A stretch of DNA of 64,000 bases from Microbacterium pseudoresistens (GTDB taxonomy: Bacteria; Actinomycetota; Actinomycetes; Actinomycetales; Microbacteriaceae), in the NCBI RefSeq assembly GCF_013409745.1, contig NZ_JACCBH010000001.1:1922001-1986000 (forward strand), read 5' to 3'. A program made the position numbers and the translations under genes. Of this stretch, positions 1 through 64,000 are shown piece by piece (position 1 is the stretch's first letter; every line of letters begins with the position of its first letter). The notes beneath the pieces are model-generated. The model was given only the letters and a program-made list of their open reading frames with translations, was not told the origin of the DNA and ran no database searches.

Positions 1-452
1 AGCATGTCCTCCACGAGGCGCTTGTGCTTCGAGTACGGGAACTCGTCGCTGCCGCGGGCCGGCACGTCTTCGTCGATCCAGGCGGGGGAGTCGGCGTGGT
101 ATCCGTAGGCGGCGCCGGAGCTCGACACGACGATCCGCCGCACTCCCGTGGCGATGCAGGCGTCGAGCACATGCCTCGTGCCCTCGACGTCGACGCGGTA
201 TTCGAGGTCGACGTCGCGCCCCGGGTTCACGATCGCCGCGAGATGGATGACGGTGTCGATGCCGTGCCGCTCCAGCACCGGCGCGATGCCGGTCGTATCG
301 GTGACGTCCACCGTCTCCGACACGACGCCGGGTGTCGCGGAGGCGCGTACGTCGCCGCAGACGACGAGCTCGACATCCGGATGGGCGGCGAGCAGCCGGG
401 TCACGTGCGAGCCGAGGAATCCTGCCCCGCCCGTGACGAGCACGCGCGTCAC
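1..452 (-). CDS. NAD-dependent epimerase/dehydratase (extended SDR), 3' end outside window
   Basis: The first ~150 residues of a nucleotide-sugar-epimerase-like extended SDR are readable on the minus strand from a GTG at 452. The N-terminus has the NAD-binding motif VTGGAGFLGSH, then a conserved HLAAIVNPG segment, an SSSGAAYG stretch and the YSKHK catalytic Tyr-Lys pair. The GTG overlaps the stop of the upstream transporter gene (GTGA), so translation is probably coupled and this is the third gene of a monooxygenase-transporter-epimerase operon. The C-terminal substrate-specificity half is cut by the window edge, so the substrate cannot be named. Confidence 0.85.
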   Translation of the reverse strand, partial: MTRVLVTGGAGFLGSHVTRLLAAHPDVELVVCGDVRASATPGVVSETVDVTDTTGIAPVLERHGIDTVIHLAAIVNPGRDVDLEYRVDVEGTRHVLDACIATGVRRIVVSSSGAAYGYHADSPAWIDEDVPARGSDEFPYSKHKRLVEDM

Positions 453-1402
453 GATGACACCTCCGCGACGGTGCGTCCGGTGGCGTCACCCGTGGACGAT
501 CCTGTGCGCCTCCGGGTGTGCGCGGCCCACAGGCTCGCCACGACCAGGCCCGCCACGATGTCCCAGATGCCCCACCAGCCGGCGACGATGGCCATGCCGC
601 CCAGCCCGCCGAAGAAGGTGAAGACGAGGCCCAGCCCGAGCCCGGCATTGCGGATGCCGACCTCGAACGTCATCGCCTTGCGCTCGCGCGTGCCCAGCCC
701 GCCCAGCACGGCGGTGCCGTAGCCGAGGGCGAGGGCGACCGCGTCGTGGACGGCTACGACGAGCAGCACGATCCCGATGACCGAGAGGAACACGGCCCAG
801 TTGCCGACGAGGGCCCCGACGATGAAGCCGACCAGCGCGATCAGGCTGAACCACTTGACGAACGGCTGCACTCTGGCGGCCAGCCGCGGCAGCTTCGCGC
901 GCACGAGCAGGCCGATGGCGAAGGGCACACCGATGATGAGCAGGATCTCGGCGAGCATCTGCCACGGGTTCAGCGCCACGGCCACGAGCAACTCGTGCGC
1001 TGTGGGGTGCAGCGAACCCCAGAACGCGATGCTCAGCGGCATGGCGACGATGTAGAGCAGGTTGCCCACGCCGGTCATCGACACCGACAGGGCCACGTTT
1101 CCGCCGGAGCGGTGCGTGAGCACCTGCGAGATGTTGCCCGGCGGGCAGCACGCGACGAGAATCATCCCCAGCGCCATCGACGGCGTCACCGGCAGCACGA
1201 GGGTGAGCAGGAACGTCACCACGGGCAGCAGCAGGAGCTGCGCGAGGATGCCGATGATGAAGGGCCTGGGGTGCTTGGCCACCACCCGGAAGTCAGCGGG
1301 CGCGGTGTCGAGGGCGATCCCCAGCATGATCAGCGCCAGCACGACGTTGAGGATCATCAGCGTGCCGGGCGTGAAGCTCAGGACGATGTCGTCGACGTTC
1401 AT
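449..1402 (-). CDS. Bile acid:sodium symporter (BASS) family transporter
   Basis: A 317-residue, strongly hydrophobic protein with roughly eight to ten membrane segments. It has the BASS-family signature around PPGNISQVLTHRSGGN and a later EVGIRNAGLGL segment. BASS proteins usually co-transport organic anions with sodium across the inner membrane; the substrate here is unknown. The ATG at 1402 overlaps the stop of the flavin monooxygenase gene (ATGA), and the stop overlaps the GTG of the SDR gene. A much longer reading frame runs through this gene from 2575, but its upstream part lies out of frame over the monooxygenase, so the short start is preferred. Confidence 0.85.
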   Translation of the reverse strand: MNVDDIVLSFTPGTLMILNVVLALIMLGIALDTAPADFRVVAKHPRPFIIGILAQLLLLPVVTFLLTLVLPVTPSMALGMILVACCPPGNISQVLTHRSGGNVALSVSMTGVGNLLYIVAMPLSIAFWGSLHPTAHELLVAVALNPWQMLAEILLIIGVPFAIGLLVRAKLPRLAARVQPFVKWFSLIALVGFIVGALVGNWAVFLSVIGIVLLVVAVHDAVALALGYGTAVLGGLGTRERKAMTFEVGIRNAGLGLGLVFTFFGGLGGMAIVAGWWGIWDIVAGLVVASLWAAHTRRRTGSSTGDATGRTVAEVSS

Positions 1403-2691
1403 GCCGCCGCCTCGATGCCCTGGCGCTCGGTACGCACGGCCCGGCGATAGGCGTCTTTGTTGACGTAGTACGACATCCGATCCAGCCCCAGGTACTTGTA
1501 CCCTCCGGTGAGATCGGGCCAGGGGGAGTCGTTCACCCTGGTGCGGAAGCGCGCCGCGCGAGCCGGATCGTTCTCGAGCGCTGCGAGGTAGGTCGCCACG
1601 AGCTCGGCCTGCTCGAACCGGCCCTGCCAGCCGATGCCGGACGCCTCGATCATCCCCATGACGTAGAGGCCGTTGAACGACGGCGGGAACACGTTCATGA
1701 ACAGTCGGGGCGAGGCGCCGCGCCACTGCAGATGCTCCCGGTCGACGAAGGGGTAGTCGAGCGTGTACCCGGTGGCGAGCAGGATGAGGTCGTAGTCGGC
1801 GTGCGACCCGTCGCGGAAGTGCACGGTCGATCCGTCGAAGCGCTCGATGTCGGCGCGGATGCGCAGATCGCCCTGACCGAGATGGTTCAGGATGAGCGTG
1901 TTCACGATGGGGTGGGACTCGTAGATCTTGTAGTCCGGTGCGGGGAAGCCGAAGCGCACGGGATCGCCGGTGAACATCTTCAGCACGCGCGAGTCGAGGG
2001 CCTGCTTGAGCCGGGCCGGCAGCGGACGGCCCTGGTTGAGCGTGTCGCTGGGACGGCCGAAGATGTACCGCGGCACGAAGTAGTAGCCGCGGCGCACGCT
2101 CATGTCGACGCTCGCCGCGTGATGCACGGCGTCGACGGCGATGTCGCATCCGGAGTTGCCCGCCCCGATGATGAGCACGCGCTTGCCGGTGAGCTGGTCG
2201 GCGCTCTTGTATGCGCTCGTGTGCATGATCTCGCCGGAGAACTCGCCCGGAAAAGCGGGGACGTTCGGCTCGGCCAGTGTGCCGTTGGCCAGCACGACGC
2301 CCGCGTAGTGCCGCGTGATCGCGCCGTCCGGACCCTCGGCGGTGAGATCCCATCCCTCGCCCTGCGGTTCGAGACGGGTCACCTTCGTCTCGAAGCGGAA
2401 CAGCTCGAGCAGGCCGAAGTGCTCGGCGTACTGCTGGAAATAGTCGCGGAGCACGCGGTGACCGGGGTAGTCGGCGTCGCTGCTCATCGGGAACTCTGCG
2501 AACTCGGTCGTCGTGCGCGACGAGATCAGATGCGCTGACTCGTACATCGTGCTGCGCGGATTCGAGATGTCCCACAGCCCTCCCACGCCGTGCGCGGCCT
2601 CATAGCCGTCGACGAGGATGCCCTGCTTCTGCAGAGCGCGGGCGGCGGCGAGGCCGGAAGGACCGGCGCCGATCACGGCATAGGCGTTCAT
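1399..2691 (-). CDS. Flavin-containing monooxygenase (FMO-like)
   Basis: A 430-residue cytosolic flavoprotein monooxygenase. It starts with the FAD Rossmann motif GAGPSGLAAA, has an FMO/Baeyer-Villiger-like fingerprint FSGEIMHTSAYK near the middle and an NADP-binding GAGNSGCD immediately after it. The C-terminal ATGYTLDYPF segment is typical of the family. Such enzymes insert oxygen into N, S or ketone substrates; the substrate is not evident. A ribosome binding site (AGGAG) lies just before the ATG at 2691. It is the first gene of a tightly overlapping operon with a BASS transporter and an SDR, which suggests a transported organic acid or ketone is the target (inference). Confidence 0.85.
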   Translation of the reverse strand: MNAYAVIGAGPSGLAAARALQKQGILVDGYEAAHGVGGLWDISNPRSTMYESAHLISSRTTTEFAEFPMSSDADYPGHRVLRDYFQQYAEHFGLLELFRFETKVTRLEPQGEGWDLTAEGPDGAITRHYAGVVLANGTLAEPNVPAFPGEFSGEIMHTSAYKSADQLTGKRVLIIGAGNSGCDIAVDAVHHAASVDMSVRRGYYFVPRYIFGRPSDTLNQGRPLPARLKQALDSRVLKMFTGDPVRFGFPAPDYKIYESHPIVNTLILNHLGQGDLRIRADIERFDGSTVHFRDGSHADYDLILLATGYTLDYPFVDREHLQWRGASPRLFMNVFPPSFNGLYVMGMIEASGIGWQGRFEQAELVATYLAALENDPARAARFRTRVNDSPWPDLTGGYKYLGLDRMSYYVNKDAYRRAVRTERQGIEAAA

Positions 2692-2703
2692 GGTTCTCCT
2701 GCA

Positions 2704-2733
2704 CGGCGTTGACCTGCGCGGCGTTGACTTGCA
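2704..2733. repeat. Two tandem 15-bp repeats in the monooxygenase leader
   Basis: Two adjacent copies of CGGCGTTGACNTGCN (2704-2718 and 2719-2733) differ at two positions. They lie 13-42 bp upstream of the monooxygenase start, a position that suits a regulator binding site or leader element; function unknown. Further upstream, at 2756-2773, a CCCCC/GGGGG inverted repeat and an AT-richer GTTA-n8-TAAC element complete this 149-bp spacer between mtlD and the monooxygenase gene. Confidence 0.5.
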
Positions 2734-2840
2734 CAGCGGCGTGCGGGTCGGGGAGCCCCCTTCGGGTGGGGGTCAGAACATGTTAGCCGTTGTTAACCGA
2801 AAATCACGACACGGATCCACACCCCGGAGGACGAACCGGC

Positions 2841-3995
2841 TCAGAGAGCGGCCTGGCGGGCGGCGACCACCGCGCGCACGGGGTCGAACAGAGGGTGATC
2901 GGTCGCGAGCCCGGTGACCTGCAGGGTGAACGCGTCGGCATCCTCGGTGCGCAGCAGCTCCTGCATCCGCACCGATTCCTCGTCGTCGGCCACGTCGAAG
3001 TGCAGCGCGGCGCCGATGGCCTCGACGAGGGCGCGCGTGCTCAGACCCTGCTCTGCGGCGACGGATGCCGGGCCCACGAAGCGCTCGTGCCGCGACAGCT
3101 TGCGCAGCGGCTGACGCCCCACGCGCTGCACGGTGTCGGGCAGCTGCGGGTTGCGGAACCGGTCGAGGATCGTGGCGCGATACGCGGTCATGTCCTCAGG
3201 GTCCAGGCCATGCACGGCGCACAGCATCGCCGAGGTCTCCTGCAGGGCGGCTTCGACGCGGGCCGCGACCTCGGGGTCGGCGAGCGCCTCGGCGATGCGC
3301 TCGTGCCCGCGCTCGGCACCGAAATAGGCTGTGCACGCGTGCCCGGTGTTCACGGTGAACAGCTTGCGCTCGATGTAGGGGCACAGGTCGTCGACGAAAT
3401 GCGCGCCGGGGACGTGCGGGAGCTCGCCCTGGAACGGCCCCTGCTCGATCGCCCACTCGAAGTACGGCTCGACGGTCACGTCCACCCCGGGATTGTCCTG
3501 GGGGGCGGGCACGATGCGGTCGACCGCGGTATTGGCGAAGCGGGCGCGGGCCAGCGCCTCGGGCCCGCCGCCGGACTGCGCCACGGCGCCCTCCACCTCG
3601 GCACGGAGGATGTCGGTCGCCCCGATCGCGTTCTCGCAGGCCATGACGGCCAGCGGCGGCGCGTCCGGCGCACGGCGGAGGAGTCCCGCCGCGATGGTCG
3701 GGGCGACGAAGCGCAGCACGGTGGGCCCGACGGCCGTGGTCACCACGTCGGCCGTGGCGACCTCGTCGGCGGCGCTCTCGGGGTCGGCCCCGCTGTCGAT
3801 CGCCCGGAACCCGGTCACCTCGCGGTCCACGCCGCCGGGGCCGACTTCATGCACGGTGTACGCGGACTCGGCGTTGATGGCCTCGACGAGGGCCGAGGCC
3901 ACGTCGGAGAAGACGAGCTCGTACCCGCCCTCGTGCAGCAGCAGGCCCACGAATCCGCGCCCGATGTTTCCCGCGCCGAAGTGCACTGCCTTCAT
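2841..3995 (-). CDS. mtlD: Mannitol-1-phosphate 5-dehydrogenase
   Basis: A 384-residue protein of the usual MtlD length that oxidises mannitol-1-phosphate to fructose-6-phosphate with NAD in the cytosol. The N-terminus MKAVHFGAGNIGRGFVG is the classical nucleotide-binding start. Later hallmarks are ACENAIGATD and the substrate-site segment NTGHACTAYFG with its Lys/His-rich surroundings. It is the last gene of the mannitol PTS operon, 70 bp after the EIIA gene, which independently supports the assignment. Confidence 0.95.
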   Translation of the reverse strand: MKAVHFGAGNIGRGFVGLLLHEGGYELVFSDVASALVEAINAESAYTVHEVGPGGVDREVTGFRAIDSGADPESAADEVATADVVTTAVGPTVLRFVAPTIAAGLLRRAPDAPPLAVMACENAIGATDILRAEVEGAVAQSGGGPEALARARFANTAVDRIVPAPQDNPGVDVTVEPYFEWAIEQGPFQGELPHVPGAHFVDDLCPYIERKLFTVNTGHACTAYFGAERGHERIAEALADPEVAARVEAALQETSAMLCAVHGLDPEDMTAYRATILDRFRNPQLPDTVQRVGRQPLRKLSRHERFVGPASVAAEQGLSTRALVEAIGAALHFDVADDEESVRMQELLRTEDADAFTLQVTGLATDHPLFDPVRAVVAARQAAL

Positions 3996-4065
3996 CGTCG
4001 AACCCCGTTCATCCTTGGCCGTCCCGGCCCGTCCACCGCTTCGTCGTTCGCTGCGGATCAGTTGT

Positions 4066-4503
4066 TCATTGCTGATCGTTCACCGCGGACAGGAGCGCGA
4101 ACAGCTCCTCCGGCGTCTGCGCGGCCGAGAGCTTGGCGACCTCGTCGTCTTCGGAGAACAGCAGCGCGATCTGCGACAGGATCTCCAGGTGCGCATCGCC
4201 CTTGCCCGCGATGCCGATCACGAACGTCACCGGTTCGCCCGCCCAGTCGACGCCGCCGTCGTATCGCACGACCGACAGCGCCGAGTCGAGGATGGTGTCC
4301 TTCATCTCGTTGGTGCCGTGCGGGATCGCCAGGCCGTTGCCCATGAAGGTCGACACGGTCTGCTCGCGCTGACGCATCGCATCCAGGTAGGCGGGGGTGA
4401 CGGCGCCGGCGGCGACCAGGATGTCGGCCGCCTCCTGAAGCGCGGCCTCCTGGTCGGCGCTTCCGGAGTGGATGCGGACCTGTCCCACGTCGAGAACGCT
4501 CAT
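4066..4503 (-). CDS. mtlF: Mannitol PTS EIIA component
   Basis: A 145-residue EIIA of the mannitol/fructose family. The phosphoryl-accepting His lies in GLAIPHGTNE around residue 62. It relays phosphate from HPr to the EIIB domain of the mannitol permease. Other family landmarks are VTFVIGIAGKGDAHLEIL and the C-terminal TPEELFALL. It is encoded separately from the EIICB permease, 96 bp downstream of it, with a strong RNA hairpin in the gap. The ATG at 4503 has an AGAGAAGGAAGAG-type ribosome binding site. Confidence 0.93.
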   Translation of the reverse strand: MSVLDVGQVRIHSGSADQEAALQEAADILVAAGAVTPAYLDAMRQREQTVSTFMGNGLAIPHGTNEMKDTILDSALSVVRYDGGVDWAGEPVTFVIGIAGKGDAHLEILSQIALLFSEDDEVAKLSAAQTPEELFALLSAVNDQQ

Positions 4504-4566
4504 GATCTCTTCCTTCTCTCGCTCGGTGCGTTACTGGTGCGCACCATGATCCTCCATCCGGAGGCC

Positions 4567-4593
4567 GGTGGGCCGGAGGCGGTCCGGCCCACC
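4567..4593 (-). terminator. Perfect 11-bp hairpin between mtlA and mtlF
   Basis: The arms GGTGGGCCGGA (4567-4577) and TCCGGCCCACC (4583-4593) are perfect complements around a 5-nt loop, just after the mtlA stop. No T-run follows on the minus strand, so this is better read as a processing, stabilising or partial-termination stem that sets the mtlA:mtlF ratio than as a full terminator. A second small stem (CTCC/GGAG) follows at about 4552-4563. Confidence 0.55.
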
Positions 4594-4599
4594 GGGATC

Positions 4600-6159
4600 T
4601 CAGTCGGATTCGCGCTGGCGGCGAACCATCTCCACGACCTCGTCGTACTTCGGCGAGTTCATGAAGTTGTCCACGGAGACGTGGATCGAATCGGGCGACT
4701 GCCCCTTGGCGCGGTCGGTCAGCTGCTGCTGGGTGATCACCAGGTCGGCGGTGCCGTCGAGGTTCGCGATGGCCTGGTTGACGACGGTGACGCCGTCGAT
4801 CCCGGCCTTCTTGAACTTGTTGCGCAGCACGCTGGCGCCCATCGCCGACGAGCCCATCCCGGCATCGCACGCGAACACGATGTTCGAGATCTCGGCCGTG
4901 GCGACCGCGGCGGTGCCCGCCGCGACACCGCCGGCGGCACCGGCGAGGTTCGACAGCGTGGAGGACGACTTGCCCTTGTTCGCCTCGGTCTTGGCGATCG
5001 CGGCGGCCAGCGGGTCGCCGTTCGCGGCCTCGGCCGCGATGTCGCGCCGACGGGAGGCCAGCAGGATCGGTGCGCAGACGGCGAAGGTCACGGCCGCCGA
5101 GAACACCACCGAGCAGATCACGCCGAGGTGGCTGCCCGGCGCGGTCTGGATGAGCACCGCGAAGATCGATCCGGGAGCGGCGGGGGCGACCAGGCCCGAC
5201 TGGAAGATGACGTTGGTGAGCACACCGGTCATGCCGCCGAGGATGAGTCCGAGGATCAGCAGCGGCTTGGCGAGCACGTACGGGAAGTACACCTCGTGGA
5301 TGCCGCCGAGGAACTGGATGATGAACGCGCCCGGCGCCGTGGCGCGCGCGGCGCCGACGCCGAACACCGTGATCGCCAGGAGCATGCCGGCGCCGGGGCC
5401 GGGGTTGGCCTCGATGAGGAAGAGCAGGCTGCGGCCCGCCTCCTGCACCTGCTCGGTGCCCAGCGGTGTGAACACTCCGTGGTTGATCGCGTTGTTCAGG
5501 AACAGCACCTTGGCCGGCTCGACGATGATGCTCGCCAGCGGCAGCAGTCCGGTCTCGACGAGCCAGCCGACCGCGCCGCCGAGCAGCTCGGTGACCCACT
5601 TGATGACGGGGGCGAGCCAGAAGAACGAGGCGAGCGCCATGAAGAAGGCGACGAAACCGGCCGAGAAGTTGTCGACCAGCATCTCGAAGCCGGGCTTGAT
5701 CCGACCGGTCCACGGCTTCTCCACCCACTTCAGCACGAGGGCCGTGAGGGGACCGGCGATCATCGCGCCGAGGAACATCACCGTTCCCGCGGCGCCGGAG
5801 ATCACGCCGAACGCGGCCACGGCGCCCACGACGCCGCCGCGCACGCCGTGCACCATGCGGCCGCCGGTGTATGCGATGAGGGCGGGCAGCAGATAGTTGA
5901 TGATCGGGCCGACCAGGCCCGGGTATTCCACGCCCCCGACCTCGCCTCCGCCCAGGATCGCGGAGTCCGCCCAGCGCCATGCCGCCACGGGACTCTCGCT
6001 GCCGAGCCAGCCGTTCGGGATGAACAGGGCGGTGATGAAGCCCCAGGCGATGAATGCCGCGATGTTCGGCATGACCATGCCGGACAGGAACGTGCCGAAC
6101 TTCTGCACGCCCACACGGATGCCGCCCGTACTCGGGGCGGCCGGTGACGTCGTCGTCAT
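4600..6159 (-). CDS. mtlA: Mannitol PTS permease, EIICB
   Basis: A 519-residue membrane permease with an N-terminal EIIC domain and a C-terminal EIIB domain. The EIIC part begins with VQKFGTFLSGMVMPNIAAF and contains the NNAINHGVF and FLGGIHEVYFPYV segments typical of mannitol EIIC. EIIB carries the phosphorylated Cys at about residue 431 in VFACDAGMGSSAMGA. It imports mannitol and phosphorylates it to mannitol-1-phosphate. The frame stays open upstream of 6159, but the PTS-like sequence begins at this ATG, which overlaps the ptsI stop (ATGA). Confidence 0.93.
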   Translation of the reverse strand: MTTTSPAAPSTGGIRVGVQKFGTFLSGMVMPNIAAFIAWGFITALFIPNGWLGSESPVAAWRWADSAILGGGEVGGVEYPGLVGPIINYLLPALIAYTGGRMVHGVRGGVVGAVAAFGVISGAAGTVMFLGAMIAGPLTALVLKWVEKPWTGRIKPGFEMLVDNFSAGFVAFFMALASFFWLAPVIKWVTELLGGAVGWLVETGLLPLASIIVEPAKVLFLNNAINHGVFTPLGTEQVQEAGRSLLFLIEANPGPGAGMLLAITVFGVGAARATAPGAFIIQFLGGIHEVYFPYVLAKPLLILGLILGGMTGVLTNVIFQSGLVAPAAPGSIFAVLIQTAPGSHLGVICSVVFSAAVTFAVCAPILLASRRRDIAAEAANGDPLAAAIAKTEANKGKSSSTLSNLAGAAGGVAAGTAAVATAEISNIVFACDAGMGSSAMGASVLRNKFKKAGIDGVTVVNQAIANLDGTADLVITQQQLTDRAKGQSPDSIHVSVDNFMNSPKYDEVVEMVRRQRESD

Positions 6160-7841
6160 GATGTCGTCTCTTTCTGGTGTGAGGGGAGGGATGCCGTGGC
6201 GGCGGCCACGGCGGAGCGGGCATGGGCGGCGTCGTCGGCCGCCAATGCCGCCTCGGCGAGCTGTCGGGTCTCGTCGAGGGTGCGTTCGGAGAGGGCCCGG
6301 CGCACATCGGAGAGCGCGGCCGGGGCCATGGACAGGCTCGTGGCACCCAGGCCGACGAGCACGAGTGCCAGCAGCGGATCGGCGGCGGCCTCGCCGCAGA
6401 TCCCCACCGGCTTGCCGAGGGCGGCGCCCGCCGTGCCGACCTCGGCTACGAGGCGGAGCACGGCGGGATGCCACGGGTCCTGATACGAGGCGACCGAGCC
6501 GAGCATGCGGTCGGCGGCCATCGTGTACTGGGTGAGATCATTCGTGCCGATCGAGGCGAAATCGGCGTGCGCGAGCACCCGGTCGGCGAGGAGGGCGGCA
6601 GCGGGGATCTCGATCATCACCCCGGTCGTCTTCAGGCCGTGCTCGCGGGCGAGCGCAGTGAAGTAGGCGGTCTCCTCGACGGTGGCGACCATGGGCGCCA
6701 TCACCCACAGATCGGCCTCGGTGGCCGCATCCGCGGCGGCCAGCGCCGTGAGCTGATCGCGCAGCACGGCCTCGGCGGCGCGCAGCGATCGCAGTCCGCG
6801 AAGGCCCAGCGCCGGGTTCTCCTCGTCGGAGTCGTTGAGGAAGGCGAGGGGCTTGTCGGCGCCCGCGTCGAGCATCCGCACGACGACCTTCTTGCCGCCG
6901 AACGCCTGCAGCAGCTGCGTGTACGCCTCGCGCTGCTCGTCGACCGTGGGGGCGGTCTCGGCGGAGAGGAACAGGAACTCCGTGCGGAACAGTCCCACGC
7001 CCTCGGCGCCGCGGGCCACGGCCTCGTCGGCGTCTGCGGGCTTGCCGAGGTTGGCCAGGAGCGGCACGGCGGTGCCATCGGCGAGGACACCGGGCGACGG
7101 CGGGGCGTCGTCGTCGGCCGCCCGCGCGGCGATGCGCGCATCCGCCGCGGCGAGCTCGTCGTCGGTCGGGTCGGTTGTGACGGCGCCCAGAGCCGCGTCG
7201 ACGATCACGGTCGCGCCCTCGGCGATGCCGGCCGCGTCGGCGGCGCCCACGACGGCGACGATGCCCTTCTCCCGGGCGAGGATCGCGGTGTGCGACGTGG
7301 GCCCGCCGTCGGTCGTCACGAGGGCGAGCACCTGGTCGAGGTCGAGCAGGGCGGTGTCGGCCGGGGCGAGGTCGCGCGCCACGAGCACGAAGGGATGGCC
7401 AGGGTCGGGAACGCCGGGCGCGCTCACGCCCCGCAGGCGGGCGAGCACGCGTCCGGCGATGTCGTCGAGGTCGGCCGCGCGCTCGCCGAGGTAACCGCCC
7501 ACCGAGCGCAACGTCTCCTGAAATCCGGAGAACGCGTCGTGCACGGCCCATTCGGCCGTCGCGCCGTCGTCGATGCGGGCGTCGGTCTCTTCTTCGAGAG
7601 TCGGATCCTCGGCGATCATCGCCTGGGCGTCCAGCACCTCGGCAGCCGATCCGCCGGCCGTCTCGGCACGCTGCTGCAGCTCTGCGGCGACCGCGGCCAC
7701 CGCCTCGCGGGCGCGGGCGCGTTCGGCATCGGCGCCGAGCGTGCTGGGCGTGTTCTCCGGCGCCGGCAGCGCCTCGGACATGCGGGCGACCGGGCCGCGG
7801 GCGATCCCGCGGCCGATGCCCACACCGGTGATCGTGCTCAT
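6156..7841 (-). CDS. ptsI: PTS enzyme I (phosphoenolpyruvate-protein phosphotransferase)
   Basis: A 561-residue soluble enzyme I that moves phosphate from PEP to HPr. The active His is about residue 184 in GGPTSHTAILARE. The PEP-binding barrel is marked by VGLFRTEFLF, RMLDAGADKPL, the NPALGLRGLR segment and the catalytic Cys in VGICGEAA. The ATG at 7841 overlaps the HPr stop (ATGA), and the stop overlaps the mtlA ATG. The general PTS enzyme is therefore embedded in a sugar-specific operon. Confidence 0.95.
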   Translation of the reverse strand: MSTITGVGIGRGIARGPVARMSEALPAPENTPSTLGADAERARAREAVAAVAAELQQRAETAGGSAAEVLDAQAMIAEDPTLEEETDARIDDGATAEWAVHDAFSGFQETLRSVGGYLGERAADLDDIAGRVLARLRGVSAPGVPDPGHPFVLVARDLAPADTALLDLDQVLALVTTDGGPTSHTAILAREKGIVAVVGAADAAGIAEGATVIVDAALGAVTTDPTDDELAAADARIAARAADDDAPPSPGVLADGTAVPLLANLGKPADADEAVARGAEGVGLFRTEFLFLSAETAPTVDEQREAYTQLLQAFGGKKVVVRMLDAGADKPLAFLNDSDEENPALGLRGLRSLRAAEAVLRDQLTALAAADAATEADLWVMAPMVATVEETAYFTALAREHGLKTTGVMIEIPAAALLADRVLAHADFASIGTNDLTQYTMAADRMLGSVASYQDPWHPAVLRLVAEVGTAGAALGKPVGICGEAAADPLLALVLVGLGATSLSMAPAALSDVRRALSERTLDETRQLAEAALAADDAAHARSAVAAATASLPSHQKETTS

Positions 7842-8116
7842 GCCGACTCGTCGTGGTCGGTAGAGAGGAAGGCGGCGAGGTCGTCGAGCACGGTCTCGGC
7901 GCCCTCGCCCTCGGCGCGGAGCGTGACCTCGTCGCCGTGGTCGATGCCCAGGGCGATGACGGCGAGGATGCTGGCGGCGTTCGCCGGCTTCGAAGCGCCC
8001 TTGGCGATCGTGACAGGAACGCCCGACTCCTTCGCGGCCTGGGCGAAGAGCTTGGCGGGGCGCGCGTGCAGCCCGTGCGAGGAGCCGATGCGGACGGTGC
8101 GGGTGAGCTCGGTCAT
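7838..8116 (-). CDS. ptsH: HPr phosphocarrier protein
   Basis: A 92-residue HPr. The phosphorylated His is about residue 17 in SHGLHARPAKLF, and the regulatory-Ser region reads NAASILAVIALG. It carries phosphate from enzyme I to EIIA proteins. Its start overlaps the stop of the upstream EIIB gene and its stop overlaps the ptsI start, both as ATGA, so the three are translationally coupled. Actinobacterial HPr is often not Ser-phosphorylated; whether this one is cannot be told from sequence. Confidence 0.95.
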   Translation of the reverse strand: MTELTRTVRIGSSHGLHARPAKLFAQAAKESGVPVTIAKGASKPANAASILAVIALGIDHGDEVTLRAEGEGAETVLDDLAAFLSTDHDESA

Positions 8117-8412
8117 GAGGTTCCTTTCGAGAGGGCCTGCTCGACGAGCGCGAGCGATCGCGAACCGTCGAGATCGGAGAAGGCGTCGTCCGGGAGGACG
8201 ACGAGGTGCGCACGGGGTGCGTGCACGACGATGTCGTCGCGGCGATCCGCGAGGTGCGGGCCGAGCAGGATCACGTCGGCGAAGCCGTCCACGGCATCCG
8301 CCGCTGCGGCGGAGACCTGCCATTCACGGCCAGCGCTCTCCGCTGCCCGCCGCAGCCGTCCGGCCACGAAGGTGCTCGAGGCGCCCGCGCCGCATACCAC
8401 CTGGATCCTCAT
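8113..8412 (-). CDS. Orphan PTS EIIB-like protein
   Basis: A 99-residue protein starting MRIQVVCGAGASSTFVAGRL. The N-terminal strand followed by a Cys-containing loop is the layout of lactose/cellobiose-type EIIB, where the Cys carries the phosphate. A DVILLGPHLADR segment matches the second part of that fold. No EIIC or EIIA of that family lies nearby, so it may be a regulatory EIIB that signals to the divergent PRD regulator, or a partner of a distant permease (inference). It is the first gene of the mannitol PTS operon. Confidence 0.75.
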   Translation of the reverse strand: MRIQVVCGAGASSTFVAGRLRRAAESAGREWQVSAAAADAVDGFADVILLGPHLADRRDDIVVHAPRAHLVVLPDDAFSDLDGSRSLALVEQALSKGTS

Positions 8413-8579
8413 CGATTCCGCCCTTCTGCCACCAGTCTGGGAAATCGCTGAGCGCGCCGCCACCAGGCTTCCTTCCGCCCGGGAGGAAGACGCGGTCGAA
8501 GGCGCATCGGGCGCCGGTCGGGGACGTCGGATCGGTGCGGATCGCCGCGGGAGTGGCGGGAGGCTGACATCATGAAGAC
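8413..8579. promoter_or_regulatory. Divergent control region between the mannitol PTS operon and its PRD regulator
   Basis: This 167-bp spacer must hold the promoters of both divergent units. The only clear structure is an inverted repeat at 8468-8489 (CTTCCT ... AGGAAG, 10-nt loop), a candidate operator for the PRD regulator. No convincing -35/-10 pair was found. Confidence 0.45.
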
Positions 8580-10502
8580 ATGTCGCGACGTCGCCAGGAT
8601 CAGCTCCTCGGGGTGCTGCTGCGCGACGACGCCTGGGTCACGGCGGCGCGTCTGGCCGACGCTCTCGGGGTGACGCCGCGCAGCGTGCGCAGCTACGTGG
8701 CGGCCCTCAACGTCCGCGTTCCCGACGGCGACGCCGTCGAGTCGGGCCCCGCCGGCTACCGCGCGGGTGCGGCCGCGCGCGCCGCGCTGAACGACCGGGA
8801 TGCGTCGGCGTCCACCCCCCGGGCGCGGCTGCATCGGATCGTGCGCGCCCTGCTCGACGACGCCGACGGGCTCGACGTGTACGGCATGGCCGCGACGCTG
8901 CATGTGAGCGAGGCGACGCTGGAGGCCGATCTCGGGCGCGTGCGCGCGCTGCTCGACGGCACGGGGCTGTTCTTGGATCGCGACCGCGAGCGGGTGCGGC
9001 TGCGGGGTCACGAACAGGCGCAGCGTCGGCTTCTGAGCCGTCTCGCGCACGACGAGATGGATTCCGCGGCCTTCCCCGTCGACCCCTTCCGGCTCGCATT
9101 GGAGGGCGGGACCGTGTCGTCGTCGGCCGTCGTGCCGTTCAAGGCGGAGCTCGTCGCCGAGCTCGGCCGGCTCGGCTACTACGTCAACGAGCTCGCGATC
9201 TCGGATGTGCTGCTGCACGTGGCCATCGCCGCGGATCGTGTGGCGGCCGGGCATCCGCTGGAGAGCACCGCCGCCGAGGGCAGCGACGAATGGGGGCCCG
9301 TGGCCGAGGCGATCGGTCGCCTCGCGCAGGAGCATCTCGGTGTCGAGCTCGGCGCGGGGGACCGGGCGCACCTGGCCCGGCTCGTGCTGACCCGGGTGGT
9401 CGCCCCCGGCACCGCCGATCCTGTCGCCGCCGCCCGCGCGGGCCTGGACCCCGAGGTGGAGGATGCCGTGCGCACCGTCGTGGGCCAGGCGGCGTCCGAC
9501 TACGACGTCGATCTCGTCGACGACGCGTTCCTGCTGCGGCTGGCGCTGCACGTGCAGAACCTCAAGCGCAGGGCGAGCGAAGACGCCAGGGCCCGCAACC
9601 CGCTCACGCGCTCGCTCAAGACGGCGTATCCGATGATCTTCGAGGTGGCCGTGTCGGTGGTGAGCGGACTGCACGAGCGTCTGGGGCTGCCCGTCGACGA
9701 CGACGAGATCGCCTACGTCGCGATGCACATCGGCGGCCGCCTCGAGCGCAGTCGCCGCGCGGAATCGCTGCTGACCGCGACGATCGTGTGCCCCGGGTAC
9801 TACGAGCTGCACGAGGTGCTGCGCTCGCGGGTGGACCGTTCGCTGGGGCCCGCGATCGACGTCGTCTCGGTCGTGACCCGCATCGATCCGCAATGGGACG
9901 AGATCGACACCGACCTCGTGCTCAGCACGATCGACCCGGTCGGCGACTCCGACCGTGTCGTGCGCATCCAGCCGTTCCTCACCGAGGGCGACGTCGAGCG
10001 CGTGCAGCAGGCCGCCGCGCGGCTGCGCCGTACCCGTCGGCTGACGCGCCTGCGCGACGAGCTGTCGCGCTATTTCTCCGCCGACGCGTTCCTGTCTCCC
10101 GTGCCCGATGAGGGCGAGGAGGCGATCATCCGGCGGCTGGGCGGGATGCTCGAGGCGGCCGGGCTCATCGGTGAGGACTACGTCCGGAACACGATCCAGC
10201 GCGAGCGGCTGTCTTCGACGGCGTTCAGCGACGCGCTGGCCGTGCCGCACGCCATGCAGATGACCGCGCGGCGGACGGCCATCGCCGTGGGCATCGCCGC
10301 CGGGTCCGTGGCCTGGGGGGCGGGGCGGGTGCAGGTCGTCGCGCTCGCCGCGTTCAGCGAGCAGGATCGCGCGGCGTTCCAGACCGTGTTCGAGCAGCTC
10401 GTCGAGGTGTTCAGCGAGCGCGACAGCGTGCAGCGCATCGTGCGCCGTGCCACCGACTTCGAATCGTTCCTCGACGAACTGGTCGCCGTGATCGACGGCT
10501 GA
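8580..10502 (+). CDS. mtlR: PRD/PTS-domain transcriptional regulator (MtlR-like)
   Basis: A 640-residue multidomain activator. The N-terminus has a DeoR/Mga-like helix-turn-helix (ARLADALGVTPRSVRSYV). Two PTS regulation domains follow, with His in LLHVAIAADR and VAMHIGGRLE. Next comes an EIIB-like domain with Cys in TIVCPGYYELHE, and a C-terminal EIIA-like domain with His in DALAVPHAMQ. Each His or Cys is a likely phosphorylation point by HPr or EII proteins. It is divergent from the mannitol operon, so mannitol-dependent activation of that operon is the likely role. The DNA-binding start argues against an RNA-binding antiterminator. Confidence 0.88.
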   Translation: MSRRRQDQLLGVLLRDDAWVTAARLADALGVTPRSVRSYVAALNVRVPDGDAVESGPAGYRAGAAARAALNDRDASASTPRARLHRIVRALLDDADGLDVYGMAATLHVSEATLEADLGRVRALLDGTGLFLDRDRERVRLRGHEQAQRRLLSRLAHDEMDSAAFPVDPFRLALEGGTVSSSAVVPFKAELVAELGRLGYYVNELAISDVLLHVAIAADRVAAGHPLESTAAEGSDEWGPVAEAIGRLAQEHLGVELGAGDRAHLARLVLTRVVAPGTADPVAAARAGLDPEVEDAVRTVVGQAASDYDVDLVDDAFLLRLALHVQNLKRRASEDARARNPLTRSLKTAYPMIFEVAVSVVSGLHERLGLPVDDDEIAYVAMHIGGRLERSRRAESLLTATIVCPGYYELHEVLRSRVDRSLGPAIDVVSVVTRIDPQWDEIDTDLVLSTIDPVGDSDRVVRIQPFLTEGDVERVQQAAARLRRTRRLTRLRDELSRYFSADAFLSPVPDEGEEAIIRRLGGMLEAAGLIGEDYVRNTIQRERLSSTAFSDALAVPHAMQMTARRTAIAVGIAAGSVAWGAGRVQVVALAAFSEQDRAAFQTVFEQLVEVFSERDSVQRIVRRATDFESFLDELVAVIDG

Positions 10503-10514
10503 TGTGATCTCCGA

Positions 10515-10784
10515 TCAGGGAGCGTCGGGCGCGGACAGCACGGCGGTGAGGGCATCCAACAGGGTCTCGGCGCGGGGGGAGTCCGCCGTGCTCAGCACCA
10601 CCTCGTCGCCCTGGCCGAGAGCGAGCTCCATGACGGCGAGGATGCTGGCGAGTTCCACCTCGACGCCGTCTGCGGTGGTGAGGGTCACCGGGGCGCCGTA
10701 GGCGGTCGTGAGACGGACGAGTTCGGCCACGGGACGCGCGTGCATGCCGTCGGCCGCATGGATCGTCACGGTCCGGCGCGGCAT
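10515..10784 (-). CDS. Second HPr-family protein
   Basis: An 89-residue HPr paralogue with the phosphorylatable His at about residue 15 (DGMHARPVAEL) and a Ser in ELASILAVMELA. It is convergent with the PRD regulator, with only 12 bp between the two stops, and is not fused to other PTS domains. It could be a specialised HPr for another PTS or a regulatory variant. The frame extends far upstream, but the HPr fold begins at this ATG. Confidence 0.88.
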   Translation of the reverse strand: MPRRTVTIHAADGMHARPVAELVRLTTAYGAPVTLTTADGVEVELASILAVMELALGQGDEVVLSTADSPRAETLLDALTAVLSAPDAP

Positions 10785-10804
10785 GTCAGCGATGCTATCG
10801 GCGA

Positions 10805-11548
10805 TCAGGCGGTGAGGGCGAGGATGCCCCGCACGAGCACGACGACGGTTCCCGCCCACGCGCACCACAGCATCGCTGCGCGCGCGAATGCGATGGGCAC
10901 CCGCCGCACGAGCGCGGCGCCGAGCAGCGACCCGGCCGCAGTGCACACGGCGAGGATCGAGACGTCGACGGGAGAGGACTCCGGCAGCCCCCGCAGCAGC
11001 ACTGACACGACGCCGAAGACGAGGAAGATCACCTGCGCGCTCGCCGCGAACCGGCGCTGATCCCAGCGGTCGCCCATCGCGAACGCGGCCAGCGGAGGGC
11101 CCGACAGACCGCTGGAGGCGTGCATGAATCCTGCGGCGGCGCCCGCGGCGAGCGCCCCGGTTCGGCCGTGCAGCGCGCGGGCGGCGATCGCTCCCAGCCG
11201 CGGCGCGAGCAGCGCCATGATCGCCATCGCCGCGATGAGCAGGAGCAGCGCCGGCTCGGGCAGCATCCGCGACACCAGCGCGCCCAGCGGCGCGGCGATC
11301 AGACCCGCGGCGAGCAGCCAGGTCGCACGCCGCCAGTCGACGTCTCGCCAGGCCGAGGGGATGGCCGTGGCCGCCGCGATGACCGCGAGCAGCACGGCGA
11401 GGGTCACCCCCTCGACGGCGCCGTAGACGAGCACGACGGGGCCGAGCAGCACGAGCACGAACGCGAGCCCCGTGATCCGCTGGATCACCGCCGCGATCAC
11501 CGTGCTCAGGCCGACGACGACCAGGAGCAGGATCGGCGTGCTCAGCAC
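10805..11548 (-). CDS. TSUP family (TauE/SafE) membrane transporter
   Basis: A 247-residue, highly hydrophobic protein with about eight membrane segments in two repeats. Each repeat has a polar loop, the second carrying GFMHASSGLSGPPLA, the family hallmark. TSUP proteins export or import sulfite, sulfoacetate or other organosulfonates, but substrates are poorly predictable. It starts with GTG and follows the phosphohexomutase by about 40 bp on the same strand. Nothing nearby points to sulfur metabolism. Confidence 0.75.
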   Translation of the reverse strand: MLSTPILLLVVVGLSTVIAAVIQRITGLAFVLVLLGPVVLVYGAVEGVTLAVLLAVIAAATAIPSAWRDVDWRRATWLLAAGLIAAPLGALVSRMLPEPALLLLIAAMAIMALLAPRLGAIAARALHGRTGALAAGAAAGFMHASSGLSGPPLAAFAMGDRWDQRRFAASAQVIFLVFGVVSVLLRGLPESSPVDVSILAVCTAAGSLLGAALVRRVPIAFARAAMLWCAWAGTVVVLVRGILALTA

Positions 11549-11589
11549 CGATGCGCCCAGAGCAACCGTTGTGCCCAGAACAGACGCGC

Positions 11590-13320
11590 TCAGGATCGTT
11601 CGTCCAACAGCGCGCGTGCGCCGGCCTCGACGTCGGCGATCCGTTCGGCCGCCTGTTCTGGGGTCTCGCCCCGGGCATCCAGATACACCTTGAGCTTCGG
11701 CTCCGTGCCGCTGGGGCGCACGATCACGCGCGTGCCGCCGGCGAGACGGTAGCGCAGCACGTCTCCCGACGGGGCGCCCGGCGGCGCCTGCAGCAGATCG
11801 TCGACGGCCTCGACGGCGAGCGACCCGATCCGCGCGGGAGGCATCGTGCGCAGCGACAGCATCAGCGCGTCGATCACGCCGAGGTCATCGACGCGGATCG
11901 AGACCTGGCCGCTCGCGAAGTGGCCGCATGCATCGCCCAGTTCGCGGAGCAGGGTCGAGAGCGACTCGCCGCGCTCGCGGGCCTCGGCCGCCAGGCCCAG
12001 CAGGGCGACGGCGGCGGAGATGCCGTCCTTGTCGCGGATGGTGCCCGGATTCACGAGGTAGCCGAGGGCCTCCTCGTAGCCGAACACGATCGAGGGGGCA
12101 CGGGAGATCCACTTGAAACCGGTGAGGGTCTCGTGCGCGTCGAGGCCGTAGTGCTGCGCGATGGCGGCGAGCCCCGGCGAGGAGACCAGCGAGCACGCCA
12201 GCGAGGCGCCGGGCAGGGCCGCCGGGTTCTCGGCGCGCGCCGCCTGCACGGCGCGGGCCGCGCGCCAGCCCAGGAGCAGCCCCACCTCGTTGCCGGTGAG
12301 CCGGCGCCAGCCGCCCTCGGCGGAGGCGTCGGGAACGGCCACGGCGAGCCGATCGGCATCCGGGTCGTTCGCGATCACGAGCTCGGCGTCCACGGCGCGA
12401 GCACGGGCGAAGGCGAGATCCATCGCCCCGGGCTCCTCGGGATTGGGGAAGGCGACGGTGCGGAAGGTCGGATCCGGCTGCCGCTGCTCCTCGACCATGC
12501 GCGGCGCCGGGTACCCGGCGGACTCGACGACGCGGGCGAAGGTCTCGGCGCCCACGCCGTGCATCGCCGTGTAGACCCAGCGCAGGCCCGCGGCGGCGGC
12601 AGGCGCGGGCGCGACTGCTGCGGTGGCCGCGATGTAGGCGGAGACCACCTCTTCCGGGGCGATCTCGTAACCGGTGTCGCGGGGGAGGAGCCCGATGTCG
12701 CCGGCATCCGCCACGCGCTCGATGTGCGCCGCGATCTGCGCATCCGCCGGCGAGACGATCTGCGACCCCTCATCGGCACCGCCGAGGTACACCTTGTAGC
12801 CGTTGTCGTTCGGCGGATTGTGGCTCGCGGTCACCATGACACCGGCCTCGACGCCGAGATGGCGCACCGCGAAGGCGAGCACCGGTGTGGGCAGCAGGCG
12901 CGGCAGGAGGATGGCGCGCAGCCCCGCACCGGCGAAGATCTCGGCGGAGTCCTGGGCGAACCGCTGCGAGTTGCGACGGCCGTCGTAGCCGATCACGACC
13001 GCGGGGCGGGACCCGTGTGCGCGCTCGCGCAGGAACGCCGCGAAACCTGCGGCGGCCTGCGCGACGAGCACCCGGTTCATCCGGTTGCTGCCCGCGCCCA
13101 GCTCGCCGCGCAGCCCCGCGGTGCCGAACGCGAGCCGGGTGCCGAAGCGGTCCTCCAGGTCGGCCAGCGCGGCCCGGTCTCCCGCGGCGGCGCGGGTGAT
13201 GATCCCGGCGAGCTCGTCGCGGGTCTGCGGGTCGGGATCCTGCCGCAGCCAGGAGCGGGCCTGCTGCAGACGGTCGGCCGCATCGACGGCGGGCGCGGCG
13301 TCCGCCGCGGGGGTGCTCAC
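11590..13320 (-). CDS. Phosphomannomutase/phosphoglucomutase
   Basis: A 576-residue alpha-D-phosphohexomutase that interconverts hexose-1- and hexose-6-phosphates. It has the phosphoserine loop VTASHNPPNDNG, the metal-binding loop ANDPDADRLAVA, the sugar-specificity loop GYEEALGY and the phosphate-binding RPSGTEPKLKVY near the C-terminus. The length fits the long PGM2/PgcA type rather than the ~460-residue ManB type. The GTG at 13320 overlaps the stop of the PNP gene, pairing it with ribose-1-phosphate production, so phosphopentomutase-like activity is also possible. Confidence 0.9.
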   Translation of the reverse strand: MSTPAADAAPAVDAADRLQQARSWLRQDPDPQTRDELAGIITRAAAGDRAALADLEDRFGTRLAFGTAGLRGELGAGSNRMNRVLVAQAAAGFAAFLRERAHGSRPAVVIGYDGRRNSQRFAQDSAEIFAGAGLRAILLPRLLPTPVLAFAVRHLGVEAGVMVTASHNPPNDNGYKVYLGGADEGSQIVSPADAQIAAHIERVADAGDIGLLPRDTGYEIAPEEVVSAYIAATAAVAPAPAAAAGLRWVYTAMHGVGAETFARVVESAGYPAPRMVEEQRQPDPTFRTVAFPNPEEPGAMDLAFARARAVDAELVIANDPDADRLAVAVPDASAEGGWRRLTGNEVGLLLGWRAARAVQAARAENPAALPGASLACSLVSSPGLAAIAQHYGLDAHETLTGFKWISRAPSIVFGYEEALGYLVNPGTIRDKDGISAAVALLGLAAEARERGESLSTLLRELGDACGHFASGQVSIRVDDLGVIDALMLSLRTMPPARIGSLAVEAVDDLLQAPPGAPSGDVLRYRLAGGTRVIVRPSGTEPKLKVYLDARGETPEQAAERIADVEAGARALLDERS

Positions 13321-14150
13321 AGCTCGCCGATCACGCGGGCGAGCAGAGACGAGATCACCGGCTCGGCCTCACGGCCCGCGGCGATCACCTCCTCGTGGCT
13401 GAGCGGGGTCGGCTGGATGCCCGCGGCGAGGTTCGTGATGAGCGAGAACCCGAGCACCTCCATGCCCGCCTCGCGCGCCGCGATGGCCTCCAGCGCCGTG
13501 CTCATGCCGACGATGTCGCCGCCCATCGTCCGCGCCATCCGCACCTCGGCCGGGGTCTCGTAGTGCGGGCCGCGGAACTGCACGTACACGCCCTCGTCGA
13601 GCGACGGGTCGATCGTGCGGGCGAGCTCGCGCAGTCGGCGGCTGTAGAGGTCGGTGAGGTCGACGAAGGTCGCCCCCTCCAGCGGAGAGTCGGCGGTGAG
13701 GTTGAGGTGATCGGCGATGAGCACCGGCTGCCCGGCGCGCCACGTCTCGCGGATGCCGCCCGCGCCGTTGGTGAGCACCATCGTCTGCACGCCGGCGGCG
13801 GCGGCCGTGCGCACGCTGTGCACGACGCGGCGCACCCCGTGGCCCTCGTAGTAGTGCGTACGCGCGCCGATGATCAGCACGTTCCTGCCGCCGGGCGTGC
13901 GGATGCTCCGCAGCGTGCCGACGTGGCCCTCCAGAGCGGGCTTGGAGAAGCCGGTGACCTCGGTCGCGGGGATGGTCGCGACGGTCTCGCCGATCAGCTC
14001 GGCGGCCTTGCCCCAGCCCGAGCCGAGGGTGACGGCGATGTCGTGCTGCTCGACGCCGGTCAGGCGGCGGATGTCGGCCGCCGCCGCGCGGGCGATCGCG
14101 AACGGATCGGCGTCGGGGGCGTCGAGGGGGTTGTCCTGGATCTCGTGCAT
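13317..14150 (-). CDS. punA: Purine nucleoside phosphorylase (trimeric type)
   Basis: A 277-residue PNP that splits inosine or guanosine with phosphate to free base and ribose-1-phosphate. Diagnostic motifs are VTLGSGWGKAAELIG for phosphate binding, HYYEGHG, LTNGAGG, GPHYETPAEVRM and the base-binding Asn in SLITNLAAG. Length and motifs fit the trimeric class rather than hexameric DeoD. It is first in a two-gene unit with the phosphohexomutase, which can take up ribose-1-phosphate, and is divergent from the lpdA-like gene. Confidence 0.93.
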   Translation of the reverse strand: MHEIQDNPLDAPDADPFAIARAAAADIRRLTGVEQHDIAVTLGSGWGKAAELIGETVATIPATEVTGFSKPALEGHVGTLRSIRTPGGRNVLIIGARTHYYEGHGVRRVVHSVRTAAAAGVQTMVLTNGAGGIRETWRAGQPVLIADHLNLTADSPLEGATFVDLTDLYSRRLRELARTIDPSLDEGVYVQFRGPHYETPAEVRMARTMGGDIVGMSTALEAIAAREAGMEVLGFSLITNLAAGIQPTPLSHEEVIAAGREAEPVISSLLARVIGEL

Positions 14151-14208
14151 GCACCCACTCTAGGAACCCTGCATATGCGGAAGCCAGATGTGCGGGAGAA
14201 TGGAGATC

Positions 14209-15648
14209 ATGTCGCCCAACCCCTTCGCGAACAGGCAGCGCGTCGCCGTCCTCGGCGGCGGCCCCGGTGGTTACGAGGCGGCGCTCGCCGCAGCTCAGCT
14301 CGGTGCCGAGGTGACCCTCGTGGAGCGGGTCGGGGTGGGCGGATCGGCGGTGCTGACCGATGTGGTTCCGTCGAAGAGCCTCATCGCCACGGCGGATGCG
14401 GCCGTCGCGATCGCCGAGGCGTCGGACCTCGGCGTGCAGTTCTACGCCAAGGGCGACAAGGACCGCCCGCTCAAGCCCGAGGTGGCCATCAACCTCGCCG
14501 CCGTCAACAAGCGCCTCCTCGCCCTCGCCCGCCAGCAGTCCGACGACATGCGCACGGCGCTCGCCGATGCGGGGGTGCGCATCCTCTCCGGCCAGGGGCG
14601 CCTGGACGGACCGGGGGCGATCGTTGTGGCGACCGACGACGGCGGCACCGACTTCGACCGGATCGAAGCCGACACGGTCGTCGTGGCCGTGGGGGCGTCT
14701 CCGCGCGAGCTGGACTCGGCCAAGCCCGACGGCAAGCGCATCCTCACCTGGACCCAGCTGTACGACATGCGTGCGCTCCCGGAGCACCTCATCGTGGTCG
14801 GCTCCGGTGTCACCGGCGCCGAGTTCGCGTCGGCCTACATGAACCTGGGCGCGAAGGTCACGCTCATCTCCAGCCGCGACCAGGTGCTGCCCGGCGAAGA
14901 TGAGGATGCCGCGAAGGTGCTCGAGAAGGTCTTCACGCGCGGCGGCATGCAGGTGCTGTCGAAGTCCCGCGCCCAATCGGTCGAGGTGGTCGCAGGCGGT
15001 GTGCTCGTCACGCTGTCGGACGGACGAACGGTCGAGGGCAGCCACTGCCTCATGGCGGTGGGATCCATCCCCAACACGGCGGGGATCGGGCTCGAGGAGG
15101 CCGGCGTCGAGCTCACCGGCTCCGGGCACATCCGCGTCAACCGCGTCGCGCGCACCTCGGTGTCCGGCGTGTACGCCGTCGGGGACTGCACCGACTTCTT
15201 CCCCCTCGCCTCGGTGGCGTCGATGCAGGGGCGCACGGCGGTCTTCCATGCCCTCGGCGACATCGTCATCCCGCTGGATCAGCGCAAGATCACGGCGAAC
15301 ATCTTCACCGCGCCCGAGATCGCGACGATCGGCATGGGTGAGAAGGACATCGCCGACGGCACCGTCGACGGCTTCGTGTACAAGCTGCCGCTCGCCGCCA
15401 ACCCGCGCGCGAAGATGATGGGCATCAAAGACGGCTTCGTCAAGCTCATCGCCCAGAAGGGCTCGGGAACGGTCGTCGGCGGCGTGATCGTCGCGCCCAA
15501 GGCCTCCGAGCTCATCTATCCGATCGCCCTCGCCGTCGAGCGCCGCCTCACCGCCGATCAGGTCTCGAGGGTGTTCGCCGCGTATCCGTCGCTCTCGGGC
15601 AGCATCACGGATGCCACCAGGGCGATGCACCTCATGAACATCTCCTGA
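14209..15648 (+). CDS. lpdA: LpdA-type NAD(P)H-quinone reductase
   Basis: A 479-residue member of the dihydrolipoamide-dehydrogenase superfamily with FAD motif LGGGPGGYEAA and NAD motif VGSGVTGAEFA. In place of the redox CysX4Cys it reads GVGGSAVLTDVVPSKS, so it cannot work through a disulfide. This matches mycobacterial LpdA (Rv3303c-type) quinone reductases. A GVYAVGDCTD FAD site and a C-terminal dimerisation domain are present. ATG 14209 is preferred to upstream starts because GGGAGA sits at a proper distance from it. Confidence 0.88.
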   Translation: MSPNPFANRQRVAVLGGGPGGYEAALAAAQLGAEVTLVERVGVGGSAVLTDVVPSKSLIATADAAVAIAEASDLGVQFYAKGDKDRPLKPEVAINLAAVNKRLLALARQQSDDMRTALADAGVRILSGQGRLDGPGAIVVATDDGGTDFDRIEADTVVVAVGASPRELDSAKPDGKRILTWTQLYDMRALPEHLIVVGSGVTGAEFASAYMNLGAKVTLISSRDQVLPGEDEDAAKVLEKVFTRGGMQVLSKSRAQSVEVVAGGVLVTLSDGRTVEGSHCLMAVGSIPNTAGIGLEEAGVELTGSGHIRVNRVARTSVSGVYAVGDCTDFFPLASVASMQGRTAVFHALGDIVIPLDQRKITANIFTAPEIATIGMGEKDIADGTVDGFVYKLPLAANPRAKMMGIKDGFVKLIAQKGSGTVVGGVIVAPKASELIYPIALAVERRLTADQVSRVFAAYPSLSGSITDATRAMHLMNIS

Positions 15649-15675
15649 TCTGCTGAGGGGCGATCCTTCCGGACG

Positions 15676-17685
15676 TCAGAACCGGCGACCGCCGGAGCGC
15701 CCGGACGAGCGACTGCCGCCGGAGGAGCGACTCGACGACGAGCGCGACGAGGAGCGACTCGACGAGCGGTGCGAGCCTCCTCCCCAGGAGTGCGACGAGG
15801 AGGAACCGCCCCACCCGGAGGAGGAACCCCCGCCTCCGCCGCTCATGCCCATGGCGCCGAACAGTGCGCCCAGCAGCACGCCGCCGACCGTGAACAGGAC
15901 CACCGGGGCGAAGCTCATGTCCTCCCGCAAGATGCCGAGCGAGCCGAACAGGCCCACGACGCCTCCGCTGAGGGCTCCCGTGCCGGCGCGCGCGCCCGTC
16001 GACGGCCCGTCGTCCTCATAGGCGTAGCTGCGCACCGGCGCCTGCCGGCGGGGGAATCTCGACGGGCTCGTCGTCGTGCTCGATGTCCCGGTGCTCGATG
16101 TCCTCGTGCTCGATGTCGCCGTGCCGCCCACGAGGGCGGACACCTCGGCGGCGAGCGTCCGGCTGCGCTGCGCGTGAGCCGCGGCGGAATCCGCATCGGT
16201 GTCCTTGGCGCTCATCGCCTGCCGCAGCTCGTCCTGTGCGAGGCGGAGCTTGCCCAGCGTCTGCGCCGTGAACTCTCCCGGCCGGGCGGCGATCGAGCTC
16301 TCGGCCAGCCTCACGGCGGATGCGGCGTCGTCGATCGCCCGGTTGCCTGTCGTCGCATACGACGCCGATGTGGACGCGGACACGGAAGCCGGGGTGGCGG
16401 TGGAAGCCGGGTCGCCGGGTGCGGCGAGGATCTCGGCCTGCGCCGCGACGGCGGCGTGCAGCTCTGCGATCTCGGCGAAGTCGCGCTCGGCCTCGTGCGT
16501 CGCCTGCCGCACCACCGTCGGCCGTCCACGATGCACGGCGTCCTCCACGAGCACGATCTGCTCGTCGGCGTGCGCGAGCCTGCGGCCGATCTCGGAGTCG
16601 TTGTCGGCGACGGCGGCGATCTGCGCCGCGGGGAACGATGCGCGCAGCGTCGCGATCCGCTCGGCGGCCGACTCCTGAAGCGTTTCGGCGTTGGCGCGAC
16701 CGGTGCGCAGGCGCTCGAGGGTGGCGGGTGCGTCCTTCGACAGCGCGCGCAGGGCCTGGAGGCGTTTGCTGCGCGCGTCGAGATCCTTGTTCACCTGCGT
16801 GCACGCGGCGAGGATCTCGTTCGTCCAGGCACGGGTGTCGGCGGTCGTGTCGGGCTCGGAGTCTTCGAGCAGCCGCTGGCGCTCGAAGGCGTGACCCAGC
16901 TGCGCGCGCCCCGCGGTGAGCACCTCGGTGAACTCGCGCGTCGCCTCCTCGCCGAACTCGGCGGTCACGAAGCCCAGCTCCTGCTCACTCGTGCGCAGCG
17001 CCTCGTCGGTGCGCACCAGAGCGATCGACGCGCGTCTCTTCTGTCCCTCGAGCGTGCGCAGCTCTTGGGCGCGCGCCGCCCGGCGACGGGCGTACAGCAC
17101 GAGCTGCACGATGATGAAGATCACCAGCGCTGCACCGGCGACGATCAGCGCCCACACCCACCACGGCAGCGGCACCTTGTCGAACTCGTCGACGAGATAG
17201 TCCACGCCGCCCGCCCAGTCGTCGTCGGCGAAGTAGCGCGAGCCCACCTGCTCCTCGAGGTCGAGCACGCGCGATTCGGAGAGAGGACCGGCGGCCACGT
17301 CTCCGCCGCCGTACTCGGCCGAGATCGCCAGGGCGCGACCATCGGTGGCGACGGCCAGCAGGTACTGGTCACTGGCGAGATTGCTGAGCTGCGCCGCCGC
17401 ATCCGCCCATTGCAGCGCGTTGGACGGAGACGTGAACTCGTCGACGAACACGACGAACAGCTCCGGACGGTCATCCGTCTTCGCCAGTGCGTCGAGCCGC
17501 TCCTCGAGCCGGCGCTCCTCGGCGGACGAGAGCACATCGGACGCGTCGGTGAGGTGGCCGGGACCCAGCCGATCCGGATCCGTGGCGCTCGCCGCCGGGG
17601 CCAGCGCGAGCAGCCCCGTCACCGCGAGAGCCGCTGCCGCGCACAGCGCGGCCGCCCTCGACCTCCGGTCGTTCTTCGTCGTCAT
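15676..17685 (-). CDS. TPM-domain membrane protein with Ser/Gly-rich tail
   Basis: A protein of about 669 residues. It has an N-terminal signal sequence (AAALAVTGLLALAPAASA), an extracytoplasmic TPM domain (about residues 40-170; 'DASDVLSSAEERRLEERL'), one transmembrane helix (WALIVAGAALVIFIIVQ), a long cytosolic helical region of about 300 residues with coiled-coil character, and then two hydrophobic segments. It ends in a Ser/Gly/Trp-rich, low-complexity tail finishing in GGRRF. TPM domains are linked to photosystem repair and acid phosphatase activity elsewhere; the actinobacterial role is unknown. A start five codons further upstream is also possible. Confidence 0.8.
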   Translation of the reverse strand: MTTKNDRRSRAAALCAAAALAVTGLLALAPAASATDPDRLGPGHLTDASDVLSSAEERRLEERLDALAKTDDRPELFVVFVDEFTSPSNALQWADAAAQLSNLASDQYLLAVATDGRALAISAEYGGGDVAAGPLSESRVLDLEEQVGSRYFADDDWAGGVDYLVDEFDKVPLPWWVWALIVAGAALVIFIIVQLVLYARRRAARAQELRTLEGQKRRASIALVRTDEALRTSEQELGFVTAEFGEEATREFTEVLTAGRAQLGHAFERQRLLEDSEPDTTADTRAWTNEILAACTQVNKDLDARSKRLQALRALSKDAPATLERLRTGRANAETLQESAAERIATLRASFPAAQIAAVADNDSEIGRRLAHADEQIVLVEDAVHRGRPTVVRQATHEAERDFAEIAELHAAVAAQAEILAAPGDPASTATPASVSASTSASYATTGNRAIDDAASAVRLAESSIAARPGEFTAQTLGKLRLAQDELRQAMSAKDTDADSAAAHAQRSRTLAAEVSALVGGTATSSTRTSSTGTSSTTTSPSRFPRRQAPVRSYAYEDDGPSTGARAGTGALSGGVVGLFGSLGILREDMSFAPVVLFTVGGVLLGALFGAMGMSGGGGGSSSGWGGSSSSHSWGGGSHRSSSRSSSRSSSSRSSGGSRSSGRSGGRRF

Positions 17686-17747
17686 CGATACCCCCGTCAT
17701 CGATTCGCGGCGACCGCTGCGCCGTCGCAGCGGTTCAGCTGACCAGT

Positions 17748-19577
17748 TCAGCTGATCGTGAGCAGCGGATGCCCCGACGAGACCGTCTCGCCTGCCGTGG
17801 CGTTGATGTTGCCGATCACGCCGTCCTTGTGCGCCTGCAGCGGCTGCTCCATCTTCATCGCCTCCAGCACGACCACCAGGTCGCCCTTGACCACGTGCTG
17901 GCCCTCTTCCACGGCGAGCTTGACGACGGTCGCCTGCATGGGCGACTTCACCGCGTCACCGGAGGCGCCTGCCGACACGCTCGTGGCGTGGCTGCGTCGC
18001 GACGGCGGCACGGCGGCGGGCCGGCCGACGCGGGTCGTCGCGGCGGCGACCCGGTCGGGCAGGCTCACCTCGAGCCGCTTTCCCGCGACCTCGACGACGA
18101 CGGTGTGCCGGCCCGGCGCGTCCGCCTGCTCGGCGAGCTCGCCGTCCCACGCCGGAATGTCGTTGACGAACTCCGTCTCGATCCAGCGTGTGAACACGCC
18201 GAAGGAGCCGTTCTCCGCGGTGAAGGCCGGATCCCGCACGACCTTGCGGTGGAAGGGGAGCACGGTGGGCATGCCCGCCACCTCGAACTCGTCGAGAGCG
18301 CGCCGGGCGCGCTCCAGCGCCTCGTCGCGATTCCTGCCGGTGACGATGATCTTCGCCAGCAGCGAGTCGAAGGCGCCCGAGACGGTGTCGCCCGCGGTCA
18401 CGCCGGAGTCGAGGCGGATGCCGGGGCCGCCGAACGTCTTGAACACGCTGATCGGCCCGGGCTGGGGGAGGAATCCGCGCCCCGGATCCTCGCCGTTGAT
18501 GCGGAACTCGATCGAGTGCCCCTGCGGCTCGGGGTCGTCGTCATCGATCGTGCCGCCGGCCGCGATGCGGAACTGCTCGCGCACGAGGTCGATCCCGGTG
18601 ACCTCCTCCGAGACCGGATGCTCCACCTGCAGTCGCGTGTTGACCTCGAGGAACGAGATGGTGCCGTCGGCGCCGATGAGGAACTCGCACGTGCCCGCGC
18701 CGACGTAGCCGACCTCGCGGAGGATCGCCTTGGACGAGTCGTAGAGGATGCGGTTCTGCTCCTCGGTGAGGAACGGCGCCGGTGCTTCTTCGACGAGCTT
18801 CTGGTGGCGACGCTGCAGCGAGCAATCGCGCGTGGAGACGACCATGACGTTGCCGGCCGCGTCGGCCAGGCACTGGGTCTCGACGTGCCGGGGCTTGTCG
18901 AGGTACTTCTCCACGAAACACTCTCCGCGCCCGAACGCGGTGATCGCCTCGCGCGTGGCCGACTCGAACATCTCGGCGACCTCGTCGAGCTCGCGGGCGA
19001 CCTTGAGGCCGCGTCCCCCGCCGCCGTACGCGGCTTTGATCGCGATGGGCAGCCCGACCTCGCGCGCGAAGGCGACGACCTCGTCGGCGGTGTCGACCGG
19101 GCCGGGGGTGCCGGGGGCGAGCGGAGCGCCCACCTTCTCGGCGACGTGCCTGGCGGTGACCTTGTCTCCCAGCGCCTCGATCGCCTCGGGCGATGGGCCT
19201 ATCCAGACGAGTCCGGCGCGGATCACGGCGCGGGCGAACTCGGCGTTCTCGGCGAGGAACCCGTATCCGGGGTGCACCGCGTCGGCGCCGGAGCGGCGGG
19301 CGATGGAGAGGATCTTGTCGATGCTCAGGTACGTCTCGGCACCGGTGGCGCCGTCGAGCGCGTACGCCTCGTCGGCGAGCATGGCGTGCATCGCGTCGCG
19401 ATCCTGATCGGCGTATACGGCGACCGAGGCGAGCCCCGAGTCGCGGGCGGCGCGGATGATGCGGACGGCGATCTCGCCGCGGTTGGCGACGAGCACCTTG
19501 GCGAACGCGCCCTGCGAGGACGTGGCCTGTTCGGTCTGGGGCATGAGTGCCAGCTTATCGAGCGGAAGGGCATTCAT
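17748..19577 (-). CDS. accA3: Acetyl/propionyl-CoA carboxylase alpha chain (biotin carboxylase + BCCP)
   Basis: A 609-residue biotin-dependent carboxylase subunit. The biotin carboxylase part begins [17 protein letters not shown] and has the ATP-grasp loop [11 protein letters not shown] and [14 protein letters not shown]. The C-terminal 70 residues are a biotinyl domain with the target Lys in [10 protein letters not shown]. It supplies malonyl- or methylmalonyl-CoA for lipid synthesis together with beta subunits encoded elsewhere. The ATG at 19577 is chosen because GGGAGG sits 8 nt upstream; the next ATG at 19544 has no ribosome binding site. It follows maf by 45 bp. Confidence 0.93.
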
Positions 19578-19622
19578 TTTGACGCCCTCCCACAAGAAAC
19601 CCGCGAAATCGTGGGTGCAGGT

Positions 19623-20288
19623 CTACGACGCAGGCGAGGCGTCGGCGGGCGGCCAGAGGTCGGACCAGGTGACGCCAAGTTCGGCGGCGAGGCGACGCAG
19701 CGTCGACAGCGACATCCCGACGACCGTCGACGGATCGCCCTCGACGCGTTCGATGAAGGCGCCGCCGAGGCTGTCGATCGTGAACGCGCCCGCGACGTGC
19801 AGCGGTTCGCCCGAGGCGACGTACGCCTCGATCTCGTGGTCGGTGACGTCGGCGGCGAAGGTCACCGTCGCCTCGGCGACCGCGTGCGCCTCGACGGGGT
19901 CGGCACCAGGACGCAGCCGGAAGACGCTGTGACCGGAGTGCAGCACGCCCGTGCGGCCGCGCATCTCGCGCCAGCGCCGCGTCGCCTCCGCCGGCTCGTA
20001 CGGCTTGCCGTAGACGCGCCCGTCGAGCGCGAACATCGAGTCGCCGCCGATGACGATGCCGTCGAAGTCCGGCACCTGCTGCGGAATCCGCGCGGCGACG
20101 TCCGCAGCCTTGGCCCGCCCGAGCAGCAGCACGAGCTCGGGGGGCGGCAGGGGCTCGCCGCGCTCGGCCTCCGCTCTGGCGGCCACGGCATCCTCATCGA
20201 CATCGGGCGCGATGGTGAGCGGCTCGATCCCGCTCTGGCGCAGCAGGGCGAGGCGGGCGGGGGAGGTGGAGGCCAGGCATACGCGCAT
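19623..20288 (-). CDS. maf: Maf family nucleotide pyrophosphatase
   Basis: A 221-residue house-cleaning pyrophosphatase that hydrolyses non-canonical or methylated nucleoside triphosphates. It starts with the family phosphate-binding motif LASTSPARLALL, has the acidic stretch PDVDEDAV and a central IGGDSMFALDG. The last motif, GAFTIDSLGGAFI, is also conserved. It forms a unit with the biotin carboxylase gene, an arrangement common in Microbacteriaceae and other actinobacteria. It marks the end of the housekeeping stretch; genes of the catabolic block begin 26 bp away. Confidence 0.93.
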   Translation of the reverse strand: MRVCLASTSPARLALLRQSGIEPLTIAPDVDEDAVAARAEAERGEPLPPPELVLLLGRAKAADVAARIPQQVPDFDGIVIGGDSMFALDGRVYGKPYEPAEATRRWREMRGRTGVLHSGHSVFRLRPGADPVEAHAVAEATVTFAADVTDHEIEAYVASGEPLHVAGAFTIDSLGGAFIERVEGDPSTVVGMSLSTLRRLAAELGVTWSDLWPPADASPAS

Positions 20289-20314
20289 GCCTCCACGCTA
20301 GAGGAATGGCTGAT

Positions 20315-21760
20315 CTACAATGCGTGATCGATGACCTTCTCGCGGGTGAAGCTCAGCAGTTCCTCGATGTTGCTCTCCTTGCCGAAGCCACTGAGCTTAT
20401 ACCCGCCGAACGGAGCCCCGTATGGGCGCGGGCCCACTTTGTTGATCCAGACGTACCCGGCTTCGACGGCAGAGGCGAGGCGATATGCCCGAGAGGCGTC
20501 GTTCGTCCAGATGCTCGCCGTGAGGCCGTAGTCGACAGCGTTCAGGTCGGATACGAGCTTTGCTTCATCATCCCAGCGCATGATGCTCATGACGGGGCCG
20601 AAGATCTCCTCGCGCGCGATGGTCATGTCCTGCGTGACGTCCGCGAACATGGTCGGCGGGACGAAGAACCCCTTCTCGGGCACAGCGGCGTGAGAGCCGC
20701 CGTAGACGACGCGTGCGCCCTCCGCCTCGCCGACTCGAATATAGTTCGCGACGCGATCGCGGTGTTCTGCGAAAGTCAGGGGGCCGATGTCCGTCGCAGA
20801 CTGCAGAGGATCTCCCACGCGGAGCTCGCTCAGCTGCTGCGCGGCATGCCCGATGAACTCGTCGTAGATCGACGCGTGCACGAAGACACGCGAGAAGGAC
20901 TGACAGGACTGGCCCTGCGACCGCGCGAAGTTCATGCCGGCGATGGAGGCGATGGCCGCCTTCTTCACATCCACATCGGGGGCCACGACCATGGGGTTCT
21001 TGCCGCCCAGCTCGAAGGTCAGCACCTTGAGCCTTTCCGATGCCGTCGACATGATGCGACGGGCGACACCGACGCTTCCGGTGAAGGCGAGCCGCGGCAC
21101 GTCCGGGTGAGAGGCGAGGGCATTGCCCACCTCAGCGTCGCCGGCTACCACATTGAGGACGCCGGGCGGGAGGACTTCGGCGGCCACGGCACCCAGATGC
21201 AGAGCCGAGAGCGGTGTGTGATCGGACGGCTTCAGCACGACGGTGTTGCCGGCAGCGAGAGCCGCGGACACCTTCGCGATGGCGAACATGAACGGATGAT
21301 TGAACGCCACGATGCGCCCGACGACGCCGTACGGCTCCCGGATGGTGAAATTGATCATGTCGGAGGAGGCCGGGAAGCTCGATCCCTTGGCTTCACCGGC
21401 GATGCCCGCGAAATAGGTGAGGGCTTCCAGGCCGGAGGCGACATCGGAGCGCATGGCCGCCAGAGGGTTCCCGCCGTCCATCGAATCGAGAACGGCGAAG
21501 GTCTCCTTCTCCTGCTCCAGCCGTCGGGCGAGGCTGTGCAGCACCCGAGCACGCGCTGACCAGGTCATGCCCGACCAGGAGGCCTGAGCGGCCTGCGCCG
21601 CCTTGACCGCGGCGTCCACATCCGCAGACGCGCCGGTGGGTGCATCGGCGATCGCGAGTTCTGTGGCGGGGTTGACGGATGCCGCTGTTCGCCCGTCCAG
21701 TGCCTCCCGGGCCTCGCCGCCGATGGTGAACCGGAATGAAGTTGGGATGCTGGTTTGCAT
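20315..21760 (-). CDS. Aldehyde dehydrogenase (vanillin/benzaldehyde-type candidate)
   Basis: A 481-residue NAD(P)-dependent aldehyde dehydrogenase. The catalytic Glu is in TFELGGKNP and the nucleophilic Cys in SQGQSCQSFSR; the cofactor loop is FTGSVGVARR. It oxidises an aldehyde to the acid in the cytosol. Its promoter region carries one copy of the TGGTCTA operator-like motif shared with the Rieske and LigK operons, so it likely belongs to that pathway. With a feruloyl-CoA lyase homologue in the window, vanillin or 4-hydroxybenzaldehyde is a plausible substrate (inference). ATG 21760 has a GAGGTG ribosome binding site. Confidence 0.88.
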   Translation of the reverse strand: MQTSIPTSFRFTIGGEAREALDGRTAASVNPATELAIADAPTGASADVDAAVKAAQAAQASWSGMTWSARARVLHSLARRLEQEKETFAVLDSMDGGNPLAAMRSDVASGLEALTYFAGIAGEAKGSSFPASSDMINFTIREPYGVVGRIVAFNHPFMFAIAKVSAALAAGNTVVLKPSDHTPLSALHLGAVAAEVLPPGVLNVVAGDAEVGNALASHPDVPRLAFTGSVGVARRIMSTASERLKVLTFELGGKNPMVVAPDVDVKKAAIASIAGMNFARSQGQSCQSFSRVFVHASIYDEFIGHAAQQLSELRVGDPLQSATDIGPLTFAEHRDRVANYIRVGEAEGARVVYGGSHAAVPEKGFFVPPTMFADVTQDMTIAREEIFGPVMSIMRWDDEAKLVSDLNAVDYGLTASIWTNDASRAYRLASAVEAGYVWINKVGPRPYGAPFGGYKLSGFGKESNIEELLSFTREKVIDHAL

Positions 21761-21795
21761 TTCACACCTCGCAGATTGAAAGAATTGACAACTAA

Positions 21796-21806
21796 TATTT
21801 AGACCA
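21796..21806 (-). promoter_or_regulatory. Operator-like site A upstream of the aldehyde dehydrogenase gene
   Basis: Read on the minus strand, TGGTCTAAATA lies 36-46 bp upstream of the dehydrogenase ATG. It shares TGGTCTA exactly with the sites at 31862 and 38785, and with CTAAATATTAG it forms a short dyad. It is the weakest member of the operator family described in the findings. Confidence 0.45.
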
Positions 21807-21826
21807 GTACGGGAATCAGCGCATCG

Positions 21827-22561
21827 CTACCGTCGTGTTCCGACGTCAAGCCGGGCGATCTCGTGGCGCCAGGCGGTTTCGGTGTTGAGAGTCGATCCCA
21901 GATCAGGGAGTTCGGCCATGTCGACGGCAGGGATATCGACCAGTCTGCCGCCTGCCGAGACGATCTCGAGCGAGAGGTCGGCGATCATGTTGACGCTGAT
22001 CGCCTGGAGCACCGCCTCCTCAACGGTCCGCGCCGCGCTCGTGATGCCGTGCCCCCGGAGCACGACGACAGGACGCTCGCCCATGGCCGCGGTCATCTCC
22101 GACGCGAGGCGCTGGTTCCTGATAAGCACGCTGCGGCGATAGACAGGAACGCCGCCCGCGGCGAGCCGAGTGCCGGGGATGTCGAAGGCGCCGACGATCG
22201 ATCGGATCTCTATGCCGGCCAGATCGGCAGCGACGACCCTTGGCGGATGTGCGTGTACGACGGACATCACTTCATCCCGAGCCTTCATGACGCCGGTGTG
22301 AAGAGGCAACTCGTTCGGGACGGCCCAGCCGTCGAGTTCACTCGGCCCTGCGGGCGTTCCGTCGAAGAAGACGTGCCGGATATCCTCGGCGACAGTGCAG
22401 GCGATGCCCCGTTCCTGCGGGCCGCGGCACCGCACGAGAAGGGTGTCCTCGTCGACGCGGAGACTGATGTGTCCGAGGAAGCCATCGGCGAGCCCCCGTG
22501 CGGCCAGGACTCTGCATGCGTCGGCGATGAGCGTCCGCTCCTCTTCGAATGAACCGTGCAC
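21827..22561 (-). CDS. Class II aldolase/adducin family protein (decarboxylase or aldolase)
   Basis: A 244-residue protein of the fuculose-aldolase/adducin fold. Zn-ligand motifs are HAHPPRVVAAD and a later RGHGITS; an early GHISLR segment is also typical. Actinobacterial 3,4-dihydroxyphthalate decarboxylases belong to this fold, so decarboxylation of a carboxylated catechol is a real alternative to aldol cleavage. The start is taken as GTG 22561, preceded by AGAAAGGG; the longer frame upstream overlaps the divergent promoter. It is divergent from the ferredoxin-Rieske operon. A paralogue lies at 47816-48523. Confidence 0.75.
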   Translation of the reverse strand: MHGSFEEERTLIADACRVLAARGLADGFLGHISLRVDEDTLLVRCRGPQERGIACTVAEDIRHVFFDGTPAGPSELDGWAVPNELPLHTGVMKARDEVMSVVHAHPPRVVAADLAGIEIRSIVGAFDIPGTRLAAGGVPVYRRSVLIRNQRLASEMTAAMGERPVVVLRGHGITSAARTVEEAVLQAISVNMIADLSLEIVSAGGRLVDIPAVDMAELPDLGSTLNTETAWRHEIARLDVGTRR

Positions 22562-22638
22562 GTGCGCCCTTTCTGCTTTCTGTGCCGAAGGCGAGGTCCC
22601 CCATGCGGTTCCGCACGGGCAGCGTTCGGGATCAGAGT

Positions 22639-22676
22639 TTGACAAGATGATAGCGTGCGGTAGATTGGTTAGTCCA
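22639..22676 (+). promoter_or_regulatory. Promoter of the ferredoxin-Rieske operon with operator site B
   Basis: TTGACA (22639-22644) and TAGATT (22661-22666) are separated by 16 bp. The sequence TGGTTAGTCCA (22666-22676) begins at the last base of the -10 hexamer and so covers the expected start of transcription. The dyad ATTGG-n5-CCATT fits a GntR/FCD repressor site. The exact 11-mer recurs, inverted, at 48635-48645. The ferredoxin GTG lies 22 bp downstream with GAGGAG at 22686. Confidence 0.75.
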
Positions 22677-22697
22677 TTGAGATGTGAGGAGCGGTGC

Positions 22698-23021
22698 GTG
22701 CCAAAGGTCGTGTACACCGTGAGCGACGGCGATCGCGTCGTCGACGCCGCGGTCGGAGAGAGCGTCATGAGCGCGGCTGTGCGCTCTGGAGTTCCCGGGA
22801 TCGTCGGTGAATGCGGTGGACAGCTCTCCTGCGCCACGTGTCATGTGTGGGTTCGGGACGATTTCCGCGAGCGAGTCGGTGGACCCGGTGAGATGGAATT
22901 GGACCTTCTCGATCTCGGGGTGACAGATTTCACGGACGCCAGCCGTCTCGGCTGTCAGATAACGATCACCGATGAGCTGGATGGGCTCACCGTAGAACCA
23001 CGCCCCGAGGCGTGGCACTGA
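22698..23021 (+). CDS. Plant-type [2Fe-2S] ferredoxin
   Basis: A 107-residue ferredoxin. The cluster ligands are visible as ECGGQLSCATC (Cys-X5-Cys-X2-Cys) followed by a fourth Cys in SRLGCQIT. This spacing is that of adrenodoxin/putidaredoxin-like ferredoxins serving oxygenases. It shuttles electrons from a flavoprotein reductase to the Rieske oxygenase encoded 11 bp downstream. The likely reductase gene lies at 37499-38758. The start is the GTG at 22698 with GAGGAG 6 nt upstream; it is not an ATG, so a longer out-of-family frame may be called automatically. Confidence 0.9.
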   Translation: MPKVVYTVSDGDRVVDAAVGESVMSAAVRSGVPGIVGECGGQLSCATCHVWVRDDFRERVGGPGEMELDLLDLGVTDFTDASRLGCQITITDELDGLTVEPRPEAWH

Positions 23022-23032
23022 GAGGAAAAGCG

Positions 23033-24334
23033 ATGCTGCGCCCCGATATCAATGACCTGCTCACGCAGACCGGCCCTGGTACGCCCATGGGGGATCTCTT
23101 CCGGCGGTACTGGCAGCCGGTGCTGCACACGGATGAGCTGCCGGAAGACGGCTGTCCGCCCGTCCGTGCGAAGATCCTCTCCGAGCGTCTCATCGCCGTG
23201 CGAACGCCGGAGGGCGAATACGGTCTGATGGATGAGTTCTGCGCTCACCGTGGTGTCTCGCTCTTCTTCGGGCGAGTGGAGGAACAGGGCATCCGGTGTC
23301 CCTACCACGGGTGGAAATACGACGCCAACGGACAGGCGATCGATGTGCCGAGCGAGTTGAACAACTCGGAGTTCTGCGCCAACGTCAAGCTCCGTTCCTA
23401 TCCGCTCGTCAAGGTGGGAGACATCCTCTGGACCTACATGGGAGACCCCGAGAAGCAACCGCCGCTGCCGACGTGGGAGTTCGCGACGGTCCCCTCCGGA
23501 CAGACCTACACATCCAAGCGCATCCAGGAGTCGAACTGGCTCCAGGCCCTGGAGGGCGGCATCGACTCCAGCCATGTCACGTGGCTGCACGGCGGTGGCC
23601 CGAAGGGCACGGGACTCGAAGCCGATCCGCTGTTCGCCGGATCCCGAGGGAACAAATACAACGCCGGCGACGTCAAGCCGTTCTTCGAGGTCGTCGAGAA
23701 CGAGGGCGGTCTGCTGATCGGTGCTCGTCGCAACGCCGAGGAAGGCCATTACTACTGGCGTGTGACGCCCTGGGTGCTTCCGAACTTCACAATGGTGCCG
23801 CCGCGAGGCGATCACCCGATGCACGGCCACTTCTGGGTTCCGATCGACGACGAGAACTGCTGGGCGTGGAGCTTCGACTACCACCCGACGCGCGACCTCA
23901 CGGAGGCCGAGCGTGAGGCGATGATCGCGGGGGCCGGTGTGCACAGCAAGAACATCCCGGGAACCTACCGTCCGGTGGCGAACTCGGAGAACGACTATCT
24001 GATCAATCGTGAGAAGCAGAAGACGGGGGAGTGGTTCTCGGGCGTGGAGGGCATCGCGATTCAAGACTCTTCGCTCCAGGAGAGCATGGGGCCGATCGTC
24101 GACCGCACCAAGGAACGTCTGGTCGCGACGGATGCCGGCATCATCAAGGCCCGTCAGAAGCTGCGTCGAGCGGTCGAGGCGCTGCGTGACAAGGCCGAAG
24201 AGCCGGTCGGCAACGTGCCTGAGCATCAGAGGATCCGCTCCGTCGCCATCGTCCTTCCCGCGGACCAGCCCTTCGTGGAGGGCATCGGCGATGCCTTCCA
24301 AGCGCGCGAAGGCGTCGGACAGACCACTGTGTGA
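23033..24334 (+). CDS. Rieske non-haem iron oxygenase, phthalate 4,5-dioxygenase/LigXa-like
   Basis: A 433-residue oxygenase subunit. The N-terminus has the subfamily hallmark GPGTPMGDLFRRYW. The Rieske centre is CAHRG ... CPYHGW. The mononuclear iron site is in the segment GIDSSHVTWLH, with Asp bridging and two His ligands. This subfamily contains single-subunit phthalate, isophthalate and aryl O-demethylating enzymes. A separate ferredoxin and reductase is the layout of LigX-type O-demethylases (family knowledge). The substrate is not determined by sequence. ATG 23033 has AGAGGA upstream, and the stop overlaps the next gene's GTG. Confidence 0.87.
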   Translation: MLRPDINDLLTQTGPGTPMGDLFRRYWQPVLHTDELPEDGCPPVRAKILSERLIAVRTPEGEYGLMDEFCAHRGVSLFFGRVEEQGIRCPYHGWKYDANGQAIDVPSELNNSEFCANVKLRSYPLVKVGDILWTYMGDPEKQPPLPTWEFATVPSGQTYTSKRIQESNWLQALEGGIDSSHVTWLHGGGPKGTGLEADPLFAGSRGNKYNAGDVKPFFEVVENEGGLLIGARRNAEEGHYYWRVTPWVLPNFTMVPPRGDHPMHGHFWVPIDDENCWAWSFDYHPTRDLTEAEREAMIAGAGVHSKNIPGTYRPVANSENDYLINREKQKTGEWFSGVEGIAIQDSSLQESMGPIVDRTKERLVATDAGIIKARQKLRRAVEALRDKAEEPVGNVPEHQRIRSVAIVLPADQPFVEGIGDAFQAREGVGQTTV

Positions 24335-24819
24335 TCATGGCTGAGCCCGTCGCAATGAGCGCATGCGCGCGCGCCATCACCGCTGAGGAAGCGGCCTTCC
24401 GGATCGACTACCCGCTGGCGTACGCCCGGTCGACGCGAATCGTCGCGTTCGATGAGTCCGCGGAGGCGGTCATGCGGGGGATCGCCGATGAGCCGTGGGG
24501 CCAGGCGCGCTTCTACACCGTGAACGCCACCGGCGAGCAGCTTGTGACGCTCGACGGTGAGGCGGTGCCCATGGCGCAGGAGATCGAGCATTCCGACTCC
24601 GTCATCATGCTCGCGACGAACGGAATCAAGGCGGACGCGGTCGCCGCGGTCGGAATGGCGGCGCGGGAACGCGCGATCATGACGGCCGGCCTCTTGTTCG
24701 TCGACGACGGTGAGCTGCGTGGTGAAACGCTGATGGCGATCAGACCTCACGCGCGGATCCTCCTGGTTCCGGCGGAACATGAAGACCTCTACCAGCTGCT
24801 GGTGGCGATTCGCGCATGA
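24331..24819 (+). CDS. Unrecognised 162-residue protein in the Rieske operon
   Basis: I do not recognise this family. The protein is soluble, with no signal peptide. An N-terminal half (IDYPLAYARSTRIVAFDES) precedes a segment with alternating strands and helices (SDSVIMLATNG, AGLLFVDDGELRGE, ARILLVPAEHEDLYQLL) that resembles a small Rossmann-like domain. It may start at GTG 24331, overlapping the Rieske stop, or at ATG 24337. Its stop overlaps the next start (ATGA). Tight coupling to the Rieske and PanB-like genes suggests a partner or accessory subunit of one of them (inference). Confidence 0.7.
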   Translation: MIMAEPVAMSACARAITAEEAAFRIDYPLAYARSTRIVAFDESAEAVMRGIADEPWGQARFYTVNATGEQLVTLDGEAVPMAQEIEHSDSVIMLATNGIKADAVAAVGMAARERAIMTAGLLFVDDGELRGETLMAIRPHARILLVPAEHEDLYQLLVAIRA

Positions 24820-25634
24820 CCAGCCTGCCTCAGCTGCGGGAGATGAAGCGGACAGGTCAGAAATCGGTCTGCTTCGTCGCGTGGGACTACCACATGGCAC
24901 GCATCGCGGATCGTGTCGGTGCGGACATCGTCTCGGTCGGCGACACGGTCGGCGTCAACCTCTTCGGTCAGCCGAACCCTCTGGAGATCACGTTCGACGA
25001 GATGGTCTTCGTCGCAAAGGCTGTCCGTCGGGGTGTGGAGCACGCGCTGCTGAGCTGTGACTTCCCCTACGGCCCGCTGCAGGCGGGTGACGCGCTTCCT
25101 GCGGCCATCCGTCTGGTGAAGGAGGTCGGCGTCGACCTCGTCAAGCTCGATGGGGCGGCTGACTTCCCAGAAGAGGTGGAGCGGCTCACGAAGGCGGGCA
25201 TCCCGGTGTTCGCACAGTTCGGCATCACGCCTCAGACGTCGCTCAAGTACGGCATCGACTACTCGGCCGCGGACACGGTGCAGGTTCCCGATGAGATGAC
25301 GGACGAGCTTGTCGCCGAGGCGAAGCGCCTGGAGTCGGCGGGTGCCGCGCTGCTCAACTTCACGAACTCCGGTGCCGTCGTCGGTGCCGCCGTCGTGGAG
25401 GCGGTGAAGATCCCCGTGCTCGGCGGCTTCGGCGGGGGTCCCTGGCTCGATGGCCGGATCAGGCTCATCACGGCCGCGCTCGGCTACAACCACAAGTGGG
25501 TCGATGCCGAGCCCGACACCTATGCGAACGTGGCCGGGATCGCATACGAAGCGTTGAAGGAATGCGCGGGAGACATCCGCGCGGGGCGTCAGATCAGAGG
25601 CGGGATCACGGTTCCGGCAGAAGGAGTGCAGTAA
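24816..25634 (+). CDS. PanB-fold (ketopantoate hydroxymethyltransferase-like) enzyme of unknown reaction
   Basis: A 272-residue TIM-barrel protein clearly related to PanB. It keeps the metal Asp residues in SVGDTVG (D43) and LSCDFPYG (D82) and the Lys in VKLDGA (K110), where PanB has VKLEGG. The PanB catalytic base, Glu in an LECVP motif, is replaced by NFTNSG (Thr at about 183), and the PanB His before LTPQ is Gln134. It is therefore unlikely to make ketopantoate. It sits inside a Rieske oxygenase operon, so an aldolase, lyase or isomerase step on an aromatic degradation product is more likely (inference). ATG 24816 overlaps the previous stop. Confidence 0.75.
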   Translation: MTSLPQLREMKRTGQKSVCFVAWDYHMARIADRVGADIVSVGDTVGVNLFGQPNPLEITFDEMVFVAKAVRRGVEHALLSCDFPYGPLQAGDALPAAIRLVKEVGVDLVKLDGAADFPEEVERLTKAGIPVFAQFGITPQTSLKYGIDYSAADTVQVPDEMTDELVAEAKRLESAGAALLNFTNSGAVVGAAVVEAVKIPVLGGFGGGPWLDGRIRLITAALGYNHKWVDAEPDTYANVAGIAYEALKECAGDIRAGRQIRGGITVPAEGVQ

Positions 25635-26482
25635 TGCCATTCTTGGAGGCGGACGGGATCCGCACCCGGTACGAGATGGTCGGCGACGGACCTCCCCTGC
25701 TGATGTTCAGCCCGGGCGGCTTCAATGCGAGCCTGGAGAACTGGACGTCGTTCGGCCGCTACAAACAGCTCGGATTCATCGACGCACTGTCCAAAGAGTA
25801 CACGTGCATCGTGTTCGACCGGCGTGAGTCGGGACAGTCGGGCGGGCGCGTGGAGCGCCTCTCGTGGAGCAAGTACGTCGCTCAGGTGGTCGGTTTGCTC
25901 GACGGCCTGGGCATCGGCAGTGTGCACACCATGGGCGGGTGCGTGGGCTGCACGTCGGCGGCTCAGCTGGCGGTGGAGCATCCCGAGCGCGTGCGCAGCA
26001 TGGTGCTCTTCTCGCCGGCCGGCGGTGTCACTTATCGGGCGGCGCAGCATCAGCGCTTCACCCATCATCTGGGGTGGGCGCTGGAGCACGGACTTGAGGC
26101 CGTCGCAGAGCTCGCCCGTTCCACGACCGAGGGGTTTACCAAGGATCCACGCGTGGGGCCGTGGGCGCCGGCGCTGCGCTCCGACGAGACCTTCGCCACC
26201 GACTTCGCCCGCATTCCGCTCGAGAGCTACGTCACGATCGTGTCCGGCACGTCCCGGCTGCTCTTCGACCGTGACACGGTGCCCGGGCCGGAACCCGAGG
26301 ATCTTCGACTGCTCGACATCCCTGCGCTGATCGTCCCCGGCGAGGACCTCTCGCACACGCGCTCGGCGGCTCGTTACCTGCAGGAGACGCTGCCGGACAA
26401 CCAGTACTGGGACGTACCGGTCGCCGAGCAGACGCCTGAGGCGTCGACAGCCCGGGTGCGCGAGTTCCTCTCGCGTCAGTGA
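25634..26482 (+). CDS. Alpha/beta hydrolase with a predicted Cys nucleophile
   Basis: A 282-residue alpha/beta hydrolase. The oxyanion region is FSPGGFNAS, and FDRRESGQSG matches the strand-4 turn of this superfamily. The nucleophile elbow reads MGGCVGC, giving Cys103 where most members have Ser. Cys nucleophiles are typical of dienelactone hydrolases. A C-terminal Asp/His pair may lie in PGEDLSHT. It is the last gene of the ferredoxin-Rieske operon; its ATG overlaps the PanB-like stop (TAATG) with AAGGAG 7 nt upstream. Lactone or ring-cleavage-product hydrolysis is plausible but unproven. Confidence 0.82.
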   Translation: MPFLEADGIRTRYEMVGDGPPLLMFSPGGFNASLENWTSFGRYKQLGFIDALSKEYTCIVFDRRESGQSGGRVERLSWSKYVAQVVGLLDGLGIGSVHTMGGCVGCTSAAQLAVEHPERVRSMVLFSPAGGVTYRAAQHQRFTHHLGWALEHGLEAVAELARSTTEGFTKDPRVGPWAPALRSDETFATDFARIPLESYVTIVSGTSRLLFDRDTVPGPEPEDLRLLDIPALIVPGEDLSHTRSAARYLQETLPDNQYWDVPVAEQTPEASTARVREFLSRQ

Positions 26483-26937
26483 CGGTCTTCTTCCATCTGT
26501 GCGATCTGGGCGATGCGGATCGCGTGCTCCGCGCCTTTGAACGGCGTGGCTAGCCAACGGTCGACCAGCGACAACGCCGTCTCCTCGTCGATGACCTTCG
26601 TGCCGATCACCATGACGTTCGCGTCGTTGTTGCCACGTGAGATATCGACGGCGAACTCGGAGTAGGCCAGTCCCGCTCGGATGCCGCGCACCTTGTTGCA
26701 TGCGATGACTTCGCCCTGTCCGCTGCCTCCGATCACGATGCCGAGATCGGCTTCGCCGTTCGCCACACGATGCCCGACATCAGCGCAGAGCGGCGGATAG
26801 TCGACGATCCCCGCGTTCTGAGGGGCGAGGTTGGCGACGACGTGCCCGCGCGCCGTCAGAACATCTGTGAGGCGGCCGGCGAGTCTCACGCCGTGGTGAT
26901 CCCCGGTGATGACGATGCGCGCAAGAGTGCTTATCAT
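26476..26937 (-). CDS. RpiB/LacAB-family sugar-phosphate isomerase
   Basis: A 153-residue isomerase. It has a VDYP motif and GGSGQGEVIACNKV, where a Glu replaces the Cys base of E. coli RpiB, as in mycobacterial RpiB (family knowledge), and NNDANVMVIG near the C-terminus. It would interconvert aldose and ketose phosphates. Its place in an aromatic cluster is unexplained; it may be a carry-over gene or act on an unusual polyol phosphate. Its stop overlaps the end of the convergent hydrolase gene by 7 bp, and it is coupled to the upstream decarboxylase-like gene (ATGA). Confidence 0.82.
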   Translation of the reverse strand: MISTLARIVITGDHHGVRLAGRLTDVLTARGHVVANLAPQNAGIVDYPPLCADVGHRVANGEADLGIVIGGSGQGEVIACNKVRGIRAGLAYSEFAVDISRGNNDANVMVIGTKVIDEETALSLVDRWLATPFKGAEHAIRIAQIAQMEEDRH

Positions 26938-27863
26938 CCGATGAGTCCGAACGTGGAAGGCTCGAAGACGGCGTCAAGCGCAGGGGCGGAACGAATGATG
27001 TGCTGCGACATAGCGTGCTCGATGAGCGCGTTCAACGTCGTGCGGTTCTCGTCGATGCCGTAAGGAAGGGGATCGGCGCCGGTGATCTGCGCGACGCGGC
27101 GCAGAACCCGATCCTGGCGGGTGTCGCCCCGTCCGTCGGCGAGTTGCTCGAGATAGCCGCGCTTCGCCGTCGCGAAATCGGTGAAGACCGCCTCCGCGAG
27201 CGAGGCGTGTTCGGCGAGCAGTTCGTCGCGGATCACGACGAGGTGGTTTATCGGGAAGACGCCGGTCGTCTCGACCGACTCCGCAGCCGCGTCGTCTGGG
27301 TCCGTGATCAGCGGAGCGACGTCCGGGTGGTCAAGAGCGGCGCCGACGACGGCGTCCAGGTCGCCGGACAGGAGCATCTCTTCCAGCGTGACTCCGTCGG
27401 GCGCCTGCACGACGTTCGTAGGGGGAGCGTAGGAGGCGACGTGCTCGTCTCCGGAACGCACCCATGTGACGGAGTCCAGATCGAGTCCGGCGTCCGCGAG
27501 TGCGCCACGACCCCAGACGCCCGTCGTGACGGTGTATCCGCGGTTGACTCCGATGCGTGCGCCGTTGAGACTATCCGCGCGACGCCCGGCGTCAGCAGCG
27601 CGAACCTGTGTCGCACCATGATGGAAGTCGCGCACCAGGAATATCGGCAAAGCGGTGAATCCGCCCCCGTGTTCTTTGGCGGTCAGGTACGTCGTGATCG
27701 CCATCTCTGCGACGTCGAACTCGAGAGATCGCACCATCTTGCGGAAGCCCGTGACGAGCACGGGTTCGTCTGCCTGCTCGTAGCCGATGCCGGAGGCCGC
27801 GGTCCCTCCGGTGATGAGTGCACGGTTCGCACCCTGCTCTCGCGTCAGTAGTGACAATCGCAC
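26934..27863 (-). CDS. Periplasmic-binding-fold protein, 4,5-dihydroxyphthalate decarboxylase-like
   Basis: A 309-residue protein with no signal peptide, so it is probably cytosolic rather than a transport receptor. The segment MVRSLEFDVAEMAITTYL matches the EFD-AEMS signature of the dihydroxyphthalate decarboxylase (Pht5/PhtD) family, and TGVFPINHLVVI matches the family's later GIFPIMHVV motif. It is more divergent than the paralogue at 30820-31821. Decarboxylation of a hydroxylated aromatic acid is the leading guess. The start is GTG 27863 with GGGAGA upstream. It is divergent from the Zn-ADH operon. Confidence 0.65.
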   Translation of the reverse strand: MRLSLLTREQGANRALITGGTAASGIGYEQADEPVLVTGFRKMVRSLEFDVAEMAITTYLTAKEHGGGFTALPIFLVRDFHHGATQVRAADAGRRADSLNGARIGVNRGYTVTTGVWGRGALADAGLDLDSVTWVRSGDEHVASYAPPTNVVQAPDGVTLEEMLLSGDLDAVVGAALDHPDVAPLITDPDDAAAESVETTGVFPINHLVVIRDELLAEHASLAEAVFTDFATAKRGYLEQLADGRGDTRQDRVLRRVAQITGADPLPYGIDENRTTLNALIEHAMSQHIIRSAPALDAVFEPSTFGLIG

Positions 27864-27887
27864 CTGTGTCTCCCGAGATCACGGTAA

Positions 27888-27920
27888 GGTCTTAGACTAA
27901 ATGCTACTCCGGTATGACCA
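27888..27920. promoter_or_regulatory. Operator-like site C in the divergent decarboxylase/ADH control region
   Basis: Two dyads lie in the 88-bp spacer: GGTCTTAGAC with TTAGACTAA (27888-27900), and GGTATGACCA (27911-27920), a GGT-n3-ACC palindrome. Both resemble GntR/FCD sites and the operator family seen at 22666 and 31862, but neither has the GGTTAGTCC core. They could control both divergent units. Confidence 0.4.
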
Positions 27921-27951
27921 TTAAGCCAATTTCGATCCCGAGGAAGCGCAG

Positions 27952-29115
27952 ATGACAGGAACAGTGTTGGCCGCCGTCCGTACAGCGCCGGGCAGGACCG
28001 AGATGCGCGAGTTTGTGAAGCCGCGGATCGACGCCGATTCCGCGCTCCTCCGGGTCGAGGTCGCGGGGATCTGCGGCACGGATGCGAGGCTGTACTTCAG
28101 CCCGCCGGACACTCCTGCGACGCGAGGGCAGGTGATCATGGGACACGAGAACGTCGGAATCATCGCAGAAGCAGGTGAGAACTTCAGGGCCCGACACGGG
28201 GTGGAGGAGGGAGACCGTGTCTTCGTCGAGCACTACGTCGCATGCTACAACTGCGAATGGTGCCGAATCGGCGAGTACCGTCACTGCGAGGCGACCGACT
28301 GGCGCACGAATCCCGATGCTCGCCGGTTCGGATACACCTCAGCCGATCATCCCGGGCACCTTTGGGGAGGATTCTCCGAGGCGATGTATCTGCCGTGGAA
28401 CACGGTCTTGCACCGGGTCCCGACGACGATGAGTGCCGAACTCGCCGGAATGGTGATGCCGTTGTCCAACGGGATCGAGTGGGCGCTACTCACCGCGGGC
28501 ATCGGCTACGACGACACCGTGCTGATTCAGGGGCCCGGTCAGCAGGGACTCGCGCAGCTGGTCGCATCGAAGCAGGCCGGGGCTTCGATGATCATCGTCT
28601 CGGGCACCACCCGGGACAGGGAGCGGCTCGACCTCGCCCGCGAACTCGGTGCCGATGCGGTGATCGACGTGCTCGCCGAAGATGCCCGCGAGAAGGTGAT
28701 GGATCTCACGAACGGCCGCGGTCTCGATTTCGTCCTCGACTGCACCTCGCGCGCCGGCACGGCTCCGATGCTCCTCGGTATCGACGTGCTCAAGCGCCGG
28801 GAAGGCACGATGGTCGTCCAGGGGGAGCTTTCGGCGTTCCCGGACTTCCCGCTCAAGAAGATCACCGAGAAGTCGATCACGATGAAGTCCGCGCGCGGAC
28901 ACTCCTATAAGGCCTGTGAGCTCGCCGTCGCGCAACTGGCGTCCGGCCGCTTTCCGCTGGAGAAGCTCGCCACCCACCGCTACGGGATCGACCAGGTCGA
29001 CCACGCCATCCGGGTCCTCGCGGGTCAGACCGATGAAGACGCCATCCACATCTCGATGATGCCGTCGATGGTCGGCGAGCGCGGCGGTCGCACGGCGAAG
29101 GGCGATGCGAAATGA
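27952..29115 (+). CDS. Zinc-dependent medium-chain alcohol dehydrogenase
   Basis: A 387-residue MDR-family dehydrogenase. The catalytic zinc site is seen in AGICGTDARL and MGHENVG. The structural zinc lobe has Cys residues in ACYNCEWCRIGEYRHCE, and a nucleotide-binding segment follows (IQGPGQQGLAQL). It oxidises an alcohol or hemiacetal, or reduces an aldehyde, with NAD(P). In this operon it may replace the LigC-type dehydrogenase step before the lactone or keto-acid intermediate (inference). It is first gene of the ADH-ligK-ligJ-decarboxylase operon; ATG 27952 has GAGGAAG upstream. Confidence 0.88.
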   Translation: MTGTVLAAVRTAPGRTEMREFVKPRIDADSALLRVEVAGICGTDARLYFSPPDTPATRGQVIMGHENVGIIAEAGENFRARHGVEEGDRVFVEHYVACYNCEWCRIGEYRHCEATDWRTNPDARRFGYTSADHPGHLWGGFSEAMYLPWNTVLHRVPTTMSAELAGMVMPLSNGIEWALLTAGIGYDDTVLIQGPGQQGLAQLVASKQAGASMIIVSGTTRDRERLDLARELGADAVIDVLAEDAREKVMDLTNGRGLDFVLDCTSRAGTAPMLLGIDVLKRREGTMVVQGELSAFPDFPLKKITEKSITMKSARGHSYKACELAVAQLASGRFPLEKLATHRYGIDQVDHAIRVLAGQTDEDAIHISMMPSMVGERGGRTAKGDAK

Positions 29116-29819
29116 CCGGCATCGTCGTCACAGGCGCACCCCGCGTCCCATTGGATCAGCTCGACGCTCTCGCAGGATACGGCGTCGCGACCGTCCACGA
29201 GGCGCAGGGCCGCTCCGGCCTGCTGCGCTCCTGGATCAACCCCATCCAAGAGGGCGTTCGGGTGTCGGGCAGCGCCGTCACCGCCACCGTCGCCCCCGGG
29301 GACAACACGATGATCGCCGTCGCCGTCGAGCAGTGCCAGGCGGGGGACATCCTCGTTGTCACACCGACGTCGCCGAGCGAGATGGGGTACTTCGGAGACC
29401 TCCTGGCGACGTCGCTGAAGGCACGAGGGGTGCGGGGCCTGGTGATCGACTCCGGCGTGCGCGACGTCGCGGATTTGAAGGCACTCGAATTTCCCGTGTG
29501 GTCCCGGTGCATCGTCGCGGAGGGCACGACCAAGGGCAGCCTCGGCGACGTGAACGTACCGATCTCGATCGCCGGGCAGATCGTGCATCCGGGCGATGCG
29601 ATCGTCGCGGACGACGACGGGGTCGTCGTCGTTCCGCGCGCGTGTGCGGCAGCCGTCGTCATCGCATCGCGGGAACGCGAGGAGAAGGAAGAACGATCTC
29701 GTCGTCGCTACGAGCAAGGCGAGATCGCGCTCGACGTGAACAACATGCGGTCCCTGATCGAGAAAGCGGGAATCAGGTACGTCGACTATCAGGACTGGAA
29801 GGGGACAGAAGAACCGTGA
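29112..29819 (+). CDS. RraA-fold 4-carboxy-4-hydroxy-2-oxoadipate aldolase (LigK-like)
   Basis: A 235-residue protein of the RraA/HMG-aldolase family. It has the active-site residues in GYFGDLLATSLKARGVRGLV and the Arg-Asp pair in IDSGVRDVADL. LigK/GalC-type members split 4-carboxy-4-hydroxy-2-oxoadipate to pyruvate and oxaloacetate, and also decarboxylate oxaloacetate. The adjacent LigJ-like gene makes this role much more likely than the RNase E inhibitor role of E. coli RraA. Both ends overlap neighbouring genes (ATGA and GTGA). Confidence 0.85.
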   Translation: MTGIVVTGAPRVPLDQLDALAGYGVATVHEAQGRSGLLRSWINPIQEGVRVSGSAVTATVAPGDNTMIAVAVEQCQAGDILVVTPTSPSEMGYFGDLLATSLKARGVRGLVIDSGVRDVADLKALEFPVWSRCIVAEGTTKGSLGDVNVPISIAGQIVHPGDAIVADDDGVVVVPRACAAAVVIASREREEKEERSRRRYEQGEIALDVNNMRSLIEKAGIRYVDYQDWKGTEEP

Positions 29820-30823
29820 TCATCGATGTTCATGGACATTACACGACCGAGCCGGCGACGTTCATCGAGTTCCGCAAGATGCAACTCGACCGTGATGCCC
29901 CCAGCGTTCGAGAGCTGATGTCGTCCATCTCGGATGACGAAGTTCGTGAGAGCGTTCAGAGAAACCAGATCCGTGTGCTGACCGAGCGTGGCGGCGATGT
30001 CATGCTCTTCTCTCCCCGCGCGTCGGGGATGGGTCATCACGAGACGGATGTCGCGGTCGCGAACGCATGGTCGCGAGCGTCGAACGCCATGGTGCATCGC
30101 ATCAGCGAGCTCTTCCCCGAGTTCTTCGCACCGGTCGCACAGCTTCCGCAGACGCCGGAAGGGAACGTCGACGGGGTGCTCGCAGAGCTGCATCGCGTAG
30201 CTGATCTCGGCTTCGTGGGTGCCAATCTCAACCCGGATCCGTCGGGAACGTGGGCGGGCGCGCCCATCACGGACGCCTCGTGGTATCCGATCTTCGAGAC
30301 GGCGCAGGAGCTGCGCATGCCTCTCATGGTGCATGTTTCAAACGCGTGCAACCCGAACTTCCACACGCTCGGAGCCCATTACCTGAACGCAGACACCAGC
30401 GTCTTCATGCAACTGCTGCAGTCCGATCTCTTCGAGAGGTTCCCCGGGCTTCGCCTCGTGATTCCGCATGGCGGGGGAGCGATTCCTTACCATTGGGGTC
30501 GCTACCGCGGCCTCTCGATGCGCAACGGCTGGCAGGACCCGGCTGAGTTGTGGCGCAACGTCTTCTTCGACTCCGCGGTCTATCATCAGGCCGGGATCGA
30601 TCTGCTTCTCGACGTCGTGCCTTCGGCCAACGTGCTCTTCGCATCCGAGATGCTCGGCGCGGTGCGCGGGGCCGACCCGGAGACCGGGGTCGAGTGGGAC
30701 GACACGCTTCACTATCTGCGCGCCTCGGGGCGTTCGGAGCACGACTGGAACGCGATCACGCACGGGAATGCGCTTCGGGTGTACCCGCGGCTGTCGGCGA
30801 GGCTCGAGGGAGCCGTCCGGTGA
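29816..30823 (+). CDS. 4-oxalomesaconate hydratase-like amidohydrolase (LigJ-like)
   Basis: A 335-residue amidohydrolase-superfamily protein. The N-terminal metal motif is IIDVHGHYTT. Further candidate ligands lie in LMVHVSNACNPNFHT and VIPHGGGAIPYHWGRYRG, and an FASEM segment near the C-terminus is seen in LigJ proteins. LigJ hydrates 4-oxalomesaconate to 4-carboxy-4-hydroxy-2-oxoadipate, the substrate of the LigK-like product of the preceding gene. The start is GTG 29816, overlapping that gene's stop. No 4,5-cleaving dioxygenase is visible in the window. Confidence 0.82.
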   Translation: MIIDVHGHYTTEPATFIEFRKMQLDRDAPSVRELMSSISDDEVRESVQRNQIRVLTERGGDVMLFSPRASGMGHHETDVAVANAWSRASNAMVHRISELFPEFFAPVAQLPQTPEGNVDGVLAELHRVADLGFVGANLNPDPSGTWAGAPITDASWYPIFETAQELRMPLMVHVSNACNPNFHTLGAHYLNADTSVFMQLLQSDLFERFPGLRLVIPHGGGAIPYHWGRYRGLSMRNGWQDPAELWRNVFFDSAVYHQAGIDLLLDVVPSANVLFASEMLGAVRGADPETGVEWDDTLHYLRASGRSEHDWNAITHGNALRVYPRLSARLEGAVR

Positions 30824-31821
30824 GCCGCCTGCAGCTGACCTTCGCGTGCGGGGATTACGATCGCACCCGAGCGATCGAGGACGGCTCCGTGCACGTCGAT
30901 GGCATCGACGTGACCTATCTGCGCCTTCCCGTGGAGGAGACGTTCTTCCGCATGGCGCGCTATCGCGAGTTCGACATCGCGGAGATGTCGCTGTCGACGT
31001 ACGTGGCATCGTTGAACACCTTGGACCGGGGGGAGCGGCCACCGTTCGTCGCTCTGCCGGTGTACACCTCGCGTCAGTTCCGTCACGCGGGGATGTTCAT
31101 CAACACGGAGGCCGGCATCTCGAGCCCGTCGGATCTGAGCGGGAAGCGCATCGGCCTGCCGGAGATGCAGCTGACTGCGTGCGTGTGGCAACGCGGCATC
31201 CTCGCCGACGGCTACGGCCTTCCGCTCGACGCATCGACCTTCTACACCGGAGGCCAGGAGAGCCCCGGGCGCATCGAGAAGGCGAAAGTCGACCTGCCCT
31301 TCGACATCCGCCCCATTCCCGCCGGGCGGACGCTTTCCGAGATGCTCGCCGTCGGCGATCTCGATGCGATCTTCGCGCCGCGGATCCCCAGCGTGTTCGG
31401 CACGCCGGGCGCGCCGGTGGCGCGCCTCTTCCCCGATGCCCAGGCCGCTGAGCGGCAGTACTTTCGGGACACCGGGATCTTCCCGATCATGCATGTCGTC
31501 GCTCTGCGCCGGGAACTCTATGAGTCGAACCGGTGGATCGCTCAATCGCTCACCAAGGCACTGAACGAAGCGAAGGACCGGGCTATGGAGCGTATCTACG
31601 ATGCATCGGCCCTGCATCTGATGGAGCCGTGGCTCATGCTTCATCTCGAAGAGGCGCGGGCATTGATGGGTGCCGATTACTGGTCGTACGGGGTGGACGA
31701 CGGCAATCGACGGGTGCTCGAGACGTTCTTGAGGTACCACCACGAACAGGGTCTGTCGGGTTCCTTGCGTTCCGTGGAAGACCTGTTCGCGCCGGAAGCT
31801 CTCGAGAGCTTCGTGATCTGA
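30820..31821 (+). CDS. 4,5-dihydroxyphthalate decarboxylase-like (periplasmic-binding fold)
   Basis: A 333-residue cytosolic protein with the strong family signature TFACGDYDRTRAIEDG at the N-terminus, then LPVEETFFRMARYREFDIAEMS. Later motifs are YTSRQFRHAGMF and the GIFPIMHVVALRRELY segment. Known members decarboxylate 4,5-dihydroxyphthalate to protocatechuate, using a transport-receptor-like fold. The GTG at 30820 overlaps the LigJ-like stop (GTGA). It is the last gene of the operon. The substrate could be another ortho-dihydroxy aromatic diacid. Confidence 0.85.
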   Translation: MSRLQLTFACGDYDRTRAIEDGSVHVDGIDVTYLRLPVEETFFRMARYREFDIAEMSLSTYVASLNTLDRGERPPFVALPVYTSRQFRHAGMFINTEAGISSPSDLSGKRIGLPEMQLTACVWQRGILADGYGLPLDASTFYTGGQESPGRIEKAKVDLPFDIRPIPAGRTLSEMLAVGDLDAIFAPRIPSVFGTPGAPVARLFPDAQAAERQYFRDTGIFPIMHVVALRRELYESNRWIAQSLTKALNEAKDRAMERIYDASALHLMEPWLMLHLEEARALMGADYWSYGVDDGNRRVLETFLRYHHEQGLSGSLRSVEDLFAPEALESFVI

Positions 31822-31832
31822 GGCAAACCCGG

Positions 31833-31872
31833 TTGACCGTGAAACTGCACGGTGATAGGCTTGGTCTATCCA
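31833..31872 (+). promoter_or_regulatory. Promoter of the SDR/transport operon with operator site D
   Basis: TTGACC (31833-31838) and TAGGCT (31856-31861) are spaced by 17 bp. TGGTCTATCCA (31862-31872) follows directly, so the operator covers the predicted transcription start exactly as at 22666. The surrounding TTGG-n6-CCATTGG gives a longer imperfect dyad. The SDR ATG is 45 bp downstream. Confidence 0.72.
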
Positions 31873-31916
31873 TTGGACATTTATCAGGTCGCGATGAGGC
31901 GACCAAGGGGAGTGAA

Positions 31917-32750
31917 ATGAGCGATCGCGTCGCGGGTGACGAGACTTCGGTGCTGGTGGCATCTGATGGTGCAGCCGTTGCCATACCCGAACGCTTGCAG
32001 AATCGCGTCGCGATCGTGACGGGCGGTGGTCACGGGCTCGGCCGGGCGTACGCGACTCGGCTTGCGTCCGAGGGGGCTCACGTCGTGATCGCCGAATTGG
32101 ATCGCGATGCCGGCGAGAGTGTCGCGGCCGAACTCCGCGAACGCGGGCTCACCGCGTCTGCCTACGGCACCGACATCACCGATGCGGCGGCCCTGGAGAC
32201 GATGGTGTCATCCGTGGTCGAAGCGCACGGCAGAATCGACATACTGGTGAACAACGCCGCAATGTTCTCCCGGGTGCCCATGTCGCGATCATTGTTCGAC
32301 GCCATTGAGCCGGACGAGTGGGACAGGATGATGAGCGTCAATCTCAAGGGCACGTGGCTCGCATGCCGAGCGGTGGTTCCCGAGATGCGCAAACGAGGAT
32401 ACGGCAAGATCATCAACATCAGCTCAGGCACCGCGTTCAAAGGAATGACCACGCGCATTCATTACGTCACTTCGAAAGCTGGAATCCTCGGCTATACGAA
32501 GGTGCTCGCTCGAGAGCTGGGAGCCGACGGAATCACGGTCAACTGCGTTGCCCCGGGAAGCACGTTGAGCGAGGAGGCCCCTGACGCCGCGACCCTCGCG
32601 TTCCGGAAGGACGCAACAGGCGATCGGGCTATTCCGCGTGTGCAGGTCGCAGATGACCTCGTGGGAGCCGTCGCTTTCTTCGCGTCGGCGGACAGCGACT
32701 TCATCACAGGACAGACGCTGGTGGTCGACGGCGGCTCCTACATGCATTGA
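31917..32750 (+). CDS. Short-chain dehydrogenase/reductase
   Basis: A 277-residue classical SDR with a 30-residue N-terminal extension. The cofactor motif is TGGGHGLGRAYA. The catalytic Ser lies in NISSGTAF and the Tyr-Lys pair in HYVTSKAG; ILVNNAA is also present. It would oxidise or reduce a secondary alcohol or cis-diol. It is first gene of an operon with a metallo-hydrolase and ABC importer genes. ATG 31917 has AGGGGAGTG upstream. GC content appears somewhat lower than in the housekeeping region, in keeping with an accessory origin (impression, not measured). Confidence 0.88.
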   Translation: MSDRVAGDETSVLVASDGAAVAIPERLQNRVAIVTGGGHGLGRAYATRLASEGAHVVIAELDRDAGESVAAELRERGLTASAYGTDITDAAALETMVSSVVEAHGRIDILVNNAAMFSRVPMSRSLFDAIEPDEWDRMMSVNLKGTWLACRAVVPEMRKRGYGKIINISSGTAFKGMTTRIHYVTSKAGILGYTKVLARELGADGITVNCVAPGSTLSEEAPDAATLAFRKDATGDRAIPRVQVADDLVGAVAFFASADSDFITGQTLVVDGGSYMH

Positions 32751-32779
32751 GGCTCGACGGCCTGCTCAACGATCGAACG

Positions 32780-33580
32780 ATGATGTCGAACTACTACACC
32801 CTGCAACCGCTCGTGGTGGGCACATTCACTGCGATCCCGCTTTCGCATTTCCGCAGTGACGCGCCCAAAGACGCGACGGTCGCCGCCCCCTGCATCTCCT
32901 GGCTCGCACGAGGCGACGATGGTGACCTCATCGTCGTCGACACCGGTCCAGGAGATCCGGCGGGGGACGCGGCGAAGATCCACTATCCCTTCACTCGCGG
33001 TCCTGGACAGCGTATCGACGAGGCGCTTCGCGTGGTCGGCGTGGATCCGGAGGATGTATCCACCGTCATTCTGACGCATCTGCATTTCGATCACTGCGCG
33101 GACGGCGAGCTTCTTCCCTCCGCGCGATTCTACGTACAGCGCAGCGAACTGGAGTACGCCGAGCGGCCAGATGCCCGCCAGGAACGCGCATACGATCTCG
33201 GTCATGACGGCATTCGCCCGGCATGGTGGAAGATCCGGGATCGAATCTCCGTGATCGATGGAGAGCACGAACTCACTCCCGGATGCACCATCTTGCATAC
33301 TCCCGGACACACTCCGGGATCGGCATCGGCGGTGTTCCGCCGACAGGACGGCGTTCGCGTCGCAATCGCGGGCGACCTCATCAGTCGCATGGAGAACTGG
33401 TCAAACGAGCGCGGTGATCATATCCCTCCGGGGCTCGTCACGAGTCTCGCCGACTGCGCAGCATCGTGGAGAGCCCTCAAGCACGCCGCCGATGTTGTAC
33501 TCGCTTCCCACGACGAACGCATGCTGGACCTTCATTCCACGGAACATCGTTCCACCCCGAACAACGAAAGTGATCAATGA
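32780..33580 (+). CDS. Metallo-beta-lactamase-fold hydrolase (lactonase-like)
   Basis: A 266-residue binuclear zinc hydrolase. The metal motif is THLHFDHCADG, then HTPGHTPGSASAVF with the third His, an Asp in AIAGDL and a late ASHDERM His. The layout fits quorum-lactonase-like and other small-lactone hydrolases. In a catabolic operon it is likelier to open an aromatic-derived lactone, such as a pyrone, than a signal molecule (inference). ATG 32780 lacks a clear ribosome binding site; a TTG at 32747 overlapping the SDR stop is the alternative start. Confidence 0.8.
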   Translation: MMSNYYTLQPLVVGTFTAIPLSHFRSDAPKDATVAAPCISWLARGDDGDLIVVDTGPGDPAGDAAKIHYPFTRGPGQRIDEALRVVGVDPEDVSTVILTHLHFDHCADGELLPSARFYVQRSELEYAERPDARQERAYDLGHDGIRPAWWKIRDRISVIDGEHELTPGCTILHTPGHTPGSASAVFRRQDGVRVAIAGDLISRMENWSNERGDHIPPGLVTSLADCAASWRALKHAADVVLASHDERMLDLHSTEHRSTPNNESDQ

Positions 33581-34569
33581 TGAAGAAGTTGCTGACGGGA
33601 TCTGTCGCCCTTGTGCTTGCAGTAGCACTTGCCGGGTGCGGTGCCAACATCGAAGACACCGGAAACGAGCCCGATGACGCTGGGAGCGGCCTCACGCATA
33701 TTGCGGTCGGTGACATCAAGATCGCGTCGCAGACGGACGCATATGCGGCGCAAAAGCTCGGTTTCTTCGAGGATCATGGTCTCGACGTGGAGTTCACCTA
33801 CGCGGCGAACGGTCAGGACATCCTGACGGCGATCTCCAGCGGATCGCTGAATCTCGGCCTGGCCATACCGGGAACCGCGATGACCGCCAACGCGAGCGGC
33901 TTCGATTTCGTCGGCGTCGTTCAGGATCAGATCGCGCATGAAGAGGGCCCGGACTCGGGTGGTCTCATCGTCCGAACGGACAGTGGGATCTCGTCGCTGG
34001 CTGATCTGGAAGGTCGCAGCCTGGCGGTGAACGCGACCGGCGCGAACCAGGTCTACGTCTCGATCGTCAAGACCCTTGAGGACGCGGGGGTGGATGTCAG
34101 CAAGGTTCAGTTCCAGGAGATCCCGTTCCCGCAGATGCCGTCGGTGCTCGAGCAGGGGCAGGTGGACGCCGTCGCCGTCGTCGATCCGTTCACGACGATG
34201 ATGCTGTCTGACTCCGCATACACCGACCTGGCCTGGTACTACGTGGAGGCCCTTCCCGGAATGCCTCTCAGCACATACTGGGGTACGCGTGAGTGGGTCG
34301 AAAGTCATCCGGATGAGGTGAGCGCCTTCAACGCGGCCATGACAGAAGCCGTCGAATACCTCAGGGCCAATCCCGATGAGGCGCGGGACCTGATCGCTGA
34401 GTTCACCGGTCTCGATCGCGCTCTTCTGGACAACATGCCGGATATCCAGTGGTCGACCGAGGTGTCGGTGGAGACCTGGGAGAAGCTGATCGACATCTAC
34501 GTTCAGGCCGGACTGCTGCCCGAGGCCGTGGAGGTAACGGATCTGCTGACCGCTGCTGCTCTTGACTGA
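33577..34569 (+). CDS. ABC importer substrate-binding lipoprotein, NitT/TauT (SsuA/NMT1) type
   Basis: A 330-residue secreted receptor. The signal peptide ends in a lipobox (LAVALAGC), so it is anchored to the membrane outer face through the Cys at about residue 21. The mature part has typical SsuA-like segments: KLGFFEDHGLDVEF, NLGLAIPGTAM and DAVAVVDPF. It captures a small organic anion for the adjacent ATPase and permease. Linked catabolic genes suggest an aromatic carboxylate. The ATG at 33577 overlaps the preceding stop; a second ATG follows immediately. Confidence 0.88.
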   Translation: MMKKLLTGSVALVLAVALAGCGANIEDTGNEPDDAGSGLTHIAVGDIKIASQTDAYAAQKLGFFEDHGLDVEFTYAANGQDILTAISSGSLNLGLAIPGTAMTANASGFDFVGVVQDQIAHEEGPDSGGLIVRTDSGISSLADLEGRSLAVNATGANQVYVSIVKTLEDAGVDVSKVQFQEIPFPQMPSVLEQGQVDAVAVVDPFTTMMLSDSAYTDLAWYYVEALPGMPLSTYWGTREWVESHPDEVSAFNAAMTEAVEYLRANPDEARDLIAEFTGLDRALLDNMPDIQWSTEVSVETWEKLIDIYVQAGLLPEAVEVTDLLTAAALD

Positions 34570-34614
34570 CCGCTTGCACCGAGATCCGTGGGTTCGGCCC
34601 ATGGGAGAGGCAGG

Positions 34615-35448
34615 ATGAACATGAGACGAACAAAGAGTCAGGACGCCTCGACATCGATGAGCAGCGTGATCCTGAAAGCGAAGGGTCTATCCAAGTCCTT
34701 CAGGATGACGACGGGAGATCATCACGTCTTGAAGGACGTCGACCTGCAGATCGAAAGAGGATCCTTCACGTCGATCATCGGTCCTTCCGGGTGCGGGAAG
34801 TCCAGCTTGCTCATGTGCCTGTCCGGTCTTTCCAAGCCGACGTCCGGTGTTGTCGAGATCGACGGCAGAGAGGTGACATCACCGCCGGAAGAGGCCACTT
34901 ATCTCTTTCAGCAGTACTCGAAATCGGTGTTTCCTTGGCGCACCGTCCGGGAGAACGCTGAATTCGGAATGGAAGTCTCGGGCGTCCCCAGAAAGACCCG
35001 TCGAGAGCGATCCGCCAATATTCTCGATCGTGTCGGGCTCGCCAAGTTCGCTGATCGGTATCCCAGCGAGCTCTCCGGTGGGATGCAGCAACGGCTCGCG
35101 ATCGCACGAGCCCTCGTCTGCGAGCCGCAGGTGCTGCTCATGGACGAGCCGTTCAGCGCCGTCGACGCTCTCACCCGGGCGCAACTCCAGGATCTTGTGC
35201 TGGATATCTGGGAAGAAGCGGGTCTCACGATCATCTTTGTCACGCATGATGTGGAAGAGGCCGTCTACCTTTCCGACCGTGTGATCTCGCTCGGCCGCGA
35301 TGCCGCAGGAATCCAACTTGACGTCGAAGTGGATTTGGCACGCCCGCGTAATCAGATCTCGACCCGTGAGTCTGCGGAGTTCATGTCGTACCGTCATGAA
35401 CTTCTTGATCTCGTACTGTCTGACCACCACCCGGATGGGAGCGCCTGA
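34615..35448 (+). CDS. ABC importer ATPase, NitT/TauT type
   Basis: A 277-residue nucleotide-binding protein. Walker A is GPSGCGKSS, the signature LSGGMQQRLAIARAL, Walker B VLLMDEPFSAVD and the switch His is in FVTHDVEEA. It energises uptake with the receptor encoded 45 bp upstream and the permease whose ATG overlaps its stop (TGATG). ATG 34615 and ATG 34621 both follow GGGAGAGG; the first is given. Confidence 0.9.
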   Translation: MNMRRTKSQDASTSMSSVILKAKGLSKSFRMTTGDHHVLKDVDLQIERGSFTSIIGPSGCGKSSLLMCLSGLSKPTSGVVEIDGREVTSPPEEATYLFQQYSKSVFPWRTVRENAEFGMEVSGVPRKTRRERSANILDRVGLAKFADRYPSELSGGMQQRLAIARALVCEPQVLLMDEPFSAVDALTRAQLQDLVLDIWEEAGLTIIFVTHDVEEAVYLSDRVISLGRDAAGIQLDVEVDLARPRNQISTRESAEFMSYRHELLDLVLSDHHPDGSA

Positions 35449-36209
35449 TGCGGCTGTTCCACACGCGGTTCACAGGAGTGCTCCTGCTGATCGTATTGGC
35501 TGCTGTCTGGCAGCTCGTGGCCACACTCAATGTGATGAATTCGTCGAGTCTGCCGACGGTGACGGAGATCCTTTCCTCGTTGTGGGAGCTCACCGTCTCC
35601 GGAGAGCTGCCGAGTGAACTCGCGCTCAGTCTGCAACGTGTGGCGATCGGGTACGGGCTTGCAGTGATCATCGGCGTCGGACTGGGTCTGGCCATGGGCT
35701 ACTCACGTGCTCTTCATAACCTGCTCGAGCCGGTCACCGAGTTGCTCCGACCGATACCGAGTCCTGCATACATCCCCTTGGCCATCCTCTTCCTCGGGCT
35801 GGGGGAGTCGATGAAGATCTTCGTCATCGCGTTCTCGTGCACCTTTCCCATTCTGCTGAACACCTTCAGCTCGATCCGGGCGGTGGACCTGGTTCTCGTC
35901 GACACGGGGCGTACTTTCGGCGCGAAGCGGTTCGATCAGATCGTCAAGATCTACCTTCCTTCTGCTCTGCCGGGCATTTTCACAGGTATGCGGGTCGCGC
36001 TGGGCATCAGCCTCATCGTGGTCGTGATCGCGGAGATGGTTGCCAGCGGTGGCGGCATCGGCTATTTCATCCTGAATGCACAGCGCTTGTTCCAGGTGCC
36101 CGAGATGTATGCAGGAATCGTGACGTTGGCGGTGACGGGATACCTTCTGAATCTCATCTTCGTGGTCATCGAAGGCAGGGTGCTGCGCTGGCAGCCGAAG
36201 TCGGTGTGA
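35448..36209 (+). CDS. ABC importer permease, NitT/TauT (SsuC) type
   Basis: A 253-residue permease with about six membrane helices. The EAA loop that contacts the ATPase reads DTGRTFGAKRFDQIVKIYLPSALPGI. Only one permease gene is present, so the channel is probably a homodimer. Third and last clear component of the importer at 33.6-36.2 kb. Confidence 0.9.
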   Translation: MRLFHTRFTGVLLLIVLAAVWQLVATLNVMNSSSLPTVTEILSSLWELTVSGELPSELALSLQRVAIGYGLAVIIGVGLGLAMGYSRALHNLLEPVTELLRPIPSPAYIPLAILFLGLGESMKIFVIAFSCTFPILLNTFSSIRAVDLVLVDTGRTFGAKRFDQIVKIYLPSALPGIFTGMRVALGISLIVVVIAEMVASGGGIGYFILNAQRLFQVPEMYAGIVTLAVTGYLLNLIFVVIEGRVLRWQPKSV

Positions 36210-36284
36210 GTTGGTGGTGAGTGCCCGAGGAGCGGACGTCGCGACGTCGATCTGGGCAGAGGAGCCGTTGCGGGTGACCGCGTC

Positions 36285-37448
36285 GTGAGTACCGGCAGGG
36301 CGGCCGTACCACTGCGCGAGGACGTCTTCACGCAGACGACGATCTTCCTGTTCTCGGTGTCCTTGGGGATGGCGACCGTGATCGTCCCGCTGCTGGCCAC
36401 CGCCGCCGGATACCAACTCGGCGTCGTGGGCTTTCTCATCGGCGTCTCGGCCATAACGCAGATCGTGGCCCGAGCGGGCATGGGCGTGCTCATGGACCGG
36501 TTCAGCACGCGGACCTTCATACTCGCCTCGCTCCTTCTGCTGGCCGCGTCGTGCGCAGTGCTGGCCGCCAGCGACGCACTCTGGGCATTCATCGTCTCCC
36601 AGTTGCTTCAGGGCGCCGGGCGCGCATACTTCTTCACCGGCACGCAGACGCACGTCGTGCGGGGGACGAGGCCGGCGGTGTCGGCTCTGGCGATCATGAA
36701 CGTGACGAACGGCATCGGTCTGCTCGTCGGCCCGCTGCTCGCCGGATTCATCGGCGACAGCTCGCTGATCCTCGCGCTCGTCGTTGCTGCGGCAATCGCC
36801 GGAGTGGCGATCCTGACCTGTGTGTTTCTCGTCCGCTACGAACCCTTCGTGAAGCAACAGCCCATCGAAGGGGAAGTGAAGCCGTCACGGATGTGGCGTC
36901 GCTCGGGAGTGATGACGGCGGGGTGGATGGGGGCGGTAGCCGGCGCATGGCGTGGCATCCTGAACTCGTATCTTCCCTTGCTGATCACGCAGGCCGGCCA
37001 TTCGATCCCGGTGGCCGGCGCGATGATGACGCTTGCGAATCTTGCCGCTCTGGGAGGATCGGCGGTTGCGACGCCCGTGCGCAGGCTGGGCATTCCGATC
37101 TCCACGGTGCTCGGCACCGCTCTCGTCTCGCTGGGCACCGCTGCGATGGCGCTTTCGACGGCGAACTTCGTGTGGTCCGGCATCTTCCTCGCCATCTCCG
37201 GCATCGGTGCCGGGGTTCTGCAGACGCTCGGGCCGGCGCTGGGTGCCGAGTCGGTCGATCCGCAGGAGCGCGGGCGATCGATCGCGGCGATCGGGACGTT
37301 CCGCGCCATCTCGCTGCTGATCACGCCGATGGGCATCGGTGCGCTGGTCTTCGTGCTCCCCTCGGCGGCGGTCGCCACCGCTGTGGTGGCAGTCGCGGTC
37401 GCCGTTCCGGCGATGGTGATGCGCGGATCGGGCTCCGCCCGCTCCTGA
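36285..37448 (+). CDS. Major facilitator superfamily transporter
   Basis: A 387-residue membrane protein with about twelve predicted helices in two halves. A loop after helix two contains GVLMDRFSTRTF, the MFS D-R-F/x-R signature. The C-terminal half lacks a clear substrate motif. It starts with GTG 36285, 75 bp after the permease gene, and is probably in the same transcript. It may import a related aromatic acid or export a toxic intermediate. Confidence 0.8.
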   Translation: MSTGRAAVPLREDVFTQTTIFLFSVSLGMATVIVPLLATAAGYQLGVVGFLIGVSAITQIVARAGMGVLMDRFSTRTFILASLLLLAASCAVLAASDALWAFIVSQLLQGAGRAYFFTGTQTHVVRGTRPAVSALAIMNVTNGIGLLVGPLLAGFIGDSSLILALVVAAAIAGVAILTCVFLVRYEPFVKQQPIEGEVKPSRMWRRSGVMTAGWMGAVAGAWRGILNSYLPLLITQAGHSIPVAGAMMTLANLAALGGSAVATPVRRLGIPISTVLGTALVSLGTAAMALSTANFVWSGIFLAISGIGAGVLQTLGPALGAESVDPQERGRSIAAIGTFRAISLLITPMGIGALVFVLPSAAVATAVVAVAVAVPAMVMRGSGSARS

Positions 37449-37474
37449 AGCGGTCTGGAAGTACGTATCCGAGA

Positions 37475-37500
37475 GATTCGGGGATGACGATCCGCGAATC
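37475..37500. terminator. Candidate bidirectional terminator hairpin
   Basis: The arms GATTCG and CGAATC enclose a second GGAT/ATCC pairing around a GACG tetraloop, with one G-G mismatch between the stems. It sits between the convergent MFS and ferredoxin-reductase genes and overlaps the reductase stop codon. No long T-run follows on either strand. Confidence 0.45.
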
Positions 37501-38758
37501 AGCGCTGTAGATGATCCTTCAACGGAATCTTCAGGTCGCCCGCTGCCTCGACCGGGATGTTTCCGCCGACCTCGAGGATTCGGCGAACCGTCATATAGTC
37601 GCGGGGGCTGTTCACGGACTCGACGGAGACGATCTCGCCGTCGCGGTAGTACAGCGTGGAGAACTGCTCGCTACCCGGCTGACCGCGCACGACGGCATGG
37701 TCGTATCCCATGGAAAGCCCCGCCATCTGCAGCTTCAGATCCGCTTGGTCCGACCAGAACCAGGGCACGGGCGGCTTCCCCGGTTCACGCCCCAGCAGGG
37801 CAGCCGCCGCAGACTTCGCCTGAGCGATCGCGTTCGGCACCGACTCGATTCGGATCTCGCCATGTACGGGGTGGGCTGTGAGAGCGCAGTCGCCCGCCGC
37901 CACGATTCCCCCGATTCGCGTGCGGCCGGCTTGGTCGACCCTGATCCCTCGCGCATCCGCAAGCCCAATCGAGGATGCTAGTTCCGTGTGAGGGAGCAGC
38001 CCGATGCCGACGACGACCACCTCGGCTTTGATGGCTCGGCCGTCGCTGAGCCCGACCCCGGTGACGCGGCCGTCGGCGCCGTGGAAGCTGGTGACGGTGG
38101 CATTCAGCTCGATCCGGGTTCCGCGCCGCGTGTGGGCATCCGCGTAGAACCGTGACATCTCCGGTGCGACGGCGCGGGCCATCAAGCGGTCGAGCGCTTC
38201 CAGGACTGTCACGTCCTTGCCCTTTGCCGTCGCGGTCGCGGCGATCTCCAGGCCGATGAAGCCGCCGCCGACGATGGCCACGTGGTCTGCGGCGTCGAGT
38301 TCGGCGCGCAAGGCAGTCGCGTCGTCGATCGTCCGCAGATAGTGGATGCCCGCCAGGTCGGCTCCGGGAACGCTCATCCGACGAGGAGTACCGCCCAGGG
38401 TGAACGCAAGACGTGAGAATCCGATCGTCTCTCCGTCGCTGGTCGTCGCGGTTCCGGAGCTGCCGTTCTCATCGTCCAGGGTGATCGAGTCGATCCACAT
38501 CCCGCTCTGGATGGCGATGTCGTGGAGGTCGTAGAAGTCGGCGTGACGCAGTGTCAGATCCGGGGATGCCGCCTGTCCGGCCAGGAAGGCCTTGGACAGG
38601 GGCGGTCGCTGGTAGGGGAGGTGGGCCTCGCCGCCGACGACGGTGATCGGATCGAGGTCGCCGAGTTCGCGGAGGCTGGACGCGACCTGAAGTCCGGCTT
38701 GCCCAGCGCCGATGACGAGGGTTCGCCCGCGGGCAGCATGCGACTGAACGTGGTCCAT
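37499..38758 (-). CDS. Ferredoxin reductase (FAD/NADH, rubredoxin-reductase type)
   Basis: A 419-residue flavoprotein with an FAD motif VIGAGQAGLQVAS, the YQRPPLSKAFL segment typical of oxygenase-coupled ferredoxin reductases, a NADH motif IVGGGFIGLEIA and GIVAAGDCAL. It passes electrons from NADH to a [2Fe-2S] ferredoxin. The only plant-type ferredoxin in the window is the one before the Rieske gene at 22.7 kb, so these likely form one three-component system despite a 14-kb gap. ATG 38758 is chosen for GAGGAG 5 nt upstream. Confidence 0.9.
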   Translation of the reverse strand: MDHVQSHAARGRTLVIGAGQAGLQVASSLRELGDLDPITVVGGEAHLPYQRPPLSKAFLAGQAASPDLTLRHADFYDLHDIAIQSGMWIDSITLDDENGSSGTATTSDGETIGFSRLAFTLGGTPRRMSVPGADLAGIHYLRTIDDATALRAELDAADHVAIVGGGFIGLEIAATATAKGKDVTVLEALDRLMARAVAPEMSRFYADAHTRRGTRIELNATVTSFHGADGRVTGVGLSDGRAIKAEVVVVGIGLLPHTELASSIGLADARGIRVDQAGRTRIGGIVAAGDCALTAHPVHGEIRIESVPNAIAQAKSAAAALLGREPGKPPVPWFWSDQADLKLQMAGLSMGYDHAVVRGQPGSEQFSTLYYRDGEIVSVESVNSPRDYMTVRRILEVGGNIPVEAAGDLKIPLKDHLQR

Positions 38759-38784
38759 GGTTCTCCTCGAGACTAACGGCATAA

Positions 38785-38795
38785 CCATTAGACCA
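38785..38795 (-). promoter_or_regulatory. Operator-like site E upstream of the ferredoxin reductase gene
   Basis: On the minus strand TGGTCTAATGG lies 27-37 bp upstream of the reductase ATG and includes a possible -10 hexamer TCTAAT. It shares TGGTCTA with sites A and D. Confidence 0.5.
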
Positions 38796-38836
38796 CACCG
38801 AGACGGCGTTTCGTCACTCAGCCGGGTCGAACGCTG

Positions 38837-39574
38837 TCATTCCTTGACGCGAGCGAGGCGCGCTGCTGTTCTCTTCAGGTGTCGCTCGAGGATCGTTCGC
38901 GCACCGTCGAGATCTTTGGCCTCAAGGGCATCGATAATTGCGCCGTGCTCGCTGACACCCTTGGTGCCCGTGTTGGCCGCCGAGTTCTTGGCCTCGTGAA
39001 GTGACAGAAGCAGGGAGCCGCGGAAGCTGTGCATCATCGCCTCGATCGCCGGGTTGTGCGTGCATCCGGCCAACCGCACGTGAAATGCCGCGGACATGTC
39101 TGTGGAGTAGATTCCCTCCGCGTTCGCCGCCTTGGCATCGGCGACGAGCTGGCGAAGCTCGACGATATCCTCTGGTGTTGCGCGCTCAATGGCCAGCGGG
39201 AGGACGCCCAGTTCGAAGATCTGGCGAGCTTCGGTGACCGCGGCTGCCGTGATCGGAGACAGCGAGAGCAGTTGCGCGAGATTGTCGCCGACGAGTTCCG
39301 GTGACGGCGCCGTCAGGAACGAACCTCCCTGGGCGCCGACTCGTACCTGGATCAGGCCCGTCGCCTCGAGCACACGGAGTGCTTCGCGCACCGTGACCCG
39401 GCTGACACCGAACTGCTGACAGAGCTCGCGCTCGTTCGGGAGGCGGTCTCCGGGGCGCAAGCTTCCGTCTTGGATCAACTGCTTGATCTGGTCGACGATC
39501 ACCTGAGACGCACGGTCTACGGTCACCCGGTTGAAGCGTGGCTTCGGGGGCACGGTGGAGGGTGTGTCAGACAA
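38837..39574 (-). CDS. GntR-family regulator, FCD (FadR/VanR) subfamily
   Basis: A 245-residue repressor-type protein. The N-terminal winged helix-turn-helix contains RLPNERELCQQFGVSRVTVREALRVLE. The C-terminal FCD domain has the metal-site residues Asp and His in DMSAAFHVRLAGCTHNPAIE and later His in SEHGAIIDAL. Such proteins usually release DNA on binding a carboxylate ligand. The start is TTG 39574, with AGGAG 7 nt upstream. It is the best candidate to bind the repeated operator motif around 21.8-48.6 kb, including one copy upstream of its own gene. Confidence 0.9.
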   Translation of the reverse strand: MSDTPSTVPPKPRFNRVTVDRASQVIVDQIKQLIQDGSLRPGDRLPNERELCQQFGVSRVTVREALRVLEATGLIQVRVGAQGGSFLTAPSPELVGDNLAQLLSLSPITAAAVTEARQIFELGVLPLAIERATPEDIVELRQLVADAKAANAEGIYSTDMSAAFHVRLAGCTHNPAIEAMMHSFRGSLLLSLHEAKNSAANTGTKGVSEHGAIIDALEAKDLDGARTILERHLKRTAARLARVKE

Positions 39575-39670
39575 GAACGTCTCCTGTCGTTAGATGGCTG
39601 GAGCAATGCGCGAGGCGTCGTGTTCCGGAGTGTCCATGGAGCGATCGTCTGATCGTGCGCGTTGTCAAAT

Positions 39671-39681
39671 AGGTTAGTCCC
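39671..39681. promoter_or_regulatory. Operator-like site F upstream of the GntR gene
   Basis: AGGTTAGTCCC shares the nine-base core GGTTAGTCC with the sites at 22666 and 48635. It lies about 100 bp upstream of the regulator's TTG, next to a minus-strand TTGACA. Autoregulation of the GntR gene is the natural reading. Confidence 0.5.
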
Positions 39682-39711
39682 AAAACGCGCGAGGAGAGGT
39701 TCTGCGCGTCA

Positions 39712-40503
39712 TCACGCGCCTCGGAACCGCGGCTTTCTCTTCTCCCGAAACGCTGCGATGCCTTCTCTTCGATCTTCGGACGTGCGGATGATCGTGTTGA
39801 GCATCGATTCTTGACGATGTGCGGTCATCAGATCGAGGTTCTCCGCGTCCCGGATGACCTTTTTCGCGAATCTCATGCTCAGCGGAGCGTTCTCAGCCAG
39901 GACGTCGGCGAGTTGTTCCGCCGTCGCGGCAACCTCGTCTTTGGGAACCACCTGAGTGACCAGCCCCCACTCGGCAGCGGTTGCGGCATCGTAGCGTGCA
40001 CCCGTGAGCACCATCAGCGATGCTCGGGTCGGTCCGATGATTCTGGTGAGGAGGGTCGTTCCGCCGAGCGCGGGAAACATACCGATCCGGGACTCCGGGA
40101 GGGAGACCTCCAGTCCCTCTGCGGCGATCCGCAGATCACACGCGAGCGCGAGCATGAGACCACTCCCGAGAGCGAAGCCATGCATCGCGACGATGGTCGG
40201 CACCGGGACGTCCGACCATCGGACGTTTAGCCGATCGCGCAGTTCACGGTTCAGATGCTCCGCCGGTGACGATTCGTCGTGCTCTCGCAGGTCGTGGCCA
40301 GCGCAGAAGCCGGCTCCCTCACCACGGAGCAGTATGACGCGAACCGAGGGGTCGCGTTCTGCGCGATCGGCGACATCGAGAAGCCGATCGATGACGGCGC
40401 GATTCATCGCGTTCCGTGCCTCGGGCCGGTTGAGATCGACACGGAGAACTCCGTTCGAGTCGAGCGCGACCCGGACCGGGTCGTCGGCGGAGGTCGCGTT
40501 CAT
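39712..40503 (-). CDS. Enoyl-CoA hydratase/isomerase family protein
   Basis: A 263-residue crotonase-fold enzyme. The oxyanion hole segments are GAGFCAGHDL and HGFALGSGLMLAL; SLPESRIGMFPALGG carries the acidic residue region. It acts on an acyl-CoA thioester. It lies 2 bp downstream of the acyl-CoA synthetase gene in the same operon, so it may handle the acyl-CoA formed there, either as a hydratase of a side-chain beta-oxidation route or as a lyase paralogue. Confidence 0.87.
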   Translation of the reverse strand: MNATSADDPVRVALDSNGVLRVDLNRPEARNAMNRAVIDRLLDVADRAERDPSVRVILLRGEGAGFCAGHDLREHDESSPAEHLNRELRDRLNVRWSDVPVPTIVAMHGFALGSGLMLALACDLRIAAEGLEVSLPESRIGMFPALGGTTLLTRIIGPTRASLMVLTGARYDAATAAEWGLVTQVVPKDEVAATAEQLADVLAENAPLSMRFAKKVIRDAENLDLMTAHRQESMLNTIIRTSEDRREGIAAFREKRKPRFRGA

Positions 40504-40505
40504 CG

Positions 40506-42644
40506 TCAGCTCCTCTCCGTGCGATCGCCCAGAGACAGTACGACATCAAGCGCGACGGCCCCCCGACCGGCGCGCAGCGCGAGCAGAGGATTCACCTCGA
40601 TCACTTGCACTTGAGGAAGAGCGGTGACCATTTCGGCCATCCGCGTCATCGCCGCTGTGACGGCGGCAACGTCGTATGCCGGACCCCCTCGATACCCTTC
40701 GAGCACACGAACGATCTTCGTGCGGCGAAGCAGTGCCTCCGCGCGATCCGTCGTCATGCTCTCCGCGCGGCCGATGACGATGTCGTCATGCAGTTCGGTC
40801 AGCAATCCGCCGCTTCCAACCATGACGACGTGGCCGACTTCCACGTCGTATTTCGCGCCGAGGATCAGTTCCACTCCGCCTGAGAACATTGGAGTGACGA
40901 GCACTCCTTCGAGCGCGACGTGTGATCGGGAGGAGGCCTGCGCGATTCGGGCGTAGGCGTCGACCAGTGCCCGTTCGTCGGCTATCCCGAGCTCGACGAG
41001 GCCCAGATCGGACTTGTGCGTGACTTCGGCGGTGACAGCCTTCAACACCACCGGATAGCCCACTGCGCCGGCGGCGGCCAGGAGTTCCGACTCGCTGTGC
41101 GCGACGAACTCGGGAGGGACGGTGATCCCGAACTCTTTCAGAAGCGCCTTTCCTTCTGGTTCGGAAGCCACCGCATCCGGTCGTGATGAGACCTGGTCGA
41201 TGGTGGCTACGGCAGCCTTCGTCGGTGCGGTCATCGCGAGCTGTCCCGCGGACGGTTGACGGCTGGCGCGCTCCCTAGCCAAGGCGGCGATCGCGTCGTC
41301 GACGCCTTGCAGAACGCCGACATCGCGAAGCTCCCGCCGGAACTGCGCTCCATAGCCGGTCACGCTCTCTTTCAGCAGCGAAAACGCGGAGATTGACGTG
41401 TCCGTCTTGCGGGCGATGTCCTCGATGCGGCGCAGATATCCACCGGATCGAGGCGTCCGCGCATTGTCGGGGAGATTCTCTTGGACAAGGACTGTTCCGA
41501 ACTCCGGCGCCTCTGTGAGTATCTGCACGCATCTGCTGAAGACCTCCGGTCTCGTCAGTCCGAGGAAGCCGATGTCCAGGGGGTTTCCCACGTGTCCGCC
41601 CATCGGCAGCAGTGCCTCAAGCTCCGAGACGGTTTCGTCGCGCAACGCAGCGAACTCGACGCCGTGTTCTTCAGCGGCTTCGAGGATCAGCGATCGGAGT
41701 CCGCCGGAGTACACGACCGCGGCCACGCCGTCATTTCGTGGCCTCTTGGCGTGGCCGAGCAGGTTCAGCAGTTCGATGCCCTCTTCGAGAGTATGTGCAC
41801 GGATGACTCCCAAGTCTTCGCAGAGTGCGTCGAATGCCTCGATCGAGCCGACGAGCGCTCCGGTATGCGCCTTCGCGGATTCCCTCACCTCGTCGGTGCC
41901 GCCGATCTTGACGGCCACGACAGAAGTTCCGGTGCGGCGCGCGGCGACGCATGCGCGAATGAAGGCCTCGCGATCGCGAATCGCCTCCAAGAAGACCATG
42001 ATCACGCGCACACCCTCATCGTCGGCGAAGTACTCGATGAAGTCGGCCGTCGTGCTCCCGAGCTCATTGCCCGTCGTCACGGCGTAGGCGATCGGTGCGC
42101 CGCGCTTGTGAAGAGCTCGAGCCGCGAAGAGTATGACGCCCCCACTTTGCCCGACGACCGCGATTGGCGCAGGATCGGGCACGAGTTCGATCTTCGCGGT
42201 CAGATTGGCGAATCCCGTTTGCGCCGCGAAGTTGCCTAGGCAGTTGGGACCAGTCATCGCGAAATCCGCCCCCGCGATGGCTGCCCCGATCTGTGCAGCC
42301 AGCTCAGCCTCGGGCCCTTCGCTTGCGCCGCCGATCTCCGATGCATAGACGGTTGCGCTCTTGGCTCCGACGGCGATGGCCTCTTCGATGACCGTGGGCA
42401 CGTGCTTCGCACTTACGAGCACGGCGACATGCTCCGGCGGTTGCGGCAGTGCGCTCAGGGACGCGTACACACGCTCCCCCCATACCTCATCTCGTGACGG
42501 ATTCACGAACTGCGTCGTGCCGCGGAAGCCGTTCGAGCTAAGGTTCCTCCGAATCACTTCAGTGAAGCCGCCTTCCTGTGCGCCGACGAGCGCGATGTGC
42601 TTCGGATCGAAGAGTGTACGGATACTGTCGCTGCTGACTGCCAT
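40506..42644 (-). CDS. ADP-forming acyl-CoA synthetase (FerA-like feruloyl-CoA synthetase candidate)
   Basis: A 712-residue NDP-forming acyl-CoA synthetase with a fused layout. It has an N-terminal CoA-binding domain (DPKHIALVGAQEGG), a ligase domain with the likely phospho-His in ESAKAHTGALVGS, and a C-terminal ATP-grasp domain (KALLKEFGITVPPE, VVLKAVTAEVTHKSDLG). The sphingomonad feruloyl-CoA synthetase FerA belongs to this class, unlike AMP-forming Fcs (family knowledge). Divergence from a hydroxycinnamoyl-CoA lyase homologue supports a hydroxycinnamate substrate. ATG 42644 has GGAAAGGG upstream. Confidence 0.82.
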   Translation of the reverse strand: MAVSSDSIRTLFDPKHIALVGAQEGGFTEVIRRNLSSNGFRGTTQFVNPSRDEVWGERVYASLSALPQPPEHVAVLVSAKHVPTVIEEAIAVGAKSATVYASEIGGASEGPEAELAAQIGAAIAGADFAMTGPNCLGNFAAQTGFANLTAKIELVPDPAPIAVVGQSGGVILFAARALHKRGAPIAYAVTTGNELGSTTADFIEYFADDEGVRVIMVFLEAIRDREAFIRACVAARRTGTSVVAVKIGGTDEVRESAKAHTGALVGSIEAFDALCEDLGVIRAHTLEEGIELLNLLGHAKRPRNDGVAAVVYSGGLRSLILEAAEEHGVEFAALRDETVSELEALLPMGGHVGNPLDIGFLGLTRPEVFSRCVQILTEAPEFGTVLVQENLPDNARTPRSGGYLRRIEDIARKTDTSISAFSLLKESVTGYGAQFRRELRDVGVLQGVDDAIAALARERASRQPSAGQLAMTAPTKAAVATIDQVSSRPDAVASEPEGKALLKEFGITVPPEFVAHSESELLAAAGAVGYPVVLKAVTAEVTHKSDLGLVELGIADERALVDAYARIAQASSRSHVALEGVLVTPMFSGGVELILGAKYDVEVGHVVMVGSGGLLTELHDDIVIGRAESMTTDRAEALLRRTKIVRVLEGYRGGPAYDVAAVTAAMTRMAEMVTALPQVQVIEVNPLLALRAGRGAVALDVVLSLGDRTERS

Positions 42645-42673
42645 CTCTGCCCTTTCCAAGGCGACCAATGCGA

Positions 42674-42688
42674 TGATATGTTCTATCA
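42674..42688. promoter_or_regulatory. Inverted repeat in the synthetase/lyase divergent control region
   Basis: TGATA-TGTTC-TATCA, a perfect 5-bp dyad with a 5-bp centre, lies in the 153-bp spacer between the divergent acyl-CoA synthetase and lyase genes. AAAAGTTTTCGCTTTTCGC follows at about 42693-42711. The dyad is a plausible operator for the IclR regulator encoded at 43638-44405. Confidence 0.45.
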
Positions 42689-42797
42689 CAGAAAAGTTTT
42701 CGCTTTTCGCCCATTACAGCATGAGATCACAGTGCAGTGCCAGCCCTGCGGGCGCTGGTCCCATCACCGAGCGGTATCGAAAGTCGAGGATGAACGA

Positions 42798-43613
42798 ATG
42801 AGCAACTACGAGACGATCAGGGTCGATCGAGACGATGCTTTGACCACGGTGACGCTGTCGCGTCCCGAGAAGAAGAACGCGATGAACCCGCAGCTGCACG
42901 AGGAGATGCACGATTTTCTCAGCCGGCAACTCCATGACAAGAAGACGAAGGCCCTGGTCATCACGGGCGCTGGCGATGCCTTCTCGGCGGGAATGGATCT
43001 GAAGGAGCACTTCGCTGACCTGGCGTCCGACATCGATGAGCTCAACAGAGTCCGCTACCTGTCACAAGATTGGCGAGGCCGTTTGCTTCCGCTTCAGCCC
43101 GCGGTGACGATCGCGAGGGTGAACGGATTCTGCTTCGGGGGTGCGTTCCCCATCGTCTTGGGGTGTGATCTCGCCATTGCTGCTGACGAGGCCAAGTTCG
43201 GTTTGTCGGAGATCAACTTCGGTCAGGTCGCCGGAGGGCCCGTCTCCAAGATGCTCGGTGATGTGCTGCATCCGCGTGATGTGATGTATCACCTGTTGAC
43301 CGGCGAGCCCTTCTACGGCCCTCGTGCCGCGGAGATCAAGTTGGTGAACTCTTCGGTGCCCGGCGCGGATCTGGACGATGCCGTTGCGGTCCTCGTGGCG
43401 AGTCTCCTCGAGAAAAAGCGGGAGACGCTTGCGCTCGCGAAGCGTCTGTACCGCAACAGCATTCATATGCAGCGAGAGGGTGCCTTCGCATACGCGAACG
43501 CGACCGTCGCAGAGCTTTCCCAGGCGACCAAAGGCGAATGGCTGGAGAAGGGGGTGGGGGGATTCATCAGCAAGGAGTTCAAGCCCGGAGAGAACGCATA
43601 CCGAGCCTCCTGA
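42798..43613 (+). CDS. p-Hydroxycinnamoyl-CoA hydratase/lyase (feruloyl-CoA lyase)
   Basis: A 271-residue crotonase-family enzyme with subfamily-specific motifs: SAGMDLKEHF, ARVNGFCFGGAFP and KFGLSEINFGQVAGGPVSK. The Glu in SEINFG corresponds to the catalytic Glu143 of the Pseudomonas enzyme. The Tyr75 position of that enzyme (LKEYF, from memory) is His here. The reaction would be hydration and retro-aldol cleavage of feruloyl- or coumaroyl-CoA to the benzaldehyde and acetyl-CoA. ATG 42798 is preceded by GAGGA. It is divergent from the acyl-CoA synthetase. Confidence 0.85.
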   Translation: MSNYETIRVDRDDALTTVTLSRPEKKNAMNPQLHEEMHDFLSRQLHDKKTKALVITGAGDAFSAGMDLKEHFADLASDIDELNRVRYLSQDWRGRLLPLQPAVTIARVNGFCFGGAFPIVLGCDLAIAADEAKFGLSEINFGQVAGGPVSKMLGDVLHPRDVMYHLLTGEPFYGPRAAEIKLVNSSVPGADLDDAVAVLVASLLEKKRETLALAKRLYRNSIHMQREGAFAYANATVAELSQATKGEWLEKGVGGFISKEFKPGENAYRAS

Positions 43614-43637
43614 CCGCCGTCCCGGATGTATAGAGTC

Positions 43638-44405
43638 TCAGAGCATCTTGCCGAGATCGCGCGCTTTGACGAGCAGTTTCGGCAAGAACTCCTCGTGTAA
43701 CCTTTCGAACGATGTCCGTGCCGCGAGCGCGCTGATGACGACGCAGGCGACCGTCTTCCCGCCGACGTCGACGACGGGAACCGCGACTGCCCGCAGCCCC
43801 AGTTCGATTTCTTCGTCGTTGATCGAGTAGCCGTCGCGGCGGATCTGTTGCACTCGGTCGCGTATCGCAGCGATGGTCGTCAGCGCGTTCGGTGTGCTCG
43901 ACTGCGGGCGTACGTCTCGAAGATAGTTCTGAAGGTCGTCGTCATCGAACGCCGCCAACAGTACCCGACCCGCGGAGGATGAGTACAGAGGAAGTCGTGA
44001 TCCGATACTGAAGCCCGTAGAGACGACATGAGTGGACTCCGCGCGCGCGATGAACAGCGCCGAGTTGCCATCGAGCACCACGAGCGAGCAGGACTCGTTG
44101 ATCTGATCGCGCAGGTCGGCGAGCAATGGCTGCGCGAGAAGCGGGAGCGGATTGGTGTTGGTGTATGACGTCGAAAGCCGCGTCATTCTCGGCGTCGGCC
44201 GGAAGAACTTGCCGTCGTAGCTCAGGTATCCGAGCCCCTCAAGCGTTCGCAAACAGCGACGTGCCGATGCCGGAGTGATGTCCGTGAGGGTCGCCGCCTC
44301 ACTGACGGTCAGCCGTGGGCGGTTACGGGAGAAGCACTCCATGATGGCGAGACCTTTGGCGAGTCCGCCCATGCTCTCCTCGCGCTGCATCGTTCTGCTG
44401 GGCAT
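43638..44405 (-). CDS. IclR-family transcriptional regulator
   Basis: A 255-residue IclR protein. The N-terminal winged helix-turn-helix reads LTVSEAATLTDITPASARRCLRTLEGLGYL. The C-terminal effector domain shows SSAGRVLLAAF and ELGLRAVAVPVVD. It resembles PcaR/PobR-type regulators of aromatic catabolism. Its position next to the hydroxycinnamate genes and upstream of an importer suggests it controls those. ATG 44405 has GGAGAGG upstream; in-frame ATGs follow at codons 6 and 12. Confidence 0.88.
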   Translation of the reverse strand: MPSRTMQREESMGGLAKGLAIMECFSRNRPRLTVSEAATLTDITPASARRCLRTLEGLGYLSYDGKFFRPTPRMTRLSTSYTNTNPLPLLAQPLLADLRDQINESCSLVVLDGNSALFIARAESTHVVSTGFSIGSRLPLYSSSAGRVLLAAFDDDDLQNYLRDVRPQSSTPNALTTIAAIRDRVQQIRRDGYSINDEEIELGLRAVAVPVVDVGGKTVACVVISALAARTSFERLHEEFLPKLLVKARDLGKML

Positions 44406-44567
44406 TCAGGTGCTGCCTCTCCACGACTGTTGATCCAGCCGCTGGCGTTCCGCGAGCGGGGAGCTCGGCGGGATATCTACCGACCTCTTCCCATTCTACC
44501 GAAAATGCTTCGCATCCATGCAGGTGATGTTCTCGGTCGGTTGACGCGGGCGAGCCTCTATCGGTTC

Positions 44568-45389
44568 TCAGGCTCGGGGACCGGCCTCCCAGGGTGTGAT
44601 CTTCTTGTGGACCCAGCCGAGCAGGCTCATGCCTCCGACGGAGACGCCGGCGAGGATGAGGACCGACGTGTACATCGCAGGCATGTCCAATGTCTGCGAT
44701 GCGTTCCAGATGTTGTGACCGAGACCGGCGGTCGACCCGAACAACTCAGCCACGATGACCCCGATGACTCCGCGCCCGATGGCGAGTCGGAGCCCGCCGA
44801 CGATCGAGGGAACGGAACTGGGCAGATACACCTTGAGCAGGGCCTTCCATCCTTTTGCGCCATAGACCTCGCCGGCCTCGACGTACAGTCGGTTCGTCGT
44901 GGTGACCCCGACCATCGTCCCCGTGATCACCGGGAAAATGCACTCCAGGAATATGATGATGAGCTTCGGCCACAAGCCGAGCCCGAGCAACACGATGAGA
45001 ACGGGCGCAATCGCGAGCATGGGGGTCGCATAAAGGGCGTTGAGCAGGGGGTTCGCCCACTTGCGTGCCGTGTCGTTCGCGCCAAGAGCTAACCCGAGGA
45101 GCACTCCGAGCACTGCCGCGCTGGTGAAACCGATCAGAAACTCCTGTCCGGAAGTCCAGATGTCGTTGAGCAGCGGCCCGTTGGTCGCGAACTGCTCGGC
45201 GACATACTGCGCCACCTTGAGCGGGGACGTAAAGATCAGCGGCGATGTGATGACGTAGTCGGCCAGCAACTGCCAGAGAACGACAAATGCCATGAGCAGG
45301 ACGATGATGCGAAACGCGTTCGATTCGTAAAAGCGTCGGCGATGCCGCCCCGACGTCGCAATCGTCTCGGTTGTCGTGGCTGTAGCCAC
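44568..45389 (-). CDS. ABC importer permease, NitT/TauT type (second importer)
   Basis: A 273-residue permease with about six membrane helices after a short charged N-terminus. The EAA loop reads EAGEVYGAKGWKALLKVYLPSSVPSI. The start is GTG 45389 with AGAGGAG upstream. It is the last gene of an ATPase-receptor-permease operon transcribed on the minus strand. The single permease gene implies a homodimer. Confidence 0.9.
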   Translation of the reverse strand: MATATTTETIATSGRHRRRFYESNAFRIIVLLMAFVVLWQLLADYVITSPLIFTSPLKVAQYVAEQFATNGPLLNDIWTSGQEFLIGFTSAAVLGVLLGLALGANDTARKWANPLLNALYATPMLAIAPVLIVLLGLGLWPKLIIIFLECIFPVITGTMVGVTTTNRLYVEAGEVYGAKGWKALLKVYLPSSVPSIVGGLRLAIGRGVIGVIVAELFGSTAGLGHNIWNASQTLDMPAMYTSVLILAGVSVGGMSLLGWVHKKITPWEAGPRA

Positions 45390-45487
45390 ATCGGGCTCCT
45401 CTGTTCACGGGCTTCAAAGAGTCGGAATCTGCGACCGCCACGGATCCGTCAAGGAGGCGCTCCGACAGGTTCCGCGGCTTCTAAGGT

Positions 45488-46642
45488 TCAGTCGAGGTCG
45501 AGCTCGGTCGGGGCGAGTGTCGTGTAGTCGGGCACCTCCGGCTTGCCGCTTGCAGCGAGCGCCTCGTTGAGGTAGCTCCAGTCGAATGCATCAGTGAGAT
45601 CAGCGGGAATATCGCTACCTTTGAGGATATTCCTCCAGGTCGAGACTCCGAGGTTGCCCTCGAGGGCCGACTGAGGTGCATAGCCATCGAAAGCGAGCCG
45701 ACCGTCACGGACGTAGTAGTCGTACATTGCCTTCGCCGTCTCTTCGGAGATCTTGCCTCCGCCGCTGGAGCTGACGGTGGTCTGCCAGTGGCTCACGACA
45801 GCGTCCTCATTCGCGGGATTGGCAAGCCATTCTCCTGCCTCGACCAGCCGCTTCAGGTATGCGACTACGGCGTCGCGATTTTCCTCTGCCCAGTCGGCAT
45901 TCACTACGGTCATGCCTGTGATGTAGCTGTCGACGTAGTCGACCATGTCTCCGACAACGTGATAGCCCTGAGCCTCCAATTCGGTCGCCTGAGGGGGCGC
46001 GAACGCGAGGCCCTTGATCTGACCCGCTTCGAGTGCGGCGACACCTGCGTTTCCGGTTCCGACCTGGGTTTGCTGAACCTGTCCGGTGAGCCCCGCCGCG
46101 CCGAGGACGACGTCCAGGGCATCCGTGCCGGCGGCCGTAGGGCCCAGGATCCCTACAGTCTGTCCGTCGAGTTCCTGGATGTCGGGGAGCTCCGGAATAG
46201 TGACGATCTGATAGACCGGCTTGATCGCGTCAACCGCGATCACGCGAAAGTCTTTGGCTCCCTGGGACCACGCGGGCAGGATCGATGAGATGCCCAGGCC
46301 GTTCGCCATTTCGGCGCTTTCGCCCTGCGACACCAGCACGGCCATCTGCCCGAAGTTCGAGAAGTCGAGCTGCTCCACCGTGACGGGGTCGTCTCCGGCG
46401 AATTGCGCGTCTTCCAGTGCGGAGAACGTGACGAGACCGAACGGGACGGGGTCGCCCGGATGTGGGATGAGCATTCTGAGCGTGGTCGGTTCAACCGCGG
46501 AGCCGACGGCGCCGGGATCCTCCTCGGCTGACGATGGCGCGGTTGAGGGGGCGCTGCACGCTGCGATGGACAATGTCGCGATGGTCATGCCTCCAACGGA
46601 GACCGTGCGCCGCAACCTTGCGGCGAGTGAGTTCTCTTTCAT
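45488..46642 (-). CDS. ABC importer substrate-binding lipoprotein, NitT/TauT type (second importer)
   Basis: A 384-residue secreted receptor with a signal peptide and lipobox (TLSIAAC). The mature part has NMT1/SsuA-like features: GNAGVAALEAGQIKGLAF and QTVGILGPTAAGTDALD. The start at 46642 overlaps the ATPase stop (ATGA). It is longer than the other two receptors in the window. Co-location with the hydroxycinnamate genes makes a phenolic acid a plausible ligand. Confidence 0.87.
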   Translation of the reverse strand: MKENSLAARLRRTVSVGGMTIATLSIAACSAPSTAPSSAEEDPGAVGSAVEPTTLRMLIPHPGDPVPFGLVTFSALEDAQFAGDDPVTVEQLDFSNFGQMAVLVSQGESAEMANGLGISSILPAWSQGAKDFRVIAVDAIKPVYQIVTIPELPDIQELDGQTVGILGPTAAGTDALDVVLGAAGLTGQVQQTQVGTGNAGVAALEAGQIKGLAFAPPQATELEAQGYHVVGDMVDYVDSYITGMTVVNADWAEENRDAVVAYLKRLVEAGEWLANPANEDAVVSHWQTTVSSSGGGKISEETAKAMYDYYVRDGRLAFDGYAPQSALEGNLGVSTWRNILKGSDIPADLTDAFDWSYLNEALAASGKPEVPDYTTLAPTELDLD

Positions 46643-47442
46643 GATTCTGACGACCTTTCGGTTAGCGATGTGTCGACCATTGCGGAGCGCACATCGTCGG
46701 CGATGAGCGTCCATACATGCTCGGTGTAGGCCTGAAACTCGGGACTCCGCTTGAATGACAGGTCTCGGTCACTGCGGTACCCCGGGACGGATACGACCTC
46801 TTTGACTCGGCCCGGGCTGGAACTGAGCACGATGACCTCGTCACTGAGATAGATCGCCTCCGAGATGTCGTGCGTGACGAAGACGACCGTGAGATCCGTC
46901 TCGTTCACGATCCTCGCGAGCTGGCCCTGCAGATACTCTCTGGTCTGCGCGTCGAGTGCGCCGAACGGCTCGTCCATCAGCAGCAGCGCCGGCTCGGAGA
47001 CGAGCGCACGACAGATGTTCACTCTCTGCCGCATCCCGCCGGACAGCTGATGGGGATAGGCACGCTCATATCCAGCGAGACCGACGAGCTTCAGAGCCTC
47101 TTTGGCTTTCTCAGATCGGAAGTTCTTCGAGAATCCGCGCATTTCGAGCGGGAAGGACACGGCACCTTCGATTGTCCGCCAGGGCCACAGGGCGTCTTGC
47201 TGGAAGACGTACGCAACGTCTTCACGGCCGAGCTCCGGCATTCGACCGTCGACCGTCACCGTGCCCTCGCTCTGACGGAGGAGGCCGGCGAGAATGCGCA
47301 GGAGCGTCGTCTTGCCGCAACCGCTCGCACCGATGAGCGAGACGAATCTCCCTCTCTGCACCGCGGCCGAGACGCGGTCGAGGGCCAAGTGACTTCGCTC
47401 GCTCGTCGCGAACGTGTGCGACAGATCCTTGATCCGGATCAT
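46639..47442 (-). CDS. ABC importer ATPase, NitT/TauT type (second importer)
   Basis: A 267-residue nucleotide-binding protein. Walker A is GASGCGKTT, the signature LSGGMRQRVNICRAL, Walker B LLLMDEPFGALD, and the switch His is in FVTHDISEA. It is first gene of the operon, here read ATPase-receptor-permease, an order different from the importers at 33.6 and 59.5 kb. Confidence 0.9.
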   Translation of the reverse strand: MIRIKDLSHTFATSERSHLALDRVSAAVQRGRFVSLIGASGCGKTTLLRILAGLLRQSEGTVTVDGRMPELGREDVAYVFQQDALWPWRTIEGAVSFPLEMRGFSKNFRSEKAKEALKLVGLAGYERAYPHQLSGGMRQRVNICRALVSEPALLLMDEPFGALDAQTREYLQGQLARIVNETDLTVVFVTHDISEAIYLSDEVIVLSSSPGRVKEVVSVPGYRSDRDLSFKRSPEFQAYTEHVWTLIADDVRSAMVDTSLTERSSES

Positions 47443-47563
47443 TGTTTCACCCGTCGAGCGACATCATGCCCGGTCGCGTCGAGTGCGGCCTCGTGCAGTG
47501 CGCAAGTCCCCACAAGAACTCCTTTGTGATCGTGGTTCGTATTCCATGATTGCGCGAGACGCC

Positions 47564-47595
47564 ATTTTTCGCAAGTACTTCGTAGATCGAAAAAT
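47564..47595. promoter_or_regulatory. 32-bp inverted repeat upstream of the second importer operon
   Basis: ATTTTTCG (47564-47571) and CGAAAAAT (47588-47595) are perfect 8-bp arms around 16 bp that contain the palindrome AAGTACTT (47573-47580). It lies 122-153 bp upstream of the ATPase start. It is a likely regulator site; a similar TTTTCGC element occurs in the 42.7-kb control region. Confidence 0.45.
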
Positions 47596-47649
47596 GCCCA
47601 GAGGGCGAGGCGTTCCTCCTAAGAGTTTCGACAACCTGTTTGACGGCGG

Positions 47650-47793
47650 ATGGCGGAAGTGATGGCGCGTAGAAATGAGGTCGTGCAGCGGGCGTTCACT
47701 CAGCTGGACATAGAGCATCGGACTGCGCTTGCGGGAGTGATTCCGGCCCTGGAGTCCTTCGTCGGCGCGCTGGGCGGGCGCCCGCGTCTCTGA
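47650..47793 (+). pseudogene. Possible MarR-family C-terminal remnant (47 codons)
   Basis: An open frame from ATG 47650 to TGA 47793 encodes a 47-residue peptide whose second half (RAFTQLDIEHRTALAGV, IPALESFVGAL) looks like the C-terminal dimerisation helix of MarR regulators. An in-frame stop at 47641 and the absence of any winged-helix sequence upstream suggest a decayed gene tail. The resemblance is by eye only; it could be a chance frame in GC-rich DNA. Confidence 0.3.
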
Positions 47794-47815
47794 CGGGAGG
47801 GGCGCACCCCAGGGG

Positions 47816-48523
47816 TCAGCGACCGGCGAGCGCGATCTCGGTCTGCTCGCGGAAGTACTCCCACCGACCGGGCCAGGGCCCGCGGAACTCGCGGAGATCG
47901 GCGAGCTCGTCGTCGGGGATGAGTCGCGGGGGCAGACCGGTCTGCAGCACTTCGAGGTTCGTGCGGGCGAGCTCCTCGAGGAGCAATGCGTTGACGGTCG
48001 CCTCCTGCAGGGTTTCGGCGACGGAGACGATGCCGTGGTTCTGCAGGTGGCAGAAGGTCTTGTCACCGAGGGCCTTCGCCAGGTTGGCGCCCTGTTCGGG
48101 GGTGGTCACGAGGTGCGCGTGGGGGTAGAGCCCGAAGTCGTGCTCGTCCACGTAGGATGCGGGAATGTGCAGCAGCGGCAGGATCGGTCGTTCCAGGACG
48201 CCGAGCACCGTCGTCGCATGCTGATGGGTGTGCACCACTGCTTGCACATCCGGCCGGGCCTTGTAGATCTCCGTGTGGATGAAGGTCTCTGCGACGGGGA
48301 TCCCCTCGCCCTCCTGCTTGCGTCCTTCAAGATCGACGGTAATGATCCGATCCGCTGTCAGCGTGCTCAGGCCGCGGACGGTCGGGGAATGCTTCGGCTT
48401 GATGACCACCTGGTCGCCGACCCGGATGCTGACGTGTCCCAGATAGTCGACGAGTCCGTGTACGTGGAGGATCCGGCCGGCCTCTGCGACCAGTTCCTTG
48501 GCTTCTGCGATGTTCGCTGACAT
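47816..48523 (-). CDS. Class II aldolase/adducin family protein (second copy)
   Basis: A 235-residue protein with the fold's Zn motifs: VVHTHQHATT, a later YPHAHLVT and LQNHGIVSV. GHVSIRVGDQVVIKP is the N-terminal hallmark. Decarboxylation of a dihydroxyphthalate-like acid or aldol cleavage are both possible. It follows the pca operon on the same strand but has its own promoter with the same operator 11-mer as the Rieske operon, so it belongs functionally to that regulon (inference). Only modest similarity to the copy at 21827-22561 is visible by eye. Confidence 0.8.
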   Translation of the reverse strand: MSANIAEAKELVAEAGRILHVHGLVDYLGHVSIRVGDQVVIKPKHSPTVRGLSTLTADRIITVDLEGRKQEGEGIPVAETFIHTEIYKARPDVQAVVHTHQHATTVLGVLERPILPLLHIPASYVDEHDFGLYPHAHLVTTPEQGANLAKALGDKTFCHLQNHGIVSVAETLQEATVNALLLEELARTNLEVLQTGLPPRLIPDDELADLREFRGPWPGRWEYFREQTEIALAGR

Positions 48524-48617
48524 GTGGTGTCCTCACGATCCTTCGGAGATCTTGCGGCTGGGTGGGAAGGCCAGAGTGGGAGCTGGCGACGCTGCTTTGC
48601 TCGGCCGCGTGGGTCTC

Positions 48618-48650
48618 TGCAGTCTACTGCAAATTGGACTAACCATCATA
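48618..48650 (-). promoter_or_regulatory. Promoter of the second aldolase gene with operator site G and a 14-bp palindrome
   Basis: Reading leftward: TATGAT (-10, 48650-48645) runs directly into TGGTTAGTCCA (48645-48635), the exact 11-mer of the Rieske promoter in the same position relative to the -10. No good -35 is seen. Just downstream lies TGCAGT-CT-ACTGCA (48618-48631), a perfect 6-bp-arm dyad that may bind another regulator. Confidence 0.68.
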
Positions 48651-48675
48651 AATAACATACAGATGTCCGATGGTG

Positions 48676-49311
48676 TCACCGAAGCGCGAGCCCGGTCAGC
48701 GCGGAGAGCGACTCCGTCGTGTTATCGCCGAACGCCTCCCGCACGGCAAAGCCGCGCGAGGTCACGTCGAATACGGCATGGTCGGTGTAGACCCGCGAGA
48801 CGCAGCCGATCCCCGTCAGCGGATAGGTGCACTCGGCGACCAGCTTGGACTGGCCAGACTTGGTGAGCAGATCGGTCATGACGTAGACGCTCTTCGCGCC
48901 GATCGCAAGATCCATCGCGCCGCCGACTGCCGGGATGGCACCAGGTGCGCCCGTCGACCAGTTCGCCAGATTGCCCGTCTGTGAGACCTGGAAAGCGCCC
49001 AGCACGCACACGTCGAGGTGCCCGCCGCGCATCATGGCGAACGAGTCGGCGTGGTGGAAATACGACGCTCCCGGGAGGGCGGTGACGGCTTGCTTGCCCG
49101 CGTTGATCAGATCCGGGTCGATGTGCGCCGGATCGGGGGCCTCGCCCATGCCGAGCAGGCCGTTCTCGGTGTGCAGGATGATCTCCTGATCCGTCGGCAA
49201 GAAGTCGGCCACGAGCGTCGGGGCTCCGATGCCGAGGTTCACATATGAGCCTTCCGGGATATCGGAGGCGATGCGGGCGGCGAGCTCGTCACGATCGAGT
49301 CGTGTGGTCAT
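48676..49311 (-). CDS. pcaJ: 3-Oxoadipate CoA-transferase subunit B
   Basis: A 211-residue beta subunit. The catalytic Glu lies in HTENGLLGMG, with an N-terminal PEGSYVNLGIGAPTLVAD and a GGAMDLAIGAKSVYVM segment. With PcaI it moves CoA from succinyl-CoA to 3-oxoadipate. The ATG at 49311 overlaps the pcaI stop (ATGA). It is the last gene of the pca operon; the thiolase gene pcaF is not in the window. Confidence 0.92.
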   Translation of the reverse strand: MTTRLDRDELAARIASDIPEGSYVNLGIGAPTLVADFLPTDQEIILHTENGLLGMGEAPDPAHIDPDLINAGKQAVTALPGASYFHHADSFAMMRGGHLDVCVLGAFQVSQTGNLANWSTGAPGAIPAVGGAMDLAIGAKSVYVMTDLLTKSGQSKLVAECTYPLTGIGCVSRVYTDHAVFDVTSRGFAVREAFGDNTTESLSALTGLALR

Positions 49312-50054
49312 GAACGCATCTCCTCTGAGGCCAGCGGTTGCCCTTCCAGATCCACGCCGCCGACGAAGGCGTCGTCCTCGAGCCAGAGTCGCGAACCGAC
49401 CGCGATGACGCGATCGACGAAGAGGCCCGGGGTAACGACGGACTCCGGGTCGAGGTCGCCGAGCGGCACGATCTCATCGACCTGTGCGATCGTCGTACTC
49501 GCTGCGGTGGCCATGACGGGGCCGAAGTTACGTGCCGTCCTGCGATAGATCAGGTTGCCCCAGCGGTCGGACTTGAAGGCCGAGATGAGCGCGACGTCGG
49601 CGTGGATCGGATACTCCAGCACGTAGTCGCGACCATCTATCGTTCGCTGCTCCTTGCCCTCCCCGAGCTGTGTGCCGACACCCGTGGGCGAGAAGAAGGC
49701 GCCGATTCCGGCGCCGGCGGCCCGGATGCGCTCAGCGAGGTTTCCCTGAGGAACCAGTTCGAGTTCGATCTGTCCGTCGCGATACAGTCCGTCGAAGATC
49801 CAGGAGTCGGTTTGACGGGGGAACGAGCAGATGATCCTGCGCACGCGCCCTGCGGCGAGAAGCGCCGCGAGACCGGTATCCCCGTTGCCCGCGTTGTTGC
49901 TCACGATGGTGAGATCGGCCGCGCCGTGGGCGATCAGAGCATCGATGAGCTCAACGGGCTGCCCGGCTCGGCCGAATCCGCCGATCAGGATGGTAGAGCC
50001 ATCGCGGATGTCGCCGAGGGCGGTTCGCGCGTCGGCGACGGACTTGTCGATCAT
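49308..50054 (-). CDS. pcaI: 3-Oxoadipate CoA-transferase subunit A
   Basis: A 248-residue alpha subunit. Signature segments are ILIGGFGRAGQPVELI, SNNAGNGDTG and FFSPTGVGTQLGEGKE. It pairs with the overlapping pcaJ product to activate 3-oxoadipate. The frame stays open upstream, but the family N-terminus begins at ATG 50054. A 64-bp gap separates it from pcaC, the only real spacing in the operon, so an internal promoter is possible. Confidence 0.92.
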   Translation of the reverse strand: MIDKSVADARTALGDIRDGSTILIGGFGRAGQPVELIDALIAHGAADLTIVSNNAGNGDTGLAALLAAGRVRRIICSFPRQTDSWIFDGLYRDGQIELELVPQGNLAERIRAAGAGIGAFFSPTGVGTQLGEGKEQRTIDGRDYVLEYPIHADVALISAFKSDRWGNLIYRRTARNFGPVMATAASTTIAQVDEIVPLGDLDPESVVTPGLFVDRVIAVGSRLWLEDDAFVGGVDLEGQPLASEEMRS

Positions 50055-50118
50055 ATCGCTCCGATCCCTCGATGGTTCGCTGTCTGAACAAGCGTTCGCT
50101 TCCTGAGCAACGCGGCGA

Positions 50119-50523
50119 TCACGCCTCATCCCCGTAGACCTGCTGGGCGACGCGGTACGCCGTGTTCGCGGCCGGCACGCCGGAGTACACGGCGCTCTGC
50201 AGGATGACCTCCTTGACCTCGGCGATCGTGAGCCCGTTGCGCAGTGCCGCTCGCAGGTGCATGGCGAGCTCCTCATGATGGCCGTGCGCGATGAGTGAGG
50301 CGAGCACTGCGACCGAACGCATCCGCCGATCGAGGCCCGGCCGCTGCCACACGTCCCCCCACGCCACCCGCGTGATGAAGTCCTGGAAGTCCGCCGTCAG
50401 CGGAGTGATGCCGTCGTTCGCGCGATCGACGTGTTCGTCGGAGAGCACCTCACGGCGAACACGCATGCCGTTCTCGCGGCGCTGGAGATCCGTGAGGTCG
50501 TCATCGGCGACTGGAGAGGTCAT
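50119..50523 (-). CDS. pcaC: 4-Carboxymuconolactone decarboxylase
   Basis: A 134-residue AhpD-like-fold decarboxylase. The typical sequence runs MRVRREVLSDEHVDRA, a WGDVWQRPGLDRRMRS core, and LRNGLTIAEVKEVILQSAVY with the conserved Glu, then AYRVAQQVY. It converts 4-carboxymuconolactone to 3-oxoadipate enol-lactone. Many actinobacteria fuse this to the enol-lactonase as PcaL; here the two are separate genes overlapping by ATGA. Confidence 0.93.
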   Translation of the reverse strand: MTSPVADDDLTDLQRRENGMRVRREVLSDEHVDRANDGITPLTADFQDFITRVAWGDVWQRPGLDRRMRSVAVLASLIAHGHHEELAMHLRAALRNGLTIAEVKEVILQSAVYSGVPAANTAYRVAQQVYGDEA

Positions 50524-51314
50524 GCGTCGTTCCTTCGGGTGGTGATCGAGTCGAAGAATCGCCGGAGCGCTTCCGCGACCGCATGCGGCCGTTCCGCGGG
50601 GGGAAGGTGCGCGGCCTCCGCGATGCGCTGCGATCTGCTGCCTTGGATCGCCGCCGTGATCTCCTCCGCCTTCGATTCCGGAGCGACCTGATCGTGCTCG
50701 CCCCACAGCACGAGCGTCGGTGCGGAGATCTCTGCCAGGCGTTCCCGCACGTCGTAATCCGCGAGAGCCTCACAGCAGAGGGCGTAGCTCTCGTCGTCGG
50801 CATCGCTGAGCGAGTGCAGCAGTCTTCCGCCGATGACCGGGCGTTTCTGGAGCGAATCCGGTGCGAACCAGCGCCCGGCCGATTGCGACAACAGGCTCGG
50901 CGTTCCCTGGGCGCGCACCTTCGCTGCGCGCTCATGCCACGGGGCCGGACCGCCGAGGAACGCGCCCGATGCCACGATGGCCGCTGCGGAGACAAACCGG
51001 GGGTGCGCGAGCAGCAGCTCCAGCCCCACCGCGCCACCGAGCGAGACGCCCGCGTAGAGGATGCTGCTGTCTCCTTCGCTGCCGGCCACGTCGGCGACCG
51101 CATCGGCGAGCTCTGTGACCGTGAAGGGCGCCGACGCTTTCGGCGAGACTCCATGGCCGGGCAGATCCCAGGCGCTGACACGATATCGCTGTGCGAGCAG
51201 GGGAACGACCTCTTCCCAGAGGATCGTCGAGGTGCCCAGCGAGGGGCCGAGGACGACCAGTGGCGCGCTCGACGGCCCGACCGGCGCGGTGAGGGCGATC
51301 CTCGGCACGGTCAT
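50520..51314 (-). CDS. pcaD: 3-Oxoadipate enol-lactonase
   Basis: A 264-residue alpha/beta hydrolase. The nucleophile elbow is GVSLGGAVG, the oxyanion segment GPSLGTSTILWEEV, and the C-terminal Asp/His region is WGEHDQVAPE and EAAHLPPAERP. It opens 3-oxoadipate enol-lactone to 3-oxoadipate. Both ends overlap its neighbours (ATGA). It lacks the C-terminal carboxymuconolactone decarboxylase domain found in the fused PcaL. Confidence 0.92.
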   Translation of the reverse strand: MTVPRIALTAPVGPSSAPLVVLGPSLGTSTILWEEVVPLLAQRYRVSAWDLPGHGVSPKASAPFTVTELADAVADVAGSEGDSSILYAGVSLGGAVGLELLLAHPRFVSAAAIVASGAFLGGPAPWHERAAKVRAQGTPSLLSQSAGRWFAPDSLQKRPVIGGRLLHSLSDADDESYALCCEALADYDVRERLAEISAPTLVLWGEHDQVAPESKAEEITAAIQGSRSQRIAEAAHLPPAERPHAVAEALRRFFDSITTRRNDA

Positions 51315-52642
51315 TCCTCCTCCAATGCGCTGTCGATGAGGGACGATGCGAAACCCAGATATTCGGCAGGGTCGAGGAGCTCGTGCACGTCGAGACCCGC
51401 GGAAGCCGCGTACGGGGCGAGGGCCGCCGTGACATCCGTCCCGGCGCGCGCGGCCTCGATCAATGCCGTCGCCGCCTCTTCTCCGAGCGCGATCGAAACT
51501 CGCTCCGCGACGATCAGGCTCCCGGTCATGCGCAGGTTCCGGGCGATCGCGTCGGAATCGACGCGCAGCCCTTCGAGAAGCCGCCTCGCGGTTCCCGATG
51601 CGCCCAGCGCCAGCCGCGACAGTTCGCGAAGAGCAGGCCACTCCGCGTGCCAGCTCCCGTCTGGTCGTTCGTCGACCGCGAGCGCCGACGCGGTGTGCAG
51701 GGTCGCGGCGAGATGCGGCGCCCGGACCGCCGCCGAACGGATGAGCACTGCCGCGGTGGGGTTCTGCTTCTGCGGCATCGCCGACGAGCCGCCGGCGGCG
51801 TGTTCGTGGGCCTCGCCGATCTCGGTGCGGCTGAGGGTTGCGACGTCGGCGGCGATGACGCCCAGCGCGTCGAGCACTTGAACGAGTGCGTCTCCGAGCT
51901 CTGTGACCGGCCACCTCGTCGTATGCCATGGCGCGTGCGGAACGGCGAGACCGAGTTCGGCGGCGAAAGCCGCGGGGAGCCGCGCCGCGCCGGCGCTGCC
52001 GCCGATCTGCACGAAGGACGCCAGCGTACCGCCGGCGCCGCCGAGCTGCGCGGGAAGATCGGCGGCGAGCTGCTCGAGGCGCCCGGCTGCACGCTTCATG
52101 CCGCGCAGCCAGTTCGCGGCCCGCAGCCCGAATGTCGTCGGCACTCCGTGCTGCGTGAGCGATCGAGCGGCACCGACATCGTTCCGGTGCGCTTCCGCAA
52201 GCGCCGCCACGGCGGTTTCCGCATCCCGCAGCACGGCGACCGTCTCGCCGGCGGCCTGCTGAGCGACCACCATGAGCGCGGAGTCGAGGATGTCCTGGCT
52301 CGTCGCGCCGCGATGCACCCATTCGCGGGCCTCCGCGGGGACGGCCGATCGCAGCATGCCGACGAGCGGAATCACCGGATTCCCTCCCGCGACCGCCGCC
52401 CTGGCCAGTGCGTCCAGATCGACCGCCCGGGCGATGTCGTCTCGCCGGGCGAAGGCGTTCGAGATCGCGTCTGCGAGCTCGGTCGGTGCGGCGCCGACCT
52501 TCGCCCACGCCCTCGCCAGAGCAGCTTCCGTGCCGACGAGGGCGTCGCGGATCGCAGCATCGGTCACCGCCTCGTCGAAGCCGGTCGTCACCGGCGAGAG
52601 CAGGCCGTGGTCGAGGGCAGGCGACTCAGTTCGAGAACGCAA
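51311..52642 (-). CDS. pcaB: 3-Carboxy-cis,cis-muconate cycloisomerase
   Basis: A 443-residue fumarase/aspartase-superfamily enzyme. It has VHRGATSQDILDSALM with the conserved Thr-Ser, LTQHGVPTTFG, and the superfamily signature SSAMPQKQNP. It lactonises carboxymuconate to 4-carboxymuconolactone. The start is taken as TTG 52642, overlapping the pcaG end by 17 bp, because AGAAGGAG lies about 10 nt upstream and the conserved N-terminus (LLSPVTTGFDE) begins soon after. The exact start is less certain than the gene. Confidence 0.9.
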   Translation of the reverse strand: MRSRTESPALDHGLLSPVTTGFDEAVTDAAIRDALVGTEAALARAWAKVGAAPTELADAISNAFARRDDIARAVDLDALARAAVAGGNPVIPLVGMLRSAVPAEAREWVHRGATSQDILDSALMVVAQQAAGETVAVLRDAETAVAALAEAHRNDVGAARSLTQHGVPTTFGLRAANWLRGMKRAAGRLEQLAADLPAQLGGAGGTLASFVQIGGSAGAARLPAAFAAELGLAVPHAPWHTTRWPVTELGDALVQVLDALGVIAADVATLSRTEIGEAHEHAAGGSSAMPQKQNPTAAVLIRSAAVRAPHLAATLHTASALAVDERPDGSWHAEWPALRELSRLALGASGTARRLLEGLRVDSDAIARNLRMTGSLIVAERVSIALGEEAATALIEAARAGTDVTAALAPYAASAGLDVHELLDPAEYLGFASSLIDSALEEE

Positions 52643-53195
52643 GGAAGACGGTCTCCTTCTGGCCTTGTAGACGGATGTCGTGCTGCAGGTGACCGTCGGG
52701 GGCGCGCGTCGCCACGAGCGTGTCGCGCTCAGGAGCCGTCAGACGTGAGAGCAGCGGATCGGCCTCGAGCAGCGCATCGTTCCCGGGGAGGTAGATGCGG
52801 GTGTGCAGCTTGCTCGGCAGTCCCCGCGAGAAGATGACGGCCGCGAAGAACGGTGCGCCGTCGCCGGGCGCGCCGGGATTGCGGGTCCAGAACTCGTAGC
52901 GCCCCTCGTCGTTCGTGAATGCTCGCCCGAAGCCGGTGAAGCTGCGACCATCGCGCGCGAGGAAACCGCGCAGACGCGGGACCGAGCCGTCGGAGTCCGT
53001 CGACCAGATCTCGATCATGGAATCCGGAACCGGATCGCCGGCGCCGTCGTAGACCGTTCCGCCCAGCACGATCGACCCCGGCGACTGCGGCGGGACGACC
53101 TCGTGCATCCGCGGGTACTCCAGGCCGAAGGCGAAGAAGGGACCGATCGTCTGGCTCCCCGTGGTGCCATGGGTCCTTTCGGGAACCTCAGCCAT
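52626..53195 (-). CDS. pcaG: Protocatechuate 3,4-dioxygenase alpha subunit
   Basis: A 189-residue intradiol dioxygenase alpha chain. TIGPFFAFGL near the N-terminus, YDGAGDPVPDSMIEIW and a later FFAAVIFSRGLPSKLHTRIYLPG track the family fold. As expected for PcaG, the Fe ligand Tyr and His residues of the beta subunit are not conserved. Its ATG overlaps the pcaH stop by one base (TGATG). Confidence 0.93.
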   Translation of the reverse strand: MAEVPERTHGTTGSQTIGPFFAFGLEYPRMHEVVPPQSPGSIVLGGTVYDGAGDPVPDSMIEIWSTDSDGSVPRLRGFLARDGRSFTGFGRAFTNDEGRYEFWTRNPGAPGDGAPFFAAVIFSRGLPSKLHTRIYLPGNDALLEADPLLSRLTAPERDTLVATRAPDGHLQHDIRLQGQKETVFLAFSN

Positions 53196-54016
53196 CACAG
53201 ATCCCCTCCTTCGGGCTCGAACCAGGTGGCATCGGGCCCGTCGACGACGATGTCGAACCGATACCCCAGAGAGAACTCCGGCACGGACAGATCGTGATCG
53301 TACACGGCGACGAGACGATCCCGATCCTCCTGCCGATGGATGCTGTTGTAGATCGGGTCGAGGGCGAAAAGCGGATCCCCCGGGAAATAGAGCTGGGTGA
53401 TGAGCCGCTGAGTGAACGAGGCTCCGAACACCGAGAAATGGATGTGCGCAGGTCGCCAGGCGTTGAGATGGTTCTTCCAGGGGTAGGGGCCCGGCTTGAT
53501 CGTCGTGAAGAAGTACTCGCCGGCGTCGTTCGTGATCGCACGGCCCGCGCCGGTGAAGTGGGGATCCAGCGGTGCCGGGTGCTGATCGCGTCTGTGAACG
53601 TACCGTCCCGCGGCATTCGCCTGCCAGATCTCGATGAGCTGGTGAGGAATCGGGCGGCCCCACGAGTCCAGAAGACGTCCGCGTACCGTCATGCGCTCGC
53701 CCTGGGGTTCGCCGCTGTGCTGCAGGGTGAGATCCGATTCGATCTCTGCCACGTCTCGCTGGCCGAACGCGGGCGACCAGAGCTCGATCGACTCGGGGTC
53801 GACGAGCTGGGGGTCCTTCGTCGGATGACGGAGAAGGCTGGATCTGTACGGAGGGAAATCCTGCACCGTCGTCGGCAGGGTCTCACCTGTGACCTCACGA
53901 GACCGGTACTCGGCATGCAAGTCGCCGATCTCCTGCGAGATGAGGGATTGGGGCTGCAGGCCGGCCGATGCATGCGGGGTCTCAAGGTCCGTCGCGCCGG
54001 ATGCTCCTTCTGTCAT
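53195..54016 (-). CDS. pcaH: Protocatechuate 3,4-dioxygenase beta subunit
   Basis: A 273-residue catalytic subunit. The Fe(III) ligands are visible: Tyr in AAGRYVHRRDQ, Tyr in GPYPWKNH, and the two His in WRPAHIHFSVFG, whose Arg is also the conserved catalytic one. It cleaves protocatechuate to 3-carboxy-cis,cis-muconate. ATG 54016 follows GGAGAGG; the extra 12 residues of the longer frame are Arg/His-rich and unlike the family. It is the first gene of the pcaHGBDCIJ operon. Confidence 0.95.
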   Translation of the reverse strand: MTEGASGATDLETPHASAGLQPQSLISQEIGDLHAEYRSREVTGETLPTTVQDFPPYRSSLLRHPTKDPQLVDPESIELWSPAFGQRDVAEIESDLTLQHSGEPQGERMTVRGRLLDSWGRPIPHQLIEIWQANAAGRYVHRRDQHPAPLDPHFTGAGRAITNDAGEYFFTTIKPGPYPWKNHLNAWRPAHIHFSVFGASFTQRLITQLYFPGDPLFALDPIYNSIHRQEDRDRLVAVYDHDLSVPEFSLGYRFDIVVDGPDATWFEPEGGDL

Positions 54017-54122
54017 GCCTCTCCTTCGACGCCGGTGGTGATGTCCTTCCATGATGTGCGGGCGTCGCGGTCATTTGCGGATGATTCCCATTCAATGAGA
54101 GTTGTTGTACGCTAGCGAGACC
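54017..54122. promoter_or_regulatory. Divergent pca/IclR control region
   Basis: A 106-bp spacer between pcaH and the divergent IclR gene. The sequence CATTCAATG (54089-54097) is a short perfect palindrome inside ATTCCCATTCAATGAGAG, a fair candidate for the IclR/PcaR operator. Promoter hexamers are not clear on either strand. Confidence 0.5.
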
Positions 54123-54875
54123 ATGGCGAATTCTCCTTCCGGCGATTCCGTCGCCGGCCGGCTCATTCGGGTGCTCGAGACGTTCACAGCGGCCCGGATG
54201 GTCCAGACTGCGGCTGAGATCGGGCGACGATCCGGCCTGCCCGACTCGACGGCGCATCGCATCGTCGGCGACCTCGTCCGGGCGGGGCTGCTCGAACGGG
54301 ATCAGGACCGCCGGATCCGTATCGGGATGCGCCTGTGGGAGCTGGCGACGCGCTCGTCCGATGCATTGCGACTGCGGCAGGCCGCTCTGCCGTCAATGGA
54401 GCGCGTGCAGTCCAGGGTGCGCGAGCATACGCAACTGGCGGTCCTCGAGCAGGATGAGGCGCTGTTCCTGGAGCGGCTGTCGGGGCCGGAATCGGGATCG
54501 AACGTCATTCGCGTGGCTGGACGCCTCCCCTTGCACGCTTCGTCGTCGGGGCTCGTGCTGCTCGCGTTCGGGTCGCGCGAACTGCAGGAGCGGATCCTGG
54601 CCGGCCCGCTCGTGGCGCTCTCACGTGAGACCGTCACCGATGCCGCGGCCCTGCGGCGGAAGCTCGCAGAGGTCCGGCGCCTCGGTCATGCCGTCGCTCC
54701 GGGATATGTCGAAGAGGTCTCCACGGGTGTGGCGGTGCCGGTCAAGGACGAGACCGGAGCGGTCACGGCGGCGCTCTCGGTCGTGCTGCGTCGGCATGAC
54801 CTCGTGGAGGCGACGCTGGCAGAACTGCACGCGGCGGCGGGGGAGATCTCCCACGCTCTGGGCCACCGTCGGTGA
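54123..54875 (+). CDS. pcaR: IclR-family regulator of the pca operon
   Basis: A 250-residue IclR protein. The helix-turn-helix reads TAAEIGRRSGLPDSTAHRIVGDLVRAGLL. The effector domain has LPLHASSSGLVLLAF and EEVSTGVAVPVKDE. It is divergent from pcaH across a 106-bp spacer, so control of the pca operon by protocatechuate or an adipate derivative is the natural inference. The gene is given the pcaR symbol by position. ATG 54123 is preferred to TTG 54102. Confidence 0.85.
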   Translation: MANSPSGDSVAGRLIRVLETFTAARMVQTAAEIGRRSGLPDSTAHRIVGDLVRAGLLERDQDRRIRIGMRLWELATRSSDALRLRQAALPSMERVQSRVREHTQLAVLEQDEALFLERLSGPESGSNVIRVAGRLPLHASSSGLVLLAFGSRELQERILAGPLVALSRETVTDAAALRRKLAEVRRLGHAVAPGYVEEVSTGVAVPVKDETGAVTAALSVVLRRHDLVEATLAELHAAAGEISHALGHRR

Positions 54876-54896
54876 GAGGATCCGCGCTGCTGCCGC

Positions 54897-56537
54897 TTAC
54901 CGGGCCGTCGATGCCGGGTACCGGCCGGTGAGCCTCATCGCCAGCCCTTGTGCATCCTCGGGGCAGGCGTCGCCCGACCAGGCGATATGCAGGTCCGGTC
55001 GGATCAGCAGAAGGCCCTCACCGTAGACGCGCGCGGCGTGGTCGGAATCCGGTCTGATCGAGCGGAACGGCGCCCCGAGCCGTTCGAAGGCGGCAGCCAG
55101 TTCGCTGGCGTCGGCACCGGAGGGCGTCGTATCGATGAGCGTGAACTCGAATCCGAACTCATCCTGCAGCGGCCGGCCGTCCCGCAGCCAGACATTGGGA
55201 AGCCGGGCTCCGACGAGCGTCGACGGCGAGTACTCGAACTCCACGGGCTGATCCTCCGAGTCCGGTGCGGCGTCGTACGCGAGGACGGGAGAGGCCATGT
55301 AGCGGTATCCGAGCTCGATGCCGTACAGGTCGTTGCTCCATCGCTGCTCCCGCTCGGCGACCTCTCTGAGGTCGGCACGCGCCCGCTCGCCCGCCGCGCT
55401 CTCATCGGCGATCTCCGGACGCCACATGTCCCGCCACTGACGTCGTCCCTTCGCGGCGCGCCGGGACGCCGCGATGTTCCGCCGACCCGTCGGACGTCGT
55501 TCGGCCTCGTAGGAGTCCAGGAGACCGGGGCCGCCCCAGCCGCCGACGACGGCCGCGAGCTTCCACGCCAGGTCGACCGCGTCGCCGTGCCCCGTGTTCA
55601 TGCCCAGACCCCCGGTAGGGATCACGAGATGGGCGGAGTCCCCGGCGAGGAAGACTCTGCGGTCCCGGTATCGGTTCGCGAGCATCAGACGCTGCTGCCA
55701 GCCTCCGACGTAGAGCGTCTCGTAGTCGATCGGGAAGCCGATGATCTTCTCGAACAGCGGTGGCATCTCCTCATCGGAGGAGACGGTCGCGTGGAGGGAG
55801 AAGTGCTGCTTGTCGTCCTGCACGATGAGGAACGAGTTCTTGTCGTCGGCGATGTGATAATGCCGTCCCTTGCCGATCGGGATGCGATCGAGAAGCTCAT
55901 CCGACCGGAACAGCGCCTGTCGCATCGCGAGCAGCGTCTCGCCCTCCAACGTGAATCCGAGGAGATCCCGGACGGTGCTGGCACCTCCGTCGCAGCCTAC
56001 GAGGTAGTCGGCGTCGATCTCCCACCCCTCGCCAGAGGCCGAGCGCAGTTCGACTTGCACGGCGTCCTCGGTCTGAGTGAAGTCCGTCAGCTCACGATCG
56101 AAGGTGATCTGCACGGAGGGATAGCGGCGTGCGATCTCGCAGAGGAGCGGCTCCAGTGTGTACTGGGAGATCAGCTGATAAGGCACGGCCGCCGTCGTGC
56201 CGTCGTGCGTGGAGCGGTAGGACCGTTTCAGCTCGTTCACCGAGGCGTACTCGTGGGTGACCAGCGGAGGCCGGTTGACGTCTTCCAGACAGATGAAGAC
56301 GTCCATCGGCATGTCGTTGTCGAGGCCCGCATCGCGTATCTCGTCCTCGATGCCCAGGCGGCGGAAGTTCTCCATCGTCCTGGCGTTGCACCTCTCCATC
56401 TTGGGAAGCATCCCGAACGCCGGGCGCTTCTCGAAGAGGTGCACGCTCGCTCCTTGCCGAGCGAGGCCGATCGCCAGGGTGAGGCCGACGGGGCCCGCCC
56501 CCGCGATGACGACATCCGCGCGGGGAAGCGGGGTCAC
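54897..56537 (-). CDS. FAD-dependent aromatic monooxygenase A
   Basis: A 546-residue class A flavoprotein hydroxylase. It has GAGPVGLTLAIGLARQG for FAD, VGCDGGASTVRDLLG (DG motif) and VFLAGDSAHLVIPTGGLGMNTGHGDA (GD motif). It hydroxylates a phenolic ring, perhaps with displacement of a substituent, using NAD(P)H. A thioredoxin-like C-terminal domain follows, as in the MhpA/phenol-hydroxylase group. The GTG at 56537 overlaps the decarboxylase stop, so the two act in sequence. Substrate not determined; convergent with the IclR gene. Confidence 0.87.
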   Translation of the reverse strand: MTPLPRADVVIAGAGPVGLTLAIGLARQGASVHLFEKRPAFGMLPKMERCNARTMENFRRLGIEDEIRDAGLDNDMPMDVFICLEDVNRPPLVTHEYASVNELKRSYRSTHDGTTAAVPYQLISQYTLEPLLCEIARRYPSVQITFDRELTDFTQTEDAVQVELRSASGEGWEIDADYLVGCDGGASTVRDLLGFTLEGETLLAMRQALFRSDELLDRIPIGKGRHYHIADDKNSFLIVQDDKQHFSLHATVSSDEEMPPLFEKIIGFPIDYETLYVGGWQQRLMLANRYRDRRVFLAGDSAHLVIPTGGLGMNTGHGDAVDLAWKLAAVVGGWGGPGLLDSYEAERRPTGRRNIAASRRAAKGRRQWRDMWRPEIADESAAGERARADLREVAEREQRWSNDLYGIELGYRYMASPVLAYDAAPDSEDQPVEFEYSPSTLVGARLPNVWLRDGRPLQDEFGFEFTLIDTTPSGADASELAAAFERLGAPFRSIRPDSDHAARVYGEGLLLIRPDLHIAWSGDACPEDAQGLAMRLTGRYPASTAR

Positions 56538-57577
56538 GAGGCGCTCTGTGTTGACGCGTCGAAGCCGAACAGTCGCGTCGCATTGCGGTGGTAGATGCTC
56601 TCCTTCTCATCTCCGGTCAGCGACTCGAAGCTCTCGATGGCGGCGATGGTGGAGCGGATGAAGCCAGGCCCCTTCTCCGGGTCGTAAGGGCTGTCGGAGG
56701 CGAAGAGCGTGCGATCCACCCCGAAGAAGCGCAACGAGGTCCACAGCGGATCGGCCGCACCGAAGGTCGCGGTGTCCGCGTAGAACATCTTGAAGTAGTC
56801 CATGGGCCGCCGGGTCAGCGGGTGGGGGAGCTCGACATCCTCGCGCTGGCTCTGCGGAGTGCGGGCTCCGAGCTGATCCCATCCCGGCCCGATGCGCCCG
56901 GCGAAGTGAGGGATCATGGCGCCGCCGTGGTGGATGAGGAACTTGAGGTTCGGCCAGCGCTCCAGGATTCCCGAGAAGACGATCCTGGCGCAGAACGCCG
57001 ACAGGTCGTACTCCCATCCGAGCGCCCACCAGATCTCGAACCTGGAACGCGTCTCGGTCGGGTAGTCGGGCCAGGCGGAGGTGCGGTTCGGGTGCACCTG
57101 CACCAGCTTGTCGTGCCGGGCGATGGTCTCCCAGAACGCGTCGAACTCCGGCAGGTCGAGCGGCTTGCCGTGCACATGCGAGTAGATCTGCACGCCGACG
57201 GCGCCCAGCTCGGTGAACGCGTACTCCGCTTCCTCGATCGCCCGCTGCGGGTCGTCAAGCGATACTGCTGCGCAGAATCCGACGAAACGATCCGGGTGAT
57301 CCGCGACCAGTTCGGCGAGGCTGTCGTTGGCGAGCCGAGCCATCTCCGCGTTGAACGCGCTGCTGCCCATGTCCTCCAGCGGCGGTGCGGCGACGTTGAT
57401 CACCTGCCGGTAGGCGCCGAACTCGTCCATCTGCCGGAAGCGGAGGTCGAGGTCGAACAGGGCAGGAATGTTGCGGGTTCTCTCCTGCAGGTTCTTGAGA
57501 GGCGCACTGTCGTCGATGGCGAAGAACCGGTCGGCGTAGCGGGGAGGAAGCAGGTGGCAGAAGGAATCGATCTTCAT
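56534..57577 (-). CDS. Amidohydrolase-superfamily decarboxylase (ACMSD/resorcylate decarboxylase-like)
   Basis: A 347-residue TIM-barrel enzyme. The N-terminal metal motif is IDSFCHLLPP, a D-x-F-x-H form rather than His-x-His or Glu-x-His. Other candidate ligands are VQVHPNRTS, IHHGGAMIPHF and the Asp in FASDSPYDPEKG. Family members decarboxylate dihydroxybenzoates, carboxyvanillate or aminocarboxymuconate semialdehyde without a redox cofactor. Two adjacent aromatic hydroxylases and a maleylacetate reductase suggest a hydroxybenzoate such as gamma-resorcylate (inference). ATG 57577 follows AGGATCCTCCG. Confidence 0.8.
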   Translation of the reverse strand: MKIDSFCHLLPPRYADRFFAIDDSAPLKNLQERTRNIPALFDLDLRFRQMDEFGAYRQVINVAAPPLEDMGSSAFNAEMARLANDSLAELVADHPDRFVGFCAAVSLDDPQRAIEEAEYAFTELGAVGVQIYSHVHGKPLDLPEFDAFWETIARHDKLVQVHPNRTSAWPDYPTETRSRFEIWWALGWEYDLSAFCARIVFSGILERWPNLKFLIHHGGAMIPHFAGRIGPGWDQLGARTPQSQREDVELPHPLTRRPMDYFKMFYADTATFGAADPLWTSLRFFGVDRTLFASDSPYDPEKGPGFIRSTIAAIESFESLTGDEKESIYHRNATRLFGFDASTQSAS

Positions 57578-57664
57578 CGGAGGATCCTATTCTCAGAATA
57601 TGATAGTGGTATAGCTCATTGCGATAACTCAAGAACATAGTGATCGCAGGAGGCATCGTCAAGC
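57578..57664 (-). promoter_or_regulatory. AT-richer control region of the decarboxylase-hydroxylase pair
   Basis: An 87-bp spacer, clearly AT-richer than its flanks. ATTCTCAGAAT (57589-57599), a perfect 5-bp-arm palindrome, lies 12-22 bp upstream of the ATG. On the minus strand TTGAGT and several TATACC/TATCAT-like hexamers are seen, but no spacing is convincing. Confidence 0.45.
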
Positions 57665-59248
57665 TCATGCCCTGGGCAGTCCGAGCAGCCGTCGCCACAT
57701 GGTCCCTGCGTCGTCCGGGGCCGTGTCTCCGGTCCAGGCGACGAACTGATCCGGCCGCACCAGGATCAGGCGGGTTGCATACTCGGCGCGCTCTCCTCGG
57801 CGGTCGTCGCGAACCACGGCCAGGGGGATCCCGAGCGCGCGTGCGACATCCGCGATCGCCGTCACGGCGCTGTCGTCGGCGTCCAGGCCGATCAACGTGA
57901 ACCCGGTGCCGAGGGTTTCGAAGACGTTCTCGCCGGACGTGAGCTGAACCGGTGAGAGGTGATGGCCGGCGCGAGCCGTCATGGTGTGCGTCCCGATGGC
58001 GCCGTTGCGTCCGCCGGCGGGGCCGGCCACCGCGGCCGAGCCCTCGTAGTTCGGTTCGAACGTGCTCAGACGCTTGCCGAAGCCGCGCGACACCTCGGCG
58101 AACTCCTTCTTGAATTCATCCGGATCCTCGCCAGGGGCGTGAGTGCTGAGGAACCTGCGATCATCCAGGATCCAGCCGGCGATGAGCTTCTCGCCCACAT
58201 CGCGGAACACATCGCCCCGTTCGGGCGAGTAGGTGTCCAGAAGCGCGTCTCCGGCCCAGCCTCTGAGCACGGCGTCGAGTTTCCACGACAGATTGACGGC
58301 GTCCTCGAGTCCGTTGTTCAGGCCGAATCCCCCGTATGGCGGGTGGGTGTGGGCCGCATCGCCGGCGACGAAGATCCGGCCCACGCGGTAGTCTTCCGCG
58401 ACCGAGACCCGCAGATCCCAGAAGCCGATGTGCTCGATCTCGCAGGCGACCTGCTCGCCCGCGGCGACGGAGATGAGCTCGACGGCCGCTCTCTCCGGAT
58501 CCGGAGCGTCGGCGGGAACGGGTGCATGGAAGAAGAACTGATCCTCGTCATCGACGCGACCGAAGAACATCCAGTATCCCTGGAGGTCCGGTGCCATCAC
58601 CCGGTAGGTCGTCCGTTTGGGGAACTGCTCAAGGAGCGCATTGAACTCGGCTGAGCGGAACACCACCAGCGCGACGAGTTCGCCGAAGTCGGTTCCGCCG
58701 CGGGCGATGCCCGCGTTCTCGCGCACGAGCGAGCGTCCGCCGTCGCTGCCGATCACGTAGTCGCCGGTCAGGGTGCGCTTCGTCGAGGCCCGTTCGATGA
58801 CGACGGATGCCGACCTGTCGTCCTGTGCGACGTCGACTGCCGTCCACCCGAAGAAGGTGTCGATGTTCGGCAGCTGGGCCACCCGGCGGCGGATGACCTC
58901 TTCGGTCCGGTATTGCGGAAGGCGTACGTTCTTCTGGAAGTAGTAGCGCTGGATGAGCTCGCGCCCGGGAAGCGCATCCCAGATCCCGCTCTGCAGCTGG
59001 TCGTAGACGGTCACCTGACCGATGCCGAAGTCTCCGGGCAGGGATCGAGCCGCACGGAGCTCGTCCGAGATGCCCCAGCGCCAGAAATGCTCGACGGAGC
59101 GCTGAGACAGGCCTTGTCCCTTGGGGATCAGCGAGAGCTCCGTGCGCTTCTCGACGACTGCACAGCGCTGACCGCGCAGACCCAGGTCCAGTGCGAGGGC
59201 CATGCCGACCGGGCCGCCGCCGACGATCACCGCGTTGTACTCTTCCAC
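57665..59248 (-). CDS. FAD-dependent aromatic monooxygenase B
   Basis: A 527-residue class A hydroxylase with FAD motif VIVGGGPVGMALALDLG, the IGSDGGRSLVRE DG motif and the IFVAGDAAHTHPPYGGFGLNNGLEDA GD motif. The C-terminal region is thioredoxin-like. It differs clearly in sequence from monooxygenase A, so the pair probably performs different hydroxylations or serves different substrates. The start is GTG 59248, preceded by GAAAGG; the ~15 residues upstream are Arg/Pro-rich and not family-like. It is divergent from the third importer operon. Confidence 0.87.
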   Translation of the reverse strand: MEEYNAVIVGGGPVGMALALDLGLRGQRCAVVEKRTELSLIPKGQGLSQRSVEHFWRWGISDELRAARSLPGDFGIGQVTVYDQLQSGIWDALPGRELIQRYYFQKNVRLPQYRTEEVIRRRVAQLPNIDTFFGWTAVDVAQDDRSASVVIERASTKRTLTGDYVIGSDGGRSLVRENAGIARGGTDFGELVALVVFRSAEFNALLEQFPKRTTYRVMAPDLQGYWMFFGRVDDEDQFFFHAPVPADAPDPERAAVELISVAAGEQVACEIEHIGFWDLRVSVAEDYRVGRIFVAGDAAHTHPPYGGFGLNNGLEDAVNLSWKLDAVLRGWAGDALLDTYSPERGDVFRDVGEKLIAGWILDDRRFLSTHAPGEDPDEFKKEFAEVSRGFGKRLSTFEPNYEGSAAVAGPAGGRNGAIGTHTMTARAGHHLSPVQLTSGENVFETLGTGFTLIGLDADDSAVTAIADVARALGIPLAVVRDDRRGERAEYATRLILVRPDQFVAWTGDTAPDDAGTMWRRLLGLPRA

Positions 59249-59510
59249 GTCTGCTGACCTTTCTCGTGGCCGAAGGCGGTTCAGCGGCGCCAACGGTGAA
59301 CATCATCCGTTGTGGCCTAATAGTAACACCATTAACATGCAGGACAGGGATGCGCTTCCTCCGCTTGACAGCACCCGGAGGATTAAATAGCCTACGAACA
59401 GGTTTCGAGAATTGATTATCAAGTACTGATAATAGGAGTGCTGCGCAGGTGCAGTGCTTCGGGAGGACGGGCTTCGCAGAGCTGCGAGGTCCCCGACAGT
59501 GAGGAAGATC
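59249..59510. promoter_or_regulatory. Divergent control region of monooxygenase B and the third importer
   Basis: Toward the importer, TTGACA (59365-59370) and TAGCCT (59388-59393) are spaced by 17 bp. Downstream lies ATTATCA-AGTAC-TGATAAT (59415-59433), a perfect 7-bp-arm dyad, likely an operator in the leader. Toward monooxygenase B an AT-rich patch with TTACTA/TATTAG-like hexamers is present near 59315-59340. No small gene is seen in this 262-bp gap. Confidence 0.6.
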
Positions 59511-60512
59511 ATGAACACAGCACGTTTCGTCGGCGGCGCGATCATCGCAGTCGCCGCACTTGCCCTCGCGAGCTGCAGTGCTGGCGGAGACGGCCCTGCC
59601 GACGGCGGTTCGGACGAGAGCGGGGGCACCGAGCCCACCAGCATCGTCGTGGGGACACTCCCGATCGTCGATACCGCGCCGTTGCACCTGGGTATCGAGC
59701 AGGGATTCTTCGAGGAGGAGAACCTGGACGTCACCACGGAGATCGCCTCGGGAGGAGCCGCGCTGCTTCCCGCCGTCGTCAGCGGGGACTATCAGTTCGG
59801 CTTCTCGGAGATGACCTCGCTGCTCATCGCCTCGAGCAAGGGCCTGCCCGTCCAGATCGTGTCCGAAGGTGACTCGTCCAATGGGAACACGACGCTGGGA
59901 GAGGACTACATGGAAGTGCTCGTGGCGCCGGGGAGCGACATCCAGGACGTCAAGGATCTCGAGGGTAAGCGGGTGGCGACGAACGGGATCTCGAACATCA
60001 ACTACGTGCTCGTGCGTGACGGCGTCGACGCGGCCGGAGGCGATTCGGAGAAGGTGGAGTTCATCGAAGTCGCCTTCCCGGATCAGGTCAATGCTCTGAT
60101 GACCGGCCAGGTCGACGCCATCGCCACACCGGAGCCGTTCCACACCATGGCGATCAACCAGGGCGCGATCCCGATCTTCCAGACGTACAGTGCGGTTCCC
60201 AACCTCACCGTCGCATCCTGGTTCACCAGTTCGCAGTATGAGAAGTCGAACCCCGATGTCGTAGCGGCGTTCCAGCGTGCGATCCAGAAGTCGCTCGACT
60301 ACGCGACCGAGAACCCTGAGGAGGCGCGCCGCATTCTCCTCGACTACACGCAGCTCTCTCCGGAGCTCGTCGAGCAGATCGTGCTTCCGGGCTGGCCCGC
60401 AACGCTCAACAGGGCCTCGCTCGAGTACGTCATGGAGGCGACGGATCGTTACGGCCTCATCGAGGGGGACGTCGACCTCGATGCCCTGCTGGGCAGCACA
60501 CCGATCGACTGA
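59511..60512 (+). CDS. ABC importer substrate-binding lipoprotein, NitT/TauT type (third importer)
   Basis: A 333-residue secreted receptor. The signal peptide ends in the lipobox LALASC, then a Gly/Asp/Ser-rich linker. SsuA-like segments are HLGIEQGFFEEENLDV, ALLPAVVSGDYQFGF and LMTGQVDAIATPEPFH. It is first gene of a four-gene importer operon ending in maleylacetate reductase, so a resorcylate- or hydroxybenzoate-like ligand is likely. ATG 59511 follows GAGGAAG. Confidence 0.88.
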   Translation: MNTARFVGGAIIAVAALALASCSAGGDGPADGGSDESGGTEPTSIVVGTLPIVDTAPLHLGIEQGFFEEENLDVTTEIASGGAALLPAVVSGDYQFGFSEMTSLLIASSKGLPVQIVSEGDSSNGNTTLGEDYMEVLVAPGSDIQDVKDLEGKRVATNGISNINYVLVRDGVDAAGGDSEKVEFIEVAFPDQVNALMTGQVDAIATPEPFHTMAINQGAIPIFQTYSAVPNLTVASWFTSSQYEKSNPDVVAAFQRAIQKSLDYATENPEEARRILLDYTQLSPELVEQIVLPGWPATLNRASLEYVMEATDRYGLIEGDVDLDALLGSTPID

Positions 60513-60546
60513 TCTGACTGAATCTCGATATCCGAAGGATATTTCT

Positions 60547-61380
60547 GTGGCGGAAATCATCGACGGTGCGCGCCTCCCGAGAACGCGAGTGTTCTCGGGA
60601 GGCGCGCACCGACCACCGGCGGCGCTGCTCGGTGCGATCAGTATCATCGCGTTTCTGCTCGTGCTCGAGGTCCTGCCTCGGATAGGAGCGGTCGATCCGA
60701 ACCTCGTCCCTCCGTTCAGCGAGATGATCGCGGCCCTCGGGCGTCTGCTGATGACGTCGCTGTTCTGGGAGTCGTTCGGTGCGACGGTGTTCGGATGGCT
60801 GCTGGGGCTGGCCATAGCAGTCGTCGCAGGCGGTGTGCTCGGAGCCGCGGTGGGAAGCATCCGCCGGGTACGGGACGCGACGGCCACGACCGTGGAGTTC
60901 CTGCGTCCGATCCCGTCGGTCGCTTTCATCCCTCTGGTCGTGATCCTCTTCGGCACCGGCTGGTTCCCCACGTTCGTCCTGGTCGTCTACGCATCGTTCT
61001 GGCAGGTCTTCGTCCAGGTGGTCTACGGCGCGCAAGATGTGGACTCCGTGGCGCGGGAGACCGCACAGACATACCAGCTGAACTGGTGGATGCGCGTGCG
61101 ATACCTGACCTGGCCCACGATCCTGCCCTACCTCTTCATCGGGTTCCGGCTGGCTGCGACGGTCGCGCTCATCATCGAGATCACCGGTGAACTCATCATC
61201 GGATCGCCCGGCCTCGGCAAACAGATCGCGATCGCGCAGCAGTCCGCCGCCACGGACAGCATGTTCGGGCTGGTCATCGTGACCGGACTGCTCGGCGTGG
61301 CCGCCAACATCCTTCCGAAGGTGCTGGAACGCAGCGTTCTTCGCTGGCACCCGTCGGTGCGGAGGGAGCAGAGCTCATGA
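60547..61380 (+). CDS. ABC importer permease 1, NitT/TauT type (third importer)
   Basis: A 277-residue permease with about six membrane helices. The EAA-loop region reads ARETAQTYQLNWWMRVRYLTWPTILPYL. The start is GTG 60547 with AAGGA upstream. Unlike the other two importers in this window, this operon encodes two different permeases, so its channel is probably a heterodimer. Its stop overlaps the second permease's start (ATGA). Confidence 0.9.
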   Translation: MAEIIDGARLPRTRVFSGGAHRPPAALLGAISIIAFLLVLEVLPRIGAVDPNLVPPFSEMIAALGRLLMTSLFWESFGATVFGWLLGLAIAVVAGGVLGAAVGSIRRVRDATATTVEFLRPIPSVAFIPLVVILFGTGWFPTFVLVVYASFWQVFVQVVYGAQDVDSVARETAQTYQLNWWMRVRYLTWPTILPYLFIGFRLAATVALIIEITGELIIGSPGLGKQIAIAQQSAATDSMFGLVIVTGLLGVAANILPKVLERSVLRWHPSVRREQSS

Positions 61381-62162
61381 CGACTCGGACATGGAGAACT
61401 CGTCTGCTCTACGCGCTGGGGCTGCCGGTCGTCTTGGTCGCGCTTTGGTGGTTCGCGTCGTCCGCGAGCACCAACTATTTCTGGCCTTCCCTGCAGACGA
61501 TCCTCTCGGCGTTCCCGGACACGTGGATAGGCCAGGGACGTGTCGTCGGCGACGTGGTGCCCAGCCTGGTCCGGCTTCTCATCGGATATGCGATCGCGCT
61601 GGTCCTGGGCATCGCGATCGGAACACTCGTCGGCTCGTTCCGAACGCTGCGCGAGCTGCTCGAACCGCTCTTCGATTTCTTTCGTGCGCTGCCCCCGCCG
61701 GTGCTGATCCCGGTGCTCATGATCCTCATCGGCATCGGCGACACCATGCGAGTGGTCGTCATCGCGCTCGGCTGCCTCTGGCCGGTTCTCATCAACACCG
61801 TCGAGGGAGTTCGCCAGGTCGATGAGATCCAGCGCGCGACCGCCAGCGTCTATCAGCTCCCGGCGCTCATGCGCCTGCGTCGGCTGACGCTGCCTGCCGC
61901 GGCTCCTCTGATCTTCGCCGGGGCCCGTCAGGCGCTGTCGATCGGCATCATCCTCATGGTCATCAGCGAGATGTTCGCATCGACGAACGGGATCGGGTTC
62001 GCGATCCAGCAGTTCCAGCGCACATTCTCCGTACCCGAGATGTGGACGGGAGTGATTCTTCTGGGCGTCGTGGGCGTGATTCTCGCGTGGCTCTTCCGCC
62101 TCGTCGAAACGCGCGTCCTCGCGTGGTACACGAGCATCCACGAGGCGCATCGAGACAACTAG
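61377..62162 (+). CDS. ABC importer permease 2, NitT/TauT type (third importer)
   Basis: A 261-residue permease with about six membrane helices and the EAA-loop region RATASVYQLPALMRLRRLTLPAAAPLI. Sequence is clearly distinct from permease 1. ATG 61377 overlaps the previous stop. It partners with permease 1 and the ATPase encoded 18 bp downstream. Confidence 0.9.
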   Translation: MTTRTWRTRLLYALGLPVVLVALWWFASSASTNYFWPSLQTILSAFPDTWIGQGRVVGDVVPSLVRLLIGYAIALVLGIAIGTLVGSFRTLRELLEPLFDFFRALPPPVLIPVLMILIGIGDTMRVVVIALGCLWPVLINTVEGVRQVDEIQRATASVYQLPALMRLRRLTLPAAAPLIFAGARQALSIGIILMVISEMFASTNGIGFAIQQFQRTFSVPEMWTGVILLGVVGVILAWLFRLVETRVLAWYTSIHEAHRDN

Positions 62163-62180
62163 GACTATGAGGGAGAAGAA

Positions 62181-63023
62181 GTGAGTACCGAGAACCTGCC
62201 CCGAGTCGCAGAAGGAACAGCCGACAGCGCACCCGCTGCGCTTCTTGATGTCCGCGGCGTGCAGAAGACATACACCACCAGCCAGCGCGAGGTCGAAGCG
62301 GTGCGCGATCTCACCTTCCACATCGACGAGGGCGGGTTCGTCTGCATGGTCGGGCCGTCGGGCGCCGGAAAGACCACGATCCTCAAGTGCATCGCCGGCC
62401 TGCTCGCCCCGACGTCAGGATCGATCCGCTTGGCAGGCGAGGAGTATTCCGACTCGCCTGCCGGCATGGCGGTCGTCTTCCAGGAGTACGGCCGGAGTCT
62501 GTATCCGTGGCTCACAGTGAGCGCGAACGTCGAGCTTCCGCTGAAGGCGAAGAAGCTCCCGCGCGCGGAGCGGGAACACCTCGTCCGGCAGGCCCTCGAG
62601 GTCGTCGGTCTCGGGGATTTCGGCGATGTGCACCCGTGGCAGCTTTCCGGTGGCATGCAGCAGAGGGTGGCCATCGCCAGGGCGATCGCATACCAGCCGA
62701 AGATCCTGCTCATGGACGAACCCTTCGCAGCCGTCGACGCCCAGACTCGGGCGGATCTTGAGGATCTGATGCGGCGCCTCTGGTCGCAGCTCGGCATCAC
62801 CGTCCTCTTCATCACCCACGACATCGACGAGGCCGTGTACCTCGGCCAACGAGTGATCGTGCTGTCCAAGGCCCCGAGCGTGATTCTCGAGTCCGTGGAC
62901 GTCGATCTCCCGCGCCCGCGGAATCAGATCGACACGCGCAAGGAGCCGAAGTTCATCGAGCTGCGCACCAAGCTGCACGGCCTCATCCAACACGCCAACT
63001 CTCAAGAATCGAGCACACGCTGA
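62181..63023 (+). CDS. ABC importer ATPase, NitT/TauT type (third importer)
   Basis: A 280-residue nucleotide-binding protein. Walker A is GPSGAGKTT, the signature LSGGMQQRVAIARAI, Walker B ILLMDEPFAAVD, and the switch His is in FITHDIDEA. The start is GTG 62181 with GGGAGAAG upstream. The stop overlaps the maleylacetate reductase ATG by one base, tying uptake to catabolism in one transcript. Confidence 0.9.
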   Translation: MSTENLPRVAEGTADSAPAALLDVRGVQKTYTTSQREVEAVRDLTFHIDEGGFVCMVGPSGAGKTTILKCIAGLLAPTSGSIRLAGEEYSDSPAGMAVVFQEYGRSLYPWLTVSANVELPLKAKKLPRAEREHLVRQALEVVGLGDFGDVHPWQLSGGMQQRVAIARAIAYQPKILLMDEPFAAVDAQTRADLEDLMRRLWSQLGITVLFITHDIDEAVYLGQRVIVLSKAPSVILESVDVDLPRPRNQIDTRKEPKFIELRTKLHGLIQHANSQESSTR

Positions 63024-64000
63024 TGGTCGCATTCCCCACCTTTGCCGTTCACACCAAGGTCATCACCGGCATCGGCAGTCTGAGTTCGCTCGGCGCTGAG
63101 ATCGCGGCCTTCGAGTCGCGGCAGCTCGTCATCGTCGCCGACCGCGGCCTCGCGGACATCGGGGCACTCGACCAGGTCCTCGCGCACATTCCGGAGCCGA
63201 TCGCGGCCACCTACCTGGTCGATCCCGATCCCGGCATAGCGGACGTGGAGAAGACCGCGTCCGCCGCGCGCTCCCTGGGAGCTGACATGGTGGTCGTCGT
63301 CGGCGGGGGCAGCGCGCTGGCGGTGGGCAAGGCGACCGCCATCCTGCTGAGGAACGATGTCTCAGTGCTCAGCCTCGAAGGCAAGGGTTCGGTACCGAAC
63401 CGTCCGGCACCGACCATTGCGATCCCCACAACTGCGGGCAGTGGCAGCGAGGTCTCTCGTGTGCTGGTGCTGCATGACGAGGGACGTCCGAACGATCTGT
63501 CTCTGCGCATCGAAGGATCGCAACCGCGAGTCGCAATCCTCGATGCGACTCTCCTGCGAGGAGCACCGCGCGGTGTCTTCCTCTACGCGGGCCTCGATGC
63601 GATCTCGCACGCGATCGAGTCGCTCTGGGTGAAACGTGCCACGTTCTTCTCCAGGGCTGTGGCGTACGAAGCCGGGCAGACCCTCGTCGACACCCTTCCG
63701 CGGGCGATCGACGGCGTGACCACCGGGGCCAACCAGAGCGGAGACAATGACGCCGTGCTCAGTATTCTGCTCGAGGCGGCCACCGCCGCGAACATCGCTT
63801 GCGGCAACAGCGGGATGGGTCTGTCGCACGCCCTCGCCGCCACGCCGAGCGTCCACCTGCCGCACGGGCAGCGCACGGGGCTGATGCTTCCGTACGTGGC
63901 TGCATTCAATGCGCCCGCCATGGATGACGCTCGTGCGCTCGACCTCATCGCGCAGCTACAGCCGCTGTATGACCTCGTCGGCTTCGAACCAAGATTTCCC
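63023..64000 (+). CDS. Maleylacetate reductase (iron-containing alcohol dehydrogenase family), 3' end outside window
   Basis: The first 326 residues of a family III alcohol dehydrogenase. It has VVVVGGGSALAVGKATAIL for the cofactor, PTIAIPTTAGSGSEVSRVLVLHDEG in the maleylacetate-reductase manner, AGLDAISHAIESLW and GNSGMGLSHALAATPSVHLPHGQ with the His-rich site. The SHALAATP form without a full metal-binding His set resembles maleylacetate reductases more than classical Fe-ADHs. The reaction is maleylacetate to 3-oxoadipate, entering the pca products. Truncated by the window end; a hydroxyquinol dioxygenase would be expected beyond. Confidence 0.85.
   Translation, partial: MVAFPTFAVHTKVITGIGSLSSLGAEIAAFESRQLVIVADRGLADIGALDQVLAHIPEPIAATYLVDPDPGIADVEKTASAARSLGADMVVVVGGGSALAVGKATAILLRNDVSVLSLEGKGSVPNRPAPTIAIPTTAGSGSEVSRVLVLHDEGRPNDLSLRIEGSQPRVAILDATLLRGAPRGVFLYAGLDAISHAIESLWVKRATFFSRAVAYEAGQTLVDTLPRAIDGVTTGANQSGDNDAVLSILLEAATAANIACGNSGMGLSHALAATPSVHLPHGQRTGLMLPYVAAFNAPAMDDARALDLIAQLQPLYDLVGFEPRFP

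Follow-up and report, generated by a model that had tools for sequence, protein, structure and literature searches.

A FadR-subfamily GntR repressor very probably controls a set of scattered aromatic-acid units in Microbacterium pseudoresistens through the palindrome TAATGGTnnnACCATTA, from which an acid of the pathway would release it. The gene for this 245-residue protein (38837..39574, minus strand) lies within the 64,000-nucleotide stretch of DNA analysed here, termed the window. A dimer of the regulator would bind the palindrome, which is predicted to sit over or beside the -10/+1 region of target promoters, and would thereby block transcription, whereas an organic-acid intermediate of the pathway binding to the FCD domain would relieve repression. 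The targets predicted across species are the ferredoxin-Rieske operon, the Zn-ADH/LigK/LigJ operon with its divergent gene, the genes for a ferredoxin reductase and a PhtC-type decarboxylase and, in relatives, the regulator gene itself. Four more candidates are predicted in the M. pseudoresistens genome only, namely an aldehyde dehydrogenase gene, an SDR-importer operon, a second class II aldolase gene and a flavin monooxygenase/ABC-importer region at 59.3 kb. The initial annotation had already proposed that one FCD-type GntR protein governs scattered units through a common operator. The comparative evidence for this proposal is strong, but two of its sites were misplaced or out of register.

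The regulator carries an N-terminal GntR helix-turn-helix (HTH) domain (PF00392, 76.3 bits) and a C-terminal FCD domain (PF07729, 81.8 bits), both scoring over their cut-offs, and of the genome's 18 FCD matches it alone falls within the window. The metal- or effector-binding site of FCD domains is formed by an Asp and three His residues. All 26 orthologs compared have H165, H210 and H232, and the Asp is conserved in fewer than 95%; the separate paralog set of this comparison includes one sequence twice (L057/L060) and some that are roughly cut. The recognition helix GVSRVTVREALRVLE is at least 96% conserved at all positions but one among the same 26 orthologs, which include the window protein, and Arg49 and Gly80 are invariant in all of them. 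By our own mapping from the Pfam match, these two residues equate to HTH positions 28 (Arg) and 59 (Gly), which prefer a G/C pair of the site (PMC4494728). The FadR-subfamily consensus consists of TKGT and ACMA boxes in which 3 nt separate GT from AC (PMC4494728), and both the boxes and the spacing are found in TAATGGTnnnACCATTA.

This palindrome was recovered by a de novo palindromic EM search of 153 intergenic segments from 12 loci, from which the window was excluded. Because L041 and L042 each cover half of a single contig, these loci represent 11 genomes; L055, a copy of L054, was excluded from training and from all motif counts. A first EM run with an order-0 background and 200-bp upstream windows gave codon-periodic, CG-rich motifs, and it was replaced by one that used intergenic-only segments and an order-2 background. 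Symmetry was imposed, and starts were seeded at random segment places rather than from a consensus, with such sites in relatives already known beforehand. The top 30 of 2500 starts all converge on TAATGGTnnnACCATTA with a log-likelihood of 180.5, while two resampled sets with fewer starts reached 128.5 and 126.6 with diffuse motifs.

Two short strings that had been reported as repeats, GGTTAGTCC and TGGTCTA, are parts of this single palindrome rather than independent motifs. The window holds three exact copies of GGTTAGTCC (22667 and 39672 on the plus strand, 48636 on the minus strand) against 0.02 expected per shuffle; all three are intergenic given the gene starts assigned in this analysis, and each lies one base above the position first noted (22666, 39671 and 48635). 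The 7-mer TGGTCTA is not convincing by itself, with four window copies versus 1.19 expected: the three already noted are present, and an unlisted fourth resides inside a permease gene at 61019. The 11-mer TGGTTAGTCCA occurs exactly twice in the whole genome, both times inside the window, but with one mismatch allowed it matches four places versus nine for a reversed control pattern. Five genome sites lie within three mismatches versus six for the reversed control, and three of these five, including the two best, are in the window. Within these mismatch limits, genome-wide counts are not above the control, and what stands out is solely the clustering of sites inside the window. By hand estimate, an IUPAC pattern of the bare core would produce about 100 chance matches in the genome, too many for such a pattern to be specific.

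The matrix derived from relatives was applied blind to the window, and the candidate operators took ranks 1-6 and 10 of the 64 kb. Six window positions score at least 14 bits, versus four, of which two overlap, across 400 kb of background from the same genome, which corresponds to a chance expectation of 0.64 matches per 64 kb. Six of the seven control regions named in the initial annotation fall within the top ten matches. At the level of individual copies, five of the seven reported are in or beside top-ten matches (22663, 48632, 21793, 31859 and 38774), whereas those at 39672 and 27888 are not.

The predicted operator GATTGGTTAGTCCATTG (22663..22679; 15.9 bits, rank 4) is situated between the PhtC-type decarboxylase gene on the minus strand and the ferredoxin-Rieske operon on the plus strand, an arrangement that recurs in L042. 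It overlaps a promoter-like TTGACA-16-TAGATT element on the plus strand (22639-22666) and the first hexamer of a promoter-like site on the opposite strand (22676-22647). This was the only one of three scanned regions with promoter-like elements over threshold, and therefore the -10 geometry elsewhere was judged by eye. In the divergent region between the Zn-ADH operon (plus) and a gene for a protein resembling decarboxylases and binding proteins (minus), the predicted operator is CTCCGGTATGACCATTA (27907..27923; 14.9 bits, rank 6), which aligns with TGGTnnnACCATT in L042, L127 and L128 and has CGGT in the window in place of TGGT. The related dyad formerly placed at 27888 was rejected as operator, since inspection by eye shows no conservation of it in any of these three loci; the conserved element is the one at 27907.

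The predicted operator before the ferredoxin reductase gene, TAACGGCATAACCATTA (38774..38790; 19.6 bits, rank 2), is the second best site genome-wide with two mismatches, and the segment TGTGGTCTAATGGT at this operator is identical in all four loci compared. It is upstream of the reductase only with the start at 38761, since the longest-ORF start at 38788 would make the site coding. The region had been correctly singled out, but the operator is at 38774 and the string first noted, TGGTCTA (38789-38795), adjoins it as a conserved accessory half-site or -10 element. Before the regulator gene, the reported string at 39672 is present, but the surrounding AATAGGTTAGTCCCAAA (39668..39684) is a weak matrix match of 7.5 bits (rank 28), and we list it as a weak candidate autoregulatory site.

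Four further predicted operators precede units outside the conserved core. TAATATTTAGACCAGTA (21793..21809; 15.6 bits, rank 5) lies before the aldehyde dehydrogenase gene and is one of the five genome-wide sites within three mismatches. GCTTGGTCTATCCATTG (31859..31875; 11.0 bits, rank 10), before the SDR-MBL-NMT1/ABC importer operon, ranks below three coding matches, and its core is identical to that of a site upstream of the GntR gene in a relative (L041:6230). AATTGGACTAACCATCA (48632..48648; 16.4 bits, rank 3) is found before the gene for a second class II aldolase/decarboxylase-like protein. TAATAGTAACACCATTA (59318..59334; 20.5 bits, rank 1), between a flavin monooxygenase gene (minus) and an NMT1/ABC importer (plus), has a single mismatch and is the best match in the 2.9-Mb genome. 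It is an eighth site, absent from the original list.

Two plus-strand operons carry enzyme genes, one (22698..26482) for a ferredoxin, an isophthalate-dioxygenase-like Rieske oxygenase, a conserved 160-residue protein, a PanB-like protein and an alpha/beta hydrolase, and the other (27952..31821) for Zn-ADH, LigK aldolase, LigJ hydratase and a 4,5-dihydroxyphthalate-decarboxylase-like protein. The ferredoxin-NAD(+) reductase gene (37499..38788, minus) has a probable start at 38761, where a ribosome-binding site is seen, and the PhtC-type 3,4-dihydroxyphthalate decarboxylase (21827..22561, minus) matches NF053537 with 374 bits (cut-off 200). The second class II aldolase/decarboxylase-like protein (47816..48523, minus) reaches only 134 bits, below that cut-off. 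The Rieske oxygenase scores 402 bits to the isophthalate dioxygenase IPDO (9INA) versus 294 for 7FHR, LigJ, a 4-oxalomesaconate hydratase, scores 364 bits to LigJ structures, and LigK, a CHA aldolase, scores 317 bits with PRK09262 (cut-off 179), although with TIGR02798 it reaches 295.5 against 304.5. The remaining units are the aldehyde dehydrogenase gene (20315..21760, minus), a plus-strand series at 31917..37448 encoding SDR, MBL-fold hydrolase, NMT1-type binding protein, ABC ATPase, ABC permease and MFS proteins (ATPase and permease assigned from translations, the others by Pfam), and a gene for an FAD aromatic-hydroxylase-type monooxygenase (57665..59293, minus). Judged by these enzymes, the substrates are probably dicarboxylates of the (iso)phthalate type. 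A protocatechuate 3,4-dioxygenase is also encoded at 52.6-54.1 kb. A connection with riboflavin catabolism (PMC12746152), considered on the basis of Rieske and Microbacterium, was set aside, as nothing in the accessible parts of that source ties the described system to this cluster.

The motif is conserved in relatives. Among 14 held-out loci with an ortholog of the regulator (270,547 bases), 60 sites were found and every locus was matched, whereas 200 column-permuted matrices gave a mean of 2.7 sites and a maximum of 29, and none reached 60; the training set and part of this held-out set have families in common, and L116 nearly duplicates L051. Leave-one-out analysis over the training loci yielded 28 matches, again with all 12 loci represented. 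Sites precede mostly operon-leading genes. They are present upstream in 48 of 90 genes of the ferredoxin, FdR, GntR, Zn-ADH, PhtC, SBPa, MFS and Rieske classes and in 0 of 77 genes of ten other classes with at least three members, a contrast in which the classes were grouped after counting and genes that start no further than 160 bases from the end of a locus are omitted. A site precedes the ferredoxin gene in 8 of 8 loci, the reductase gene in 9 of 15, the GntR gene in 14 of 25 (L128, for example, has none of at least 14 bits there) and the Rieske gene in 4 of 13, the last figure in part reflecting loci where ferredoxin heads the operon.

The motif is also specific to loci of this regulator, and it follows the regulator rather than the enzymes. 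It is present in Arthrobacter plasmid loci that have this GntR together with different oxygenases. No match was found in three loci (59,843 bases) with similar enzymes but no ortholog, which carry IclR or LysR regulators and of which two, L100 and L101, have mainly Rieske (55-56%) and a distant Zn-ADH in common with the window. A search around the 17 other FCD places of the genome (57,192 bases) likewise gave no match, and 457,502 bases around 27 more distant homologs gave four. A GntR-family gene in L101 matches the window regulator only over its first 77 residues (35%).

These distributions bear on whether the sites could belong to another regulator, with GntR as a bystander. The 17 further FCD places and two IclR genes in the window (43638-44405 and 54102-54875) supply candidates, but the absence of the motif around all of the former and from the loci with IclR or LysR regulators, its presence in all 12 training and all 14 held-out GntR-ortholog loci, including those with different enzymes, and its FadR-subfamily spacing (PMC4494728) make this reading very improbable. 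That the repeats are common core-promoter elements, comprising -10 regions and their flanks, is harder still to credit. Several sites do abut a -10-like hexamer (partly by eye), but the element is a 17-base palindrome rather than a -10 region alone, even if EM imposed its symmetry. Moreover, similar-enzyme loci with other regulators lack it, and permuted matrices of the same composition fall far short of its count. An activating or dual role for GntR at the predicted sites is improbable, but less so than either of these. Some FCD proteins activate (GlcC is termed a transcriptional activator in the accessible text of PMC11683335), and sites in the divergent Zn-ADH region could lie upstream of one promoter; against this, at 22663, the sole scanned operator with an over-threshold promoter-like site, the -10 is overlapped, which favours repression.

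A more serious alternative, unlikely in our judgement but with some force, restricts control to the conserved core (ferredoxin-Rieske, Zn-ADH divergon, ferredoxin reductase, PhtC-type gene and regulator) and treats the aldehyde dehydrogenase, SDR-importer, second aldolase and 59318 sites as chance AT-rich matches. The earlier view that all units define one pathway fits the core genes, as ferredoxin, Rieske, PanB-like, hydrolase, Zn-ADH, LigK, LigJ, decarboxylase-like and ferredoxin reductase genes travel with the regulator in other genera. Support for it does not extend to the other four, for which no operator was found before the relatives' homologs, in a comparison covering genes other than those for the importer binding protein (NMT3) and the proteins at 50520-52508 and 60277-61380. 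In L128, homologs of the aldehyde dehydrogenase and SDR genes lie close to the GntR gene with no site of at least 14 bits before either and nothing alike upstream by eye, and the four positions at this threshold in the 400-kb own-genome sample show that such matches do arise. The monooxygenase has a counterpart at E <= 1e-120 in only 1 of 246 other genomes of the genus (45% identity), which leaves the 59318 unit a single counterpart for footprinting. On the other side, fewer than one match of this strength is expected per window, yet 59318, 48632 and 21793 all exceed 15 bits and all precede catabolic genes; 59318 tops the whole genome, and 48632 and 22663 have an exact 9-mer in common. Our preferred reading is repression by GntR of the core and, as predicted targets, of the additional units.

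The Arthrobacter conjugative-plasmid clusters NC_015147 and NC_008538, which we take to be of the phthalate 3,4-dioxygenase (pht) type, resemble the window in their GntR (44% identical), PhtC-type decarboxylase, MFS gene and operator. They differ in encoding alpha and beta dioxygenase subunits, presumably the PhtAa/PhtAb of the pht pathway; a tblastn search with those of L054 gave no match at 1e-12 in the window, which has the IPDO-like Rieske and LigJ/LigK. There is about an even chance that the regulator-operator pair is a portable wiring for aromatic-dicarboxylate catabolism in Actinomycetes, in which this pair stays constant, the oxygenase module is swapped and further units are recruited by a single site. 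The swapped modules would be the IPDO-like Rieske with LigJ/LigK and the plasmid-borne alpha/beta dioxygenase with PhtC, and the recruited units, at a distance of 9-20 kb from the regulator, would be the flavin monooxygenase/importer region and the second decarboxylase-like gene.

The predicted regulon belongs to a kind already known. The FadR, LldR, PdhR and ExuR regulons (Suvorova et al. 2015, PMC4494728) have in common with it the GntR winged HTH with FCD, TGGT/ACCA boxes that keep GT and AC 3 nt apart, the conserved Arg and Gly residues equated here with specificity positions, and a possible extra half-site near one palindrome. The window differs in its TAAT/ATTA flanks and aromatic-catabolic target set, and the words ‘aromatic’ and ‘phthalate’ do not occur in the main text of that study. 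The closest solved relative of the Rieske oxygenase (402 bits) belongs to iphA2CBA1 of Comamonas testosteroni KF1 (9INA), which the accessible portion of PMC12445078 describes as a two-component isophthalate dioxygenase of oxygenase and reductase. The window instead encodes a separate ferredoxin and FAD ferredoxin reductase rather than a single cognate reductase, and it links decarboxylase-like genes, LigJ/LigK and GntR. Rhodococcal naphthalene (nar) genes, as far as the accessible text of PMC11881993 goes, also form several transcriptional units under GntR-type proteins, but for a different pathway. The available portions of the open-licence literature (including PMC13040137, PMC11683335 and PMC11881993) contain no GntR of phthalate-type catabolism for this orthologous group.

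The analysis thus offers a predicted regulator, operator and target list for an aromatic-acid pathway that was matched to none described so far. Other actinobacteria have this pathway as well, and conjugative plasmids carry it with a different oxygenase. The operator also offers a means of locating more pathway genes in other parts of these genomes. If the GntR-operator pair responds to a phthalate-like acid or to an intermediate further down the pathway, it would constitute a ready biosensor part.

The catabolic genes clustered around the FCD-type GntR regulator gene (38837-39574, minus strand), within 64 kb of a 2.91-Mb single-contig genome, encode an aldehyde dehydrogenase, a PhtC-type 3,4-dihydroxyphthalate decarboxylase (374 bits against a cut-off of 200), a ferredoxin, a Rieske oxygenase, a hydrolase, RpiB, Zn-ADH, LigK, LigJ, a 4,5-dihydroxyphthalate-decarboxylase-like protein, an SDR, importers and a ferredoxin reductase. 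The best solved relative of the Rieske oxygenase is the isophthalate dioxygenase 9INA (402 bits, versus 294 for the phthalate dioxygenase 7FHR). Together with LigJ/LigK and proteins of two dihydroxyphthalate-decarboxylase-like families, this IPDO-like oxygenase points to an aromatic dicarboxylate as a candidate substrate. After the Rieske gene lies a 160-amino-acid protein (24337-24819) that gave no match in Pfam and NCBIfam searches, occupies the same place in 13 relative loci, and, in an AlphaFold2 model built on four sequences (mean pLDDT 77), is predicted to combine alpha and beta elements in a mixed fold. The adjoining PanB-like protein of the ketopantoate hydroxymethyltransferase family (24816-25634) scores under the PanB equivalog cut-off and recurs in relatives' clusters (13 counted). 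A distantly related pair from the 4,5-dihydroxyphthalate decarboxylase/binding-protein-like family (26934-27863 and 30820-31821) is found on opposite strands either side of Zn-ADH/LigK/LigJ, and a protocatechuate 3,4-dioxygenase cluster (48.7-54.1 kb) lies beyond the GntR neighbourhood.

The initial annotation proposed that GntR controls these units through a shared operator, and the comparative tests favour a real, conserved regulon of known type, supporting a predicted canonical FadR-subfamily operator. Such a regulon is unsurprising in kind, yet specific, recurrent and directly testable, and no description of this GntR orthologous group was found in the literature searched. The repeated string GGTTAGTCC is indeed present in three exact copies, versus 0.02 expected. 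TGGTCTA also recurs, in four copies (1.19 expected) rather than the three originally listed, the omitted one being inside a coding region. Only two exact copies of TGGTTAGTCCA exist genome-wide, both inside the window; at one mismatch it occurs at four places, no more than its reversed control (9).

A motif was derived by palindromic expectation maximization (EM) on 153 segments of intergenic DNA taken from 12 relative loci, excluding the window and using 2500 starts out of 30,447 places. The top 30 starts all reached TAATGGTnnnACCATTA with a likelihood of 180.5, versus diffuse motifs at approximately 127-129 for two resampled sets (900 starts each). When the window was scanned blind with this matrix, the six top scores fell at 59318 (20.5 bits), 38774 (19.6), 48632 (16.4), 22663 (15.9), 21793 (15.6) and 27907 (14.9), while the site at 31859 before the SDR-importer unit reached 11.0 bits, below these six and three coding matches. 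A 400-kb sample of the same genome holds four positions of at least 14 bits, two overlapping each other, so that 0.64 would be expected per 64 kb versus the six seen. With up to three mismatches to the consensus, five sites occur in the genome; the window, at 2.2% of its length, contains three of them, the two best included. Six matches were found for the reversed control pattern, and therefore it is the concentration in the window, not the genome total, that is remarkable.

In 14 additional loci fetched once the matrix was fixed, 60 sites of at least 14 bits were found in 270,547 bases, with every one of the 14 hit at least once, whereas 200 column-permuted palindromic matrices gave a mean of 2.7 and a maximum of 29; one of these loci (L116) is near-identical to a training locus, and 11 of the 14 come from one family. 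Leave-one-out retraining regained 28 sites, and none of the 12 training loci was left without one. Across 26 loci, counting sites up to 160 bases upstream and with two gene groups drawn up after counting, a site precedes the ferredoxin gene in 8/8 cases, ferredoxin reductase in 9/15, GntR in 14/25, Zn-ADH in 4/8, the PhtC-like gene in 4/9, a divergent binding-protein-like gene in 3/7, an MFS gene in 2/5 and the Rieske gene in 4/13. For the ten remaining classes tabulated, whose genes are mostly operon-internal, the count is 0/77.

Several individual sites required revision. Upstream alignment with relatives places the conserved dyad before Zn-ADH at 27907 instead of 27888, and the site proposed before the GntR gene (39668) scores only 7.5 bits, ranking 28th in the window. 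The region upstream of ferredoxin reductase does hold an operator, although the dyad is 38774-38790 and the TGGTCTA first noted there sits 10 nt from its centre. That string resembles either the accessory half-sites 7-12 nt away that PMC4494728 reports for FadR-subfamily operators, or part of a -10 element. Site 38774 was scored as coding because the longest ferredoxin reductase ORF begins at 38788. An ATG with a ribosome-binding site, at 38761, is the more probable start and would leave the site upstream of the gene; in three aligned relatives, too, a start codon is seen by eye downstream of the site. The string TGTGGTCTAATGGT before this gene is identical across the window and three relative loci (L041, L127 and L128). 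Beyond the originally proposed range, 59318-59334 gives the genome's strongest operator match; it separates a flavin monooxygenase gene from an NMT1/ABC importer, and this unit may be a further regulon member. An interleaved block (39712-47442) carries two enoyl-CoA hydratases, an ADP-forming acyl-CoA ligase, IclR and an ABC importer; the matrix scan gave no intergenic match of at least 10 bits there, and the block is predicted to lie outside the regulon.

Orthologs of GntR are rare. At 1e-30 they occur in 6/398 genomes of the family (three close, this genome included), and at 1e-45 in 6/394 of the class, 12/249 of a second family, 4/247 of the genus and 2/301 of a third family, with genomes identified earlier included in each tally. 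Of the 30 loci from a GTDB contig scan, those of Dactylosporangium (56%), Pseudonocardia (50%) and Mycolicibacterium (47%) are close; the 27 more distant homologs have four sites in the surrounding 457 kb. The same enzymes adjoin GntR in several relative loci. No sites were found in three loci on plasmids where a similar Rieske protein (55-66% identical) is accompanied by IclR or LysR regulators; of these loci, only that of Phyllobacterium has a fuller enzyme set, and one (L101) also holds a non-orthologous GntR-family gene. The 17 other FCD places in this genome had no sites around them either. Two Arthrobacter-type plasmid loci (GntR, 44%) carry GntR and sites alongside a different dioxygenase. 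Across these loci the motif goes with the regulator rather than with the enzymes.

Those two loci lie on conjugative plasmids of Pseudarthrobacter phenanthrenivorans Sphe3, where three clear operators were scored, and Arthrobacter sp. FB24, with identical core strings, and so the regulator-operator pair appears mobile. A congeneric locus (L129) holds homologs of genes of the plasmid type, among them GntR (71%), an oxidoreductase (63%), a class II aldolase (71%) and a ferredoxin (65%). The Phyllobacterium plasmid (L099, 8612-21284) encodes a large part of the window's core enzyme set (Rieske, 66%; Zn-ADH, 58%; LigJ, 52%; hydrolase, 55%) with IclR/LysR regulators, and the scan found no such operators in it; the enzymes thus seem to cross phyla, and the switch was not seen on that plasmid.

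The simplest reading of operator placement is that a dimeric repressor would occlude the promoter. The operator at 22663 starts within the -10 element of a promoter-like site (TTGACA-16-TAGATT) and contains the first hexamer of another on the other strand, directed to the PhtC-type gene; an operator starting within the -10 is also visible in the relative locus L042. Comparable hexamers adjoin 48632, 38774 and 31859 by eye, and a promoter scan at two of these three regions gave nothing above threshold. The recognition helix is almost invariant in 26 orthologs, which also share Val60 (96%), Asp136, Ser161, Arg167 and Gly206, residues absent from all own paralogs aligned. By our own mapping, Arg49 and Gly80 correspond to HTH positions 28 and 59, at which Arg/Gly prefer the G/C pair of TKGT/ACMA boxes, as stated in PMC4494728.
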